A stretch of 45,939 nt of DNA, taken from positions 1 through 45,939 of the forward strand of contig PWHN01000070.1 of assembly GCA_003554945.1 (NCBI GenBank), written 5' to 3'. Below the pieces are notes generated by a model. The model saw only the letters and a list, made by a program, of their open reading frames with translations, had not been told where the DNA came from and did no database searches. Origin of the DNA: a bacterium. GTDB taxonomy: Bacteria; T1Sed10-126. Both the position numbers and the translations under genes were made by a program. This document shows, piece by piece, positions 1 to 45,939 of this stretch. Numbering within the stretch: the stretch's first letter is position 1; each line of letters begins with the position of its first letter.

Positions 1-93
1 CGGAATTTTGATTCAAAACCATTATACGGCTTTAAAACATTGGTTTCAATGCTATACACAATAATTAATCATCTCGATTGAAGGCGCGGTTAA

Positions 94-243
94 CCGAGCA
101 CTCAAGCTGTTGCCATGCGGAAGGAAAAACACCCTGTAAAATTGGCATGCTTATTTTAATTTGCTTTATTTGCCAAATAAAGCTTGAGTGCTACTTCGTA
201 GAGGCGAATTATGTTCGAAAATGAAGTTTCCGTGCATAATTCG
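94..243. repeat. 150-bp dispersed palindromic repeat, left copy
   Basis: This stretch recurs in inverted orientation at 45761-45911 with only a few differences. It is built of three nested parts. AGCACTCAAGCT at 98-109 pairs with AGCTTGAGTGCT at 181-192. A near-perfect GCTTTATTTG/CAAATAAAGC hairpin lies at about 163-183. A second hairpin at 205-243 has arms CGAATTATG and CATAATTCG. No reading frame of note lies inside. The first gene begins 29 bases after it. Bases 1-93 show no gene. Confidence 0.85.
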
Positions 244-271
244 GCCTAAATCTTGAGTGGGAGATTTTACT

Positions 272-655
272 TTGAAGACAAAAAAATATACAATTCGGCG
301 TGAAGCTCAAGTTGGAAAAACAAGGGTCCTGTATGAAGGACCCGAAAGAAAGCTTGAGCAGCTCAAGGATTATTTTAATGACCAAAAGACGTCCGATGTC
401 TATCCGGCCCTGGAAAAGGGTTATGAGAGTGCCATATTCATATACACAACAGACGCCACTTTCATGAGCCGGCTACAAAAATTCTGTAAAGACAATTTAT
501 CGGGGCCAGCAGGCGGCAGTTTTGTTACCGGTCTCCTGCCGTCAATCTTAAAAACCGGACAAATTTTGTTCTATCTCTTTCTGATGTCCACAGTAATTTA
601 TATAATGTGGGAGCTACTAATGTTTGCGATACAGATTTTTTATCTCAGGTTATGA
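272..655 (+). CDS. Small membrane-anchored protein of unknown function
   Basis: I do not recognise the family. I chose the TTG at 272 because GGGAG lies about 9 bases upstream. The in-frame GTG at 257 has no ribosome binding site and overlaps that motif. The product is about 127 residues. The first 90 are charged and soluble-looking, with a short Lys/Arg-rich start. Residues 92-127 are strongly hydrophobic and end in Arg-Leu, so the protein is probably tail-anchored by one long helix or a tight helical hairpin, with most of it in the cytoplasm. Its stop lies a few bases before the next start, which suggests translational coupling to the cyclic-nucleotide-binding protein that follows. It may be a membrane partner of that protein, but this rests on position only. 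Confidence 0.6.
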   Translation: MKTKKYTIRREAQVGKTRVLYEGPERKLEQLKDYFNDQKTSDVYPALEKGYESAIFIYTTDATFMSRLQKFCKDNLSGPAGGSFVTGLLPSILKTGQILFYLFLMSTVIYIMWELLMFAIQIFYLRL

Positions 656-661
656 GGTTTG

Positions 662-1183
662 ATGTCGATGAAACCGGGCAACTGGTTTAAAAAAACAAGC
701 CGATATTTAAAATACAGGTTGGGGAAGCTTTCGCCGGAGCTAAAGGAAAAAATTGAAGTATTGAACAGCGTTGAGCTCTTTGAATTCTGCCGGGGAATAG
801 ATCTGGTGGAAATAGCGACCGAGTGCGAATTTAAAAACTGCGAAGCAGGTGAAACTGTAATTGAAGCCGGTGATACAGGGGATGGGCTCTACATGGTAGA
901 TACTGGCAAACACGAGGTATTTATAGACGACAGTGAAGATATGCTCGCCGAATTTGGAGCAGGAGATTATTTTGGTGAAATGTCGCTGATTGATAATAAA
1001 GACCGTTCTGCAAACGTAATCTGCAAAGAGGGGGGTCGACTTCTGTTCTTTTCTAAAGAGGGTTTTGTGGGACTTTTAAGAAAACAGAGCCAGGCCAGTT
1101 TCAGGTTTCTATTCGTCCAGGCGCGGACGCTCTCCCAGAGACTCCGTGAAACTAACAGAAAACTATCCGAAAAAACGGGGTAA
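662..1183 (+). CDS. Stand-alone cyclic-nucleotide-binding domain protein
   Basis: A single cNMP-binding (Crp-type) domain fills about residues 45-155 of a 173-residue protein, with no DNA-binding or enzymatic domain. The phosphate-binding cassette is visible at about residues 104-117: F-G-E-M-S-L, six residues, then R-S-A. Its Glu and Arg are the residues that hold ribose and cyclic phosphate in this family. The first 40 residues are basic and may contact the membrane or a partner. The last 20 look helical. ATG 662 and ATG 668 are both possible starts: GAGG at 654-657 lies 4 or 10 bases upstream. It is the second gene of a plus-strand run and is followed after 5 bases by another cNMP-binding gene. 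It probably acts as a cAMP-responsive adaptor. The partner is unknown. Confidence 0.85.
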   Translation: MSMKPGNWFKKTSRYLKYRLGKLSPELKEKIEVLNSVELFEFCRGIDLVEIATECEFKNCEAGETVIEAGDTGDGLYMVDTGKHEVFIDDSEDMLAEFGAGDYFGEMSLIDNKDRSANVICKEGGRLLFFSKEGFVGLLRKQSQASFRFLFVQARTLSQRLRETNRKLSEKTG

Positions 1184-1188
1184 TCAGT

Positions 1189-2871
1189 ATGGATAAAGCC
1201 TTGTTTAAAAAATTTCCCGACTATATCGAAAAATATAAGCCGGAGACTGTTCTGTTCCAGGAAGGAGATGTGGGCAATGATTTTTACATAATCGGTAAAG
1301 GTCTGATCAATATAATCAAAGAAATAGACGGCGAGGAAGTCGTGGTAGCCACCGTCGGACCGGGCGAAGTGTTGGGTGAAATGGCCCTGGTAGAAGAGGG
1401 AGCAAAACGTTCAGCGGCGGCCAAAGCTCACTCGGAGGTAGCCTGTCTTAAATTCGATCAGAAGCAATTTGACCAGTTGCTGGAGAAGAGCCAGGAATTC
1501 CGGCAGCGTATACTTCAGGTATTGTGCCAGCGCCTGCGGGGAACAACTAAGAAACTGACCGAAGCCCAGCATAAAGCCGATTTGATTGAAAACGCATCGT
1601 CACTACTTCTCTACTTTGTGTTAGACAACAATCTACAGGCAGTTAACAAAAAGGAATTTAAATTCGACCACAAAATAGACCGGGTGGCAAATATTTTTGG
1701 TCTAAAAGAGGAAGAAATCGAAGCATTATTAGTTACTGCCTCCAGCGACCGGTTAACAAGATTTGCGCCAGAGAAAGAAAAAATTGCTTCTGCGGTGGCA
1801 GAGAAAATACTGATGCAACTACTCGACAAACTATCCTTGATTCTGCCGGAGGAATTCGAACCAGAAGATTTAGAAAAAGACAAAACTGAGCTTGACGTAA
1901 CAGAAGCAGCGGAAAATGTAAAAAAACTGTATCTCACCCTGTCTAATACGACCACAGATATTACTTTTGACCAATACACCAAGCTTAAAAAATCCTGCCA
2001 GCAATTTGAAAAGCTATATGATCGAGGCAAAACAAGCGCCAGGGGAAACAAATCCGAGCAGGGCCAACTGGGCGCTTACACGCGAGGATTAAAACGGGAC
2101 CTGGGGACAAAAATTCGCAGCCAGATTAAAGAATTCAAAGAAAAAAATATAGAGGAGCGCTGTCGTTACCTTTACCTTTATGACCACGAGATTACCCATC
2201 AACAGGAAAGCGAGGAGAAAAGAGCGCTGCTAATTCTTCCAATCGGAATCAAAAATAACGGTTATCCGGCCCTGCTCGGTTACGGTTTAATAAAACCCGG
2301 GAAGAAATCTGAGCTACAGAAATTGACCTCCTCCCTGCGCAGCAGAGGCCTGAAGGGGGTCGAAATGGTAATAGCGAACAGGCTGGCAGGGATAGATGCG
2401 GCGGCAAGCAAAACCTTCGACGCCGGATGGAACTGGTGTCGAGATGATTTTATTGATACTATCCTGCAAGAGATCCCTGAAAATCAGCATCATAACGCCC
2501 GCGATCAGTTACGCGAAATATTTCGGCAAACTAGCGACAAGGAAAGAGAAGCTGAAGCCGAATCGATTGAACAGTGGTTTCGCAAGAAAGATTGGGATAA
2601 GGCGGCTGACTTAGTAGCAAAAAATTACGGGGCAGCAATCAATTTTTCTGAGATGCCCAAAACTCACTGGAAAAAACTACAGGGTTTTGAGTATATAGAT
2701 GAAGTGGCCGGGAAAATCATCTCGGAACTCAGACTTGACGAAGAAATTGACAGCTTTGAGAACCTGAATATACGCATCGGACTGTTACTTAACGAACTAC
2801 TGGAAAAAAACGATGGCGAGTTGATAGGACGCCCCATATTCGACGAATTATATCCAGAACAAGAAGAATAA
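1189..2871 (+). CDS. Crp-like cNMP-binding protein with a long unknown C-terminal region
   Basis: The N-terminal cNMP-binding domain (about residues 12-118) has a cassette at 61-78: L-G-E-M-A-L, then R-S-A at 74-76. Residues 139-200 resemble the Crp winged helix. A hydrophobic helix is followed by a helix-turn-helix-like run (VANIFGLKEEEIEALL) and a short wing, but the recognition helix is acidic, so DNA binding is doubtful. Residues 200-560 match nothing I can name. They are helical and charged, with a possible alpha/beta segment around 340-400 (ALLILPIGI, YPALLGYGLI). There is no signal peptide or membrane helix, so it is cytoplasmic. The ATG at 1189 follows GGGG by about 9 bases. Crp relatives are usually 210-240 residues, so the 360-residue tail is the odd feature. 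It could be a regulator fused to an effector. Confidence 0.75.
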   Translation: MDKALFKKFPDYIEKYKPETVLFQEGDVGNDFYIIGKGLINIIKEIDGEEVVVATVGPGEVLGEMALVEEGAKRSAAAKAHSEVACLKFDQKQFDQLLEKSQEFRQRILQVLCQRLRGTTKKLTEAQHKADLIENASSLLLYFVLDNNLQAVNKKEFKFDHKIDRVANIFGLKEEEIEALLVTASSDRLTRFAPEKEKIASAVAEKILMQLLDKLSLILPEEFEPEDLEKDKTELDVTEAAENVKKLYLTLSNTTTDITFDQYTKLKKSCQQFEKLYDRGKTSARGNKSEQGQLGAYTRGLKRDLGTKIRSQIKEFKEKNIEERCRYLYLYDHEITHQQESEEKRALLILPIGIKNNGYPALLGYGLIKPGKKSELQKLTSSLRSRGLKGVEMVIANRLAGIDAAASKTFDAGWNWCRDDFIDTILQEIPENQHHNARDQLREIFRQTSDKEREAEAESIEQWFRKKDWDKAADLVAKNYGAAINFSEMPKTHWKKLQGFEYIDEVAGKIISELRLDEEIDSFENLNIRIGLLLNELLEKNDGELIGRPIFDELYPEQEE

Positions 2872-2914
2872 TCACTCCTGAACGAGCAACGAATTTAGTA
2901 ACAAGGAGAATATT

Positions 2915-4372
2915 ATGGAAGAACATTCGATCGAGATAAGAATCGTGGGGGATTCGGGGCCTTTTTCACGACTTGGCAAAAGTATTGGTTATCACCTTAT
3001 TGCCGACGAGGCTGAATTTCTGGTCGACTGTGGGGGACCGGTCTTTCAGATGCTTGGTGAGCAGGGATTAGAGCGAATCGACGGTATAGTAGCAACCCAC
3101 ACCCACGAGGACCACAAGCGCTGGTTCACAGACATCTGTTTATTTAACAAATTTCCCGGGACGACCGACGAACCAATAAACCTCTTAGCCAGCCGCCGGA
3201 TTTTGGAAGATTACCGCCACTGTTCGGCAACGGCCCTGGAGCAAACATTGGGGCCGGATTCCAGGCGAATAGTTAACTACAGTTTTGAAGATTTTGCCCG
3301 ACCGATGCTCATTGCTCCAGAACCAAAATACCGGATAGTCAAGCCGGAACACCCCAAAAACAAAGACGACTGGCAGGTTGTCGACCAGAGAGGAAATATT
3401 CTGGGGCCGGAGCAGGCGCGGGTGATTATCCCGGAGAAAGACGTGGCACGCCCACGGCTGCTTTTTAAGGACCCTGAGCTCAAAGAGTGGGTTGAACCGC
3501 AGGCCTTCTACTCTTTTGACGACCCATGTTTCTACGATCAGGAAACTTACACTCCCTATGAACACGAAAACGGTCTTAAAATTTATCCCTATAAAGCTCC
3601 CGCCTGGCACGGCCTGTTTGTGACCGCGATGATGTTTGAATTCAACGGCAACCGGATATTCTTCAGCAGTGACACCCGCTACGATCCGGAGCTGTGGAAA
3701 GAACTAACCGAAAAGCTTGAACCAGCGGAGAGTCCTGACGCCGGCGCGGCGTCGGAAAATACCGTCTTAAAGAATAGAGATATCAACGACTATATCGAAC
3801 GTATCTGGAGTCAACGCCGCTACAAGAGGGCGATGGAATTTTACGATAAAGATAACAATCTGCCGGTAATCCACGACGTCTCGGGCCCCTGGGCCCGGGT
3901 GCATACTGACTACCGGGAGATTGAGGACCAGACGGGGGAGCTGCTTCTGACCCACAGCCCCGACGTCTTCACCACCCTGCACCCGATGGCTCACGTGGGC
4001 AAAACTTTCGTAATTAAAGAGAATGAATTCTACGAAAAAAACACCGGGGGCGACCTGTTTAGACCGACGGCTGACTGCTACTACAAGAACTTCCAGAATT
4101 TTTTTGTCGGATACGAAAATAACGAGGGGGGCCATTTCCTGGTGAAAACTCCGCGGGACACTTTTGATATAAAAGAGCAACCGGCGGACGAAGACAGAGT
4201 TCTTAAACAGATCCAGTTATACGAAGATATAGACGGTCGTTACTTCCCTTATTTCAAAGAGAAAAATGCTGAGTATTACAAAAGACCGGATGGCCGTGTG
4301 GAAAGGCTTTTTCATCATAAAGATGGTTCCAAAGGAACAATAGTAAAAGATCTGCGTCCCAATTTGCAGTAA
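2915..4372 (+). CDS. Metallo-beta-lactamase-fold hydrolase, unknown substrate
   Basis: This is a 485-residue protein with the metal ligands of the metallo-beta-lactamase fold. The H-T-H-E-D-H motif spans residues 62-67. A third-strand His is H232 in A-W-H-G-L-F, the bridging Asp is D253 in S-S-D-T-R-Y, and the last His is H320 in V-I-H-D. This full set supports an active two-metal centre. Residues 70-230 form a large insertion and 340-485 an extra C-terminal region, so it is much longer than RNase Z or small MBL enzymes. There is no signal peptide. AAGGAG lies just upstream of ATG 2915. It sits between two cNMP-binding genes and a K+ channel. A phosphodiesterase acting on cyclic nucleotides would fit, but neither sequence nor context proves it. 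Confidence 0.8.
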   Translation: MEEHSIEIRIVGDSGPFSRLGKSIGYHLIADEAEFLVDCGGPVFQMLGEQGLERIDGIVATHTHEDHKRWFTDICLFNKFPGTTDEPINLLASRRILEDYRHCSATALEQTLGPDSRRIVNYSFEDFARPMLIAPEPKYRIVKPEHPKNKDDWQVVDQRGNILGPEQARVIIPEKDVARPRLLFKDPELKEWVEPQAFYSFDDPCFYDQETYTPYEHENGLKIYPYKAPAWHGLFVTAMMFEFNGNRIFFSSDTRYDPELWKELTEKLEPAESPDAGAASENTVLKNRDINDYIERIWSQRRYKRAMEFYDKDNNLPVIHDVSGPWARVHTDYREIEDQTGELLLTHSPDVFTTLHPMAHVGKTFVIKENEFYEKNTGGDLFRPTADCYYKNFQNFFVGYENNEGGHFLVKTPRDTFDIKEQPADEDRVLKQIQLYEDIDGRYFPYFKEKNAEYYKRPDGRVERLFHHKDGSKGTIVKDLRPNLQ

Positions 4373-4395
4373 TCTTCTGAAGGTGAAGGGATAGC

Positions 4396-5412
4396 GTGCA
4401 GGAAAAACCGATAAACATAAAGGGGCAAATTTTTAGACTGGGATTACTGCTGAGCGGGATCATTTTAATAGGAACTCTCGGTTATTTTACTATTGAGGGA
4501 TGGAACCTCTCCGACTCTCTTTTCATGACAGTCATAACGATGTCCACCGTTGGATACGGGGCCGTTGACGACCTCTCCCAGGCCGGCCAATTTTTTACAA
4601 TTTTCCTGAACATTGGGGGAATTGCCCTCTATTCCACTGCTTTTTTTAAAATTGTAAGTATTGTTAGTGCAGGTTCAATTATTGAGATGATGCAGAGGGA
4701 TAAGATGGACAAGAAAATCGCCAAGCTGGAAAACCACTATATAATCTGCGGCTGTGGTGAAACGGTTAAGCATATAGCTCACGAACTATCTGACGTCAAA
4801 CTAACGTTTGTAATCGTCTGTCCCGACAACGAAGAGCTTGAGCAGAGAAACTTAGGGGATTACTACCATATATTCGGCGAGCCAGACAAAGAAAAAGTGT
4901 TAGAAAAAGCCGGAATTGAGAGAGCCCGGGGGATTTTCTGCGTTATGCCGGAAGACCGTGAAAATATACTTATAACCCTGACCGCTCGTTCATTAAACCC
5001 AAAACTGCAAATCACCACCAGTTGTGTAAGTGAAGAGGCTCATTCGAAGTTTCAAAAAGCGGGCGCCGATAGGATAATTTTTGCTGACCGGATCGGCGGA
5101 CTACGTATGGTTTCCGAGATGATACGTCCGGACGTGGTAACTTTCCTCGACAAGATGCTGCGCGAGAGCGGTGGGATCAGATTCGAGGAAATAGCGGTGG
5201 CTGAAAATTCACAACTAATTGGTCAGCCGATGACCTGCTGTGCCCCTGACAGACATTTCCAGGTTACCGTAGTTGCTGTGCTTAATAAAGAGGGAAAATA
5301 CGAATACAATCACCTCAGCATGGACGACGATCGTACCATAGAGGCGGGAGAAAAATTAGTAGTGATCGGCAGAAGTGAAGAAATAGAAAAAATGCGAGAA
5401 TATGCTTCTTGA
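4396..5412 (+). CDS. Two-TM potassium channel with RCK (TrkA-N/TrkA-C) domain
   Basis: The product is 338 residues. TM1 (about 11-33), a pore helix and the K+ selectivity filter T-V-G-Y-G (51-55), then TM2 (62-92), form one pore unit, as in MthK-type channels that assemble as tetramers. Residues 114-235 are an RCK/TrkA-N Rossmann domain starting at H-Y-I-I-C-G-C-G-E. Its Gly-rich loop is of the channel type rather than the classical GxGxxG. Residues 255-336 are a TrkA-C domain. RCK domains gate such channels in response to Ca2+, nucleotides or cyclic di-AMP. The ligand here cannot be read from sequence. The GTG start follows GAAGG. No cNMP-binding domain is fused, although two are encoded just upstream. 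A role in K+ efflux or osmotic balance is likely. Confidence 0.9.
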   Translation: MQEKPINIKGQIFRLGLLLSGIILIGTLGYFTIEGWNLSDSLFMTVITMSTVGYGAVDDLSQAGQFFTIFLNIGGIALYSTAFFKIVSIVSAGSIIEMMQRDKMDKKIAKLENHYIICGCGETVKHIAHELSDVKLTFVIVCPDNEELEQRNLGDYYHIFGEPDKEKVLEKAGIERARGIFCVMPEDRENILITLTARSLNPKLQITTSCVSEEAHSKFQKAGADRIIFADRIGGLRMVSEMIRPDVVTFLDKMLRESGGIRFEEIAVAENSQLIGQPMTCCAPDRHFQVTVVAVLNKEGKYEYNHLSMDDDRTIEAGEKLVVIGRSEEIEKMREYAS

Positions 5413-5413
5413 A

Positions 5414-5493
5414 GTGGGAAAGTGGGAAAGCGGGAAAGTGGGAAAGCGGGAAAGTTAGAAAGCGGGAAAGTTAGAAAGTGGGAAAGTTAGAAA
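5414..5493. repeat. Tandem array of ten 8-bp units
   Basis: Ten consecutive octamers of the types GTGGGAAA, GCGGGAAA and GTTAGAAA start one base after the TGA of the K+ channel gene. The order is mixed, not a simple doubling. A three-unit array of the same octamers starts directly after the stop of the Crp gene at 20141. GCGTAGTTGCGGG follows, and similar AACCCGCAAC text lies beside the related 7-mer array at 42276. Confidence 0.9.
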
Positions 5494-5546
5494 GCGTAGT
5501 TGCGGGTTGCGAGTTTAAATCTAAGACAAGAAACCTGAAATCGGGA

Positions 5547-5596
5547 GACCGTAAACATGGATTCCGGCTCGGAGGCCGGAATGACGTCAAGTTCAA
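5547..5596. repeat. GGATTCCGG hairpin module, copy 1
   Basis: ATTCCGG at 5561-5567 pairs with CCGGAAT at 5576-5582 around a short CTCGGAGG-type loop. The surrounding 50 bases are repeated at 18847-18896 with about five changes. A third copy near 24980-25091 is split by another element, and a half copy ends at 29264. This is a dispersed intergenic hairpin of the kind seen in many bacterial genomes. Confidence 0.85.
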
Positions 5597-5611
5597 GATC
5601 AACTTCCCCCC

Positions 5612-5775
5612 ACTCTCTGATGTCCTCGTAATCGAGGGAGAGAGGAATTAAATCAAGGGCAACTTCCCCACTCTCTGATGTCCTCGTAATCGAGGGAGAG
5701 AGGAATTAAATCAAGGGCAACTTCCCCACTCTCTGGTGTCCTCGTAATCGAGGGAGAAAGGAATTATCAAGGACA
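5612..5775. repeat. Three tandem 58-bp repeats, each with a hairpin
   Basis: Units start at 5612, 5670 and 5728 (period 58). The first two are nearly identical. The third diverges in its last 10 bases. A partial tail of the same unit precedes the array. Each unit can fold as CTCTC, six bases, CCTCG, loop TAAT, CGAGG, GA, GAGAG. The array lies between convergent genes (K+ channel on plus, GLUG protein on minus), where stacked hairpins could block read-through. Together with the octamers and the hairpin module it fills the gap 5413-5821, and I see no gene there. Confidence 0.85.
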
Positions 5776-5821
5776 AGATCGGGAGCGAAGGGACGAGAGT
5801 CGGTGGGCAGTTGTGGCGGCT

Positions 5822-8800
5822 TTAATCGACGGTGCGGATACCGACGCCCAGTTGGTAACGAGGACTATTATATTCTTCATCTGGATCTTCCAACCAACCA
5901 CGAGTCCAGATAATTATTTCGCTGCTACAGCTCAGACGCAGGGAGTTAATTTCTGTGGAGGGCTCCATACCATCAATGTAGAAGTGATTGCTAAAATCGT
6001 GGACAAAACTCTGCTCAAATGTTTCTAAAGTTGTGTCCCCCTGGTTATCCACGGCTTCATAGTCGTAGTTGAAATTTCCAGCGTCATCGACCTGCAGCTC
6101 TCCCCGGATTAATTCAGAGCGGCCAAAGTCATAAAAATCTCCGGGGAATTCCAGCCCATAGATTGAGAGCTCATGCACTTCATATTGACCGGCCAGATCA
6201 ACCTCGGTCATTTCACAGCCTGCTACTCCAAGAGCAAGCGACTGCTTGATAAGGAACTCATTATCTTCTAGATAATCTCCCCAGCCGCCCAGGTAAAGGT
6301 TGCGGTCGGGCGTAAACATCTTCTCGCGAGTCGCCCCCTCGTATTGCGGTTGGTCAACGTAATAAGCCTTCAACAGTTCATCAACTTCGTATTCTAACTC
6401 GTAGGGGCCAGAATCAATAGAGCCGTCCGCGAAAAGCTCGTCGGTGACGTTAGAAAATAACAGCCCCGTGTCCTGGTGGGGCTCAAATTCCAAAATTTCA
6501 TCCTTTAAACTAAGATCTCGAAAGGAGTAGTCGGGACAATATTCAAAGAGCATTTCGGAGCCGGCATAATCCCCTTCTACGTCATCAACGTCAATTAAAG
6601 GCTGCGAAGCGTCGAGACCAAGGCCAAACTTATGGTCAACACCGTCCGCTTTTTCGTCCGTTTGCGTAAGCAAAAACATCTCCCGGTCTGACGAAATTCT
6701 TGCTTCCATGACTTCGTGGTCACTGTCCAATATTTTTAACCTATTGTCAGGATAAATCCGGTATTCGCCCTGATCAGAGTCGGGCGCCTCTGAACCGTCA
6801 GAACTTAAGTAAACTGAATCGTAAACAAAAGTTCCATCGGTAGAAAGATTAATCTCGCCTGATTCTCGAGTGATTTTTCTTTCGTCCGGATTTGTGTAAT
6901 CCTCCAGTTTCATTTCAACGAACATGAACTTCCCGGTAAAAACTTCGTCTTCCGATGGTTCAGGAATAACCCAGATCGGAGACGGTTCACCGCTGAAAAA
7001 TGGATAGCCATCATTTTCGAACGCATCCGTGCGAACAATATCAAACCCGGCGTCTTCATAGGGGGTTAATAACCGCATCTCAAATGTGGTCAAACCTTCT
7101 CCCCCGGCACTCTCCTCGACTCCAGAAGTCTCCACGTCCCAGAAACTGGCATCTACTTCTCCTCCGTTAAAGGAACTACCGATCAGTCCACCGGCCAGTC
7201 CTTCTTCCTCGGCGCTAACCGCTCCGACTGCATAAGTCTTTTCAATGAACCCGGAATTTTCGCCGACAAGCCCCCCCACTTCACCGTAACCACTACTAAC
7301 CTCCCCGGTAGCATAGGCATTGCTAATCAAGCTCTCACAATTTTTTCCAACCAGTCCACCAATAAATTCATACCCCCCAGTAACATTGCCGGCAGCATGA
7401 GAAGCAAAAATTTCGCCTTCCTGCTCGCTTAATCCTACCAGACCACCGATAGTGTGTTCACCAGAAACATCCCCCTCAGCGTAAGAATTGCTAATTAAAC
7501 TCGTGTTTTCGCCGGCCAATCCTCCCACCCATTCATAGCCATCGACTTCTCCCCTGGCATAGGAATTATAGATCGAGCCCCACTTATTCGAACCGACGAG
7601 CCCACCAACCACCTCGCTGCCATTCACGCTTCCCTCGGCGAAAGAATTAATGACTTTTCCATAATCATTTAGCCCGACCAGACCTCCAATATAATTTGCC
7701 GACTCATGCCCGATTATATCTCCGGTGGCGTTAGATTCAAAAATAACTCCTTCATTTGATCCAACGAGACCACCTATCTCATTCAGGCCGGAAACTTCCA
7801 CTTCGGATGCGGAGTTGGTTATTAAGCCGCTATCGCCCTCTTGTTTAAAATTGGAGCCAACCAGACCGCCGGCGACACTATCACTATAAACGGCACCGCT
7901 TGCATAAACGTTAGCCACCTCACCGTAGCTGGCCCCCGCCAGAGGCCCCGAAGCGAGATACCCGGTTATGTCTACGTCGATTAAATTTAAATTTGCCACT
8001 TGACCACTCTCCCCTATGGAAGTAAAAAGACCAGCTCCAACATAGTCTGGACGATCAACAGAAAGACCACTGATTGTCAGATCCTGTCCGTCAAAACCAC
8101 CGTTAAACGGCGTAAATATGGGAGTATCATAATCATCATCTTCTTCTTCAAAGTCGATCGCTCCGATTGGTTCCCAACCGGCGCCCTCATTTGCGTCCGC
8201 GGAAGCTATTTCATCGTAGCCAGGCGAATTTTGGTCCAAATTTTCAACAAGAACGTAGTGCGCTTCCAGCTCATCACGGATAGCGTCAAGGTCATACCAG
8301 TCGGTAATCCAGTAGGGAGCATCTTCAGTACCGTCGGCTGCGGGCCCCAACCAGGCGACACCGAGCCTGAGAGCTCGAAACACTTCTTCCGTGTTGTAAG
8401 TCCTAATTTTAAAAGTAATTTGCTCAACCTCACCGGCACCGGTAGCCTCGTTTTCAACTTCCTGCCAGCTTTCCCGATCGAGGTCCAACGGCGAACTCCA
8501 GAGCGTCTCCTCATCCCCCAGCTGAAGACCAAGTTCAACACTTCCCGTACCGGCCACCCATATTTTACCGGCAACTGTACTAAATTCGCCGTCAAGGTCT
8601 ACTTCCTGGTAGAGGATACGTTCTCCCGAACCGTGCACGCGTACCGAGTAATCACCGAGTAAGGCCTCCTCGTCGTCGGGCCACCAGTTGTGGCTAAGAT
8701 CCTCCGAACCCTGCCAGCTCTCCGGTCGCCCCTCCTCGGTCCACTGCTCAAAGTCAGCATTATCGAGCAAATTGTCTTCAAAATGTGGTGGCTCTACTTC

Positions 8801-9151
8801 CGTAGTTTCGGTATCACCTTCATCACCGGACGGCGGCGACGTTTCACTCCCCACAGCCAGGGCATCCGGTTGGTCGGCCTCGGGAAGACTTTCCCAGTAA
8901 TCGATTATCCGGCCCGGGATTAATTCCGTATCCCCCGCCTCCTGTTCCAGAAAATCTTCCCAGTGGTCAAGCACTTTAACTTCTAATTCCTTCTGTTCCT
9001 CTTCGACTGCCCGGATCGGGCCGAAGCTAAAAGCATACTCTGAGGAGGTTGTCGCTACTGCGGCGTTAGGGAAAACGAGGAAAAGTAAAGGGATAGCAAG
9101 CATTACAACCGGCATTAGTGTATTGATAATTTTTCCGGGGCGATCCAGCAT
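5822..9151 (-). CDS. Secreted GLUG-repeat surface protein with jelly-roll-like domain
   Basis: This is an 1109-residue, very acidic protein. A hydrophobic signal segment spans about residues 10-32 (ending VFPNAAVA). Residues 125-270 look like a carbohydrate-binding jelly-roll: L-L-D-N-A-D-F-E-x-W at the start, then a Y-S-V-R-V-x-G strand. Residues 345-675 carry GLUG-type repeats, with nine G-G-L-x-G cores spaced about 25-32 residues apart, a beta-solenoid typical of cell-surface and adhesin proteins. Residues 730-1109 are beta-rich and unrecognised. It probably acts outside the cell in attachment or glycan contact. No good ribosome binding site precedes the ATG at 9151. The start lies four bases after the upstream stop, so translation is probably coupled to the small barrel gene. 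Confidence 0.8.
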   Translation of the reverse strand: MLDRPGKIINTLMPVVMLAIPLLFLVFPNAAVATTSSEYAFSFGPIRAVEEEQKELEVKVLDHWEDFLEQEAGDTELIPGRIIDYWESLPEADQPDALAVGSETSPPSGDEGDTETTEVEPPHFEDNLLDNADFEQWTEEGRPESWQGSEDLSHNWWPDDEEALLGDYSVRVHGSGERILYQEVDLDGEFSTVAGKIWVAGTGSVELGLQLGDEETLWSSPLDLDRESWQEVENEATGAGEVEQITFKIRTYNTEEVFRALRLGVAWLGPAADGTEDAPYWITDWYDLDAIRDELEAHYVLVENLDQNSPGYDEIASADANEGAGWEPIGAIDFEEEDDDYDTPIFTPFNGGFDGQDLTISGLSVDRPDYVGAGLFTSIGESGQVANLNLIDVDITGYLASGPLAGASYGEVANVYASGAVYSDSVAGGLVGSNFKQEGDSGLITNSASEVEVSGLNEIGGLVGSNEGVIFESNATGDIIGHESANYIGGLVGLNDYGKVINSFAEGSVNGSEVVGGLVGSNKWGSIYNSYARGEVDGYEWVGGLAGENTSLISNSYAEGDVSGEHTIGGLVGLSEQEGEIFASHAAGNVTGGYEFIGGLVGKNCESLISNAYATGEVSSGYGEVGGLVGENSGFIEKTYAVGAVSAEEEGLAGGLIGSSFNGGEVDASFWDVETSGVEESAGGEGLTTFEMRLLTPYEDAGFDIVRTDAFENDGYPFFSGEPSPIWVIPEPSEDEVFTGKFMFVEMKLEDYTNPDERKITRESGEINLSTDGTFVYDSVYLSSDGSEAPDSDQGEYRIYPDNRLKILDSDHEVMEARISSDREMFLLTQTDEKADGVDHKFGLGLDASQPLIDVDDVEGDYAGSEMLFEYCPDYSFRDLSLKDEILEFEPHQDTGLLFSNVTDELFADGSIDSGPYELEYEVDELLKAYYVDQPQYEGATREKMFTPDRNLYLGGWGDYLEDNEFLIKQSLALGVAGCEMTEVDLAGQYEVHELSIYGLEFPGDFYDFGRSELIRGELQVDDAGNFNYDYEAVDNQGDTTLETFEQSFVHDFSNHFYIDGMEPSTEINSLRLSCSSEIIIWTRGWLEDPDEEYNSPRYQLGVGIRTVD

Positions 9152-9155
9152 AAAT

Positions 9156-9641
9156 TTAAAAATGGATGCTCACCCCGGCGTTAAGAATGTAATGGATACC
9201 GGAACTATCCAGACCCGAGGGGTCGTCTTCAAGATGAACGCGATAGGGGCCCAGATCAAGGTTGAAGGCGAGCCGTCGTGTAAAATAGGAGCGAAAACCA
9301 CCAAAACCACCGTATATGTAACCGTCGCCCTCAGTTATCGTCGACTCGTGTTCCACATAAAGGACCTCTGCCCCCAGGTAGAGCCGGTGGTTTCTAAAAC
9401 GGTGGAAAATGTGACTGCCACGCAGACCGTAGACCAGGATATCGCCGTCCAGATCGCTAAATCCACGAAACTCCAGTCCATAAGAGCCAGCTTGATAACC
9501 TAAAGAAACACCGGGATAATTTAGTCCCAGGTAAAGACCATCTTCTACGACAGGCATAGCATTAAGGGAAAACGAAGGGGGAAAAAGTGAAAGCAGTAAG
9601 ATAAGAAATAGAAAACGGACAAATTTAAAGGTATGATGCAT
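9156..9641 (-). CDS. Small outer-membrane beta-barrel protein
   Basis: The product is 161 residues. A clear signal peptide covers about residues 1-28 (basic start, Leu-rich core ending near S-L-N-A). The mature part consists of alternating short beta-strands with aromatic residues (Y-L-G-L-N-Y, Y-G-L-E-F-R-G-F, L-Y-L-G-A-E-V-L-Y-V) and ends in I-H-F. A terminal Phe is the usual signal for the BAM outer-membrane assembly machine. The size fits an eight-stranded barrel of the OmpA/OmpW type. GGAG lies 8 bases before the ATG. It is first in a two-gene minus-strand unit with the GLUG protein and is driven by the left half of the divergent promoter near 9714. The exact function is unknown. Confidence 0.8.
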   Translation of the reverse strand: MHHTFKFVRFLFLILLLSLFPPSFSLNAMPVVEDGLYLGLNYPGVSLGYQAGSYGLEFRGFSDLDGDILVYGLRGSHIFHRFRNHRLYLGAEVLYVEHESTITEGDGYIYGGFGGFRSYFTRRLAFNLDLGPYRVHLEDDPSGLDSSGIHYILNAGVSIHF

Positions 9642-9690
9642 GATATAAGCTCCAATTTAGCCCAAATTAATCCCACTGCCAACCGATACA

Positions 9691-9719
9691 AGGGTACTTC
9701 CTAAGTTCTTTGAATGCAA
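9691..9719 (-). promoter_or_regulatory. Promoter, left half of a divergent pair
   Basis: On the minus strand TTGCAT (9719-9714) is followed after exactly 17 bases by TACCCT (9696-9691), about 50 bases upstream of the small barrel ATG at 9641. It mirrors the plus-strand promoter at 9760-9788. The two -35 boxes form a perfect 8-bp inverted repeat, ATGCAAGA/TCTTGCAT. Confidence 0.5.
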
Positions 9720-9759
9720 GATATTTTTTTATCTTTTCTTAAATATAATAAAAATTTTC

Positions 9760-9788
9760 TTGCATAAACGGTTTTCGGGATTTATCCT
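9760..9788 (+). promoter_or_regulatory. Promoter, right half of a divergent pair
   Basis: TTGCAT (9760-9765), a 17-base spacer and TATCCT (9783-9788) lie about 60 bases upstream of ATG 9849. The AT-rich stretch 9720-9759 between the two -35 boxes could act as an UP element for both directions or as a regulator site. Confidence 0.5.
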
Positions 9789-9848
9789 TTGAGTAGTTGG
9801 GTATCAGCATTAAAATTTTCTGCGAGTACCGAGAAACAGGCTTTGACT

Positions 9849-11438
9849 ATGAACTATCTTAAAATAGTTGCCGTATTTCTGGCTGTTCTGGCCCTTATTT
9901 CCTGCCGAACTATTGTATTCACTCCCCCGGTTCAGGCCGGTAACTTTTTTCGCGAATCCCTATCCGGCGAACTCGACATGCGAGTTTATTACGACAGCAT
10001 TCGGGGCAACGAGGAGCTCTCCTTTAAAGAGGACGGGGTAAACTATCTCTCCGACGTATATTTTTATTACAACAAAATGGTGGGAATGGACGACAACATA
10101 GCCTTAAATGGCCAGCTATACCTGCGAGCCACCGACGATAGAAGATTTCAGACGAGAAACGACCGGGTGCGGGTGGAAAACCTCTACCTGACCGCTGAAC
10201 GCAATGGCTTCTGGCATCTAACCGGCGGTTATTTCAGTGAAAACTACAGTTCACTGACAATGAATACGACCCAGCTCGGCTTAAAGGGAAATTACCGGCT
10301 GCGGGAAGACCTGACCCTGAGTGCTTTTGGGGGACGGGACCGCCGGGCCCGTTCAGATCAGTACCGCCGCACAAGCATTGGCGGACAGGTAAACTGGCTG
10401 GAGAGTGACAGGACCGAATGGAAGCTTAACATAGTGCGCACGCGGGACCACAAATCAAGCGCTGACATAGAGGATTTGGCCCGCTCAAACGAGGTTATCT
10501 CGATGGCAACCAGACGTGAAGAGCTGGACGGGATGCTGAGTTTCCGGGGAGAAATTGCTTCCAGCCGCGTCGAAGAAGGAGACACTGAGCATAGTGGAAA
10601 ACACGCTTACAGAGCTAACCTTAACCTGTCGCCAACTGACGCCCTGAGAGCCGGCTACCGGTTCGAGCGGACGGACGAGCTATTTGAATCATTCACAGCC
10701 TCCAGCAGACAGGACCGTATCCTGCACCGCTCCAACCTCGATTACAACCCACAGTTTTTAAACCTGGAGCGTTTCGGTTTCAACTTCATGGGACAGCGAG
10801 ATATTGATGAGGTCACCAAAGGGGACGAACGTGACCGGCGCTCTCTACGTGGTGGCCTGGACTATCGCGGCGCTCCGGGAGACTGGCTGACCGATTTCAG
10901 CCTAGCAAATGAGCGTTACTGGGACGAGGCCCAATCGGCCGACCTGGACGAACGGCTTAATGAGATTGAACTTTACCTCGACCTGGGCTGGAGCGACCTA
11001 ATGCTGGCCTCCACCTATGAAGACCAGCACGGTGAAGCGGAACGGGCCCGGGCCCACCAGGCAGTTCTATTCTGGGATTATCATCTTCTTGGCATACCCA
11101 TTAACCTGGAGACAGGAATTGAATACCGTAAAGATCGTGAAGAAGACGGAGGCGAAAATATATACAACCGGCGCAGCGTGATCGAACAGCACGCAACCCT
11201 GGGCAGGGGCGACGCGCGACTGGGTCTTGACTACCGTTACGATTACGATCGTCGGGGCGGTGGCGGCGGTGACGTTGTCCAGGAAGAGATTGAAACCCGT
11301 TTTGATTACTTTTTGGATCGAGATTTTGAACGAATACTTTCCCTGCGGTTTGAATGGTTTGACAACCGGGATAAAGCCGATTCACAAAGAGACTACTCAG
11401 AATATACTTATGAACTCAGGTTCAGGAGTCAATTTTGA
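9849..11438 (+). CDS. Outer-membrane beta-barrel protein
   Basis: I chose ATG 9849 because a signal peptide begins there. The longer frame back to TTG 9789 adds 20 residues that do not look like one. The product is about 529 residues. After the hydrophobic core either signal peptidase I would cut near V-Q-A/G, or a lipobox-like L-I-S-C (Cys19) might be used. I favour the first because the rest looks like a barrel: many 9-11 residue amphipathic strands separated by charged turns, ending R-F-R-S-Q-F with the C-terminal Phe of outer-membrane proteins. It could be a porin or an anchor. The gene starts the long plus-strand cluster and its TGA overlaps the next ATG by one base, so it is probably co-expressed with the FecR protein. 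Confidence 0.75.
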   Translation: MNYLKIVAVFLAVLALISCRTIVFTPPVQAGNFFRESLSGELDMRVYYDSIRGNEELSFKEDGVNYLSDVYFYYNKMVGMDDNIALNGQLYLRATDDRRFQTRNDRVRVENLYLTAERNGFWHLTGGYFSENYSSLTMNTTQLGLKGNYRLREDLTLSAFGGRDRRARSDQYRRTSIGGQVNWLESDRTEWKLNIVRTRDHKSSADIEDLARSNEVISMATRREELDGMLSFRGEIASSRVEEGDTEHSGKHAYRANLNLSPTDALRAGYRFERTDELFESFTASSRQDRILHRSNLDYNPQFLNLERFGFNFMGQRDIDEVTKGDERDRRSLRGGLDYRGAPGDWLTDFSLANERYWDEAQSADLDERLNEIELYLDLGWSDLMLASTYEDQHGEAERARAHQAVLFWDYHLLGIPINLETGIEYRKDREEDGGENIYNRRSVIEQHATLGRGDARLGLDYRYDYDRRGGGGGDVVQEEIETRFDYFLDRDFERILSLRFEWFDNRDKADSQRDYSEYTYELRFRSQF

Positions 11439-13909
11439 TGAATAACTGGAAAAGTAGAGCATTAATTATCAGACAAAATATCGTTGTTTTTAAAATCTGG
11501 TTGGTTATCATATTCTTCTGTTCTATGGTCCTGGCACTATTTTATGCGCCCGGAGCCAGAGCAACTGAAATTAATTTGAGCATTTATAATCTGGAGGGTA
11601 ACGTAAGCCAGCAACGGGCCGAAGAGGATCTAAAACCAGAAGTCGGTGACGCCATCAGGGAGGGAGATGTGCTGCGCACCGACGAGAATTCCACAGCAAC
11701 AATAGTAATTCCCGGTTTAACTTACATGGAAATTGCGCCGGGATCGGAACTGCAGATACACCAGTTAACCGCCCGGAGGGAGTCGCGGGGACTATTCTTT
11801 TTTGCAGAAGAAGTAGAGATCAGGGAAATATTGATGGAAACCCCCGGAGGAGAAATTCGCTCTACCACCGCCGAAGAGCCAGAGGCGGAACTTGAGCTGG
11901 ATTTTTTTACTCCTAACGCCGTAATGGGTGTTCGCGGAACCACATTTGATGCGACAGCGGTTCCCGGCGAGTTCTCTGAAGCCGGTGTGCTGGATGGCGA
12001 AGTTGATTTTAGAAATCGCGACGCACCCGAACACCGGGTCTCGGTTGGCGAAAGACAACGCTCACGACTGAGTGTTGATGAAATTGAACCCTCAATTCCA
12101 ACCGAACTGGAAGCGGAACGAGCGGCAGCGCTGGAACGGCTGCGTGCACAAGGAAGCGAAGGTATGCGCCGGCCGCCCGAAATAGACGAAGTCACGCTGG
12201 ACGGGGAAGCCCTGGAGACAGAAACCGAGATAGCATATCGCCGGGAGCGTTCCTTTCTACTGACCGGTAGCGCCCACGGCGCCGAGGAAAATGTGAGGGG
12301 AATCCGAGTTCAGTTAAACGGTGAAAATATTTCCCCCGACGAATCGATCCAGCCGGGGGAAATTATTGATCCCGAAAGCCCCGCCTTCCCCGGAAATATC
12401 TTTGACCCCGGGGAACCGCTGTTTCCGGGGGCAAGCTGGGAGTTTGAATGGACTCCGCCGGTCCCCGGCGAAGGTACAGCAGACGAATACGTGCTGACCG
12501 TCCAGGCGCTTGACACAAGCGGTAGAGTCTCACGACGGCGAGAATATGTAATCAAGCTCGTCCACGAGGTGACCGAATATCCCTGGCCGGCTGACCTGCC
12601 GGAAGGAGAGGTCGGTATTGAGGTAGAATATATTGCTTCATTTTCAATCGACGATATTGAATTTCCTTTTCACGTCTACCAGGGAGACCTGCGGGATAAC
12701 GAACTGGAAATCGAGTTGTCCGACGCCGGGCTGGAAGGACTGGCCTTTTCCCTTGACGCGGGCATGAGCTGGCAGATTCCCGAACACGGGGGCGGAACGA
12801 TTTTGAGGGTTAGTCCTGAGCTGCTGGCTGCGGACGCTGTGGAGCTGGTCGCCTGGACCGACGAGGCCGTTGGAAGACCACTGGCGCTGGCTGATAAAAT
12901 TGGCGAGGTAATTTTTGAACCTCTACGGTTCGAAGACCTCTGGCGGCAGCAGGTGAGCGCTTTTGCACAAGCCGTGGAAAGACGCAGCGAAAGCGATCTG
13001 CGCGAACTGCTTGACGATGATTTTATTATTGAAAACATCATTTTAAATTCACTGGGAGAAGTCTCCGTCAGCACCGACGACAAGGAAGAATTTATCCGCG
13101 ACTGGATACGCGGTTTTTTCCGGCGTGCACGTGGATTGAGAGTGCGAGAGGATATTCAAAGAGTACACGGAGACCGGCGGGGAGCTGATGTGCGAGCCGA
13201 AATAGAGTATGAGTTCGAAATCAACCGGCTCATGGAAGAAAACCCGGGGAGCAGCTTTGATTTTCAGGTTATAATTGAAAGTGAACTTGACCTGGCGCGG
13301 GCCGACAACGGACAGTTTTTATTTACCGACTTATCAGTCAACGAACTGGATACTATGAGAGTCTACTACTGGGCAAGAGAATTCACCATCGGGGTCAGCA
13401 CAGAAGTAGAAAAAACCGGTATTTTTAGTGTGAACCCGGGATTGCCGACGGAAGATAACATTCATTATCAAGAATTTGGTGCGCGCAGCAAGGACTGGAT
13501 TGGATTTGAAGCGACCAACGGCGATACCCCGAGCATCAGCATAATAATGTTAATTGATGACGCGGAAGCCGGCGAATACGGAATTTACGGGTTAGATGTT
13601 GAATCATGGTTTGAAATAGACGAGATACCGGCGGCTGGCTACTACTCGGAAATTTTGCCCGAAGATCGAGAGCGGCCCGAAACTCTAATCTCTCCCGCTG
13701 AGTTTGAAGGCGACTACGTGGGCGATTTTTTCGCCAGCCGGCTCAAGTCCGGAGGAATTAATTACTCGGCAGTATTTGAAATAGCTGACTGGGACGTCAA
13801 CCGTGAAGAGCTGACAATAAGTGCCGTCGGGGCGGTGGATTTTTCAGGCGATCCGGAAAATCCAAGCTCAACCGCTGTAAGAAACTTTAGAAACAGAAGG
13901 CCGAGGTGA
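11438..13909 (+). CDS. FecR-domain periplasmic protein with NTF2-like domain
   Basis: The start is ATG 11438, overlapping the previous stop as TGATG, with GGAG 9 bases upstream. The in-frame TTG at 11435 is not needed. The product is 823 residues. A signal anchor spans about 17-42 and ends near A-R-A. A FecR-type domain lies at 70-205, with the hallmark run T-P-N-A-V-M-G-V-R-G-T-T-F at 158-170. Ig-like or beta-rich segments follow. Residues 501-637 have an NTF2/SnoaL-like pattern (helix A-F-A-Q-A-V, then long strands). FecR domains elsewhere sense or relay envelope signals. No sigma or anti-sigma gene is adjacent here. The neighbours are an outer-membrane barrel and a CHASE2 cyclase, so the protein may present periplasmic signals to the cyclase. 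Confidence 0.8.
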   Translation: MNNWKSRALIIRQNIVVFKIWLVIIFFCSMVLALFYAPGARATEINLSIYNLEGNVSQQRAEEDLKPEVGDAIREGDVLRTDENSTATIVIPGLTYMEIAPGSELQIHQLTARRESRGLFFFAEEVEIREILMETPGGEIRSTTAEEPEAELELDFFTPNAVMGVRGTTFDATAVPGEFSEAGVLDGEVDFRNRDAPEHRVSVGERQRSRLSVDEIEPSIPTELEAERAAALERLRAQGSEGMRRPPEIDEVTLDGEALETETEIAYRRERSFLLTGSAHGAEENVRGIRVQLNGENISPDESIQPGEIIDPESPAFPGNIFDPGEPLFPGASWEFEWTPPVPGEGTADEYVLTVQALDTSGRVSRRREYVIKLVHEVTEYPWPADLPEGEVGIEVEYIASFSIDDIEFPFHVYQGDLRDNELEIELSDAGLEGLAFSLDAGMSWQIPEHGGGTILRVSPELLAADAVELVAWTDEAVGRPLALADKIGEVIFEPLRFEDLWRQQVSAFAQAVERRSESDLRELLDDDFIIENIILNSLGEVSVSTDDKEEFIRDWIRGFFRRARGLRVREDIQRVHGDRRGADVRAEIEYEFEINRLMEENPGSSFDFQVIIESELDLARADNGQFLFTDLSVNELDTMRVYYWAREFTIGVSTEVEKTGIFSVNPGLPTEDNIHYQEFGARSKDWIGFEATNGDTPSISIIMLIDDAEAGEYGIYGLDVESWFEIDEIPAAGYYSEILPEDRERPETLISPAEFEGDYVGDFFASRLKSGGINYSAVFEIADWDVNREELTISAVGAVDFSGDPENPSSTAVRNFRNRRPR

Positions 13910-13982
13910 TAAAGTTATATACGTTAAAAAAAGTAACAGAGCAAAAAAATGGTTGGGTGAAAATAATTAGATGTACGACTAA

Positions 13983-14316
13983 CTAAAGTTTTGCGTTTTG
14001 CGGGCAAGATAGTCCATATCTTATTTTCTCATTCTCCCGAGCACTCAATCGAGAGTGATAAGGAGTGAGTTTACGCTATTCCAGAGCCACCTGCAAATGT
14101 TTTTCTCATTCTCGGTTGCCCTCCGGGCAACCTCCGAGGTATAGCCGGTTGCAAACCAGGCCCTCATGGCCTGCAACCGGCTATAATTCCGAAAAACACC
14201 TGCAGGTAGCTCCCTGTATGCTGATAAAGAGACATCTTAACTATTTTGTTACGGTGGGAAGGTGTATGCTCGATTGAGTGCTCGGTCCTCAGAACGAGGA
14301 AACTGCAAAACTTTAG
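13983..14316. repeat. Nested palindromic element (outer arms)
   Basis: CTAAAGTTTTGC at 13983-13994 is exactly mirrored by GCAAAACTTTAG at 14305-14316. Between them lies the complete element 14037-14285 with its own terminal repeats and inner hairpins. The whole 334 bases can therefore fold as palindromes within palindromes. It fills most of the 13910-14390 gap. I see no gene there. Confidence 0.75.
14037..14285. mobile_element. MITE-like palindromic element with 17-bp terminal inverted repeats
   Basis: The ends are CCGAGCACTCAATCGAG and its exact complement. Inside, GAGCCACCTGCAAATG and CACCTGCAGGTAGCTC pair imperfectly. ATAGCCGGTTGCA (14141-14153) pairs with TGCAACCGGCTAT (14172-14184), and GGTTGCCC pairs with GGGCAACC. 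No transposase is encoded. The same terminal sequence bounds elements at 94, 24996 and 45911. This looks like a small non-autonomous mobile element, though mobility is inferred. Confidence 0.65.
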
Positions 14317-14390
14317 TGTATGAATTTTTTTAGTAAATCAGCGGGTTGTATACAGAACTTAAAAAATCAAATTAATGGGGTTTATCAGCT

Positions 14391-14864
14391 ATGAAACTTA
14401 TTACATTCAATAAATTGCCAGGTCTGGTGATAGTCATACTTTTGCTGGGCGGATGTGCTTTGATCGCACCGAACGGCGAGTATCCAGAACGGCCGGGCCA
14501 GGAGCTAATGGACGAACTGGAGAGAGCTTACCGCCAGGGAAATTCTCGGGCAATAGCCAATCTGATACACCCTGACGCAGAAATTCCCGTAGCGGACTTA
14601 AGAGCTGATCAAAGAGAAGTTTTTCGCAGGCGGCATGGTATAAGGTTGGACATTCACTCCCGTATTTATCGATATGACGAAGGACAGGACTATGCACGGG
14701 TTGAGACGAACTGGAATCTGAGCTGGAGGAAAGAGAACGTGGAGGTTGAAAAAAGGCGAGGTGAAACTGATTTTGAGTTACGTCTTTACAATAACCAGTG
14801 GCTTATATACAATCAATCAAGAGACAGTTTGCTCGGTGATCTTGAACCGGGAAGGACGGAATAA
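14391..14864 (+). CDS. Lipoprotein with NTF2-like domain
   Basis: The product is 157 residues. It has a short basic start, a hydrophobic stretch and the lipobox L-G-G-C with Cys22 as the lipidated residue, so it is a predicted membrane lipoprotein. After cleavage, residues 38-150 follow the NTF2/SnoaL pattern: an N-terminal helix (ELMDELERAYRQGN), then long strands (I-H-S-R-I-Y-R-Y, Y-A-R-V-E-T-N-W, F-E-L-R-L). The pattern resembles residues 501-637 of the FecR protein encoded just upstream. GGGG lies about 11 bases before the ATG. It is followed after 6 bases by the adenylate cyclase, so the two are probably one transcript. It could bind the periplasmic CHASE2 domain of the cyclase and modulate it, which is inference from position and location. 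Confidence 0.8.
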   Translation: MKLITFNKLPGLVIVILLLGGCALIAPNGEYPERPGQELMDELERAYRQGNSRAIANLIHPDAEIPVADLRADQREVFRRRHGIRLDIHSRIYRYDEGQDYARVETNWNLSWRKENVEVEKRRGETDFELRLYNNQWLIYNQSRDSLLGDLEPGRTE

Positions 14865-14870
14865 TAACGG

Positions 14871-17135
14871 GTGAACAACATTAGCAAAAAAACCTCTATA
14901 TCCCTGGCAATCATTGCAGCAGTAGTCATTGCTGTTTCACTGGGCTGGGTGCTGGCCCGGGGAACAACTTTTGGAGAAACTATTGAACGGATAGAATACC
15001 CCCTGATCGACCTACGCCACCGCTGGTATGTCCAACGCGCTGACGTAGCCGACGAAATTGTATTGCTCGTAATCACTGACGAGTCGCTCACCCGTTTTGA
15101 AGACAACCTGGGCCGCTGGCCCTGGCCCCGACGAGTCTGGGGGGCAATAATACAACACCTCAGTGAAGCACGCGCAGTCAAATTTGATGTTGGATTCTGG
15201 GAAAAAAGTCCGCTGGAAGTTAGCCCACAAATAATGGATAGAATGCGCCAGCAACTCGCACAGCTCCAGCGCTATCAAACCACTCAGCCCGAGAGGGCAA
15301 AAGAAATTTACCAGCAACTTGAGGCCAGTTTTAATGATCTTGCAGTGTCAGACGACGTTTTGCTGGGCAATGCGACTGCAGAGGCCGGCCAGGTAGTTCA
15401 CAGCCTGACAACCGAAGAGCTCGTTCCCGGCGTCGATACGCTGCCCCCTTTAGCCGAACAAATCCTTAACCGTTATGGCTGGCAGTTGAGTGGCGATGTT
15501 AAAGCAGCCGCCCGCGGATCAATGGTTGTCCCGATCGAGGAACTGGCTGAAATCGCGAATCAAATCGCCCATATTGATTTTTTCCCCGACCAGGACGGTA
15601 TAGCTCGACGAGTCCAACCGTTTGTCGGCTCGCAGTTACAGCAAGGAGACCGTCTCTACGTTCCGTTGCTGGGTATAGCCGGACATCTCGGCGAGATGAC
15701 TCGGGAAGCAGAATACAAGAGCCGTCACTTGAAAATCGGTGACCACCGCCTGCCAATCGATCACCGGGGCAAAGTTCCCATACGTTATCGAGGTAAATTC
15801 CGGGAGTATACCGCCATACCTGTTGAAGCAATCTTAGAGCCACTAATAACCGGGGCTGACCCAGTTTATAAACCGGAGTGGTTTGAGGACCGGGTGGTGC
15901 TAATTGGTGCAACAGCGGCCGGGCTATTTGACCTGCAGGCGACGCCCACTGACCCGGCCCAGCCCGGGATGGGGATACACGCCGCCCTCTACGAGATGCT
16001 CAGAACAGGCGACTATCTGGAACCCGAACGACCGGAACAAACCGTATTAAGCGTAATTAGTGTCGGGCTCCTGGTTGGAATAATCACTATTTATTTTAGT
16101 CCCCTGCTCGGCTTACTGGCTGTGCTCGGCGTCCTGGGACTGCTGTTTGTGGCAGGGTTTCAGCTTTTCTCTTTCGGCTACACCATCAACCTTTCCCTGC
16201 CCCTATTGACCGGCATACTTGTCTACGGCGGCCTGACAACCCATAACGTATTTTACGAACAACAGCAGAAAAAGTTTATCCGCGATGCCTTTCAACACTA
16301 CCTGCCCGAGTCGGTACTGGAAACTATTCTTGCTGACCCCGACCGGCTGGTGCTTGAGGCTCGAAGACGCAAAGTAACGGTTTTATTCATGGATATCGCC
16401 GGCTTTACAAGCCTGAGTGAAGGATTGGAAGCAACAGAGGTCGCAAATAGATTGAATGAACTGCTGACCGGGTTGAGCCGCTGTGTCTTCAAACACGAGG
16501 GAATCATAGATAAATTTATCGGCGACGAGCTAATGGCCGAGTTTGGACTGCTGGAAGTCGAGCCCCCCGAACAGGAGACACGAGCCTGCCGGGCGGCCGA
16601 CGACATGTTGAAAGAGCTGGCAAACTACAACGAACGCAATCCCGATGATCCACTGGACATCCGAATTGGAATGAATACCGGCTGGGTTGCAGCCGGTAAC
16701 ATGGGCTCAGAGGACCTGTTCGATTATACAGTTATCGCTGACGCTGTTAACCTTGGTTCGCGACTTGAGGGAGTAAACAAAGTTTACGGGACCAAATGCA
16801 TGTTAAGCGGTGAAACTGCAAAAGGACTGCCGGAGGAGGCACTTATCCGCGAAATCGACCGGGTCCGGGTAAAAGGACGCGACGAGCCGGTCACTATACA
16901 TCAGTGGCTGGGCTGGCGCGATGAGGTTGGAAAGGATAAAATAGAGGCAGCTGAAATTTACGAAAAAGCACTCAGTTGTTACCGGGCGAAAAAATTTGAA
17001 GAGGCACTCAACGAGCTAACGAAACTTCCAGACGATGATTCTGCGGCGAACTGGTTGAGTGATCGCTGCCGGGAGCTGATTGAAGAACCACCGGCAGACG
17101 ACTGGGAGCCGGTAACAACACTAACATCGAAATAA
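14871..17135 (+). CDS. CHASE2-domain class IIIb adenylate cyclase
   Basis: It makes cyclic AMP from ATP at the inner membrane. The product is 754 residues. TM1 is at about 9-29, a periplasmic CHASE2 sensor domain at 35-385, three TMs at 393-460, and a cytoplasmic class III cyclase domain at 500-665. The catalytic set is complete: metal Asps D508 (F-M-D-I-A-G-F) and D552 (K-F-I-G-D), spaced 44 apart as in the family; purine-selecting Lys K548; N627 and R631 (V-N-L-G-S-R) for the transition state. The second purine-selecting residue is T620 instead of Asp, the mark of class IIIb cyclases, several of which respond to bicarbonate. The last 80 residues resemble a TPR-like tail. The start is GTG 14871. 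It is the only cyclase in the window and the probable source of ligand for five cNMP-binding proteins. Confidence 0.92.
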   Translation: MNNISKKTSISLAIIAAVVIAVSLGWVLARGTTFGETIERIEYPLIDLRHRWYVQRADVADEIVLLVITDESLTRFEDNLGRWPWPRRVWGAIIQHLSEARAVKFDVGFWEKSPLEVSPQIMDRMRQQLAQLQRYQTTQPERAKEIYQQLEASFNDLAVSDDVLLGNATAEAGQVVHSLTTEELVPGVDTLPPLAEQILNRYGWQLSGDVKAAARGSMVVPIEELAEIANQIAHIDFFPDQDGIARRVQPFVGSQLQQGDRLYVPLLGIAGHLGEMTREAEYKSRHLKIGDHRLPIDHRGKVPIRYRGKFREYTAIPVEAILEPLITGADPVYKPEWFEDRVVLIGATAAGLFDLQATPTDPAQPGMGIHAALYEMLRTGDYLEPERPEQTVLSVISVGLLVGIITIYFSPLLGLLAVLGVLGLLFVAGFQLFSFGYTINLSLPLLTGILVYGGLTTHNVFYEQQQKKFIRDAFQHYLPESVLETILADPDRLVLEARRRKVTVLFMDIAGFTSLSEGLEATEVANRLNELLTGLSRCVFKHEGIIDKFIGDELMAEFGLLEVEPPEQETRACRAADDMLKELANYNERNPDDPLDIRIGMNTGWVAAGNMGSEDLFDYTVIADAVNLGSRLEGVNKVYGTKCMLSGETAKGLPEEALIREIDRVRVKGRDEPVTIHQWLGWRDEVGKDKIEAAEIYEKALSCYRAKKFEEALNELTKLPDDDSAANWLSDRCRELIEEPPADDWEPVTTLTSK

Positions 17136-17157
17136 CTTCTGAATTATGGTGATATGA

Positions 17158-17703
17158 ATGGATCTCAAAAAAATTGGTAAAGAACTATTTTCCGGGCCGG
17201 ACAGCGAAAGCGAAAAACAGCTGGAAGTGCTGAAAAATTGTCCCCTGTTTGAGGGGTTGCCGGGAAAAGAACTAAAAAATTTGCAAGAGTTGCTTCACGA
17301 ACGTAATTTTGATCACGACGAAATCATTGTGAACCAGGGGGAACCGGCCAGCGCTATGTTCCTGATTGAATCGGGCGAAGTGCTGATTTATAAACCACAG
17401 CCGGACGGTGAACCGCGCGAAATTACTCGTTTGAAAGCCGGTGATTTTTTCGGAGAGCTGGCAATCTGCGAGGAACACCGGCGCAGCGCCAGCAGCGTCG
17501 CCCTAATCCCGACAAAAGTGCTGGTGCTCTTTCGTCAGGAATTCCTCTCCTACGCCCGCCAGAACAAGGAGGCTGGATTTACAATTTTAGTCAACCTGGC
17601 CGCCATGGTTGGCACGCGACTTAAAAATATTAACGACCGCTTTTTTGAGTTGATAGAGGAAAATAAAAAACTGCGAAACCAGCTTGAAAAAAACGAAGAA
17701 TGA
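17158..17703 (+). CDS. Stand-alone cyclic-nucleotide-binding domain protein
   Basis: The product is 181 residues with one cNMP-binding domain at about 27-145. The phosphate cassette is complete: F-G-E-L-A at 98-102, then R-S-A at 109-111. The start (about 1-20) is polar, and the last 25 residues (NDRFFELIEENKKLRNQLEK) form a short coiled coil that could mediate pairing. There is no DNA-binding domain. It lies 22 bases after the adenylate cyclase, so it is a prime candidate for its direct readout, and its 3' end overlaps the AI-2E-type transporter by four bases (ATGA). Co-translation with that exporter suggests that it may regulate the exporter, but no fusion or other evidence supports a contact. 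Confidence 0.85.
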   Translation: MDLKKIGKELFSGPDSESEKQLEVLKNCPLFEGLPGKELKNLQELLHERNFDHDEIIVNQGEPASAMFLIESGEVLIYKPQPDGEPREITRLKAGDFFGELAICEEHRRSASSVALIPTKVLVLFRQEFLSYARQNKEAGFTILVNLAAMVGTRLKNINDRFFELIEENKKLRNQLEKNEE

Positions 17704-18770
17704 ATCAAGCAAAAGCGTTAACCCTATCTTCCCGACAGTTAATTACCGTCCTCTACTACGCCTTGCCTCTCGTTTTTCTGGCTCTTGCGCTCTATTTTAT
17801 ACCGGTGCTCTACCACCTGGTGCTGATGTTTCTATTTTCTTACTTGATAAGCCACCTGTTTGTGCCGCCAATTAATTTCCTTGTCTGTCAAAATTTTTCC
17901 AGAAATTCAGCGACACTGACTGTCTTCCTGTTTATACTGCTAATTGCTACAGCGCTGGTCTGGGCCTATGCTCCCGCCACCTGGAACCAGGTTGTTGAAC
18001 TGCAGGAACAACTGGCTGATGGTGATTTAATGGAACTCTCCCGAAATTACGCCGCGCGAACGGAAAATTTAATCCCATTTCTTCCTCAAGGCAGTCTAAC
18101 CGCACGCATTGACGAACTCTACTCCTGGCTTTTCGGCCAGATGACCGGTATGTTAGCAAACGTGTACATCGTAATTCAGTACCTGATAATTGTTCCTTTT
18201 ATCGCCTTTTTCCTCGTTCGAGACCGTGAGCGACTGCGCCGCAGTGCCGTACAAAAAATACCTAACGCTTTTTTTGAAATGTTTTTTAACATATACTACA
18301 AAATTGACCAGCAAGTGGGAGAATATATGCGCGGCTTGATAATAGAAGCGCTTATCGTCGCGGTGCTTTCAATAATCGGTCTGGTTGCCCTTGGAGTCCC
18401 TTATGCTATAGTTATTGGCCTGTTTGCGGGGCTGGCAAATATTGTTCCTTACTTCGGTCCGATTGCCGGAGCGATACCGGCCGTGGCAATAAAATTTTTA
18501 GAAACTGGAGAAATTTATCCAACTGCACTTGTTGCCCTTGTATTCTTAATAATTCAGGTGCTGGATAACTTATGGTTGAAACCTTTTGTGTTTTCCCGTG
18601 GAATGAAGATGCATCCTCTGCTTGTATTTTTGGTAGTGGTAGGCGGTGGCCAGCTTGCGGGTATCCCGGGAATGATACTCGGAATCCCACTTGCGGCAAG
18701 CTTTTTAGTAATTTTCCGGGAATTTTACTGGGGGGTCCGCAACTACTCGTTTGTTGAAACGTTACATTAA
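17700..18770 (+). CDS. AI-2E family (PerM/TqsA-like) membrane transporter
   Basis: The product is 356 residues with the family layout of about seven or eight TMs. A helical pair lies at 20-60, a helix at 68-90, a soluble segment at 95-145, then five C-terminal helices. Family signatures are visible: G-L-A-N-I-V-P-Y-F-G-P-I-x-G-x-I-P near residue 245, and L-x-P-F-V-F-S-R-G-M-K-M-H-P with a G-I-P-G-M-I-L-G-I-P-L motif near the end. Members export small molecules: autoinducer-2 in TqsA, and Na+ (Li+)/H+ antiport in some halophile relatives. The substrate here is unknown. In a salt-adapted organism, ion export is as plausible as signal export. The start overlaps the stop of the cNMP-binding gene (ATGA). 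Confidence 0.88.
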   Translation: MNQAKALTLSSRQLITVLYYALPLVFLALALYFIPVLYHLVLMFLFSYLISHLFVPPINFLVCQNFSRNSATLTVFLFILLIATALVWAYAPATWNQVVELQEQLADGDLMELSRNYAARTENLIPFLPQGSLTARIDELYSWLFGQMTGMLANVYIVIQYLIIVPFIAFFLVRDRERLRRSAVQKIPNAFFEMFFNIYYKIDQQVGEYMRGLIIEALIVAVLSIIGLVALGVPYAIVIGLFAGLANIVPYFGPIAGAIPAVAIKFLETGEIYPTALVALVFLIIQVLDNLWLKPFVFSRGMKMHPLLVFLVVVGGGQLAGIPGMILGIPLAASFLVIFREFYWGVRNYSFVETLH

Positions 18771-18846
18771 TGAGATCGCCCCCGGGTAGATGGTTTCGGA
18801 GAGGGGCGGAGGTAAAAAGTTAAAAGTCTGAAAGAGAGAAATCGTA

Positions 18847-18896
18847 GATCGTAACCGTGGATTCCGGCTCGGAGGCCGGAATGATGTCAAATTCAA
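18847..18896. repeat. GGATTCCGG hairpin module, copy 2
   Basis: ATTCCGG (18861-18867) and CCGGAAT (18876-18882) form a hairpin. The 50 bases match copy 1 at 5547-5596 at about 90 percent. A degenerate AAAGTT-rich run precedes it at about 18811-18840, as the octamer array does for copy 1. The remainder of the 18771-18982 gap holds only the promoter below. Confidence 0.85.
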
Positions 18897-18931
18897 TGGT
18901 CGCTTGCCCGTAATGACAAACTAAACGGCAT

Positions 18932-18959
18932 TTGACAGTAGGCGCTAAACAGTTACCAT
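18932..18959 (+). promoter_or_regulatory. Candidate sigma-A promoter
   Basis: TTGACA at 18932-18937 is a perfect -35 box. TACCAT at 18954-18959 follows after 16 bases as a weak -10 and resembles the TACCCT and TATCCT boxes near 9690 and 9785. It would drive the two cNMP-binding genes at 18983 and 19466 independently of the cyclase. Confidence 0.4.
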
Positions 18960-18982
18960 TACCAATTCTGGGAGGCTGAATG

Positions 18983-19447
18983 ATGTCAAAAAAAATAGTT
19001 GCAAAACTAAAACAGATTGAAATATTTAGCGACGTTTCGGAGGAGGCACTGGAAGTAATTGTTGACAACAGTGAAATCGAGCGTTTTAAAAATGAAGAAA
19101 TTATTTTTAACGAAGGTGACGAATCAGACAAGAACTTATATGTGATTATAAACGGAACTGTTGCCGTACTCAAAAGCATGCGCCAGGGAGAAAGAGAGGT
19201 CGGACTTTTAAAAGAGGGGAAATATTTTGGGGAATTTGCATTATTCAGCCGGGAACCCAGACAGGCAACAATTGAAGCCCGTGAGACCACTACTCTACTA
19301 AAGATACCTTTCTACGCGCTGGAATCAATGAAAAAGGAGCATTCCCAGGCAGTCTTTAAAATTTATGAAAATATGTTCAGGCAGCTTGCCGGACAGTTCA
19401 GAGCAATGGCCGACAAAGCAGAAAAAACTCAATTTTGGTTTAATTAA
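18983..19447 (+). CDS. Stand-alone cyclic-nucleotide-binding domain protein
   Basis: I prefer ATG 18983, 8 bases after GGGAGG, over ATG 18980. The product is 154 residues and is almost entirely one cNMP-binding domain (about 10-125). The phosphate-binding cassette is Y-F-G-E-F-A-L at 81-87, followed by P-R-Q-A-T at 92-96, keeping the Glu and Arg that contact the cyclic phosphate. The C-terminal 25 residues are helical and end in Trp-Phe-Asn. There is no output domain. It is followed after 18 bases by a full Crp/Fnr regulator with a similar domain, so the two may have arisen by duplication or form a mixed dimer. Whether it binds cAMP or cGMP cannot be read with confidence. Confidence 0.85.
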   Translation: MSKKIVAKLKQIEIFSDVSEEALEVIVDNSEIERFKNEEIIFNEGDESDKNLYVIINGTVAVLKSMRQGEREVGLLKEGKYFGEFALFSREPRQATIEARETTTLLKIPFYALESMKKEHSQAVFKIYENMFRQLAGQFRAMADKAEKTQFWFN

Positions 19448-19465
19448 CCGCAGGAGGTAGTGCTG

Positions 19466-20140
19466 ATGGAAAAACATTTGCAAGAGCTTGATATTTTTGC
19501 AGGATTACCGGAAGAAGCCTACGAAAAAATAATAGAAGTAGCGGATCAAATAGAGCTGAGCGAAGAGGAAGTCCTCTTTCATGTGGCTGAACCGGGCGAT
19601 AAGCTTTATGTAATCGTGGACGGGCTTTTAAAAGTAAGCCGGCGGGATCCACTAAGTGAAAGGGAAAAAACCCTGGCCTTATTAAGTAAAGGAGAAATTG
19701 TAGGTGAAATGGCCTGCATGGCCAACCAGGGGCGCAGTGGGACAGCAACCGCCGTTCATGATTCCAGACTACTTGCCTTCACGAAAGAGGCCTTTGTCGA
19801 TCTGTTTGAAAAATACTCCCAGATTGGTTTGAACCTCTTCAATACGTTGAGTGAACGGCTGCTGCAGGTCGATAACGAACTGTTCAACTTTGCCTTCTTA
19901 AACATTCCCGGACGGCTGGTGACCTGTCTCTTCCGCCTGGCAGAAAAGTTTGGCCGCGAAGTTGAGGACGGAGTTAAGATTGAAGTGCAGCTTACACACG
20001 AACAACTGGCCAGTATTGTCGGAACCAACAGGGAAACAATCACCCGTTATCTGACGCAGCTTCGAGAAATCGCTGCATTGAGGTGTGAGAGTCAGAATAT
20101 TGTCCTGCTGGACCGCGGTAAATTAAAACAATGGTTGTGA
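19466..20140 (+). CDS. Crp/Fnr family transcription regulator
   Basis: The product is 224 residues from ATG 19466, 8 bases after AGGAGG. The upstream GTG and CTG codons are too close to it. The cNMP-binding domain spans about 8-120, the dimer helix 120-145, and the winged helix-turn-helix 150-222. The helix-turn-helix is clear: L-T-H-E-Q-L-A-S-I-V-G-T-N-R-E-T-I-T-R-Y-L at 176-196, with the N-R-E-T recognition pattern of Crp. The phosphate cassette is slightly altered: V-G-E-M-A-C, then R-S-G-T (90-93), with Gly where Ala is usual, so ligand affinity may differ. No Fnr cysteines are seen. It is the only clear DNA-binding output among the five cNMP-binding proteins and is a likely cAMP receptor. 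An octamer array starts right after its stop. Confidence 0.88.
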   Translation: MEKHLQELDIFAGLPEEAYEKIIEVADQIELSEEEVLFHVAEPGDKLYVIVDGLLKVSRRDPLSEREKTLALLSKGEIVGEMACMANQGRSGTATAVHDSRLLAFTKEAFVDLFEKYSQIGLNLFNTLSERLLQVDNELFNFAFLNIPGRLVTCLFRLAEKFGREVEDGVKIEVQLTHEQLASIVGTNRETITRYLTQLREIAALRCESQNIVLLDRGKLKQWL

Positions 20141-20164
20141 GTGGGAAAGTTAGAAAGTTGGAAA
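20141..20164. repeat. Three 8-bp units of the octamer family
   Basis: GTGGGAAA, GTTAGAAA and GTTGGAAA follow each other immediately after the TGA at 20138-20140. They use the same alphabet as the ten-unit array at 5414. The array lies between convergent genes (Crp on plus, rsmE on minus). Confidence 0.75.
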
Positions 20165-20174
20165 GTTTGGTGAG

Positions 20175-20894
20175 TTATTGTGAGGCGAGGTTGTTGGTGT
20201 AATGAAGCCAGAGAGTAGTCAGGGCAAGGGCGGCGGTTCCCGAGCGAAGAACGGCGTCGCCAAGTGAAACAGGCGTGGCATCATTTTTCTTGATAAACTC
20301 CTTCTCTTCTTCTGAAAAATCCCCCTCGGGTCCAACCAGAAAAGCCACGTTGGCGGGACTTTTTGAAAAGGCTACTTCCGGCGCCTGACCGGTAGGTTCT
20401 CCCCAGAAAAGTTTGTCTATTTCTTCAAAAGCCCCGGGGAAACGTTTAAACTCAAGCGGCTCAAAAATTTCAGGCGTCCAGTCGCGCCCGGTGATCCGGG
20501 TAGCATCAAGAGCGATGCGACGCCAGCGATCTCGTTGTTTAGAGGGATTGTTGGGACGCCGAACGGTGTGTTCGGAAATCAGGGGCAGGAAGTGAGTAAT
20601 CCCAAGCTCGGCACCTCGCTTGATAGAATCCTCAATTTTTTTCTTACGGGTAAGCGACTGCAACAGCCAGAGTGAGTAGCAGGGTTTGTTTGCCGGGCGA
20701 GTTGACAAAATTTCAAACTGCAGAGCTGGTTCAAGAGCCGTCAATTCAGCCTCGGCCACCCGCTCGGGTCCTGCTATTTCCAGTTTTTCACCGGCTGACA
20801 AACGACGCACATTAGCAAGGTAATGGCTCCAGAACGGATCGTCAAGCCTGAGGAAACCTGTGTCGGGCAGAGAATCATCCAGGTAAATTTTCAA
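20175..20894 (-). CDS. rsmE: 16S rRNA (uracil-1498-N3)-methyltransferase RsmE
   Basis: It methylates U1498 of 16S rRNA in the 30S subunit using S-adenosylmethionine. The product is about 239 residues, the usual length, with an N-terminal PUA-like domain and a C-terminal SPOUT domain with the trefoil-knot motifs L-V-G-P-E-G-D-F-S-E-E-E and L-G-D-A-V-L-R-S-G-T-A-A-L. In most relatives the second motif reads L-R-x-E-T-A, so the Glu is Gly here. TTG 20894 lies 8 bases after AAGGAG. The alternative GTG 20903 overlaps that motif. It is the last gene of the dnaK run, 35 bases after dnaJ. prmA, often present between dnaJ and rsmE in Firmicutes, is absent. Confidence 0.9.
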   Translation of the reverse strand: MKIYLDDSLPDTGFLRLDDPFWSHYLANVRRLSAGEKLEIAGPERVAEAELTALEPALQFEILSTRPANKPCYSLWLLQSLTRKKKIEDSIKRGAELGITHFLPLISEHTVRRPNNPSKQRDRWRRIALDATRITGRDWTPEIFEPLEFKRFPGAFEEIDKLFWGEPTGQAPEVAFSKSPANVAFLVGPEGDFSEEEKEFIKKNDATPVSLGDAVLRSGTAALALTTLWLHYTNNLASQ

Positions 20895-20929
20895 ACAAAG
20901 CACTCCTTGTTGCAGCGGGGATAAAATTA

Positions 20930-22057
20930 CTACCCGACAAAGGCGTCGCGTACTTTTTCAAAAATTGATCGATCACGGGGCTGTACTTCCTCGCCCCTAA
21001 GTTCAGCCAGCTCCTCAAAAACTTCTTTTTCCTCTTCGCTGAGATTTGTAGGTGTGATCACCTTTACCTGGACGTGAAGATCTCCGCGCCCACGTCGATT
21101 GAGATGATGAGCACCGCGGCCGTTAATAACGAAAACCTCACCGGTCTGTGTCCCCTGGTCTATTTCAAGTTCTTCAACCTCATCCTCGTCAAGCAGAGGC
21201 ACCTCGACAACACCACCCAGGGCGGCCTGAACAAAACTAATAGGTATCTGGGTATAAAGGTCAGCACCGTCGCGCTTAAAGCGCGGGTGGGAGTTAACAT
21301 TAATCTCAACGTAGAGGCTTCCCGGGCCGGCCTCGCCGGCTTCACCTTCGCCGTCTATTCGTATCCGATGTCCGGTTTCAACGCCGGCCGGCACATCAAC
21401 CTCGAGAGTCTTTGTGCGCCTGATTCTACCGGCGCCATTACATTTATCACAGGGGTCAGTAATAACGTGGCCGCGACCTTTACAGCGTGAACAGGTCTCG
21501 GTCAGGGTGAAGAAACCACGTGAGGCGGAGACCTTACCCCGCCCCTCACAGTCGGGGCAGGTTTTCTTGTCGGCCGAATCCTTGGCCCCACTTCCCCCAC
21601 AGACGTCACATTCTTCTCGTTTTCTCAATTCTACTTCTTTCTGACAGCCAAAAGCAGCCTCCACGAGGTCAAGGTCAAGACGCATACGAAGGTCACTACC
21701 ACGCCGGGAACGGCGGCCGCCACGTCGACCGGCGCCGCCAAAAAATTGAGAAAAGAGATCACCAAAGCCCATTTCCTCAAAGATATCCCCGATATCGGCT
21801 GAGCGATAGGAGCGACCACGGGCGGCCGCGCCCTGTACTCCCTCCTTGCCGAAACGATCGTAGCGAGCGCGCTGCTCGGCATCGCTAAGAACCTCATAAG
21901 CCTCAGAGATTTTTTTAAACTTTTCCTCGGCTTCCGAGTCATCCGAGCGATCGGGATGATAATCGAGAGCCCTCTGTTTGAAGGCCTTCTTAATTTCCTC
22001 CTCGGAAGCGTCGCGGGAGACACCCAGAATTTCGTAGTAGTCGTCGGAGTCGGTCAT
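20930..22057 (-). CDS. dnaJ: Chaperone DnaJ (Hsp40)
   Basis: It is the co-chaperone that delivers substrates to DnaK and stimulates its ATPase. The product is 375 residues. The J domain (1-72) has H-P-D at 34-36. A Gly/Phe/Arg-rich linker spans about 75-125 and includes an unusually Arg-rich stretch ([11 protein letters not shown]). Four zinc-binding repeats follow ([32 protein letters not shown]), then the substrate-binding C-terminal domains. All eight cysteines are present. AGAGG lies 4 bases before the ATG. It starts 9 bases after dnaK and is certainly in the same operon. Confidence 0.97.
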
Positions 22058-22066
22058 GATACCTCT

Positions 22067-23974
22067 TTACTCTTCCTCGTCGACTACTTCGTAATCGGCT
22101 TCTTCAACATCCTCGGTGGTCCCGGCACCTTGACCGCCGGCAGCACCGGCGCCCGGTTGACCGGCAGCAGCTCCCGGTCCAGGCTGCCCCTGTTGAACCG
22201 CCTGCTCTTCATAGAGCTTCTGGCTGATAACCTGGGAGGCCTGGGTGAGCTGTTCCATGGCTTCTCTAATCTCGTCCGCTTCTTCAGCTTCTTCAGCCGT
22301 CTCCTCCAGCTTCTCGATTGCCTTCTCAACGTCCTCTTTTTCTTCGTCAGAAAGCTCATCACCATGTTTCTCAAGCAGTTCCTCGGTCTGATAGACAAGC
22401 TGATCAGCGTGGTTTCTGGCCTCAACAAGTTCACGAAAACGCTTGTCCTCTTCGGCGTGTTTTTCAGCTTCTTCCTGCATCCGCTCAATCTCATCCTCGG
22501 AAAGATTGGTAGAACCGGTAATTTCAATTTCCTGTTTTTCACCGGTTCCTTTGTCTTCGGCTGAGACGTTCAGTATACCGTTGGAATCAATATCAAATGT
22601 CACCTCAATCTGAGGAGTGCCTCGAGGTGCCGGTGGTATCCCGGTTAAATGGAAGCGACCGAGCGACTTATTATGGGCCGCCAGGTCACGTTCACCCTGG
22701 AGAACATGAATTTCCACCTGAGTTTGATTGTTTTCAGCGGTAGTGAAGATCTCAGACTTTTTGGCCGGAATAGTGGTGTTCTTCTCGATCAAGGGTTGGA
22801 AGACACCGCCCTGTGTTTCAACTCCGAGCGAAAGCGGAGTAACGTCAAGCAAGAGAATGTCGTCGACATCTCCGCCAAGAACCCCGGCCTGAATAGCGGC
22901 TCCGCGAGCCACAACTTCGTCGGGGTTTACAGTTTTGTTGGGTTCCCGGTTGAAAAATTCCGACACAGCTTCAGCCACTGCAGGAACCCTGGTCGAACCT
23001 CCAACCAATATAACTTCGTCAATATCGGAAACTGAAAGGTCTGCTTCACCCACGACCTCCCGACAGATATCAATTGTCTTATCTATGTAACCCTGGATCA
23101 TGTGCTCGAAGTCAGCTCGGGTAAGTTCCAGCTCCAGATGCTTGGGGCCGGACTGGTCAGCAGTGATATAGGGCAAGTTAATATTGGTCTTTTTGGCTGA
23201 GGAGAGCTCGACTTTAGCCTCCTCTGCAGCATCGCGAAGACGCTGCAAAGCCATCGGATCATCCCGAAGATCAACCCCGTGTTTGCTTTTGAATTCGTCG
23301 GCCATCCAATCGATAATTTCATCGTCGAAATCATCGCCACCGAGTTTAGTATCGCCGTGAGTACTTTTGACCTCGATAACACCATCGCCTATATCAAGAA
23401 CGGAAATATCAAAAGTTCCGCCACCGAGATCATAGACGGCGACATTCTGTTCCCGGTCATCGTTAAGCCCGTAAGCAAGAGCAGCGGCCGTGGGCTCGTT
23501 AATAATACGTTCGACGTGGAGGCCGGCGATCTGACCGGCATCTTTTGTTGCCTGGCGCTGACTGTCGTTGAAGTAAGCGGGAACAGTAATTACTGCTCTT
23601 TTAACTTCACGACCGAGATAATCCTCAGCTTCTTCTTTCAGCTTCTGAAGAATAAAGGCACTAATCTGCTCGGGACTATAGGTGTCACCGCGCAGTTCAA
23701 CCTCGTAATCTTCGCCCATGTGGCGTTTTATTGAAGCCACGGTATTCTCGCTGTTAGTAACAGACTGACGTTTCGCTGGAGCGCCAACCAGCTTCTCGCC
23801 GTCATCATTAAAGGCCACGACCGAAGGCGTTGTCCGATTACCTTCTGAATTTTCAATCACCTTGTCATCGCCACCTTCAAAAATAGCGACAACACTGTTG
23901 GTCGTGCCAAGGTCAATACCGATGATTGGTCCTTCAACATCGGTTTCCTGTTGTTTGTCTCCTTTTTCAACCAT
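22067..23974 (-). CDS. dnaK: Chaperone DnaK (Hsp70)
   Basis: It is the ATP-dependent Hsp70 that binds exposed hydrophobic segments of client proteins in the cytoplasm. The product is 635 residues. The nucleotide-binding domain has G-I-D-L-G-T-T-N-S (19-27) and the usual phosphate-2 motif [10 protein letters not shown]. The substrate domain and helical lid follow, and the end [12 protein letters not shown] is typical. The start gives about 15 extra residues ([15 protein letters not shown]) before the first strand. It is supported by GGAGG 9 bases before ATG 23974, and no later start has such a site. The neighbours are grpE (116 bases upstream) and dnaJ. Confidence 0.98.
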
Positions 23975-24090
23975 TGTAAGATACCTCCGATTAAATTAGA
24001 TTTTTGTCACTCAATATATTTCTGATAATTTAACACCAATATTCGCAGATTGTGATTTCAAAACTACAGCTGGCTGTGTCAAACCGTACG

Positions 24091-24687
24091 CTATTCACCT
24101 TCTTCGGTATCTTCGGTCGCTTTCTCCCCGGTCTCAGCGGGGACACCAACTTTCACTGAAGCGGGCCGTAAAATACGATCATAAAGCTTATATCCTTTTT
24201 GAAAAACTTCCAGCACAGTCTGTTCATCAAGGTCCTCACGATCTTCCCGCATCATACCTTCGTGTTTTTCGGGATCAAAAGTCTCCCCCTCAGCCTCGAT
24301 GGGTTCGACATTGTATCGATCCAGTAAATCCTTTAGCTGATCGTAAATCATTTCAATACCACGAGCAACCTCGTCATTGTCAAAGTCAATAGAATCCAGA
24401 GCTCGCTCAAAGTTGTCAATGACCTCAAGCAGCTCGGACAGCAGATCAGCATTGGCGTATTTTTTAAATTTTTCCTCTTCGCGTTGAAATCGCTTACGCA
24501 GGTTGTCAAGGTCTGCCGTTCGACGGTAGTATTTTTCCCGAAATTCGGCGGCTTCCTCTTCTAATTCAACGAGCTTTTCCTTTTCTATTTGCAAGATTTC
24601 TTCACTCTCTTTTCCAGAATCTTTTTCTAACTCCGCGTCTTTCTCGACGTTAGAATCTTCTTTTACAGTTTGACTCTCCTGGGACAT
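24091..24687 (-). CDS. grpE: Nucleotide exchange factor GrpE
   Basis: It releases ADP from DnaK. The product is 198 residues. The very acidic N-terminal 60 residues lead into the long dimer-forming coiled coil (EEEAAEFREKYYRRTADLDN and following). The four-helix region follows, then the beta-wing with F-D-P-E-K-H-E-G-M and the end strand G-Y-K-L-Y-D-R-I-L-R-P-A-S-V-K-V. AGGAGG lies 10 bases before ATG 24687. It is first in the grpE-dnaK-dnaJ-rsmE run. hrcA, which precedes grpE in most Firmicutes, is missing, and no CIRCE operator is visible upstream. Confidence 0.95.
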   Translation of the reverse strand: MSQESQTVKEDSNVEKDAELEKDSGKESEEILQIEKEKLVELEEEAAEFREKYYRRTADLDNLRKRFQREEEKFKKYANADLLSELLEVIDNFERALDSIDFDNDEVARGIEMIYDQLKDLLDRYNVEPIEAEGETFDPEKHEGMMREDREDLDEQTVLEVFQKGYKLYDRILRPASVKVGVPAETGEKATEDTEEGE

Positions 24688-24858
24688 AGTTTTTCTGCCT
24701 CCTGTACATATTTCAGCTATTCAGCCTGAAAAGCTCTTTAACGAGCTACCCCCGTAAAGGGAAGACTTACTACGTGGTATAAAAGCTAATAATCTTATCA
24801 AATAAAAACCTTTATATCGAGCCTCTTGATTGATTCACCAAAATCTTACGAGTTCGCT

Positions 24859-24880
24859 ATTGCCGGGCTTGACCCGCAAT
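24859..24880. repeat. ATTGC-CGGG hairpin of the GGATTCCGG family
   Basis: ATTGCCGGG, loop CTTGA, CCCGCAAT forms a short hairpin. It begins the repeat block 24859-25095 that fills most of the gap between grpE and mltG (24688-25183). No gene is visible in the gap. Confidence 0.6.
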
Positions 24881-24895
24881 CCATTTTAAGTTCTC

Positions 24896-24923
24896 AGTTT
24901 CCAGTTTATAGTTTCCAGTTATA
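24896..24923. repeat. Four 7-bp units
   Basis: AGTTTCC, AGTTTAT, AGTTTCC and AGTTATA lie in tandem, followed by TTTTAACCCGTAA. The same heptamers and the same follower occur as a ten-unit array at 42276-42345. Confidence 0.8.
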
Positions 24924-24979
24924 GGTTTTAACCCGTAATTCGCACCTCATAACCCGTAACAAGTTAAAATTCAAGATGG

Positions 24980-25091
24980 ATTCCGGATCGCGCTCCCGAG
25001 CACTCAATCAAATTGTAAGAACAATCTCTTACTTCTTGGTGTTAATTATTCATAGCACTTGCGATTGAGCGCTCGGTCGCTTGTCCGGAAT
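24980..25091. repeat. GGATTCCGG hairpin interrupted by a palindromic element
   Basis: ATTCCGG at 24980-24986 and CCGGAAT at 25085-25091 are the two arms of the dispersed hairpin. Here they are about 100 bases apart because the CCGAGCACTCAATC element (24996-25076) lies in the loop. Confidence 0.7.
24996..25076. mobile_element. Short MITE-like palindromic element in a hairpin loop
   Basis: The left end CCGAGCACTCAATC and right end GATTGAGCGCTCGG are inverted repeats with one mismatch, sharing their sequence with the 249-bp element at 14037. The 81-bp body has no reading frame. Confidence 0.6.
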
Positions 25092-25183
25092 GACGTTGAT
25101 AGGTTTTGTTGATTTCCAGTTATGCTCAATCATTACCTATAAGTAAACTAACCTGTCCGAAATTTATTCCAAAAAAATACCTG

Positions 25184-26182
25184 TTATCGCTGATACTTTT
25201 GCACCGCTTCGAGATGATCCTGGTGATTTTTGCTAAAGACATGGCTCCCGTCACCACGAGCAACAAAATAAAGTGCCTCAGTATCAGCGGGCTCAACAGC
25301 AGCAATAAGACTGGCAAGACCGGGACTACAAATAGGTCCGGGGGGCAGGCCACGGTTCTGGTAAGTATTATAGGGTGACTCCAGACGAAGCTGTGCATAG
25401 GTCAAATTAGCATTGTAATCGCCAAGCGCATAAAGAACGGTTGGGTCAGCCTGGAGTCGCATGTTAGCTTCCAGACGATTGTGAAAAACAGCGCTAATTT
25501 TACTCAATTCTTCGGGCAACCTTCCCTCACGTTCAATGATTGAAGCCATGGTTACTGCTTCGCGAAGACTCAATCCCAGTTCGGCGGCTCTTTCTTCCAG
25601 ACGATGCAGTTCAGCTATTTCCCAAAAACGTTCTACCAGCCTTTTCAGTGCTTCACGCGGTTCTTTATCAACCGCCAGACGGTAAGTATCCGGAAAAAGA
25701 TATCCCTCCAAAGTATCGGCCTCATCCAGACCAAGCTCTTTAATAAACTCCGCATCTTCCGATAATTGTTCCAACTCCTCAAGAGAAAAGTCCATCTCAG
25801 CGGCCAGACGAGAAAGTATTTGCCAGGAAGGCCAGCCCTCTCCCAGGCGAACCGTATTCAATATAGGAGCCCTGGAGCGCAGCTCATCAACCAGTTGCCA
25901 GCGGTTGATCGGCGGTTCAAGGCGCAAAGTCCCGGAGCGGAGATCCTGCTCCGCCTGCCGGAACCAGATCGCCCATCTAAATGCTTCCACCGAATCAATT
26001 ACTCCGGCCTCTTTTAAGACATGACCTATCTGCTGGCCGGAAGAACCTGAACGAATGTGTATCCTGGTTTCTTCTTCTAAAGGCAAGGTGGTGGTAAACC
26101 AGAACCACATCCCAAAAAGACCCACTATGAGCAAAAATCCGGCCACTGCCAGGCCGCTGAAAATAATTTTTTTCCAACTCAT
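25184..26182 (-). CDS. mltG: Endolytic murein transglycosylase MltG
   Basis: It cuts nascent peptidoglycan strands and so sets glycan length, anchored in the inner membrane facing the periplasm. The product is 332 residues, standard for the family. One TM lies at about 7-30, a LysM-like subdomain at 40-105 and the YceG domain at 110-330. The catalytic Glu is E217 in M-A-S-I-I-E-R-E-G, matching E218 of E. coli. L-Q-A-D-P-T-V-L-Y-A-L-G and S-P-Y-N-T-Y-x-x-x-G-L-P-P-G-P-I are also intact. Its start overlaps the stop of ruvX by four bases (ATGA). The alaS-ruvX-mltG order is common in Firmicutes. Confidence 0.95.
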   Translation of the reverse strand: MSWKKIIFSGLAVAGFLLIVGLFGMWFWFTTTLPLEEETRIHIRSGSSGQQIGHVLKEAGVIDSVEAFRWAIWFRQAEQDLRSGTLRLEPPINRWQLVDELRSRAPILNTVRLGEGWPSWQILSRLAAEMDFSLEELEQLSEDAEFIKELGLDEADTLEGYLFPDTYRLAVDKEPREALKRLVERFWEIAELHRLEERAAELGLSLREAVTMASIIEREGRLPEELSKISAVFHNRLEANMRLQADPTVLYALGDYNANLTYAQLRLESPYNTYQNRGLPPGPICSPGLASLIAAVEPADTEALYFVARGDGSHVFSKNHQDHLEAVQKYQR

Positions 26183-26586
26183 TTTTCCGCTCCTTTTTTA
26201 GTAATGAAATGGTTAACAATTAAGGCCGCCGCATCAGCGTCTCGCCGGTCTTCTGAAGCCCCTCGTGATTGAGCAAGTCGGCGGGCTTGCTTTGACGTGT
26301 AACGTTCACTAACTCGTTCACAGGGGGTTGACAGCGGAGACAGGTAGACTTGAATAAACTCATCAACCTGACGGGTACGCTCGTTTTCTCCGCCGCCAAG
26401 TGGTTCCGGATATCCAATCAGCAAAAGCTCAACTTGATAATTATCAAGAACCTGCTGGAGTTCGGCCGACAAATCATCCGTCGCTCGATCGATGACTTTT
26501 AGAGGCCGGGCGATTACCTGACCGGGGTCCGAAATAGCCAGCCCGACGTAACGGAGCCCGGGATCAATACCCAGCAGGCGCGCCAT
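26179..26586 (-). CDS. ruvX: RuvX/YqgF-family Holliday-junction resolvase-like nuclease
   Basis: The RNase H-like fold protein is proposed to resolve Holliday junctions and to process the 5' end of pre-16S rRNA. The real start is ATG 26586, preceded closely by AGGAGA. The open frame extends further upstream inside alaS, but that part has no family similarity. The product is 135 residues. Motifs: G-I-D-P-G at 6-10 with catalytic Asp8, G-L-A-I-S-D, a central L-L-I-G-Y-P, and the C-terminal D-A-D-A-A-A-L-I with the last acidic residue. It overlaps the end of alaS by 23 bases and the start of mltG by four, so all three are tightly coupled. Confidence 0.85.
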   Translation of the reverse strand: MARLLGIDPGLRYVGLAISDPGQVIARPLKVIDRATDDLSAELQQVLDNYQVELLLIGYPEPLGGGENERTRQVDEFIQVYLSPLSTPCERVSERYTSKQARRLAQSRGASEDRRDADAAALIVNHFITKKGAEK

Positions 26587-29212
26587 ACTTCTCCTGTAAC
26601 AGTGCGTTAATTTCTTCCACAACCCGGGGGATGCCACTCGGGTCACTTCCCCCGGCCTGGGCGAAATCCGGCCGGCCGCCTCCACCGCCACCCACCAGCT
26701 TACCTAACTTGCCGACCAGCTCACCGGCCTTAACTTCAGCCGTGAGGTCATCGGTTACCCCGGCCAGGAGCTGTACGGAATCTTCGCGTTCATTTATCAG
26801 TAGGACAACACCAGTTTCCAATTCCTCCCGCAGGTTGTCGAGCAGTTTTTTCAATGTATCATCGTCCGCCGCTTCAAATTTTTCACAGATAAAGCTTACC
26901 CTACCAAACTGGCGTGCCTCACTTAACAACTGCTCAGCTCTGCCGGAAGCCTGTTTTTGACGATAACTTTCCAGTTCCTTCTCCTGGTCAGAAATTTTAT
27001 TCTCCAGTTCCTGAAGCCGAGGAATGATCTCTTCTTCCCGCTGAACTCCGGCCGCGGAACGAACCTCTTCAAGAGCGCGCCGGCGTTTTGCGAGAAACTG
27101 ATAGGCCGGCAACCCGGACCGGGCTTCAATCCGACGCACCCCGGCAGCGACAGAAGTTTCATCCGTAATAACAAAAGCTCCAATTAGACCGGTGTTTGCG
27201 ACATGGGTTCCGCCACAGAGTTCCTTGCTGACAATCCCCTCCGGGGATTCGATCTTAACGACCCGGACTGTCTCTCCGTAATGTTCACCAAAGAAGGCAA
27301 GCGCCCCCTCGGATTCTGCCTGGCGACGGCTCATCTTCTGAGTTTGCAGGGGAAACTCGCCACTTACCATTTGATTCACCTTTGCCTCTATTCTTTCAAG
27401 CTGTTCTGCCGATACTTTTTGATTGTAGGTGAAATCAAAACGAAAATAATCGGGGCCAACAAAACTACCACTCTGCATGACTTGTTCGCCCAGTTCATCC
27501 CGCAGGGCAGCCTGGAGCAAATGTGTCGAGGTGTGATGACGCATTACGGCCCTGCGGCGGTCTTTATCAATAGAGGCCCAGAGTTGATCCCCAACAGAAA
27601 TTTTTTCTCCAGCACGACCGTGATGGGTGTAAACATCACCGGCCGGTCGAGTGTCTTTGACTTTAAATTCACCTATCGTTCCCCGGTCCCCCACCTGGCC
27701 TCCCTGTTCAGCATAAAAAGGGGTGCGGTCCAGTATGACCACCCCTTCATCCCCTGCTGATAGCTCTTCAACCTGCTGACCTGCTTTAAACAGAGCGACT
27801 ACCTGGCTCTCAGTTTCAAAATTTTGGTAGCCGATAAAATCAGTCGCCTGCAGACCGGCGACATCAAGCTCAGCCTCATCAGATGTTTCTCTGTTTCCTC
27901 TACTCTGCCTGCGATGCTCCTCACGAGCGGCCTCAATTTCATCAGAAGAGTAATCTATGCCTTCGTCTCGTAAGACTTCTGTCGTCATTTCAATCGGCAG
28001 CCCGTGGGTTTCATAAAGATCAAAAATTTCCTGTCCGGAAAACTGATTTTTATTCCCCTCCCTCACCCCTTCAAGCCGGGACTCCAGCTCGTCAAGACCA
28101 CGATCAAGGGTGCGGTTGAACTGCTCTTCTTCCCTTCTTAGATTTTTTTCAATCACTTTACGCTTATCAGCAAGTAACTCGTAATGTTCGCCCATAACAG
28201 CAACCACAGTGGAAATAAGCTCATATAAAAAGGGCTCGCGGAAATTAATTTTTCTGCCCCATCGACCGGCGCGGCGAATCAAGCGGCGGAGAATATAACC
28301 GCGCCCTTCGTTCCCGGGAAGCAGTCCTTCGGCGAGTAAAAAGGCGGCGGCTCGAACATGATCGGCAATTACCCGCAACGCAATCTGTTCATCGCCATTC
28401 GCGTCAGCATCAACACCGGCCAGGTCTGCCGCCTCCGCAATCAGCGGTTTGAATAGATCTGTCTCAAAGTTTGTCTGAACTCCCTGTTTGACTACCGCCA
28501 GACGCTCCAGCCCCAGACCCGTGTCTATGTTTTGCCGGGGCAAAGGTGTAAGATCTCCCGACTTGTCTCTATTATATTGCATAAAGACCAGGTTCCATAG
28601 TTCAAGCATCCGATCTGCACCGGCCTTAACCAGCTGTCGGGCTTGCTCGGGAGCAGCAGAAGTAGATTCAAGATCATAGTGAACTTCGCTGCAGGGACCA
28701 CAGGGGCCGGTTTCGCTCATTGCCCAGAAATTTTCAGACACATCAAATTCCAGTATGCGCTCTTCCGGCACTCCCGCCTCTTCAATCCAGAGCCGGCGAG
28801 CCTCTTCATCAGCGACAAGATTCTGGTCCGGGTCACCTCCAAAAATACCAACCCACATACGCTCCGGCTTCAGATCCATCTCCCCCGTTAAGAAATCCCA
28901 GGCGTAAAGAATTGCCTCGGATTTAAAGTAATCACCAAAACTAAAATTACCGAGCATCTCAAAGAAAGTGTGGTGACGGGCAGTATGCCCCACGTTCTCG
29001 ATATCTGCCGTGCGGAGACACTTTTGAGCGGTAGTAACCCGGGAAGCGGGAGGACTCTCCTCGCCCAGAAAATACGGTTTAAAAGGCACCATACCGGCTA
29101 TGTTAAAGAGAAGTTCGGGGTCGGAAGGAAGTAACGGAGCACTGTCCAGAACTTTGTGGCCCCGCTCCGCGAAAAAATTAAGGAAACTCGAACGTATTTC
29201 TGCTGATTCCAA
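26564..29212 (-). CDS. alaS: Alanine--tRNA ligase
   Basis: It charges tRNA-Ala with alanine and edits mischarged Ser or Gly. The product is about 882 residues, full length. The class II catalytic core begins R-S-S-F-L-N-F-F-A-E-R-G-H, and motif 2 lies near A-R-H-H-T-F-F-E-M-L-G-N-F. The editing domain has H-H-T-S-T-H-L-L and C-G-G-T-H (all zinc ligands). The C-Ala domain ends with a Gly run, G-G-G-G-G-G-R-P-D-F-A-Q-A-G-G. The start is a TTG: codon 29212 is 8 bases after GGAGG, and the in-frame TTG at 29215 is 5 bases after it. No T-box leader is visible upstream. ruvX overlaps its 3' end. Confidence 0.97.
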   Translation of the reverse strand: MESAEIRSSFLNFFAERGHKVLDSAPLLPSDPELLFNIAGMVPFKPYFLGEESPPASRVTTAQKCLRTADIENVGHTARHHTFFEMLGNFSFGDYFKSEAILYAWDFLTGEMDLKPERMWVGIFGGDPDQNLVADEEARRLWIEEAGVPEERILEFDVSENFWAMSETGPCGPCSEVHYDLESTSAAPEQARQLVKAGADRMLELWNLVFMQYNRDKSGDLTPLPRQNIDTGLGLERLAVVKQGVQTNFETDLFKPLIAEAADLAGVDADANGDEQIALRVIADHVRAAAFLLAEGLLPGNEGRGYILRRLIRRAGRWGRKINFREPFLYELISTVVAVMGEHYELLADKRKVIEKNLRREEEQFNRTLDRGLDELESRLEGVREGNKNQFSGQEIFDLYETHGLPIEMTTEVLRDEGIDYSSDEIEAAREEHRRQSRGNRETSDEAELDVAGLQATDFIGYQNFETESQVVALFKAGQQVEELSAGDEGVVILDRTPFYAEQGGQVGDRGTIGEFKVKDTRPAGDVYTHHGRAGEKISVGDQLWASIDKDRRRAVMRHHTSTHLLQAALRDELGEQVMQSGSFVGPDYFRFDFTYNQKVSAEQLERIEAKVNQMVSGEFPLQTQKMSRRQAESEGALAFFGEHYGETVRVVKIESPEGIVSKELCGGTHVANTGLIGAFVITDETSVAAGVRRIEARSGLPAYQFLAKRRRALEEVRSAAGVQREEEIIPRLQELENKISDQEKELESYRQKQASGRAEQLLSEARQFGRVSFICEKFEAADDDTLKKLLDNLREELETGVVLLINEREDSVQLLAGVTDDLTAEVKAGELVGKLGKLVGGGGGGRPDFAQAGGSDPSGIPRVVEEINALLQEKYGAPAGY

Positions 29213-29240
29213 CAAAAAAACCTCCAGTGAAATATAATCG

Positions 29241-29264
29241 GTTAAAATTCAACATGGATTCCGG
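29241..29264. repeat. Half copy of the GGATTCCGG hairpin module
   Basis: GTTAAAATTCAACATGGATTCCGG matches the left arm at 24963-24986. The right arm is missing, and the copy ends exactly at the stop codon of the minus-strand gene that finishes at 29265. Confidence 0.6.
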
Positions 29265-30269
29265 TCAAAACAACAGGGCAAAAAATAAATCGGGGACGCC
29301 AATAAAAAGAAGGAACATTGCAATAGCAAAAACAATCATAAATGTTGCCAGAAAATAAAGAATAAAATTAAGAGTTTTGTTTTCCTCCCCGGACGGCCGA
29401 TGCAACTTCACCCGTGCCTGATCGGGTTGAACTCCGCGGCCGTAGACCCTCTGCTTGAATTTAGTCCAGAACTGGATCTCACCACGGTTTTCTCCCAATT
29501 TCAGAGCAGCCAGCTCTGCCGGTATTGGCCGGGAAACCAGGTAATCTTTTGAGGCTTCCTCGTCAATAAGAGAACTATTCAGCCGCTCAAGTGATTCACC
29601 GACCACACGCACCAGTATTTCATCTCCAAGACGAAGATCATTTAACTCCTGACCGGCGAGCGGATCGATACAGGTCTCAACATAAAGCAAGTGGGCTGCA
29701 TTGGCTTCAATCTGTGAAACAACACCGTTTGATTCAGTTTTCTTTTCTTTTACCTGCTTATCAGAATGTTCTGTAACCTCAGGCCGCTTCCAGGGCAGAA
29801 TTTTCAATTTAACGTCACAATCAGCAGCGCCAAGCAAACTATTTTTGATAAATTCACTCAATTGCTCTTTTACAGGCTCCAACTCGTTATCCCGCAAGTC
29901 ATGGGCAATAGTGCGAAGAGAAATTGACGAATTAAAATAATCCTCCAGCCGATTTTTCACTCTTGAAGAATCCCGGCTAATTTTTTCGTTCGCCGCATCG
30001 CGAACAGCAATTTTTAAGTTCTGATAGAGCCTGTACGGTTGTTCGTCGAAATCAAAACTCTCCAGCCCCTCCGCCTCTTCTGATGCAAATACTACCAGAT
30101 TCTCGACTCGCTCCATGTCCGGGTCAACTCGCAGAGAAACGACTGAAAGCACATTTAATTTGCGATGCTGCGATGAACAATAAATAACAATTGCTGCCAG
30201 CCGGCCGGCACTATAGGCCCAGCCCTTCTCTTCAGATAAATTTGATGGAGGACTGGATTCTTCAGCCAA
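29265..30269 (-). CDS. Unknown protein with C-terminal membrane segment
   Basis: I do not recognise the family. The open frame runs back into the gene upstream, but TTG 30269 lies 9 bases after GGAGG and overlaps the upstream stop region, so I take it as the start (335 residues). The first 290 residues are soluble, charged and mixed alpha/beta. Examples are S-A-G-R-L-A-A-I-V-I-Y-C near the start and the strand R-K-L-N-V-L-S-V-V-S-L. Residues 297-335 are very hydrophobic (one long or two short TMs) and end in Phe. The protein is therefore tail-anchored, with the bulk probably cytoplasmic. Tight coupling to the upstream four-TM protein suggests that they form one complex. The function is unknown. 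Confidence 0.6.
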   Translation of the reverse strand: MAEESSPPSNLSEEKGWAYSAGRLAAIVIYCSSQHRKLNVLSVVSLRVDPDMERVENLVVFASEEAEGLESFDFDEQPYRLYQNLKIAVRDAANEKISRDSSRVKNRLEDYFNSSISLRTIAHDLRDNELEPVKEQLSEFIKNSLLGAADCDVKLKILPWKRPEVTEHSDKQVKEKKTESNGVVSQIEANAAHLLYVETCIDPLAGQELNDLRLGDEILVRVVGESLERLNSSLIDEEASKDYLVSRPIPAELAALKLGENRGEIQFWTKFKQRVYGRGVQPDQARVKLHRPSGEENKTLNFILYFLATFMIVFAIAMFLLFIGVPDLFFALLF

Positions 30270-30270
30270 A

Positions 30271-31008
30271 TCAACCGGCCTCCTCAAAAAAGTCGGAAGA
30301 ATCAAAAAGTTTTCTTTCCAGCTCCGCCTCAAGCTCGTCCAGGTCAGCATACCGATCTTGCTCACAGGAAAACTTCGATAGATCCGCATCGCTAACCCCA
30401 ACAACCATGGCCAATTGCCGCAGAGAAATCAGAGTAACAAAGAAACCAGATAACACCAGAGCAAAAAAGACAAGCACGCCGTAATAACGAAGATACGTAA
30501 GTATTGACTCAATCAGTTGTGGATATCCGGCGAGCAAGCTGAAAAGGTTATTTAAGACGAACAAATAGAGCCCTGCCAGCAGAAGAAATGTAGTGCCCAT
30601 GCTAACGATAATAAATAGCAAAATCCGCCGCCGGAGCTGACCATAAAACCAGACACGGGCGCGGGTAATGATTTCAGGAGTTTCGGACTCCGCCTCTGTT
30701 TCCATCTCTTTCAACCTTTGGAGCGGTGGCGCGAAAGCTTTTAAAGTTCGTATGCCAGAGAGCAGAATAGCAGCGCCGGTAATAATAACAACGAGGGCAA
30801 CGGCGGCGGCTGGATAACCAACAAGTTCACCAACTGAATAGGCTGCTCCCGCAACTTCTGGCTGCACCCTTACAAAAAGGTTGAGACTTAACCAGTATAG
30901 AAAGGTGATTAAAAAAAGAACAACTAACATTCCGGCCAGGGGTGGTAGTATAAGATTCAACAATGTCTTCACATAGTGGCTTGTCTCTTCATCAGCGGGC
31001 ACAGACAT
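30271..31008 (-). CDS. Four-TM integral membrane protein of unknown function
   Basis: The product is 245 residues. TMs lie at about 15-40, 62-85, 130-152 and 170-195. A charged loop (about 88-128, with R-L-K-E-M-E-T-E-A-E-S-E) separates the two pairs, and an acidic helical tail follows (D-L-D-E-L-E-A-E-L-E-R-K-L). Both ends would face the cytoplasm. I know no family for it. Its ATG directly follows the rdgB stop (TGAATG), with GGAG four bases upstream, and its own stop overlaps the start region of the next unknown gene. The pair sits between rph-rdgB and alaS, where Firmicutes usually have other genes, so it may be specific to this lineage. Confidence 0.7.
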   Translation of the reverse strand: MSVPADEETSHYVKTLLNLILPPLAGMLVVLFLITFLYWLSLNLFVRVQPEVAGAAYSVGELVGYPAAAVALVVIITGAAILLSGIRTLKAFAPPLQRLKEMETEAESETPEIITRARVWFYGQLRRRILLFIIVSMGTTFLLLAGLYLFVLNNLFSLLAGYPQLIESILTYLRYYGVLVFFALVLSGFFVTLISLRQLAMVVGVSDADLSKFSCEQDRYADLDELEAELERKLFDSSDFFEEAG

Positions 31009-31620
31009 TCAACTCCGTTCCCCGTTAATTTGTTTGCGAATCAAACTAAGCATCTTATTGAGCGCAAGGGCCCGATGGCTGAGCCAGTTTTTTACCCGCG
31101 GCGGCAGCTCACCAAAGGTCTTCCAGTCGGCTTCTTTAACTTCAAAAATTGGGTCATAGCCAAAACCACGTTCCCCTCGCGGCTCCATGGAAATTCGTCC
31201 TTTACAGATTCCCCGGCTGTGAAACAACTGTTCGCCGTCATCAACAAGGACCATCTCACAGACATACCTTGCCGTCCGTTCTTCCGGTTCGAGTCCGGCC
31301 AGTTTTTCTAAAAGAAAGCGGTTACGATCAGCGGCGTCCGCATCTTCGCCCGCCCAACGGGAGGAGTGTATCCCCGGGGCACCACTCAGGGCTTCAACCT
31401 CCAGCCCGGAGTCGTCAGCCAGTGACGGCTGACCGGTTTTTTCGTAAGCTTCGTCCGCCTTAATGCGAGCGTTTTCCAGGTAGCTATTCCCGGATTCAGG
31501 TCGCTGCAACTCAAGGTCTATATCAAACAGAGAAATTAGTTCAAGATCATGTTTTTCAAATTCTTGCCGCATCTCCCGGTATTTGTGGCGATTACCGGTA
31601 GCCAGGACAATTTTATCCAT
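31009..31620 (-). CDS. rdgB: dITP/XTP pyrophosphatase (RdgB/HAM1)
   Basis: It hydrolyses the non-canonical purine nucleotides dITP, ITP and XTP to monophosphates, keeping them out of DNA and RNA. The product is 203 residues, the normal size. Family motifs: A-T-G-N-R-H-K-Y-R-E-M (7-17), S-L-A-D-D-S-G-L-E-V with the metal-binding Asps, G-A-P-G-I-H-S-S-R-W-A-G, G-F-G-Y-D-P-I-F and S-H-R-A-L-A-L. GAGG lies 6 bases before ATG 31620, and the gene overlaps the end of rph by 8 bases. The rph-rdgB pair is typical of Firmicutes. Confidence 0.95.
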   Translation of the reverse strand: MDKIVLATGNRHKYREMRQEFEKHDLELISLFDIDLELQRPESGNSYLENARIKADEAYEKTGQPSLADDSGLEVEALSGAPGIHSSRWAGEDADAADRNRFLLEKLAGLEPEERTARYVCEMVLVDDGEQLFHSRGICKGRISMEPRGERGFGYDPIFEVKEADWKTFGELPPRVKNWLSHRALALNKMLSLIRKQINGERS

Positions 31621-32338
31621 TCGCTTCCTCCAGGGCTTCGTTCTGGATTTTTATCAGTCGCTGGGCACCTTCACGGGCCAGTTCATAGAAACTGTTGTAT
31701 TCGGGCGGTGTAAAAAGAGCCTCTTCACCAGAGGCCTGTATTTCAGCTATCTGCCCGTCAGCGGTCAACGCAAAGTTTACATCAACTTCGGCCTTATTAT
31801 CCTCCTCGTAGTTCAAATCAAGCATTATTTCATCATCAACGCGTCCAACGCTGACCGCTGCGAGCTGATTTTTTACCGGGTCTTCATCCAACCGGCTTTT
31901 GCGTAACAGATGGTTAACCGCCATACGCAGGGCGACAAACCCGCCGGTTATAGCAGCAGTTCGAGTGCCACCGTCGGCTTGAAGCACGTCACAGTCGACC
32001 CAGATTGTCCGCGGGCCTAACTTTTCAAGATCAACCACGGCCCGAAAAGTTCTCCCTACCAAACGCTGGATTTCATACGTGCGCCCTTTGCGGTGGCCGT
32101 GAACTACCTCTCTTACCTGGCGGTGCGGGGCTGAACGCGGCAGCATACTATATTCAGCCGTAACCCAGCCAGTATTGGTGTGCTGAAGGTGATAGGGCTG
32201 GCTTTCATCCACAGTCGCATTACAGAGCACCCGCGTTCTACCGGTGGAAATAAGCACCGAACCCTCGGGGTAAACTATGTAGTCGGTTTCAATGTCAACT
32301 TCGCGCAGTTCATCATTTTCTCGTCCATCAGGTCGCAA
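31613..32338 (-). CDS. rph: Ribonuclease PH
   Basis: It is a phosphate-dependent 3'-to-5' exoribonuclease that trims the 3' ends of tRNA precursors. TTG 32338 is the likely start: it gives M-R-P-D-G-R-E-N-D-E-L-R, the usual opening of the family, five bases after AGGTGA. The GTG at 32347 lies within that motif. The product is 242 residues. Visible signatures are the phosphate-site run A-D-G-G-T-R-T-A-A-I-T-G, S-V-G-R-V-D and D-L-N-Y-E-E-D. It forms hexamer rings in known relatives. It is followed with overlap by rdgB. Confidence 0.94.
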   Translation of the reverse strand: MRPDGRENDELREVDIETDYIVYPEGSVLISTGRTRVLCNATVDESQPYHLQHTNTGWVTAEYSMLPRSAPHRQVREVVHGHRKGRTYEIQRLVGRTFRAVVDLEKLGPRTIWVDCDVLQADGGTRTAAITGGFVALRMAVNHLLRKSRLDEDPVKNQLAAVSVGRVDDEIMLDLNYEEDNKAEVDVNFALTADGQIAEIQASGEEALFTPPEYNSFYELAREGAQRLIKIQNEALEEANG

Positions 32339-32360
32339 AAAAATCACCTACAGGTATAGA

Positions 32361-33032
32361 TCAGTCACGCATGTATTCCAGATCATAGATGGGGGGCAAA
32401 TCAATCTCCCGCCCACCGGGTAAAGCATTGGGGTCAGCAATAATTTCGGAGTTGTATTGATAAAGTAACTCCCAGTAATCGGAATCGTGATAAAACTGGT
32501 GAGCCAGCTTAGTCAGACTGTCGTCAGCCGTGATAGTTTTGACGAGATGACGCTGCAGGGGGCGGGCTAGAATCGGGTAAGCCCGGTGCGGACCGTATTC
32601 CCAGTAAAGTTCCGGACGTTCGCCGTGAATGTTCTGGAGAGTTCTTTCAACGCTCTCCACGGGTTCAGGAAGCGTATCATCGCGGTCGACGATATATTCC
32701 ATCTCCGGTTGTTCAAGCTCTTCAACCTCTTCCGGCAGTGGCTCATCCACTTCCTCGGTATCAATATCCACAGCCGGTGGAGCTGGCGCCGGCGTTGAAG
32801 CTTCCAACTCGGCTTCAAGCTCCTCAATCTTCTGGCGTAGACGCTCTTTTTCCTCCGCCTGCTCTTCCAGGTCCTGTTCGAGTCTGCGGTTCTGCTGTTC
32901 AGCCTCTTCAAGGTCCAGCTCCAGACGTTCAATAATTTCATCCTGATCCGCCTCGACAGTTGATAAGGGAAACAGGAGAAACGCCAGTGCCAGAGAAAAA
33001 ATGAGACAAAATTTTAAACTATCTTTGACCAT
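32361..33032 (-). CDS. Secreted coiled-coil protein with LysM-like C-terminus
   Basis: The product is 223 residues. The signal peptide is about 1-28 (hydrophobic core then T-V-E-A). A strong coiled coil of Glu/Leu/Gln heptads covers 30-80. A Pro/Glu-rich linker follows (P-A-P-A-P-P and an acidic run). Residues 165-215 look like a LysM domain: a first strand after V-K-T-I, then D-S-L-T-K-L-A-H-Q-F-Y-H-D-S-D-Y-W-E-L-L-Y-Q-Y-N, ending R-E-I-D-L-P-P. LysM binds peptidoglycan glycans, so this is a likely periplasmic cell-wall-associated protein. GGAGGTG lies upstream of ATG 33032, and the start overlaps the end of rluD by 19 bases. It somewhat resembles YbgF/CpoB-style architecture but has no TPR repeats. 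Confidence 0.75.
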   Translation of the reverse strand: MVKDSLKFCLIFSLALAFLLFPLSTVEADQDEIIERLELDLEEAEQQNRRLEQDLEEQAEEKERLRQKIEELEAELEASTPAPAPPAVDIDTEEVDEPLPEEVEELEQPEMEYIVDRDDTLPEPVESVERTLQNIHGERPELYWEYGPHRAYPILARPLQRHLVKTITADDSLTKLAHQFYHDSDYWELLYQYNSEIIADPNALPGGREIDLPPIYDLEYMRD

Positions 33033-33916
33033 AACTGTTTGAACACCTCCGGTAAATTTGATTCTACTTTAATCTTTTTGTCACTAAATGGATGCTTAAA
33101 TTCGATCGACCGAGCATGTAACATCAAACGCTCAGCATCGGGTCCTCCGTATTTATCGTCACCAATTATGGGCAAATCGATATAACTGGCATGAATTCTT
33201 ATTTGATGGGTCCGACCGGTTATCGGGCTACAATTCAGAGCTACCCTGCTACTATTCTCACCTCCCTTTTCAAAAATAGTCACCGCTCTTTTTCCTTCGG
33301 CATCGGGCTGCCAGAGCAATCGATTAACGGGGTCACGCGCCAGGGGCACTTCCACCCGAACCCTCTGGTCGCTCATAGAACCGGCCGAGATAGCCCGATA
33401 TTCTTTTGAAACTTTTCTATTCTTAAATTGCTGCTGCAGACGCTGTAACGCCTCAGCAGTCCGAGCGACAAGAAGAACACCGCTTGTACCCCGATCAAGC
33501 CGGTGAACAAGGCCGGCGCGCTCTCGGCCGCCGACTTTTTCCAGCTCGGGGTAGTGAAAAAGTAACCGGTTAACAAGAGTTTCAGCGACTAAATCAGCGC
33601 CTGCTTCAGCATGCCTGACCGGATGAACTATTATACCGGAAGGTTTGTCGACGGCCAACAGATATTCATCCTCATATAATATCGACAACGGTTTGTCCTC
33701 GGGAACGATTCTGCTATTCAGGGACTTTCCAGGGAGCTCCACCGTTACCCTGTCGCCGGGCTTTACAGCCCGGCTCTTGTCAACAACCGTTGAATTATTA
33801 TGCATAACTCTTCCCGAGACAATTAATTTTTGGATACTGCTACGGGAGAGGCTCAACTGCGAGGCCAGATATTTATCTATTCTTTCCTGCCGTTCAACAG
33901 AAATTTCTTCAGTCAC
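33014..33916 (-). CDS. rluD: RluD-family 23S rRNA pseudouridine synthase
   Basis: It isomerises uridines to pseudouridine in large-subunit rRNA. RluD itself acts on helix 69, and the exact targets here are inferred. GTG 33916 is the likely start. The frame extends back into lspA without family similarity. The product is 301 residues. An S4 RNA-binding domain lies at about 8-60 (R-I-D-K-Y-L-A at 12-18). The catalytic domain begins near 75 with L-A-V-D-K-P-S-G-I-I-V-H-P, and the catalytic Asp is D141 in H-R-L-D-R-G-T-S-G. R-T-H-Q-I-R-I-H is also present. It overlaps lspA by 8 bases. ileS-lspA-rluD is a standard Firmicutes order. Confidence 0.93.
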   Translation of the reverse strand: MTEEISVERQERIDKYLASQLSLSRSSIQKLIVSGRVMHNNSTVVDKSRAVKPGDRVTVELPGKSLNSRIVPEDKPLSILYEDEYLLAVDKPSGIIVHPVRHAEAGADLVAETLVNRLLFHYPELEKVGGRERAGLVHRLDRGTSGVLLVARTAEALQRLQQQFKNRKVSKEYRAISAGSMSDQRVRVEVPLARDPVNRLLWQPDAEGKRAVTIFEKGGENSSRVALNCSPITGRTHQIRIHASYIDLPIIGDDKYGGPDAERLMLHARSIEFKHPFSDKKIKVESNLPEVFKQLWSKIV

Positions 33917-34442
33917 CGGTCTGGAACTCCGGCGAAAAAAGAATGATTTTAAGCAACCAGATAACAGCCAGGGTAAGAGCGGCATCGGCAACGTTAAAAG
34001 CCGGCCAGCGCCAGTTTTTTATTCCAAAGTCAAGAAAATCGACAACGCCGCCGGCTATAAAGATACGATCAATTAAATTCCCCAGTGCACCACCGAGAAC
34101 CAGGGCGAGTGGGAAACGCAAACTATGGTCAGGGTAGTAATGGATCAAAGAAACGCAGACAATCGCTGCAATCAGGGCGGCGAGAATAAAAATATACCAG
34201 TGGCCCTCAAGAATACCCCAGGCGGCGCCGGGATTTTGAACGTAAACGATATTGAAAAAATCAAGAAAGGAGACGACCCGGATGCGATTGCCGGGGATTC
34301 GAAGCTGGTATTCAATCCAAAATTTTGTCAGTTGATCCAGAAAAAGAACGGCAAAAGCAAGCGTATATGCGGTTAAAATACTCGTTTTATGCTGATTTTT
34401 CCCGCGACTGGATAAACCCGACCAGGATGATTCAATCTTCAT
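33909..34442 (-). CDS. lspA: Lipoprotein signal peptidase (signal peptidase II)
   Basis: It cleaves the signal peptide from prolipoproteins after diacylglyceryl transfer, in the inner membrane. The product is 177 residues with four TMs (about 23-40, 83-102, 109-126, 148-170). Catalytic aspartates are D125 in G-N-L-I-D-R and D153 in F-N-V-A-D-A. N-x-G-A-A-W at 70-75 is also conserved. The first 20 residues are a polar cytoplasmic extension. The start overlaps the ileS stop by 11 bases. Its substrates include the predicted lipoprotein at 14391. Confidence 0.96.
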   Translation of the reverse strand: MKIESSWSGLSSRGKNQHKTSILTAYTLAFAVLFLDQLTKFWIEYQLRIPGNRIRVVSFLDFFNIVYVQNPGAAWGILEGHWYIFILAALIAAIVCVSLIHYYPDHSLRFPLALVLGGALGNLIDRIFIAGGVVDFLDFGIKNWRWPAFNVADAALTLAVIWLLKIILFSPEFQTGD

Positions 34443-37197
34443 TCACTTTACCCTGTTCAGATATTACCTCGTAACAACGTTCGCAGAGCAAATCGCCGTC
34501 AACATCTTCGCGGACCTGCACATGATCACGATACCGCCAGCAGCGCTCACACTTATCGTGTTCTGTCGGTTTAACCTCAATCTCGCGGCTGGTGCTCCCC
34601 TTCACAACCGTCACATCAGCACAGATAAACCACTCGGGCAGGATTGATTCATAGTCTAACAACAATGACTCAACCTTGGGCCAGAAAATTGTCACTGAAG
34701 CTTCATCTGAAGCGCTTACATCCGGGTGGTCTTCAATTGCCCGGGTAACTTCTTCGCGCACGCGGCGTAGACGGTCAAAGTCAGCGACGAGGTCCTTGTC
34801 TTCCCAGTCGGAGTTAGCTTCAGGCCAATCGCTAAGATGAACTGACTCCTCGTTGAAATACTCCCAAACTTCGTCGGCGGTAAAAACCAGCACAGGAGCA
34901 ATCAGACGTGTCAGCGTCCGCAGACCGTGATAAACGGCCGTCTGGGCGCTGCGGCGGCCTGACGAATTAGCACCGTCACAGTAGAGCCTGTCTTTCGTGA
35001 TATCTAAAAAGAGCGCTGATGCCTCATTGGCGCAGAAATTATTGATTTCGTTCATCGCTGCGTGAAACTCGCGTTCTTCATAGGCACGTGTTACCCGGTG
35101 TATAAGACCATACAGTTCGCTAACAAACCAACGATCGACGGGATGTAAACTGGAGTGTTCAATAAGGTCCTCTTCCGGGATAAAACCGTCAAAATCCTGG
35201 AGATTTCCAAGAAAGAACTTACAGATGTTCCTGATTCGCCGGTATTTGGTGCGAACCTGTTCGAGCAGGTTCTCACCCATACGAACGTCTTCGCTGTAAT
35301 CCTCGCTGGCCACCCAGAGACGCAGAATGTCAGCCCCATCTTCCTCGGCAACCTCGAGGGGTGAAACCACGTTGCCTCTTGATTTACTCATTTTTTTGCC
35401 CTTTTCATCAACAACAAAACCATTCGTAATTACTTCTCTGAAAGGGGGCTCCCCTTCGAGAGCCATGGACGGCAGCATGGAGAGTTGGAACCAACCGCGG
35501 TGTTGATCGCTGCCTTCAAGATAAACGTCTGCGGGCCAGCTCAGGTCCTCTCTATTTTTAAGAACAGCCAGGTGACTGACCCCGGAATCAAACCATACGT
35601 CCAGTATATCCTCAGACTTGGCAAAATCATCACCGCCACACTCCGGACACTCATAGGCAGCGGGAAGAAACCGGTCAACCGGTTTTTGAAACCATACATC
35701 ACTCCCCTCTTTTTCAACAACTTCAATAAAAGATTCTATTAATTCGGGAACAAGCAGCGCTTCACCACAATCCTGGCACAATATGGCGGGGATTGGAACA
35801 CCCCAGTCACGCTGTCGAGACAGACACCAGTCCGGCCGTCTCTCGACCATGGACTGAAAACGTTTCCGCGATCGCGGCGGGTACCAGCTAACATTATCCA
35901 GTGAATCCAGCACATTTTTGCGCAGTTCGTGATGATCAACGTCAAGAAACCACTGGGGAGTAGCCCTGAAAATAACAGGTTTGTCGCAGCGCCAGCAGAA
36001 AGGATAAGAGTGTTCTATTTTTTCCTGGTGAAATAATGTTCCTTTATCTGAAAGCTCCTGGTTTATATTATCCTGAGCCGTCAGAACGTGAACACCTGCC
36101 TGAGGCGGATATTCTTCAGTGAATTCACCACGATCGTTGACGGGGGAGACAACCGGCAGATCATACTCCTGCCCTAATTCAAAGTCTTCCTGACCATGTC
36201 CGGGGGCAATATGGACACACCCCGTGCCCTGATCAAGAGTTACGATTTTTGAGTTGACAACTCGCGAAGCCCGGTTTTCAATCAAGGGATGGGCACAGAC
36301 TAAATCTTCCAGTTCACTTCCTTCATAGGAAGCAAGAACATCGACATCAGCCGTTGTCCAATCGCGACGGCTGACAGTAGGAGCCAGCAGACGTTCTGCC
36401 AGCAAATGAACTGTTCCCTCGGGATCGCGAAACTCAACGTAATTAACCTCCGGATGAACGGCAACGGCAACGTTGGCCGGCAGAGTCCAGGGAGTTGTCG
36501 TCCAGATCATCAGATTGACTTCATCAGTTTTAAGAACGTGGTTCGGGTCCTCTATCACTTTAAAATCCACATAGATAGAGGGGGATTTTATGGAATCATA
36601 TTCTACTTCTGCTTCCGCCAGGGCGGTTTCACAGTCCCAGCACCAGTGAATGGGTTTAAGCTGGCGGTAAATAAAGTCTTGCTCAACCAGCCGCAAGAAA
36701 GAGCGCAAAATTTCAGCTTCATACTCCGAATCGAGAGTTAAATAAGGGTTTTCCCAATCGCCGGTAACTCCGAGACGATTAAACTGCTCCAGTTGATGTT
36801 CTACATATTTAAGCGAATAGGCTTCACAGGCGGAACGAACCGCCTCGGTTCCTTCTTCCTTCAATTCTGGAGTTTCGGTTGTTACCTCGTGCTCAATGGG
36901 AAGGCCGTGACAGTCCCACCCGGGCACGTAGGGAGCATAAAACCCCTGGAGCGTTTTGAATTTAACAAGTATGTCCTTAAGAATTTTATTCAACGCGTGT
37001 CCGATATGAATATTACCGTTGGCGTAGGGCGGACCGTCGTGAAGTATGAATCTCTCAGAGTCCTTACGATTTTCCAGCATCATCTGATAAAGATCGTCTG
37101 CCTGCCACTTTTCCAGCCGCCGCGGCTCATTCTGACTCAAACCGGCTTTCATAGAAAAATCTGTGCGGGGCAAATTAATAGTTTCAGAATAATTCAT
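34432..37197 (-). CDS. ileS: Isoleucine--tRNA ligase
   Basis: It charges tRNA-Ile and edits valine. The product is 921 residues, of the bacterial type with a C-terminal zinc site. H-I-G-H is at 64-67, K-M-S-K-S near 601-605, and the editing CP1 domain lies between about 200 and 400. The C-terminal zinc ligands are C-E-R-C-W-R-Y and C-E-R-C. GAGGTG lies 5 bases before ATG 37197. A TATAAT box on the minus strand at 37265-37260 could serve as its -10. There is no T-box leader, although ileS often has one in Firmicutes. The flgM terminator upstream makes ileS the start of its own unit with lspA and rluD. Confidence 0.97.
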   Translation of the reverse strand: MNYSETINLPRTDFSMKAGLSQNEPRRLEKWQADDLYQMMLENRKDSERFILHDGPPYANGNIHIGHALNKILKDILVKFKTLQGFYAPYVPGWDCHGLPIEHEVTTETPELKEEGTEAVRSACEAYSLKYVEHQLEQFNRLGVTGDWENPYLTLDSEYEAEILRSFLRLVEQDFIYRQLKPIHWCWDCETALAEAEVEYDSIKSPSIYVDFKVIEDPNHVLKTDEVNLMIWTTTPWTLPANVAVAVHPEVNYVEFRDPEGTVHLLAERLLAPTVSRRDWTTADVDVLASYEGSELEDLVCAHPLIENRASRVVNSKIVTLDQGTGCVHIAPGHGQEDFELGQEYDLPVVSPVNDRGEFTEEYPPQAGVHVLTAQDNINQELSDKGTLFHQEKIEHSYPFCWRCDKPVIFRATPQWFLDVDHHELRKNVLDSLDNVSWYPPRSRKRFQSMVERRPDWCLSRQRDWGVPIPAILCQDCGEALLVPELIESFIEVVEKEGSDVWFQKPVDRFLPAAYECPECGGDDFAKSEDILDVWFDSGVSHLAVLKNREDLSWPADVYLEGSDQHRGWFQLSMLPSMALEGEPPFREVITNGFVVDEKGKKMSKSRGNVVSPLEVAEEDGADILRLWVASEDYSEDVRMGENLLEQVRTKYRRIRNICKFFLGNLQDFDGFIPEEDLIEHSSLHPVDRWFVSELYGLIHRVTRAYEEREFHAAMNEINNFCANEASALFLDITKDRLYCDGANSSGRRSAQTAVYHGLRTLTRLIAPVLVFTADEVWEYFNEESVHLSDWPEANSDWEDKDLVADFDRLRRVREEVTRAIEDHPDVSASDEASVTIFWPKVESLLLDYESILPEWFICADVTVVKGSTSREIEVKPTEHDKCERCWRYRDHVQVREDVDGDLLCERCYEVISEQGKVNED

Positions 37198-37259
37198 TTT
37201 TACACCTCATTTGAATTTTCAGGTTGCCTAATTACAGGATCGATGCAGAGAGAAAAGTA

Positions 37260-37265
37260 ATTATA
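37260..37265 (-). promoter_or_regulatory. Candidate -10 box for ileS
   Basis: On the minus strand TATAAT occurs about 63 bases before the ileS ATG and downstream of the flgM terminator. The -35 is weak (TTCTCG at a 17-base spacing), so the promoter is tentative. Confidence 0.35.
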
Positions 37266-37307
37266 CCTATTAAAATGAAATACGAGAAGGTGGGAGCAAA
37301 GAAAGAA

Positions 37308-37344
37308 GGGCAAAATAAAACCCCGGATAGAATCCTACCCGGGG
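37308..37344 (-). terminator. Rho-independent terminator after flgM
   Basis: Read on the minus strand, CCCCGG-type arms at 37321-37344 form a stem with inner TAG/CTA pairs, followed at once by TTTTATTTT. It lies about 50 bases after the flgM stop and separates flgM from ileS. Confidence 0.75.
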
Positions 37345-37393
37345 CATATATTATAAGGGCCTTAGAGATAATTCGTCGTAACTCTACGGAAAA

Positions 37394-37699
37394 TTACTGT
37401 TCGCCAAGAAAAACGGCTGCGATGTTATCGGCGACTTCGTCGATAACTTCGTCGGACTCATAAAAGCCTTCGTCGAGCCGTTCTTGAACTTCAGCCACGC
37501 GATCCTGCCGGACTTCAGGGGTATTGTCAATCCGTTCCTGAACCCGGGCAAGGGTGCGAGCGAAGCGGGCGTCACCGGAAATGTTGAGCTGGTCGCCACC
37601 GGCTGCCTTCGAGCGACCGGCGCCGTCAGATTCGGACGCCTGTTGAACACCTTTTAACCGGCGAATAATTTGTGCGCTTGTGACGCCTTCAATACTCAT
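37394..37699 (-). CDS. flgM: Anti-sigma-28 factor FlgM
   Basis: FlgM holds the flagellar sigma factor (sigma-28/SigD) inactive until the hook is complete. The product is 101 residues, normal for FlgM. The N-terminal half is disordered and Gly/Ser/Asp-rich. N-I-S-G-D-A-R-F follows, and the C-terminal helices carry the family pattern R-x-D-R-V-A-E-V-Q-E-R-L-D-E-G-F-Y, then I-D-E-V-A-D-N-I. GGGAGG lies 10 bases before ATG 37699. Upstream is a strong sigma-28 promoter match (37724-37751), which independently supports the call, since flgM is transcribed by sigma-28 elsewhere. It has its own terminator. No other flagellar gene is in this window. Confidence 0.82.
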   Translation of the reverse strand: MSIEGVTSAQIIRRLKGVQQASESDGAGRSKAAGGDQLNISGDARFARTLARVQERIDNTPEVRQDRVAEVQERLDEGFYESDEVIDEVADNIAAVFLGEQ

Positions 37700-37723
37700 T
37701 GGTAACTACCTCCCTTGTTATAA

Positions 37724-37751
37724 TAATCGGCCCTCCGTGACCGAGACTTTA
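37724..37751 (-). promoter_or_regulatory. Sigma-28 (SigD/FliA-type) promoter of flgM
   Basis: On the minus strand TAAA (37751-37748), a 16-base spacer and GCCGATTA (37731-37724) match the sigma-28 pattern TAAA-N15/16-GCCGATAW with one mismatch in the -10. The -10 ends 24 bases before the flgM ATG. Confidence 0.8.
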
Positions 37752-37771
37752 GCATTTTTTTGCTGCAACGT

Positions 37772-38959
37772 CTACTTTTCTCCTGCAGAGAGAAATTTAT
37801 CCAGCTCTGCAGCCAAGCCGTCGAGGGCGCTTACTGTGTCAACCTCTGATTTTGTCTCTTCTCGAAGCTCGTGCAGTGCTTCTTTTATCCAGTAAATTTG
37901 GTCACGCAAATCATCGACGTGACTTCTCAAACTTACCGTCCAATTGTCACCCGTCAGCTCTCTAAGACGGTTAATTTTATTATCGACAGCCGATAATTCG
38001 TCTTTAAGGTTTTTCCAGACAGAAGGCGGGGGAGTTGAAGAACTGGCCTGTCTTGAAAAAGCTTGCAAAGCAGTGTGTGAGTCGTTAAGGGTATTCACAA
38101 GCGATTTGTAGCCATCCTCGATTTTCTCCGCCAGCCGGTCCCAACGCTGTGTGTGCTGACGCAGAGTTTCTGCCTGTTCGGGCAGCGTCTCAGAAGGAAA
38201 TTCACGGAAAAGCTCACTCATATCCAGCAGAAGCTGGTTGGCCTGTTCAATGCCCTCACGTATTTTTCCCGGCCCCTCGCCCCAGGGTAACACTACATTT
38301 TTAGCCTCTTTAACTCGCCTTTCTGCCTCCTGCAGAGTCTTCTCCAGATCCTGCTGAAAATCAATCATCCCCTCAAATTCTTCCATCTGTTCAAGCTCCA
38401 GCGGATCAAAATCAACCTGAGAGACCGGAAGTATCTCATCCTGAATCCAGGTCTGTATACTCTCAAGATCACGATCTACAGCCGCAACTTTATCCAGTTT
38501 TTCGTCAAGCAGCTCAAGATAACGCCTCAAAGGTGACATATCGCGACGACCTGCTTCTTCTATAACTCTTTTGGACTGATCGGATAGTTCGTTCAAACGA
38601 TCCCGATATTCAGCAAGTTTTGAAACTTCATACTCAAATAACCCGTAGAAAGCACTGGCCTGGTCCGAAAGGTTTAAATCCTCGTCAATTCCGAAAGGCA
38701 GTTCACCTATAGCGGCAAGTTCTTCGCGTAAATCAGTTATATAATCGAAAAGGGCACGGCGGCAGGTAAGATAAGCAAGCAGAGCCATGACAAATCCTAT
38801 GCCGGCTCCCAGCGGTGCGCCGGCATAAGGTTCAATAACTGGATAATCGAGGTGATCAAGTCCTATCTCGGCTAAATAGCCAACAATAAAACCGGCAATA
38901 ACGCCCCAGAATATAAGTATTAAAAGAAACTTAAACCCGAACTTTTTTCCCGCACGCAT
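37772..38959 (-). CDS. Membrane-anchored long coiled-coil protein, unknown function
   Basis: I chose ATG 38959. The GTG at 38971 lies inside the ribosome binding site region. The product is about 395 residues. Two TMs at about 8-30 and 44-66 form a short hairpin, followed by some 320 residues of Glu/Leu/Lys/Gln-rich helix with several heptad stretches, such as residues 95-200 and 215-290. A short Ser/Pro break occurs near S-S-S-T-P-P-P-S. There is no enzyme motif. Both ends would be cytoplasmic. The gene lies 30 bases after gatB and 72 bases before flgM. The hairpin at 38967-38982 overlaps its ribosome binding site. It could be a structural or chemotaxis-linked scaffold, but nothing in the sequence settles this. 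Confidence 0.65.
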   Translation of the reverse strand: MRAGKKFGFKFLLILIFWGVIAGFIVGYLAEIGLDHLDYPVIEPYAGAPLGAGIGFVMALLAYLTCRRALFDYITDLREELAAIGELPFGIDEDLNLSDQASAFYGLFEYEVSKLAEYRDRLNELSDQSKRVIEEAGRRDMSPLRRYLELLDEKLDKVAAVDRDLESIQTWIQDEILPVSQVDFDPLELEQMEEFEGMIDFQQDLEKTLQEAERRVKEAKNVVLPWGEGPGKIREGIEQANQLLLDMSELFREFPSETLPEQAETLRQHTQRWDRLAEKIEDGYKSLVNTLNDSHTALQAFSRQASSSTPPPSVWKNLKDELSAVDNKINRLRELTGDNWTVSLRSHVDDLRDQIYWIKEALHELREETKSEVDTVSALDGLAAELDKFLSAGEK

Positions 38960-38966
38960 AATAAAA

Positions 38967-38982
38967 ACCACTCCCGAGTGGT
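38967..38982 (-). terminator. Short terminator-like hairpin overlapping a ribosome binding site
   Basis: ACCACTC, CC, GAGTGGT forms a 7-bp stem 7 bases after the gatB stop. On the minus strand it is followed by TTTTTATT. The GGGAG that would start the downstream gene is within the stem and loop. It could terminate gatCAB transcripts or mask translation of the next gene. Confidence 0.5.
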
Positions 38983-38989
38983 AGTCTGG

Positions 38990-40411
38990 TCAAACCCGTT
39001 CCTGCAACATTTTCCTGGCCTGGCCCGGATCAGCCTGGCCTTGTGTTTTTTGCATCACCTGACCGATTAAGAAGCCAATCGCCTGGTCAGCACCGCTGCG
39101 AATATCCTCAACCGCATCCGGATTTTCGTTTATAACTTCATCAATTATAGCTTCTAATTCGCCAGCGTCGGAAATTTGTTTCAGGTCCCGTTCTTCAACT
39201 ATCGCTTCAGGGTCACCACCCGATTCCACCAGTTCGGCTATCAGTTCGGAACAGACGTTACTGCTAATAACATCTTCCTCAAACATTCGGGCAAGAGCCG
39301 CCAGGTTCTCCGGCGTTATATTCACGTCATTTATCGTCCAGTCACGCTCATTCATTTCACGCTTCAGATCGGCAATTATAAGATTACTGACTGACCGGGG
39401 TGAAACGTCCCCGGTTAACGCCCGCTCAAAAAAATCGGCCAGCGGTCTACTGGCGGTTAACGTCTGCGTTGCTTCATCGGATAGATCATATTCGGCTTGA
39501 AACCGCTCATATTTTTCTTCGGGCATCTCGGGCAGACACTGTTTGACTTCACTTTGCCACTTACTGTCAATTTTTACGGGAACAAGATCTGGTTCGGGAA
39601 AATAGCGGTAGTCGTGAGCCTCTTCCTTAGATCGCATCTCACGTGTGATCTGCTCCGACTCGTCCCACAACCTTGTCTCCTGAACAACTTCTCCACCTGA
39701 GGAGAGTACCTTTTTCTGACGCTGGGCCTCATAAGCAAGAGCTTTTCTTACCCCTTTGAAACTGTTCATGTTTTTGACTTCCGTCTTTGTCCCCAGCTCG
39801 CCTTCAGGAGTGCGCACAGAGAGGTTAGCATCACAGCGCAGACTGCCTTCCTCCATGTTACAGTCGCTAACCTCAAGATATTCCATTCTCTGCTTGAGGG
39901 AACGCAAAAAGACTTCGGCCTGTTCGGGCGAGGTTATGTCCGGCTTGGTCACTATCTCGGCAAGCGGGACGGAAGTCCGATTATAGTCAACATAAGACTC
40001 AGCCCCGGCAGTGGAATGAACCAGCTTACCGGCGTCTTCCTCAAGATGTAGCCTTTCAATACCTACTACGGCCTTCTCACCGTCCAGCTCAACCTCAACC
40101 TGACCCTCCTCAGCCAGCGGCATGTCGTATTGACTGATCTGATATGCCTTTGGAAGGTCGGGATAAAAATAATTTTTGCGATCAAATTTAATATCTTGAT
40201 TAATTTCACAGTTCAGGGATAGAGCGGCGAGCATACCAAATTCCACAGCTCGACGGTTGAGCACGGGCAGAGTACCCGGCCAGCCCATGCAGACGGGACA
40301 TGTGTTGGCGTTTGGGTCAGCACCAAACTCGGTGCTGCAACCACAAAATAGCTTACTTTTCGTCTTCAACTGAACGTGAACTTCAAGACCAATTACAATT
40401 TCATTTTTCAT
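38990..40411 (-). CDS. gatB: Asp/Glu-tRNA amidotransferase subunit B
   Basis: GatB activates and amidates misacylated Glu-tRNA-Gln or Asp-tRNA-Asn within GatCAB. The product is 473 residues, full length. The cradle domain opens I-G-L-E-V-H-V-Q-L and has the zinc-site Cys set C-G-C-S and C-P-V-C-M-G-W-P-G near residues 23-46, with D-Y-N-R-T-S-V-P-L and R-Y-F-P-E-P-D-L later. The C-terminal YqeY-like tail ends near A-R-K-M-L-Q. It starts 15 bases after gatA. Presence of GatCAB suggests that the organism lacks GlnRS, AsnRS or both. Confidence 0.96.
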   Translation of the reverse strand: MKNEIVIGLEVHVQLKTKSKLFCGCSTEFGADPNANTCPVCMGWPGTLPVLNRRAVEFGMLAALSLNCEINQDIKFDRKNYFYPDLPKAYQISQYDMPLAEEGQVEVELDGEKAVVGIERLHLEEDAGKLVHSTAGAESYVDYNRTSVPLAEIVTKPDITSPEQAEVFLRSLKQRMEYLEVSDCNMEEGSLRCDANLSVRTPEGELGTKTEVKNMNSFKGVRKALAYEAQRQKKVLSSGGEVVQETRLWDESEQITREMRSKEEAHDYRYFPEPDLVPVKIDSKWQSEVKQCLPEMPEEKYERFQAEYDLSDEATQTLTASRPLADFFERALTGDVSPRSVSNLIIADLKREMNERDWTINDVNITPENLAALARMFEEDVISSNVCSELIAELVESGGDPEAIVEERDLKQISDAGELEAIIDEVINENPDAVEDIRSGADQAIGFLIGQVMQKTQGQADPGQARKMLQERV

Positions 40412-40426
40412 AGCATAATCACCAAT

Positions 40427-41887
40427 TCATTCTTTCAGGGGAGCAGAACAGGGCTCCCAGGGAGATAATTCCTGCAGCAAATATGCGATATCAAACAGCA
40501 TTTGTTCAGAAAGCGACGGACCTATCAACTGGGCGGCGACCGGTAAACCGTCAGAATTAGCATCAACCGGCAGAGTTATGGCCGGCAGGCCGGCTAGGTT
40601 AGTAGGCGCGGTTAATACGTCGTTCATATACATCTGGACAGGATCGTCTACTCTTGAGCCGAGCTTAAAAGCGGCAGTTGGAGTGGTTGGAGTTAGTATT
40701 AAATCACACTTCTCGAAGGCGTTTTCAAAGTCCCGTTTGATAAGAGTTCGCACCTTCTGGGCCTTGCCGTAGTAGGCCTCGTAGTAGCCGCTGGAGAGGA
40801 CAAAAGTACCCAGCATTATTCGACGCTTAACTTCGGCTCCAAAACCTTCAGCACGCGTCTGTGAATACATGTCAATCATATCCTCAAACTCCTGCGCCCG
40901 CGGGCCGTATCGAACACCGTCAAAACGAGCCAGGTTACTACTCGCCTCGGCGGTAGCAATCACGTAATAGGCGGAAATTGCCTGTTCGGTAGTGGATAGA
41001 CTAACATCAACCAGCTCTGCTCCTTCGGCCTTCAGGTCAGAGGCTGCTTGACGCACAATCGTCTCTACCTCTTCGTCTACCCCTTCACCAAAATACTCGG
41101 CCGGGATTCCAACTGTAAGATTTTCCGGTTTTGGATTGATATTTCCGTGGTATTCAGGAACCGGCTGATCAAGTGAGGTGCTATCAGCCGGATCATGGCC
41201 GCTAATTATTTCAGTTAAAAGCGCCGCGTCCTCAACCGTTCGGGTAATCGGACCGATTTGGTCAAGCGAAGAGGCGAAGGCGATAAGTCCGTAACGGCTT
41301 ACACGCCCATACGTTGGTTTAAAGCCCACAACACCGCTAAAGGCAGCCGGCTGGCGAATAGAACCACCGGTATCCGAACCAAGAGCAGCAGGAACAATCC
41401 CGGCAGCCACAGCAGCAGCGGAACCGCCGCTTGAACCACCGGGGACACGCTCCGTATCCCAGGGATTACGGGTTAGTCCGTAAGCACTGGTCTCCGTGGA
41501 AGAGCCCATGGCAAACTCGTCCATGTTGGCGTTTCCAACAATAATGGCTCCAGCCTCTTCGATTGCTTTCACGGCTGTGGCGGTGTAGGGCGGCCTATGG
41601 CCTTCCAATATGTTTGAACCACAGGTTGTAGCATACCCCGCCCGACAGAGGTTATCCTTTAAAGCCAGAGGAATTCCGGCCAGCGGGCCATTTTCCCGGG
41701 AAACATCAACTTCACGCGCTTTCTGAAGCGACTCTTTGGAGTTGAAAGAAACGAAAGAATTTATTTCCTTGTCAAAATTTTGATAACGGCTGATAGACGC
41801 TTCAACCAGTTCAACAGGACTTATCTCGCTGTTTTGAAGCTTATTTTGAAGTTCGTTTAACGAAAGATCAAGTAATTCGGTTTCCAT
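40427..41887 (-). CDS. gatA: Asp/Glu-tRNA amidotransferase subunit A
   Basis: GatA is the amidase that releases ammonia from glutamine for GatB. The product is 486 residues. The amidase-signature triad is intact: K77 in A-L-K-D-N, S152 in G-G-S-S-G-G-S, and S176 in [11 protein letters not shown], matching K79, S154 and S178 of the S. aureus enzyme. GAGGAG lies directly upstream, and the start overlaps the gatC stop as TAATG, so expression is coupled one to one. Confidence 0.96.
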
Positions 41888-42177
41888 TACTCCTCAATCA
41901 CCCGGGGGACAACAAAATAACCGTCGACACTGTCGGCCGAATTTTCAAGCGCCGGCTTCGGGGAAGGGGACGGGCGAACCTCGTCCTCCCTAAAAACGTT
42001 ATTTACCGGCAGGGCGTGATAGGTCGGTTCAATACCCTCGGTGTCAACTTCGTTAATTTTCTCCGCAAATTCCAGTATTTCATTCAGGTCCTCGCCCAGT
42101 TCTTCCTCTTCCTCCGGTGTCAGATTCAATCGAGACAGCCGGGCTAGATCTGAAATTTCTTGATCAACAACAGACAT
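41887..42177 (-). CDS. gatC: Asp/Glu-tRNA amidotransferase subunit C
   Basis: GatC is the small helical belt that holds GatA and GatB together. The product is 96 residues, the usual size. The N-terminal helix has L-A-R-L-S-R-L-N-L-T-P-E-E, and the C-terminal end matches the family: F-R-E-D-E-V-R-P-S, then V-D-G-Y-F-V-V-P-R-V. AGGAGG lies 6 bases before ATG 42177. It is the first gene of gatCAB. The upstream gap is filled by a 7-mer repeat array. Confidence 0.94.
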   Translation of the reverse strand: MSVVDQEISDLARLSRLNLTPEEEEELGEDLNEILEFAEKINEVDTEGIEPTYHALPVNNVFREDEVRPSPSPKPALENSADSVDGYFVVPRVIEE

Positions 42178-42251
42178 GGTCGCTCCTCCTAAAACTGTTC
42201 TTAATTTGTCTCTGTCTGGCGCGTTTTCTGTTCAATACCACTTATCTCGTC

Positions 42252-42272
42252 ATTACGGGTTTGATTCGTAAT
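42252..42272. repeat. Diverged hairpin of the GGATTCCGG/ATTGCCGGG family
   Basis: ATTACG (42252-42257) and CGTAAT (42267-42272) flank GGTTTGATT. The arrangement and flanks parallel the hairpin at 24859, which also lies before a heptamer array. Confidence 0.45.
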
Positions 42273-42275
42273 TCA

Positions 42276-42345
42276 AGTTTAAAGTTTCCAGTTACCAGTT
42301 TAAAGTTACCAGTTTCCAGTTTAAAGTTACCAGTTTATAGTTACA
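42276..42345. repeat. Tandem array of ten 7-bp units
   Basis: The units are AGTTTAA, AGTTTCC, AGTTACC, AGTTTAA, AGTTACC, AGTTTCC, AGTTTAA, AGTTACC, AGTTTAT and AGTTACA, with no spacing. TTTTAACCCGCAACTCGC follows, as after the four-unit array at 24896. The array and hairpin occupy the gap 42178-42467. I see no gene there. Confidence 0.9.
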
Positions 42346-42467
42346 GTTTTTAACCCGCAACTCGCAGCAGGCAACTCATTTTTCGCGCATTTGCTTTCTA
42401 TAGGTTTAGTCTATCTCTGTTTTAGATTTTTTTCAAAGGATTTGTTAATTCAAAAAGAGGGCGGGGA

Positions 42468-42899
42468 TTACTCAGAATTAAAAAACCAGGCCTGCAGGGA
42501 AGAAGGTGTTGAAGTCAGGTCTTGCTCGCCATGGAAATACCAGCGTAGGATCCAATCGAGTGCTTCTTTGCGAACCGGTTTGGTAAACAGCGCTTTAGCC
42601 CCGGATTTGCGAGCTTTTTTAAGAGTTACTTCGTCACCATAAGCAGTTATGTAGACAACTCCAATACGATCGCCATGTTCTTCTTTAATCTGCTTTACAG
42701 TCTCAATACCATCTATATCGCCAATCAACTTGATATCCATAAGTATGAGGTCAGGAAGTTCGCTGGCGGCAAGCTCCACCGCCTCGCGACCGTTATCAGT
42801 CACACCAACCACCTGATAACCCTGGTTTTCTACCAGCATTTTCAGATGTTCGGATATAACAACTGCATCTTCCACAATCAGCACAGATTTTTCTGACAT
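42468..42899 (-). CDS. Single-domain CheY-like response regulator
   Basis: The product is 143 residues and is a lone receiver domain. The acidic pocket is E10-D11, the phosphorylated Asp D55 (L-I-L-M-D-I-K), the switch Thr T85 (V-V-Y-I-T-A-Y) and the conserved Lys K107 (F-T-K-P-V). The last 28 residues are an extra tail (W-Y-F-H-G-E-Q onward) with no known output domain. The insertion L-I-G-D-I-D-G-I-E after D55 is typical of receivers from histidine-kinase cascades rather than flagellar CheY. No kinase is encoded nearby. It stands alone between dgt and gatC with its own probable promoter. Confidence 0.9.
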   Translation of the reverse strand: MSEKSVLIVEDAVVISEHLKMLVENQGYQVVGVTDNGREAVELAASELPDLILMDIKLIGDIDGIETVKQIKEEHGDRIGVVYITAYGDEVTLKKARKSGAKALFTKPVRKEALDWILRWYFHGEQDLTSTPSSLQAWFFNSE

Positions 42900-43019
42900 T
42901 AAAAAATCACTTTTTTGCGAAACTGGGATAAACTTATTGTTCTTATCATTTATACTATTCTACCTTGCCAGTCTAAAATTGAAAGGACTTTTTGACATAT
43001 AAAAATTTTTTTGGAAAAA

Positions 43020-44078
43020 TCATTCATAGGCCGGAAGATGCTCCAGATCTAGGCCTATATACTTACGATAAAGTCGCACAATCGACAGATCACTCTGTAA
43101 GCTGAGAAAATCCACCACCGGCTGATCAGCCTCTATTTTCTCCAGAAAGGGCAATTCCTGATAAATCAACTGCTGGTTCTCTCGGAAAAATTTATAGAGT
43201 TCACTCATCACCCGGCGGGCCTCGTTATTGATTGGCGAATCACTTTTTGCCAGGTATAGATTTTCAAACAAAAAATCGCGTAAGTCATCGGTAGCTTTTC
43301 GAATCTGAGGATCCATCCGAAGCTCACCGCAGCTACTGCTGGCCTTAATAATGCTGGCAACTGAGCGGGAGATACGCTCGCCACTTTTATGCCCAAGTTT
43401 TCTTAGCAGATCCTCCGGCAGGTCCTTTTTATCCAAAACACCAAGCTTAATCGCATCTTCAATATCATGGTTTAAATAAGCAATACTATCACAGAGTCTG
43501 ACAACCAGAGCCTCTTCGCTGATCGAAACGTCGGAGTTAACAGGATCACAGATAGAGCGTGAAGATTTTGAATGAGCGGCGATTCCATCTCTAACCTCCC
43601 CGGTCAGATTAAGTCCGCGCCCCTCTTTTTCAAGGGTTTCGACTATACGGACCGATTGATTGCTGTGATGGAATCCGGCGGGACTCTGTTCATCGAGAAC
43701 AGATTCTCCGATGTGGGCAAACGGAGTGTGACCGAGGTCATGACCGAGTGCTATCGCTTCCGTGAGGTCTTCGTTCAGGGCCAGAGCCCGGGCGACAGTG
43801 CGGCTGATTTGCATTACCTCAAGGGTATGGGTCAACCTGGTTCGTGTATCGTCCCTCAGCGGTTCAATAAAAACCTGGGTTTTAAACTTCAAACGACGAA
43901 AGGAAGGCGAATGAATTATCCGGTCACGGTCAACCTGGAAAGGTGTTCTGAAAAGGTGGGGGGGTTCCGATCTATCACGACCGCGAGTCTGGCTGGAGGA
44001 AATGGCACTGGCCGCCAGATTTTCCTCCTCTTGGGCTAAAATCCTTGACTTAATTTTACGTAAGCTTCCCTTGCTCAT
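43020..44078 (-). CDS. dgt: dGTPase-like HD-domain phosphohydrolase
   Basis: It hydrolyses dGTP or another dNTP to the nucleoside and triphosphate. Substrate range varies in the family. The product is 352 residues. Motifs: R-D-R-I-I-H-S-P-S-F-R-R-L (52-63), T-H-T-L-E-V with H84, G-H-D-L-G-H-T-P-F-A-H with H113-D114, and D-S-I-A-Y-L-N-H-D-I-E-D for the last metal Asp. It is the usual shorter type (dGTPase type 2), about 150 residues smaller than E. coli Dgt. It follows cdd and add, so a nucleotide-balance and salvage unit is likely. Confidence 0.92.
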   Translation of the reverse strand: MSKGSLRKIKSRILAQEEENLAASAISSSQTRGRDRSEPPHLFRTPFQVDRDRIIHSPSFRRLKFKTQVFIEPLRDDTRTRLTHTLEVMQISRTVARALALNEDLTEAIALGHDLGHTPFAHIGESVLDEQSPAGFHHSNQSVRIVETLEKEGRGLNLTGEVRDGIAAHSKSSRSICDPVNSDVSISEEALVVRLCDSIAYLNHDIEDAIKLGVLDKKDLPEDLLRKLGHKSGERISRSVASIIKASSSCGELRMDPQIRKATDDLRDFLFENLYLAKSDSPINNEARRVMSELYKFFRENQQLIYQELPFLEKIEADQPVVDFLSLQSDLSIVRLYRKYIGLDLEHLPAYE

Positions 44079-44129
44079 GCTTTAGCCCACAATCCATCCA
44101 AAAAATCTTGTTTAAAACAAATAATGTTT

Positions 44130-44561
44130 TTACTTTGGATTAATTTTTTCCTGGTCAAGCTGCTCAGCGGCAAAACTTTTGGGGAGCAGTTCAGCAGCAG
44201 ACATTTTTTCAGCTTCGCCGGCCGTATTGGCCATGATAACATCCATCGAGAGGTTAAATTCACTTAACACCTGGCGGCAGGAACCGCAGGGCGTGCCCAG
44301 ACCGTCGGCCGATTCTACCACTATGGCCAGACTGTCGAACTCTCTTTCCCCATCGGAAACAGCTTTGAATATCGCCGTGCGCTCAGCACAGTTTGTCAGG
44401 CCGTAAGAAGAATTTTCTACATTACAACCGCGATAAACAGTTCCGCCGTCCGTTTTCACAGCGGCTCCTACTCTGAACTTACTGTAAGGAGCATAAGCGT
44501 TTTTTAACGCTTCGGATGCCTCTGCTATTAGTTCCTTGTCACTCTGATTCAAATCACCCAT
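44130..44561 (-). CDS. cdd: Cytidine deaminase
   Basis: It converts cytidine and deoxycytidine to uridine and deoxyuridine. ATG 44561 is preferred, because GAGG lies 9 bases upstream. ATG 44567 has only 3. The product is 143 residues. Zinc ligands and catalytic Glu: N-C-A-E-R-T-A and P-C-G-S-C-R-Q. The substrate site N-V-E-N-S-S-Y is present. The last 25 residues are an extra tail past the usual end. It lies 29 bases after add, in the same direction. Confidence 0.95.
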   Translation of the reverse strand: MGDLNQSDKELIAEASEALKNAYAPYSKFRVGAAVKTDGGTVYRGCNVENSSYGLTNCAERTAIFKAVSDGEREFDSLAIVVESADGLGTPCGSCRQVLSEFNLSMDVIMANTAGEAEKMSAAELLPKSFAAEQLDQEKINPK

Positions 44562-44590
44562 GACCATACACCTCTAATTAAATTAAAGTT

Positions 44591-45598
44591 TTATATTTTC
44601 TCACGCAGTTGTTTGCGGGTTGTTTCGTCGACAAAAGCTGCTTCAACTGAATTTTGTAAGATAGCTTTTAAATCATCAAGCTCAAGATCAAAACTCTCGG
44701 CCGCAAGGATAAACTCATCGTTGATATCGATACTACTTATGCGGGGATCGTCCGTATTGATCGTAACTTTTACACCCTGGTTGTAAAAATCCGGGAACGG
44801 ATGCTCATCTATTTCTGAGACTGCCTGCGTCTGAAGGTTACTGGTCAGACACTGCTCCAGCGGTATTTCTTTATCAACCACTTCGGTCAGTAACTCCTGA
44901 TCATCTTCGAGGCGAACTCCGTGTCCGATACGATCAGCGCCAAGATCTACCGCTTCCCTGATATTTTCCACTCCCCCGGCTTCACCGGCGTGAATTGTAA
45001 GTGGAAGATTGTATTTTCGGGCCAGTTTTAACGCCTCCATGTGCTCGCGGGCGTCATATTGACTTTCATCGCCGGCAAAATCAATTCCGGCTATACCCTC
45101 TTCCCTATATTTTTGAGCCAGCTCAACAACCTCTGCACTGGCCTCCGGGGGCGTGCCTCGATAGGCGCATAGAAGTAGTTTTACAGGCACTCCAAATTCA
45201 CTCCGGCCGCGCTTCAAACCTTTCAGTGCCGCCAGTATCATTTCTTCCTGGCTGGCCCCCTCCTCAGTCAAAAGAACAGGAGCAAATCGGGTTTCTGCGT
45301 AAATTATATTCTGGTCCGCCAGGTCCTCGCATAATTCATAGGCTATTCGCTCAACCGCGTCCGGAAACTGGAGCACAGGATAAAAGACCTCAAAACAAGC
45401 CAAAAAATCGGTCAGACTTCGACAGGATGGCTGAACCTGCACGTGTTTGGAAAGCTCCTCAACATTGTCAGCAGGCAGGTCAACACTATGTTTTTCTCCT
45501 AATTCAAGTATTGTCCGGGTTCTTATCGCACCGTCAAGGTGAAGGTGTAGATCAATTTTTGGCAGGCTTCTTATCGCTTCTAATTTTGAGTCAGTCAT
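44591..45598 (-). CDS. add: Adenosine deaminase
   Basis: It deaminates adenosine and deoxyadenosine to inosine and deoxyinosine for purine salvage. The product is 335 residues. The zinc and catalytic set is complete: H18 and H20 in D-L-H-L-H-L-D-G-A, H203 and E206 in I-H-A-G-E, H226 in G-H-G-V-R-L, and D283-D284 in N-T-D-D-P. There is no signal peptide. AAGGAT lies about 8 bases before ATG 45598. It heads the add-cdd-dgt run on the minus strand. Confidence 0.95.
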   Translation of the reverse strand: MTDSKLEAIRSLPKIDLHLHLDGAIRTRTILELGEKHSVDLPADNVEELSKHVQVQPSCRSLTDFLACFEVFYPVLQFPDAVERIAYELCEDLADQNIIYAETRFAPVLLTEEGASQEEMILAALKGLKRGRSEFGVPVKLLLCAYRGTPPEASAEVVELAQKYREEGIAGIDFAGDESQYDAREHMEALKLARKYNLPLTIHAGEAGGVENIREAVDLGADRIGHGVRLEDDQELLTEVVDKEIPLEQCLTSNLQTQAVSEIDEHPFPDFYNQGVKVTINTDDPRISSIDINDEFILAAESFDLELDDLKAILQNSVEAAFVDETTRKQLREKI

Positions 45599-45672
45599 CT
45601 TATATCATCCTTTTCGTGAATTGAAATAGCCACGGGAAAGTTTCAGTGAGCTTTTTTGCGGCGTATTAGTTT

Positions 45673-45700
45673 ATCATAATTTGGCCGGCAGTGAAGTGAA
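45673..45700 (-). promoter_or_regulatory. Candidate promoter for add-cdd-dgt
   Basis: On the minus strand TTCACT (45700-45695), a 16-base spacer and TATGAT (45678-45673) lie about 75 bases before the add ATG. The match is moderate. Confidence 0.35.
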
Positions 45701-45731
45701 ATTTTTCACACAGCAAAACCTTCCATCAGTC

Positions 45732-45754
45732 CCCTCTCCCCTGGCGGGAGAGGG
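45732..45754. repeat. Perfect 9-bp hairpin CCCTCTCCC/GGGAGAGGG
   Basis: CCCTCTCCC, loop CTGGC, GGGAGAGGG. No T-run follows, so it is not a standard terminator. It abuts the 150-bp repeat that follows. Together with that repeat and the add promoter it fills the gap 45599-45939. No gene is seen there. Confidence 0.75.
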
Positions 45755-45760
45755 TTAGCC

Positions 45761-45911
45761 CGAATTATGCACGAAAACTTCGTTTTCGAACATAATTCGC
45801 CTCTACGAGGTAGCATTAAAGCTTTATTTGGCAAATAAAGCAAATTAAAATAAGCATGCCAATTTTACAGGGTGTTTTTTCCCTCCGCATGGCAACAGCT
45901 TGAGTGCTCGG
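45761..45911. repeat. 150-bp dispersed palindromic repeat, right copy (inverted)
   Basis: This is the inverted counterpart of 94-243. It has the CGAATTATG/CATAATTCG hairpin at 45761-45799 with a perfect inner CGAAAAC/GTTTTCG stem, the GCTTTATTTG/CAAATAAAGC hairpin at 45821-45841, and TTGAGTGCTCGG at the right end. The matching terminus on the other side has decayed (TAGCATTAAAGC). The window ends 28 bases later in CCCCTACGGGCGAATAATTC text, which looks like another repeat. Confidence 0.85.
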
Positions 45912-45939
45912 TGCGCCCCTACGGGCGAATAATTCACGA

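Follow-up and report, generated by a model that had tools for sequence, protein, structure and literature searches.

A candidate cAMP signalling locus combining a CHASE2 adenylyl-type cyclase, five cyclic-nucleotide-binding domains and a recurrent gene pair with an AI-2E family transporter

Introduction

Bacterial cAMP is mostly known through its action on transcription factors of the CRP type. In Sinorhizobium meliloti such a factor, Clr, belongs to a pathway that also comprises the outer-membrane protein NsrA and the CHASE2 cyclases CyaD1, CyaD2 and CyaK (PMC13001267, PMC7529298), and this pathway provides a precedent for the locus described here. Two further groups of proteins are relevant to it. 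Apyc1 and YhfI hydrolyse cyclic mononucleotides, with cAMP and cGMP preferred by YhfI (PMC9117128), and the AI-2E (UPF0118) family includes Na+(Li+)/H+ antiporters (PMC5379678, PMC7221264) as well as an AI-2 exporter (PMC9134010).

The window analysed here is a stretch of 45,939 nucleotides constituting an entire bacterial contig (G000:C69), from a genome of 2.2 Mb that is divided into 121 contigs and is 93.5% complete. We compare it with the only genome from the same family, which represents a sister genus (G001), and with loci from more distant bacteria.

Results

Positions 257-20140 of the window encode a single CHASE2-class III cyclase together with five cNMP-binding (CNB) domains, all on the plus strand. 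The initial annotation had reported the same set, and gene calls and Pfam both agree with it; the start codons differ slightly (659 instead of 662, 18980 instead of 18983 and 19460 instead of 19466), which is immaterial. Not only is this the sole class III cyclase (PF00211) of the genome, the same interval also holds five of the genome's seven CNB domains (PF00027), the other two being located elsewhere. Under uniform scatter, the presence of five out of seven such domains on one contig has p ~8e-8, and that of five within ~20 kb p ~1e-5. While right about the cyclase and the CNB domains, the initial annotation had overlooked the MBL-fold protein, the FecR and beta-barrel genes on the sensor side and the fusion of a CNB domain with a transposase domain.

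The cyclase (14871..17135, +) displays the architecture of the CHASE2 class III adenylyl cyclases, with a CHASE2 sensor, transmembrane segments and a catalytic domain (Pfam CHASE2 134.5 bits, Guanylate_cyc 74.5 bits). In an alignment of seven homologues the metal-binding Asp508 and Asp552, the base-selecting Lys548 and Thr620, as well as Asn627 and Arg631, are kept. A Lys/Thr base-selecting pair is the mark of adenylyl cyclases of class IIIb, and these residues suggest that the enzyme is of the adenylyl type, with cAMP as its predicted product. Its gene starts 6 bp downstream of that for a 157-aa lipoprotein-like protein (14391..14864, +). Further upstream are the genes for an 824-aa exported protein with a FecR domain identified by Pfam (11435..13909, +) and a 549-aa exported protein (9789..11438, +); both have orthologues in G001, that of the latter lying by the cyclase. 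Judging from its C-terminus (RFRSQF) and from a strand-pattern test that is suggestive only, the 549-aa protein is a probable outer-membrane beta-barrel. The FecR protein is probably a partner of the CHASE2 sensor in the periplasm. Because a FecR protein has likewise been described next to CHASE2 histidine kinases (PMC5192318), this one is probably part of CHASE2 sensing and not of cAMP signalling as such. The minus strand at 5822-9151 encodes a 1109-aa exported protein with GLUG repeats, and a similar-looking protein is found in G001 (G001:C115, L209:3-2099).

The five CNB domains score 67.9-78.1 bits with the Pfam cNMP_binding profile (cut-off 27.5). Three of them, matching the number of bare domains given in the initial annotation, make up proteins of their own: CNB1 (659..1183, +; 174 aa), CNB3 (17158..17703, +; 181 aa) and CNB4 (18980..19447, +; 155 aa), the last with an apparent orthologue in G001. 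CNB2 (1189..2871, +; 560 aa) carries the transposase domain, and the fifth protein (19460..20140, +; 226 aa) is a transcription factor of the CRP/FNR type, in which Pfam recognizes a CNB domain and HTH_Crp_2. The phosphate cassettes read GEMSL..RSA, GEMAL...RSA (with one extra residue), GELAI..RSA, GEFAL..RQA and GEMAC..RSG. That of CNB1 is complete, and the earlier count of four complete cassettes proves too low, as the Glu and Arg are kept in all five. With the Pfam CNB fold and these two residues, all five qualify as cNMP-binding domain proteins, and cAMP may well be their ligand. A CRP-like protein on another contig of the genome (G000:C98, L045:1912-2610), near porin-like and chemoreceptor-like genes, has a degenerate cassette (AEAVI...YPVS).

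Could the CNB domains of the window be reading something else? Some domains of this kind bind cGMP or need no ligand, and if those of the window responded to cGMP or to no ligand at all, the cyclase and its presumed readers would not constitute one cAMP circuit. The degenerate cassettes of the C98 protein and of three CNB proteins linked to AI-2E genes point in this direction, as does S. meliloti Clr, which is reported to respond to both cAMP and cGMP (PMC10127613). On the other hand, the sole class III cyclase of the genome has adenylyl-type residues, and the cassette Glu and Arg are retained without exception in the window. We consider a different ligand unlikely.

The gene following CNB2 encodes an MBL-fold hydrolase of 485 aa (2915..4372, +), a putative cNMP phosphodiesterase. 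Its MBL domain contains a motif of the HxHxDH type (HTHEDH, 3098-3115), and its best PDB sequence matches, which are weak, are the cNMP phosphodiesterases Apyc1 (7t28, 7u2r) and YhfI (6kns). The same two proteins are the best fold matches of the AlphaFold model, which can serve only as supportive evidence because the model is poor (pLDDT 45.6). The Pfam PDEase_II profile does not match the protein of the window, and its C-terminal half is without a known relative. Taken together, sequence and model suggest that the protein probably degrades cAMP.

The resemblance of the MBL protein to Apyc1 raises the alternative of a Pycsar-like antiphage system, in which the cyclase would activate effectors bearing CNB domains; PADLOC models for PycC and for PycTIR/effector proteins indeed match the cyclase and the CNB domains. 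These matches are, however, confined to the cyclase and CNB domains that such systems share with others. Effector domains, TIR or other, are absent, the cyclase combines a CHASE2 sensor with adenylyl-type residues, and the FecR/barrel neighbourhood, conserved in G001, is of a sensing type. We therefore reject this explanation as highly improbable.

Another peculiarity of the locus is the C-terminal part of CNB2, recognized as an IS256/Mutator transposase domain by Pfam (PF00872), by alignment with IS256 and by Foldseek, with the ISCth4 transposase as the best structural match. It is ~20% identical to real transposases and devoid of their N-terminal part, and the positions of the catalytic D, D and E of IS256 are occupied by Y, N and D in the alignment. 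The loss of the DDE triad is at odds with an active IS256 transposase. A fresh insertion of an IS element is disfavoured as well, owing to the low identity, the missing N-terminal part and the loss of all three catalytic residues. No orthologue of the transposase part was found across 386 genomes. CNB2 is thus similar to IS256/Mutator transposases such as ISCth4 in fold and alignment, and differs from them in its Y, N and D residues, in its truncation and in the CNB domain placed in front. Possibly, it represents a domesticated transposase controlled by a cyclic nucleotide.

The bare CNB domains had been proposed to act as adaptors for neighbouring proteins: one with a tail anchor, the AI-2E transporter and perhaps the K+ channel. 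This two-TM channel with RCK (TrkA-N/TrkA-C) domains assigned by Pfam (4396..5412, +) shares a gene run with CNB1, CNB2 and the MBL protein. Yet no CNB gene lies within 1.5 kb of any of its 29 best homologues beyond the window, which for these homologues speaks against a general linkage. A single independent locus, L126 from Pontiellaceae, combines a K+ channel, a CNB protein and a CHASE2 cyclase, and the evidence for a CNB adaptor of the channel is accordingly weak. The same run begins with orf257 (257..655, +; 132 aa), the end of which is separated from CNB1 by 3 bp. Its only hydrophobic stretch spans residues 103-131 and could be a C-terminal tail anchor; neither Pfam nor PADLOC matched the protein, and no homologue turned up in the loci examined.

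To what extent is this gene content found elsewhere? A query of genome contigs with the single cyclase protein returned no relative, and an alignment query yielded 80 CHASE2-cyclase loci from GTDB genomes, whose flanks (1.2 Mb in all) were searched. A CNB domain is present in 21 of these loci, and in 15 it lies within 2.5 kb; the expected number of CNB loci is ~2 if the mean density of 41 genomes is applied and ~8 if that of the densest genome is used. MBL proteins occur in 23 loci, FecR in 21 and K+ channel-like proteins in 3. MBL and CNB are found together in 11 of the 80 (Fisher p 0.01, the related loci not being independent). The order cyclase-MBL-CNB is observed in beta-proteobacteria (L074, L098, L110, L132), Alphaproteobacteria (L090), Aminicenantes (L059) and Verrucomicrobia (L072), and cyclase-CNB-MBL in Myxococcota (L112). 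The PDEase_II profile of Pfam recognizes several of the MBL neighbours, in beta-proteobacteria and in Myxococcota. Closest to the set of the window is L126, with barrel, FecR, cyclase and MBL genes and the divergent K+ channel with its CNB protein.

The partners of the CNB domains vary among these loci and include, by reading of the sequences, CNB-CNB-rhodanese, MscS-CNB, SulP-CNB, CNB-acetate kinase, CNB-EAL and CRP-type proteins. The claim that one messenger has several outputs fits this variety, in which membrane transport proteins are represented. Fusions to acetate kinase, MscS-type channels and a SulP-type transporter, likewise named by reading, all stand beside CHASE2 cyclases (L058:5840-8275, L059:12909-14378, L072:2692-4389, L114:7612-9144 and L108:13522-15759), the MscS-CNB and SulP-CNB proteins being those of L059, L072, L114 and L108. 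In an unrelated genome, five CNB domains, distributed over two tandem proteins and a single one, surround a CHASE2 cyclase (L042, G040:C73:40000-59000). The protein encoded at L069:7547-9730 combines an MBL domain (HSHDDH) with weak CNB matches and may be a fusion joining the two functions; a CHASE2 cyclase is encoded ~0.3 kb away on the opposite strand.

The picture is different in G001. Its one cyclase is 50% identical to that of the window over the full length, with an MBL orthologue (46% identical) directly upstream and the FecR and barrel orthologues in divergent orientation next to this pair. No CNB gene is present on the 16.7 kb contig bearing the cyclase; the three CNB genes of G001 are on three other contigs, one paired with an AI-2E gene, one an apparent CNB4 orthologue and one by grpE-dnaK. 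The last encodes a bare domain and has an MltG-like gene and grpE-dnaK-dnaJ as its neighbours on either side (G001:C115, L209:3230-3706), and the same chaperone genes adjoin the CRP gene of the window, on the other side compared with G001. Scattering of the CNB genes away from the cyclase in relatives had been named in advance as evidence against the circuit, and it is what G001 displays: the complete cluster is not conserved and is, by virtue of this scattering, lineage-specific. The expected co-occurrence in other genomes thus holds for the widespread association of cyclase, MBL and CNB and fails for the full set. What is conserved is the barrel, FecR, cyclase and MBL genes, together with a CNB/AI-2E pair elsewhere in the genome.

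This distribution bears on the main rival to a single circuit, namely that two or three independent modules (orf257-CNB1-CNB2-MBL-K+ channel, barrel-FecR-cyclase, CNB3/AI-2E and CNB4-CRP being the candidates) have come to lie near each other by chance or under loose selection, perhaps sharing the cellular cAMP. Besides the scattering of the same kinds of genes in G001, it is suggested by the 9 kb with the opposite-strand GLUG protein and other genes between the two runs, and by a second CNB/AI-2E pair on contig C102, which has metabolic surroundings and is distant from any cyclase. Such an explanation has to contend with the improbability of five CNB domains in 20 kb under uniform scatter, with the joint occurrence of cyclase and MBL in G001 and with the recurrence of cyclase, MBL and CNB in other phyla. 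We regard it as a real but rather doubtful possibility.

The adaptor idea is strong for CNB3 and the AI-2E family transporter (17700..18770, +), whose genes overlap by 4 bp. Pairs of this kind number two in the genome of the window and one in G001; the second pair is syntenic in both genera (L046:3476-5252 on G000:C102, L047:4475-6164 on G001:C174) and adjoins genes that, by reading of the sequences, are malic enzyme-like, fumarase-like and oxaloacetate decarboxylase-like. These three transporters served as queries against 290 genomes, and reading of the best-matching loci covered 31 AI-2E proteins. For 16 of them, the gene is directly preceded by a bare CNB gene. The linked proteins take in nearly all of the best matches and span at least 12 families. 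In a maximum-likelihood tree they cluster (3 changes versus 10.7 in shuffles), deep support being weak; the tree script, which applied a 150-aa filter, labelled 15 as linked, and L142 is the sixteenth. CNB3 reaches 158.4 bits with a profile of the AI-2E-linked CNB proteins built without it, versus 95.6 with the general CNB profile, and the other CNB domains of the window gain little or nothing. Its better score and its position upstream of an AI-2E gene place CNB3 in this subfamily, as defined here. The cassette Glu and Arg are kept in 13 of the 16 linked CNB proteins and one of them is lost in 3, by reading of the sequences. An adjacent cyclase is documented here for the pair of the window, and the ligand of the pairs in other places could be a different one.

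Discussion

Starting from the gene content, the conserved ligand-binding and catalytic residues and the recurrence of both the cyclase-MBL-CNB neighbourhood and the CNB/AI-2E pair, we propose that these genes form a locus for cAMP signalling, a reading to which we give about even confidence. An envelope signal would be conveyed through the beta-barrel and FecR proteins to the CHASE2 adenylyl cyclase (14871), the resulting cAMP would be read by the five CNB proteins, and the MBL protein (2915) would reset the system by degrading it. The CRP-type protein (19460) would provide the transcriptional response, and CNB3, as a sensory subunit on a polypeptide of its own, would switch the product of the overlapping gene, a member of the family of Na+/H+ antiporters or exporters. 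CNB1, CNB2 and CNB4 might feed further outputs. The ligand, the phosphodiesterase activity, the physical coupling of CNB3 to its transporter and the direction of regulation are those that we infer from sequence and gene neighbourhood.

More tentatively, and with somewhat less than even confidence, we suggest that the bare CNB protein and the AI-2E protein constitute a widespread and undescribed two-subunit transport system gated by cyclic nucleotides, with the sensor as a separate polypeptide, which in the window is wired to the local cyclase. In a search of mainly openly accessible papers, we found none linking AI-2E proteins with cyclic-nucleotide binding. If the conserved pair is what it appears to be, it would offer a testable regulator for the poorly understood AI-2E family, and together with the recurring cyclase-MBL-CNB neighbourhood it would point to a fast, non-transcriptional control of membrane transport by cAMP in many phyla.

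How does the locus compare with the systems described so far? With the NsrA-CyaD1/CyaD2/CyaK-Clr pathway of S. meliloti it has in common, at the level of gene types, a probable outer-membrane beta-barrel as input, a CHASE2 adenylyl cyclase and a CRP-family output; it differs from that pathway in its single cyclase, five clustered CNB domains, MBL neighbour and CNB/AI-2E pair. The MBL protein shares with YhfI and Apyc1 the N-terminal MBL domain and the HxHxDH motif, and they rank first in the PDB for its sequence as well as its fold; unlike these proteins of ~250 aa, it is extended to 485 aa by a long unrelated C-terminal part, and the similarity is weak. Finally, the CNB/AI-2E pair resembles the single-chain membrane proteins gated by CNB domains, such as the MscS-CNB and SulP-CNB proteins and CNB-gated K+ channels, in that a CNB domain is tied to a membrane transport protein, whereas in the pair this domain is a separate protein encoded by an overlapping or adjacent gene.

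Follow-up and report, generated by a model that had tools for sequence, protein, structure and literature searches.

A 12-bp inverted-repeat stem recurs in unrelated bacterial genomes and occupies the tips of resident stem-loops

The stretch of DNA analyzed here (the window, one contig of 45,939 nucleotides) has four palindromic pieces with a common terminal sequence, which raises the question of what kind of repeat they are and how such a repeat spreads. The original prediction held that they are MITEs, mobilized in trans by a transposase that shares their ends, and that the bodies differ as if the ends had captured different cargoes. The terminal sequence is the 12-mer CCGAGCACTCAA, which is exact at all four places, as predicted (94 on the forward strand; 14037 forward with its partner at 14274 reverse; 24996 forward; 45900-45911 reverse), and which pairs with TTGAGTGCTCGG to give a constant 12-bp stem. 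The window's genome is a metagenome-assembled genome (MAG) of 2.2 Mb in 121 contigs, 93.5% complete, and all genomes compared with it are also MAGs.

A search of this genome for further pairs, which had been suggested with the prediction, revealed a multicopy non-coding family. CCGAGCACTCAA occurred in 37 exact copies, while the reversed-pattern control gave 0. When one mismatch was allowed, 63 copies were found against 18 in the control, suggesting that there are few near-variants beyond chance and that the sequence is young or kept. The majority of copies are the two arms of palindromic inverted-repeat units of 24-29, 74-75, 81, 249-250 or 345 bp; as the arms were located by exact search, diverged members are under-counted in these numbers. 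In the simplest form, a hairpin of 24-30 bp, the loop measures 0-6 nt. The same stem encloses unrelated contents at about 20 sites of the genome, and the bodies of separate size classes are non-homologous (median best identity 0.60 vs 0.57 for shuffled sequences). No unit contains a gene, in agreement with the predicted lack of a transposase inside the elements. Elsewhere in the genome the tested bodies were absent, being present in units alone, which does not support the idea of captured cargoes. No match to any of the Rfam 15 families at or above the gathering score was seen anywhere in the window, and a search of the literature for the 12-mer was without result.

Two complete units lie in the window, both intergenic and with mutually non-homologous bodies, and both are nested in larger palindromes, a point that the original prediction had missed. 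The first (14037-14285, 249 bp) folds as a single long stem with both arms exact and extended to 17 bp (CCGAGCACTCAATCGAG / CTCGATTGAGTGCTCGG). It sits inside the palindrome 13982-14317, a shell that we call S5 (ACTAAAGTTTTGC .. GCAAAACTTTAGT), and is itself host to another complete element (14085-14211, core 14105-14191, forward strand; covariance model R1, 103 bits; alignment A1). The second unit (24996-25076, 81 bp) has a right arm, TTGAGCGCTCGG, with one mismatch, and a second copy of its body is present at C41:18979-19059. This unit forms the tip of the hairpin GTCATTCCGG..CCGGAATCCA at 24977-25094, the outer shell S2 (TGGATTCCGG .. CCGGAATGAC).

The sites without a unit that had been expected of a mobile family exist in the genome as paralogous shells. 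S2 occurs without the unit in a 28-bp form, at 5558-5585 and 18858-18885 of the window, and in a 44-bp form, GTCATTCCGGGCAAGCGACCGTAGGGAGCGCGACCCGGAATCCA, which reads GTCATTCCGGGCAAGCGA-CCGTAGG-GAGCGCGACCCGGAATCCA compared with GTCATTCCGGACAAGCGA-CCG..CGG-GAGCGCGATCCGGAATCCA when the unit is present. For a further shell, S4, about 16 copies hold the 19-nt hairpin GATTGGCCTCCGGCCAATC and five hold a 74-bp unit, and the flanks of the slot, CTCATTCTT and TCCGAGG, are identical in both states. Likewise, the slot that the unit occupies in the window copy of S5 is filled by ATCCCGCCTCCAGCGGGA in the paralogues L105 and L109. Because alternative hairpins fill the S4 and S5 slots, the unit there replaces a hairpin and does not interrupt a site. 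An enclosing stem within 60 nt was significant for 22 of 68 units, a test in which the mismatched-pair control was confounded by paralogous shells; the number is this low because many shells are multi-branched and the partner strand lies further out than the 60-nt flanks.

How, then, do the units move? In classical MITEs, a DDE transposase whose gene lies at another locus cleaves the terminal inverted repeats, and the common inverted ends, the lack of a gene, the many copies and the differing bodies of the present family all look like this, as do its constant unit sizes (74-75 bp here and 62-64 bp in a Caldithrix genome described below). However, a target-site duplication (TSD) of constant length was not found: the flanks matched over 2 bp at 7 of 68 units, where about 6 are expected, and at none over 3 bp or more. 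An autonomous partner was likewise missing: in the assembly, which is 93.5% complete, no two arms stand in inverted orientation at a distance of 0.5-3 kb, and no transposase lies between arms. The minimal form of just 24-30 bp and the replacement of hairpins, and of an rRNA helix, where an interrupted site would be expected, also speak against a MITE. We therefore regard this part of the original prediction as unlikely.

The hairpin form and the intergenic multicopy spread would fit hairpins of the REP type, which Y1 transposases (RAYT/TIRYT, HUH) move by acting on the single-stranded hairpin. Of the 68 units, 32 are no longer than 31 bp and resemble the multicopy palindromes of 20-40 bp that define REPs, there are five Y1 transposase genes in the genome, and RAYT-linked palindromes, which are also multicopy, intergenic and without a gene of their own, are known from many phyla (PMC3733652). 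None of the five Y1 genes is bordered by arms, however, and a Y1_Tnp match is lacking in three of the five other arm-carrying genomes, including the two that have 22 arms. The REP tag is present at the ends of 4 of the 32 short units (GTAG at 3, CGTC at 1). Unlike REPs, the units combine a constant arm with unrelated bodies, lack a tag or a consistent Y1 gene, and substitute for the stems of other hairpins and for rRNA helices. The RAYT/Y1 transposase was accordingly rejected as the cognate enzyme, its genes being unlinked to the arms, and a REP-type origin appears improbable.

The host repeats offer another view of how such structures are kept. S4, S5 and the element nested in the 249-bp unit share a common order of parts: an outer stem, TCATTCTY, a hairpin (H1), TCCGAGGTAT, a second hairpin (H2), ATAAATCCG and the outer stem again; the unit at 14037-14285 occupies the H1 slot of S5. 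A covariance model detected about 60 copies of this three-way-junction repeat in the genome and none in the same-family genome G001. The two arm-carrying Nitrospirota genomes have two copies each, with conserved linkers and entirely different stems. Among 17 aligned copies, both sides changed at 29 of 36 pairs, and 91.8% of the cells were able to pair as compared with 66% after shuffling and 35-39% after sliding. In the shell stems, 165 cells were changed on both sides and 2 on one side, although these are counts of cells and not of events, and much of the signal comes from four subfamilies. G-U pairs made up 4 of about 557 paired cells. A covarying junction with conserved linkers, together with the presence of units in rRNA and 6S genes (see below), could mean that a protein- or RNase-binding stem was favored independently in several RNAs. 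The scarcity of G-U intermediates, however, fits upkeep of the palindrome at the DNA level better than selection on RNA, and the arms are identical across unrelated RNAs and intergenic repeats with a patchy distribution; selection of an RNA structure thus seems very improbable.

The patchy distribution became clear from the genome comparisons. More than one copy of CCGAGCACTCAA was found in none of the 58 other genomes counted, one same-family genome of another genus had no arm copies, and a hairpin pattern scanned against 386 genomes matched in the window's genome only. When 85,000 genomes were scanned for pairs of arms separated by 30-60 nt, seven loci were detected, and they belong to five MAGs from other lineages. 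Exact arms in these MAGs, each with a control count of 0, numbered 11 in Caldithrix RBG_13_44_9 (units of 62-64 bp with mostly different bodies), 22 in Nitrospiraceae UBA665 (hairpins of 26-30 bp), 15 in Parcubacteria CG11 (hairpins of 26-30 bp and units of 66-97 bp), 22 in Sungiibacteriota NC_groundwater_251 (hairpins of 26-30 bp and units mainly of 92-95 bp) and 2, forming one unit, in Nitrospirae S009_28. The possibility that the pair scan had picked up stray hairpins by chance was ruled out by the high arm numbers of four of these five MAGs, and at least four carriers of multicopy arms are unrelated to each other. The Sungiibacteriota units are enclosed by a second stem, which varies from copy to copy and yet remains complementary (108 Watson-Crick pairs, 3 G-U pairs and 6 unpaired positions). 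Nesting is common in this genome and in the window's genome but, given the 22 of 68 units with an enclosing stem, not universal. The units in Caldithrix and at some Nitrospiraceae loci look free-standing. Viruses and plasmids were rejected as carriers, since the arms had no match in viral contigs and no credible match in plasmids. A neighboring enzyme shared by the units across genomes was also sought, and the neighbors were unrelated housekeeping genes. LAGLIDADG genes are present near the rRNA loci of both Patescibacteria, and no common enzyme lies near the units.

Some units in these genomes lie within structural RNA genes. Parcubacteria CG11 has three units in a 23S gene and one in a 16S gene, and three of the four could be placed on native helices. 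The arms of the unit at L151:3446-3542 fall on a native 13-bp 23S helix in a covariance alignment. In five other genomes the stems at this helix are unrelated, with a conserved interior (..GGAAACCGAGTGTTAATAGCGCG..) and exterior; in the unit both strands are replaced, and interior and exterior are native. A simple hairpin insertion cannot produce such a change of both strands with the loop kept. The unit at L151:6275 is also on a native 23S helix, and the 16S unit is on an apical helix. The remaining unit, at L151:2487, lies inside the 23S match, and judging from its flanks it probably replaces a native helix as well. The sole unit of Nitrospirae S009_28 is the apical hairpin of the 6S RNA, although this single copy could be a coincidence.

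Replacement of both strands with retention of the interior, and the near absence of G-U intermediates in the shells, would be consistent with template switching during replication, a documented process that creates and maintains perfect stems in RNA genes (PMC8794818). One might therefore suppose that there is no mobile element at all, that template switching copies stems and homogenizes arms, and that horizontal transfer spreads the pieces. The both-sided stem changes and the perfect pairing are alike in the two cases. The known process, however, works within one hairpin, whereas the CCGAGCACTCAA stem recurs in unrelated ones; transfer between non-homologous hairpins and the dominance of one exact 12-mer in unrelated phyla are left unexplained. 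Template switching alone explains neither the crossing between phyla nor the first arrival of an arm at an unrelated helix, and we consider it an improbable sole cause.

The interpretation that we favor, by a little over even chances, is a selfish, gene-less palindromic DNA element that settles at the ends of stem-loops already in place, which it replaces or extends. In its behavior it would resemble REPs, RPE (see below) and the mobile palindromes of organelles, with a stem that is constant across phyla as a difference. Within a genome the unit would spread through the tips of palindromic repeats and, in some bacteria, of stem-loops in rRNA and 6S genes. It would itself be invaded by further palindromes, giving the nested structures and the varied bodies and lengths, and would have passed between phyla. 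Copying may proceed on DNA, via a hairpin that is extruded or single-stranded, possibly on the lagging strand, and the arms may be kept complementary by a polymerase that switches templates between them. In the units themselves, changes in one arm (52) exceeded matched changes (5), suggesting that such arm-to-arm correction is imperfect. The copy number, the nesting, the unit-less shells, the native helices that were replaced, the recurrence of the arms in unrelated genomes, the G-U scarcity in the shells and the lack of a TSD are the observations that support this interpretation directly; no enzyme for the movement was found, and the movement itself was not observed in the data. A bolder and less probable possibility is that stems as such are mobile, so that the 12-bp stem was copied with both strands and without the loop between stem-loops, across phyla, and rewrote the 16S and 23S helices and the 6S tip.

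Yeast mitochondrial GC clusters are comparable palindromes inserted in palindromes, with no known enzyme. Rickettsia palindromic elements (RPE) are, to our knowledge, confined to one lineage. RPE resemble the present units in being gene-less palindromes on the order of 100 bp that also occur in RNA genes (PMC2229807), and differ in that their sequence is unrelated to the CCGAGCACTCAA unit. Palindromes inserted in palindromes also grow into larger elements in Volvox organelle DNA, again with no known enzyme (PMC2670323). In contrast to the Volvox repeats and the yeast clusters, the unit described here is bacterial, uses one stem across phyla and enters rRNA helices. Additional stem-loops in rRNA genes are familiar from the intervening sequences of 23S rRNA and from rRNA insertions in CPR bacteria, and most of them lie at the base or the top of a stem-loop (PMC11270868). 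A stem-loop at a variable rRNA helix was seen with our units in Parcubacteria CG11 only. There, unlike in intervening sequences, the length and interior of the native helix are unaltered and both of its strands have taken on the sequence of the repeat, and the CCGAGCACTCAA stem is also an interspersed repeat elsewhere.

Mobile palindromes are thus known, and what is new, as far as we found, is a 12-bp stem that is identical across unrelated phyla, stands in the hairpin places of other palindromes and takes over rRNA helices. The stems of hairpins as such seem capable of passing from genome to genome, which points to an undescribed mechanism or enzyme that acts on hairpin structure. If this is confirmed, part of the compensatory change in RNA stems could come from DNA-level copying of stems and not from selection at the RNA level, with consequences for the interpretation of covariation.

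The two other pieces of the window are at its ends. The predicted difference in bodies holds for the units at 14037 and 24996, but those at 94 and 45911 are copies of one compound palindromic repeat. The left copy is truncated (1-249, forward strand; left arm of the unit at 94-105, inner arm at 184-192) and the right copy spans 45755-45939 on the reverse strand (arm at 45900-45911). Positions 93-249 and 45755-45912 are 95-97% reverse-complementary, and the inner arm of both units is a degraded TTGAGTGCT-ACC. The assembly broke at these compound repeats at both contig ends.

The core of the element nested inside the window unit at 14037-14285 (window 14105-14191) is a three-way-junction repeat that was found at about 60 places in the 2.2-Mb genome. 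Its linkers are conserved (TCATTCTC, CTCCGAGG and AAATCCG), and its stems are complementary and exchanged freely between copies. The same repeat is common to this genome and the Nitrospirota, where it was observed in two genomes that also carry the arms (L238 and L241 in G060; L239 and L242 in G062). Nothing in the window matched Rfam.

Sungiibacteriota loci L160-L200 hold an element that is multicopy in one genome and whose two stems are hypervariable yet complementary, with constant linkers AATCAGGAG, GCATGGT, GGATGCTTAG and CGCTGG. An intervening stretch in the Sungiibacteriota 16S gene (L155 1-3992) contains a LAGLIDADG-like gene along with part of a group II intron, and just beyond the end of the 16S there are one unit and a second LAGLIDADG-like gene. 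The Caldithrix RBG_13_44_9 units (L149, L152, L153, L166, L170, L174, L178 and L211) are all 62-64 bp long with identical arms; their bodies (38-40 nt) are constant in length and mostly different, and homology among them is not clear. Inside the Parcubacteria CG11 23S gene, a second palindromic repeat of ~100-114 bp was also seen in three copies that are 94-96% alike (L151, around 2576-2678, 3985-4098 and 4808-4921).

Five Y1 transposase genes encoding 290-321 aa were found in the window's genome (L055-L059, on contigs 103, 94, 16, 14 and 79), and CCGAGCACTCAA arms bordered none of the five. One arm copy that lacks a partner has, at a distance of about 0.7 kb, an ORF (L029; C105:872-1637, minus strand) judged by eye to resemble an IS110-type (DEDD) transposase.

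The window also contains tandem repeats at 5396-5507 and 5608-5781, one with an 8-bp unit (AAGTGGGA/AAGCGGGA) and one with a 58-bp unit present in three copies, two of them identical.
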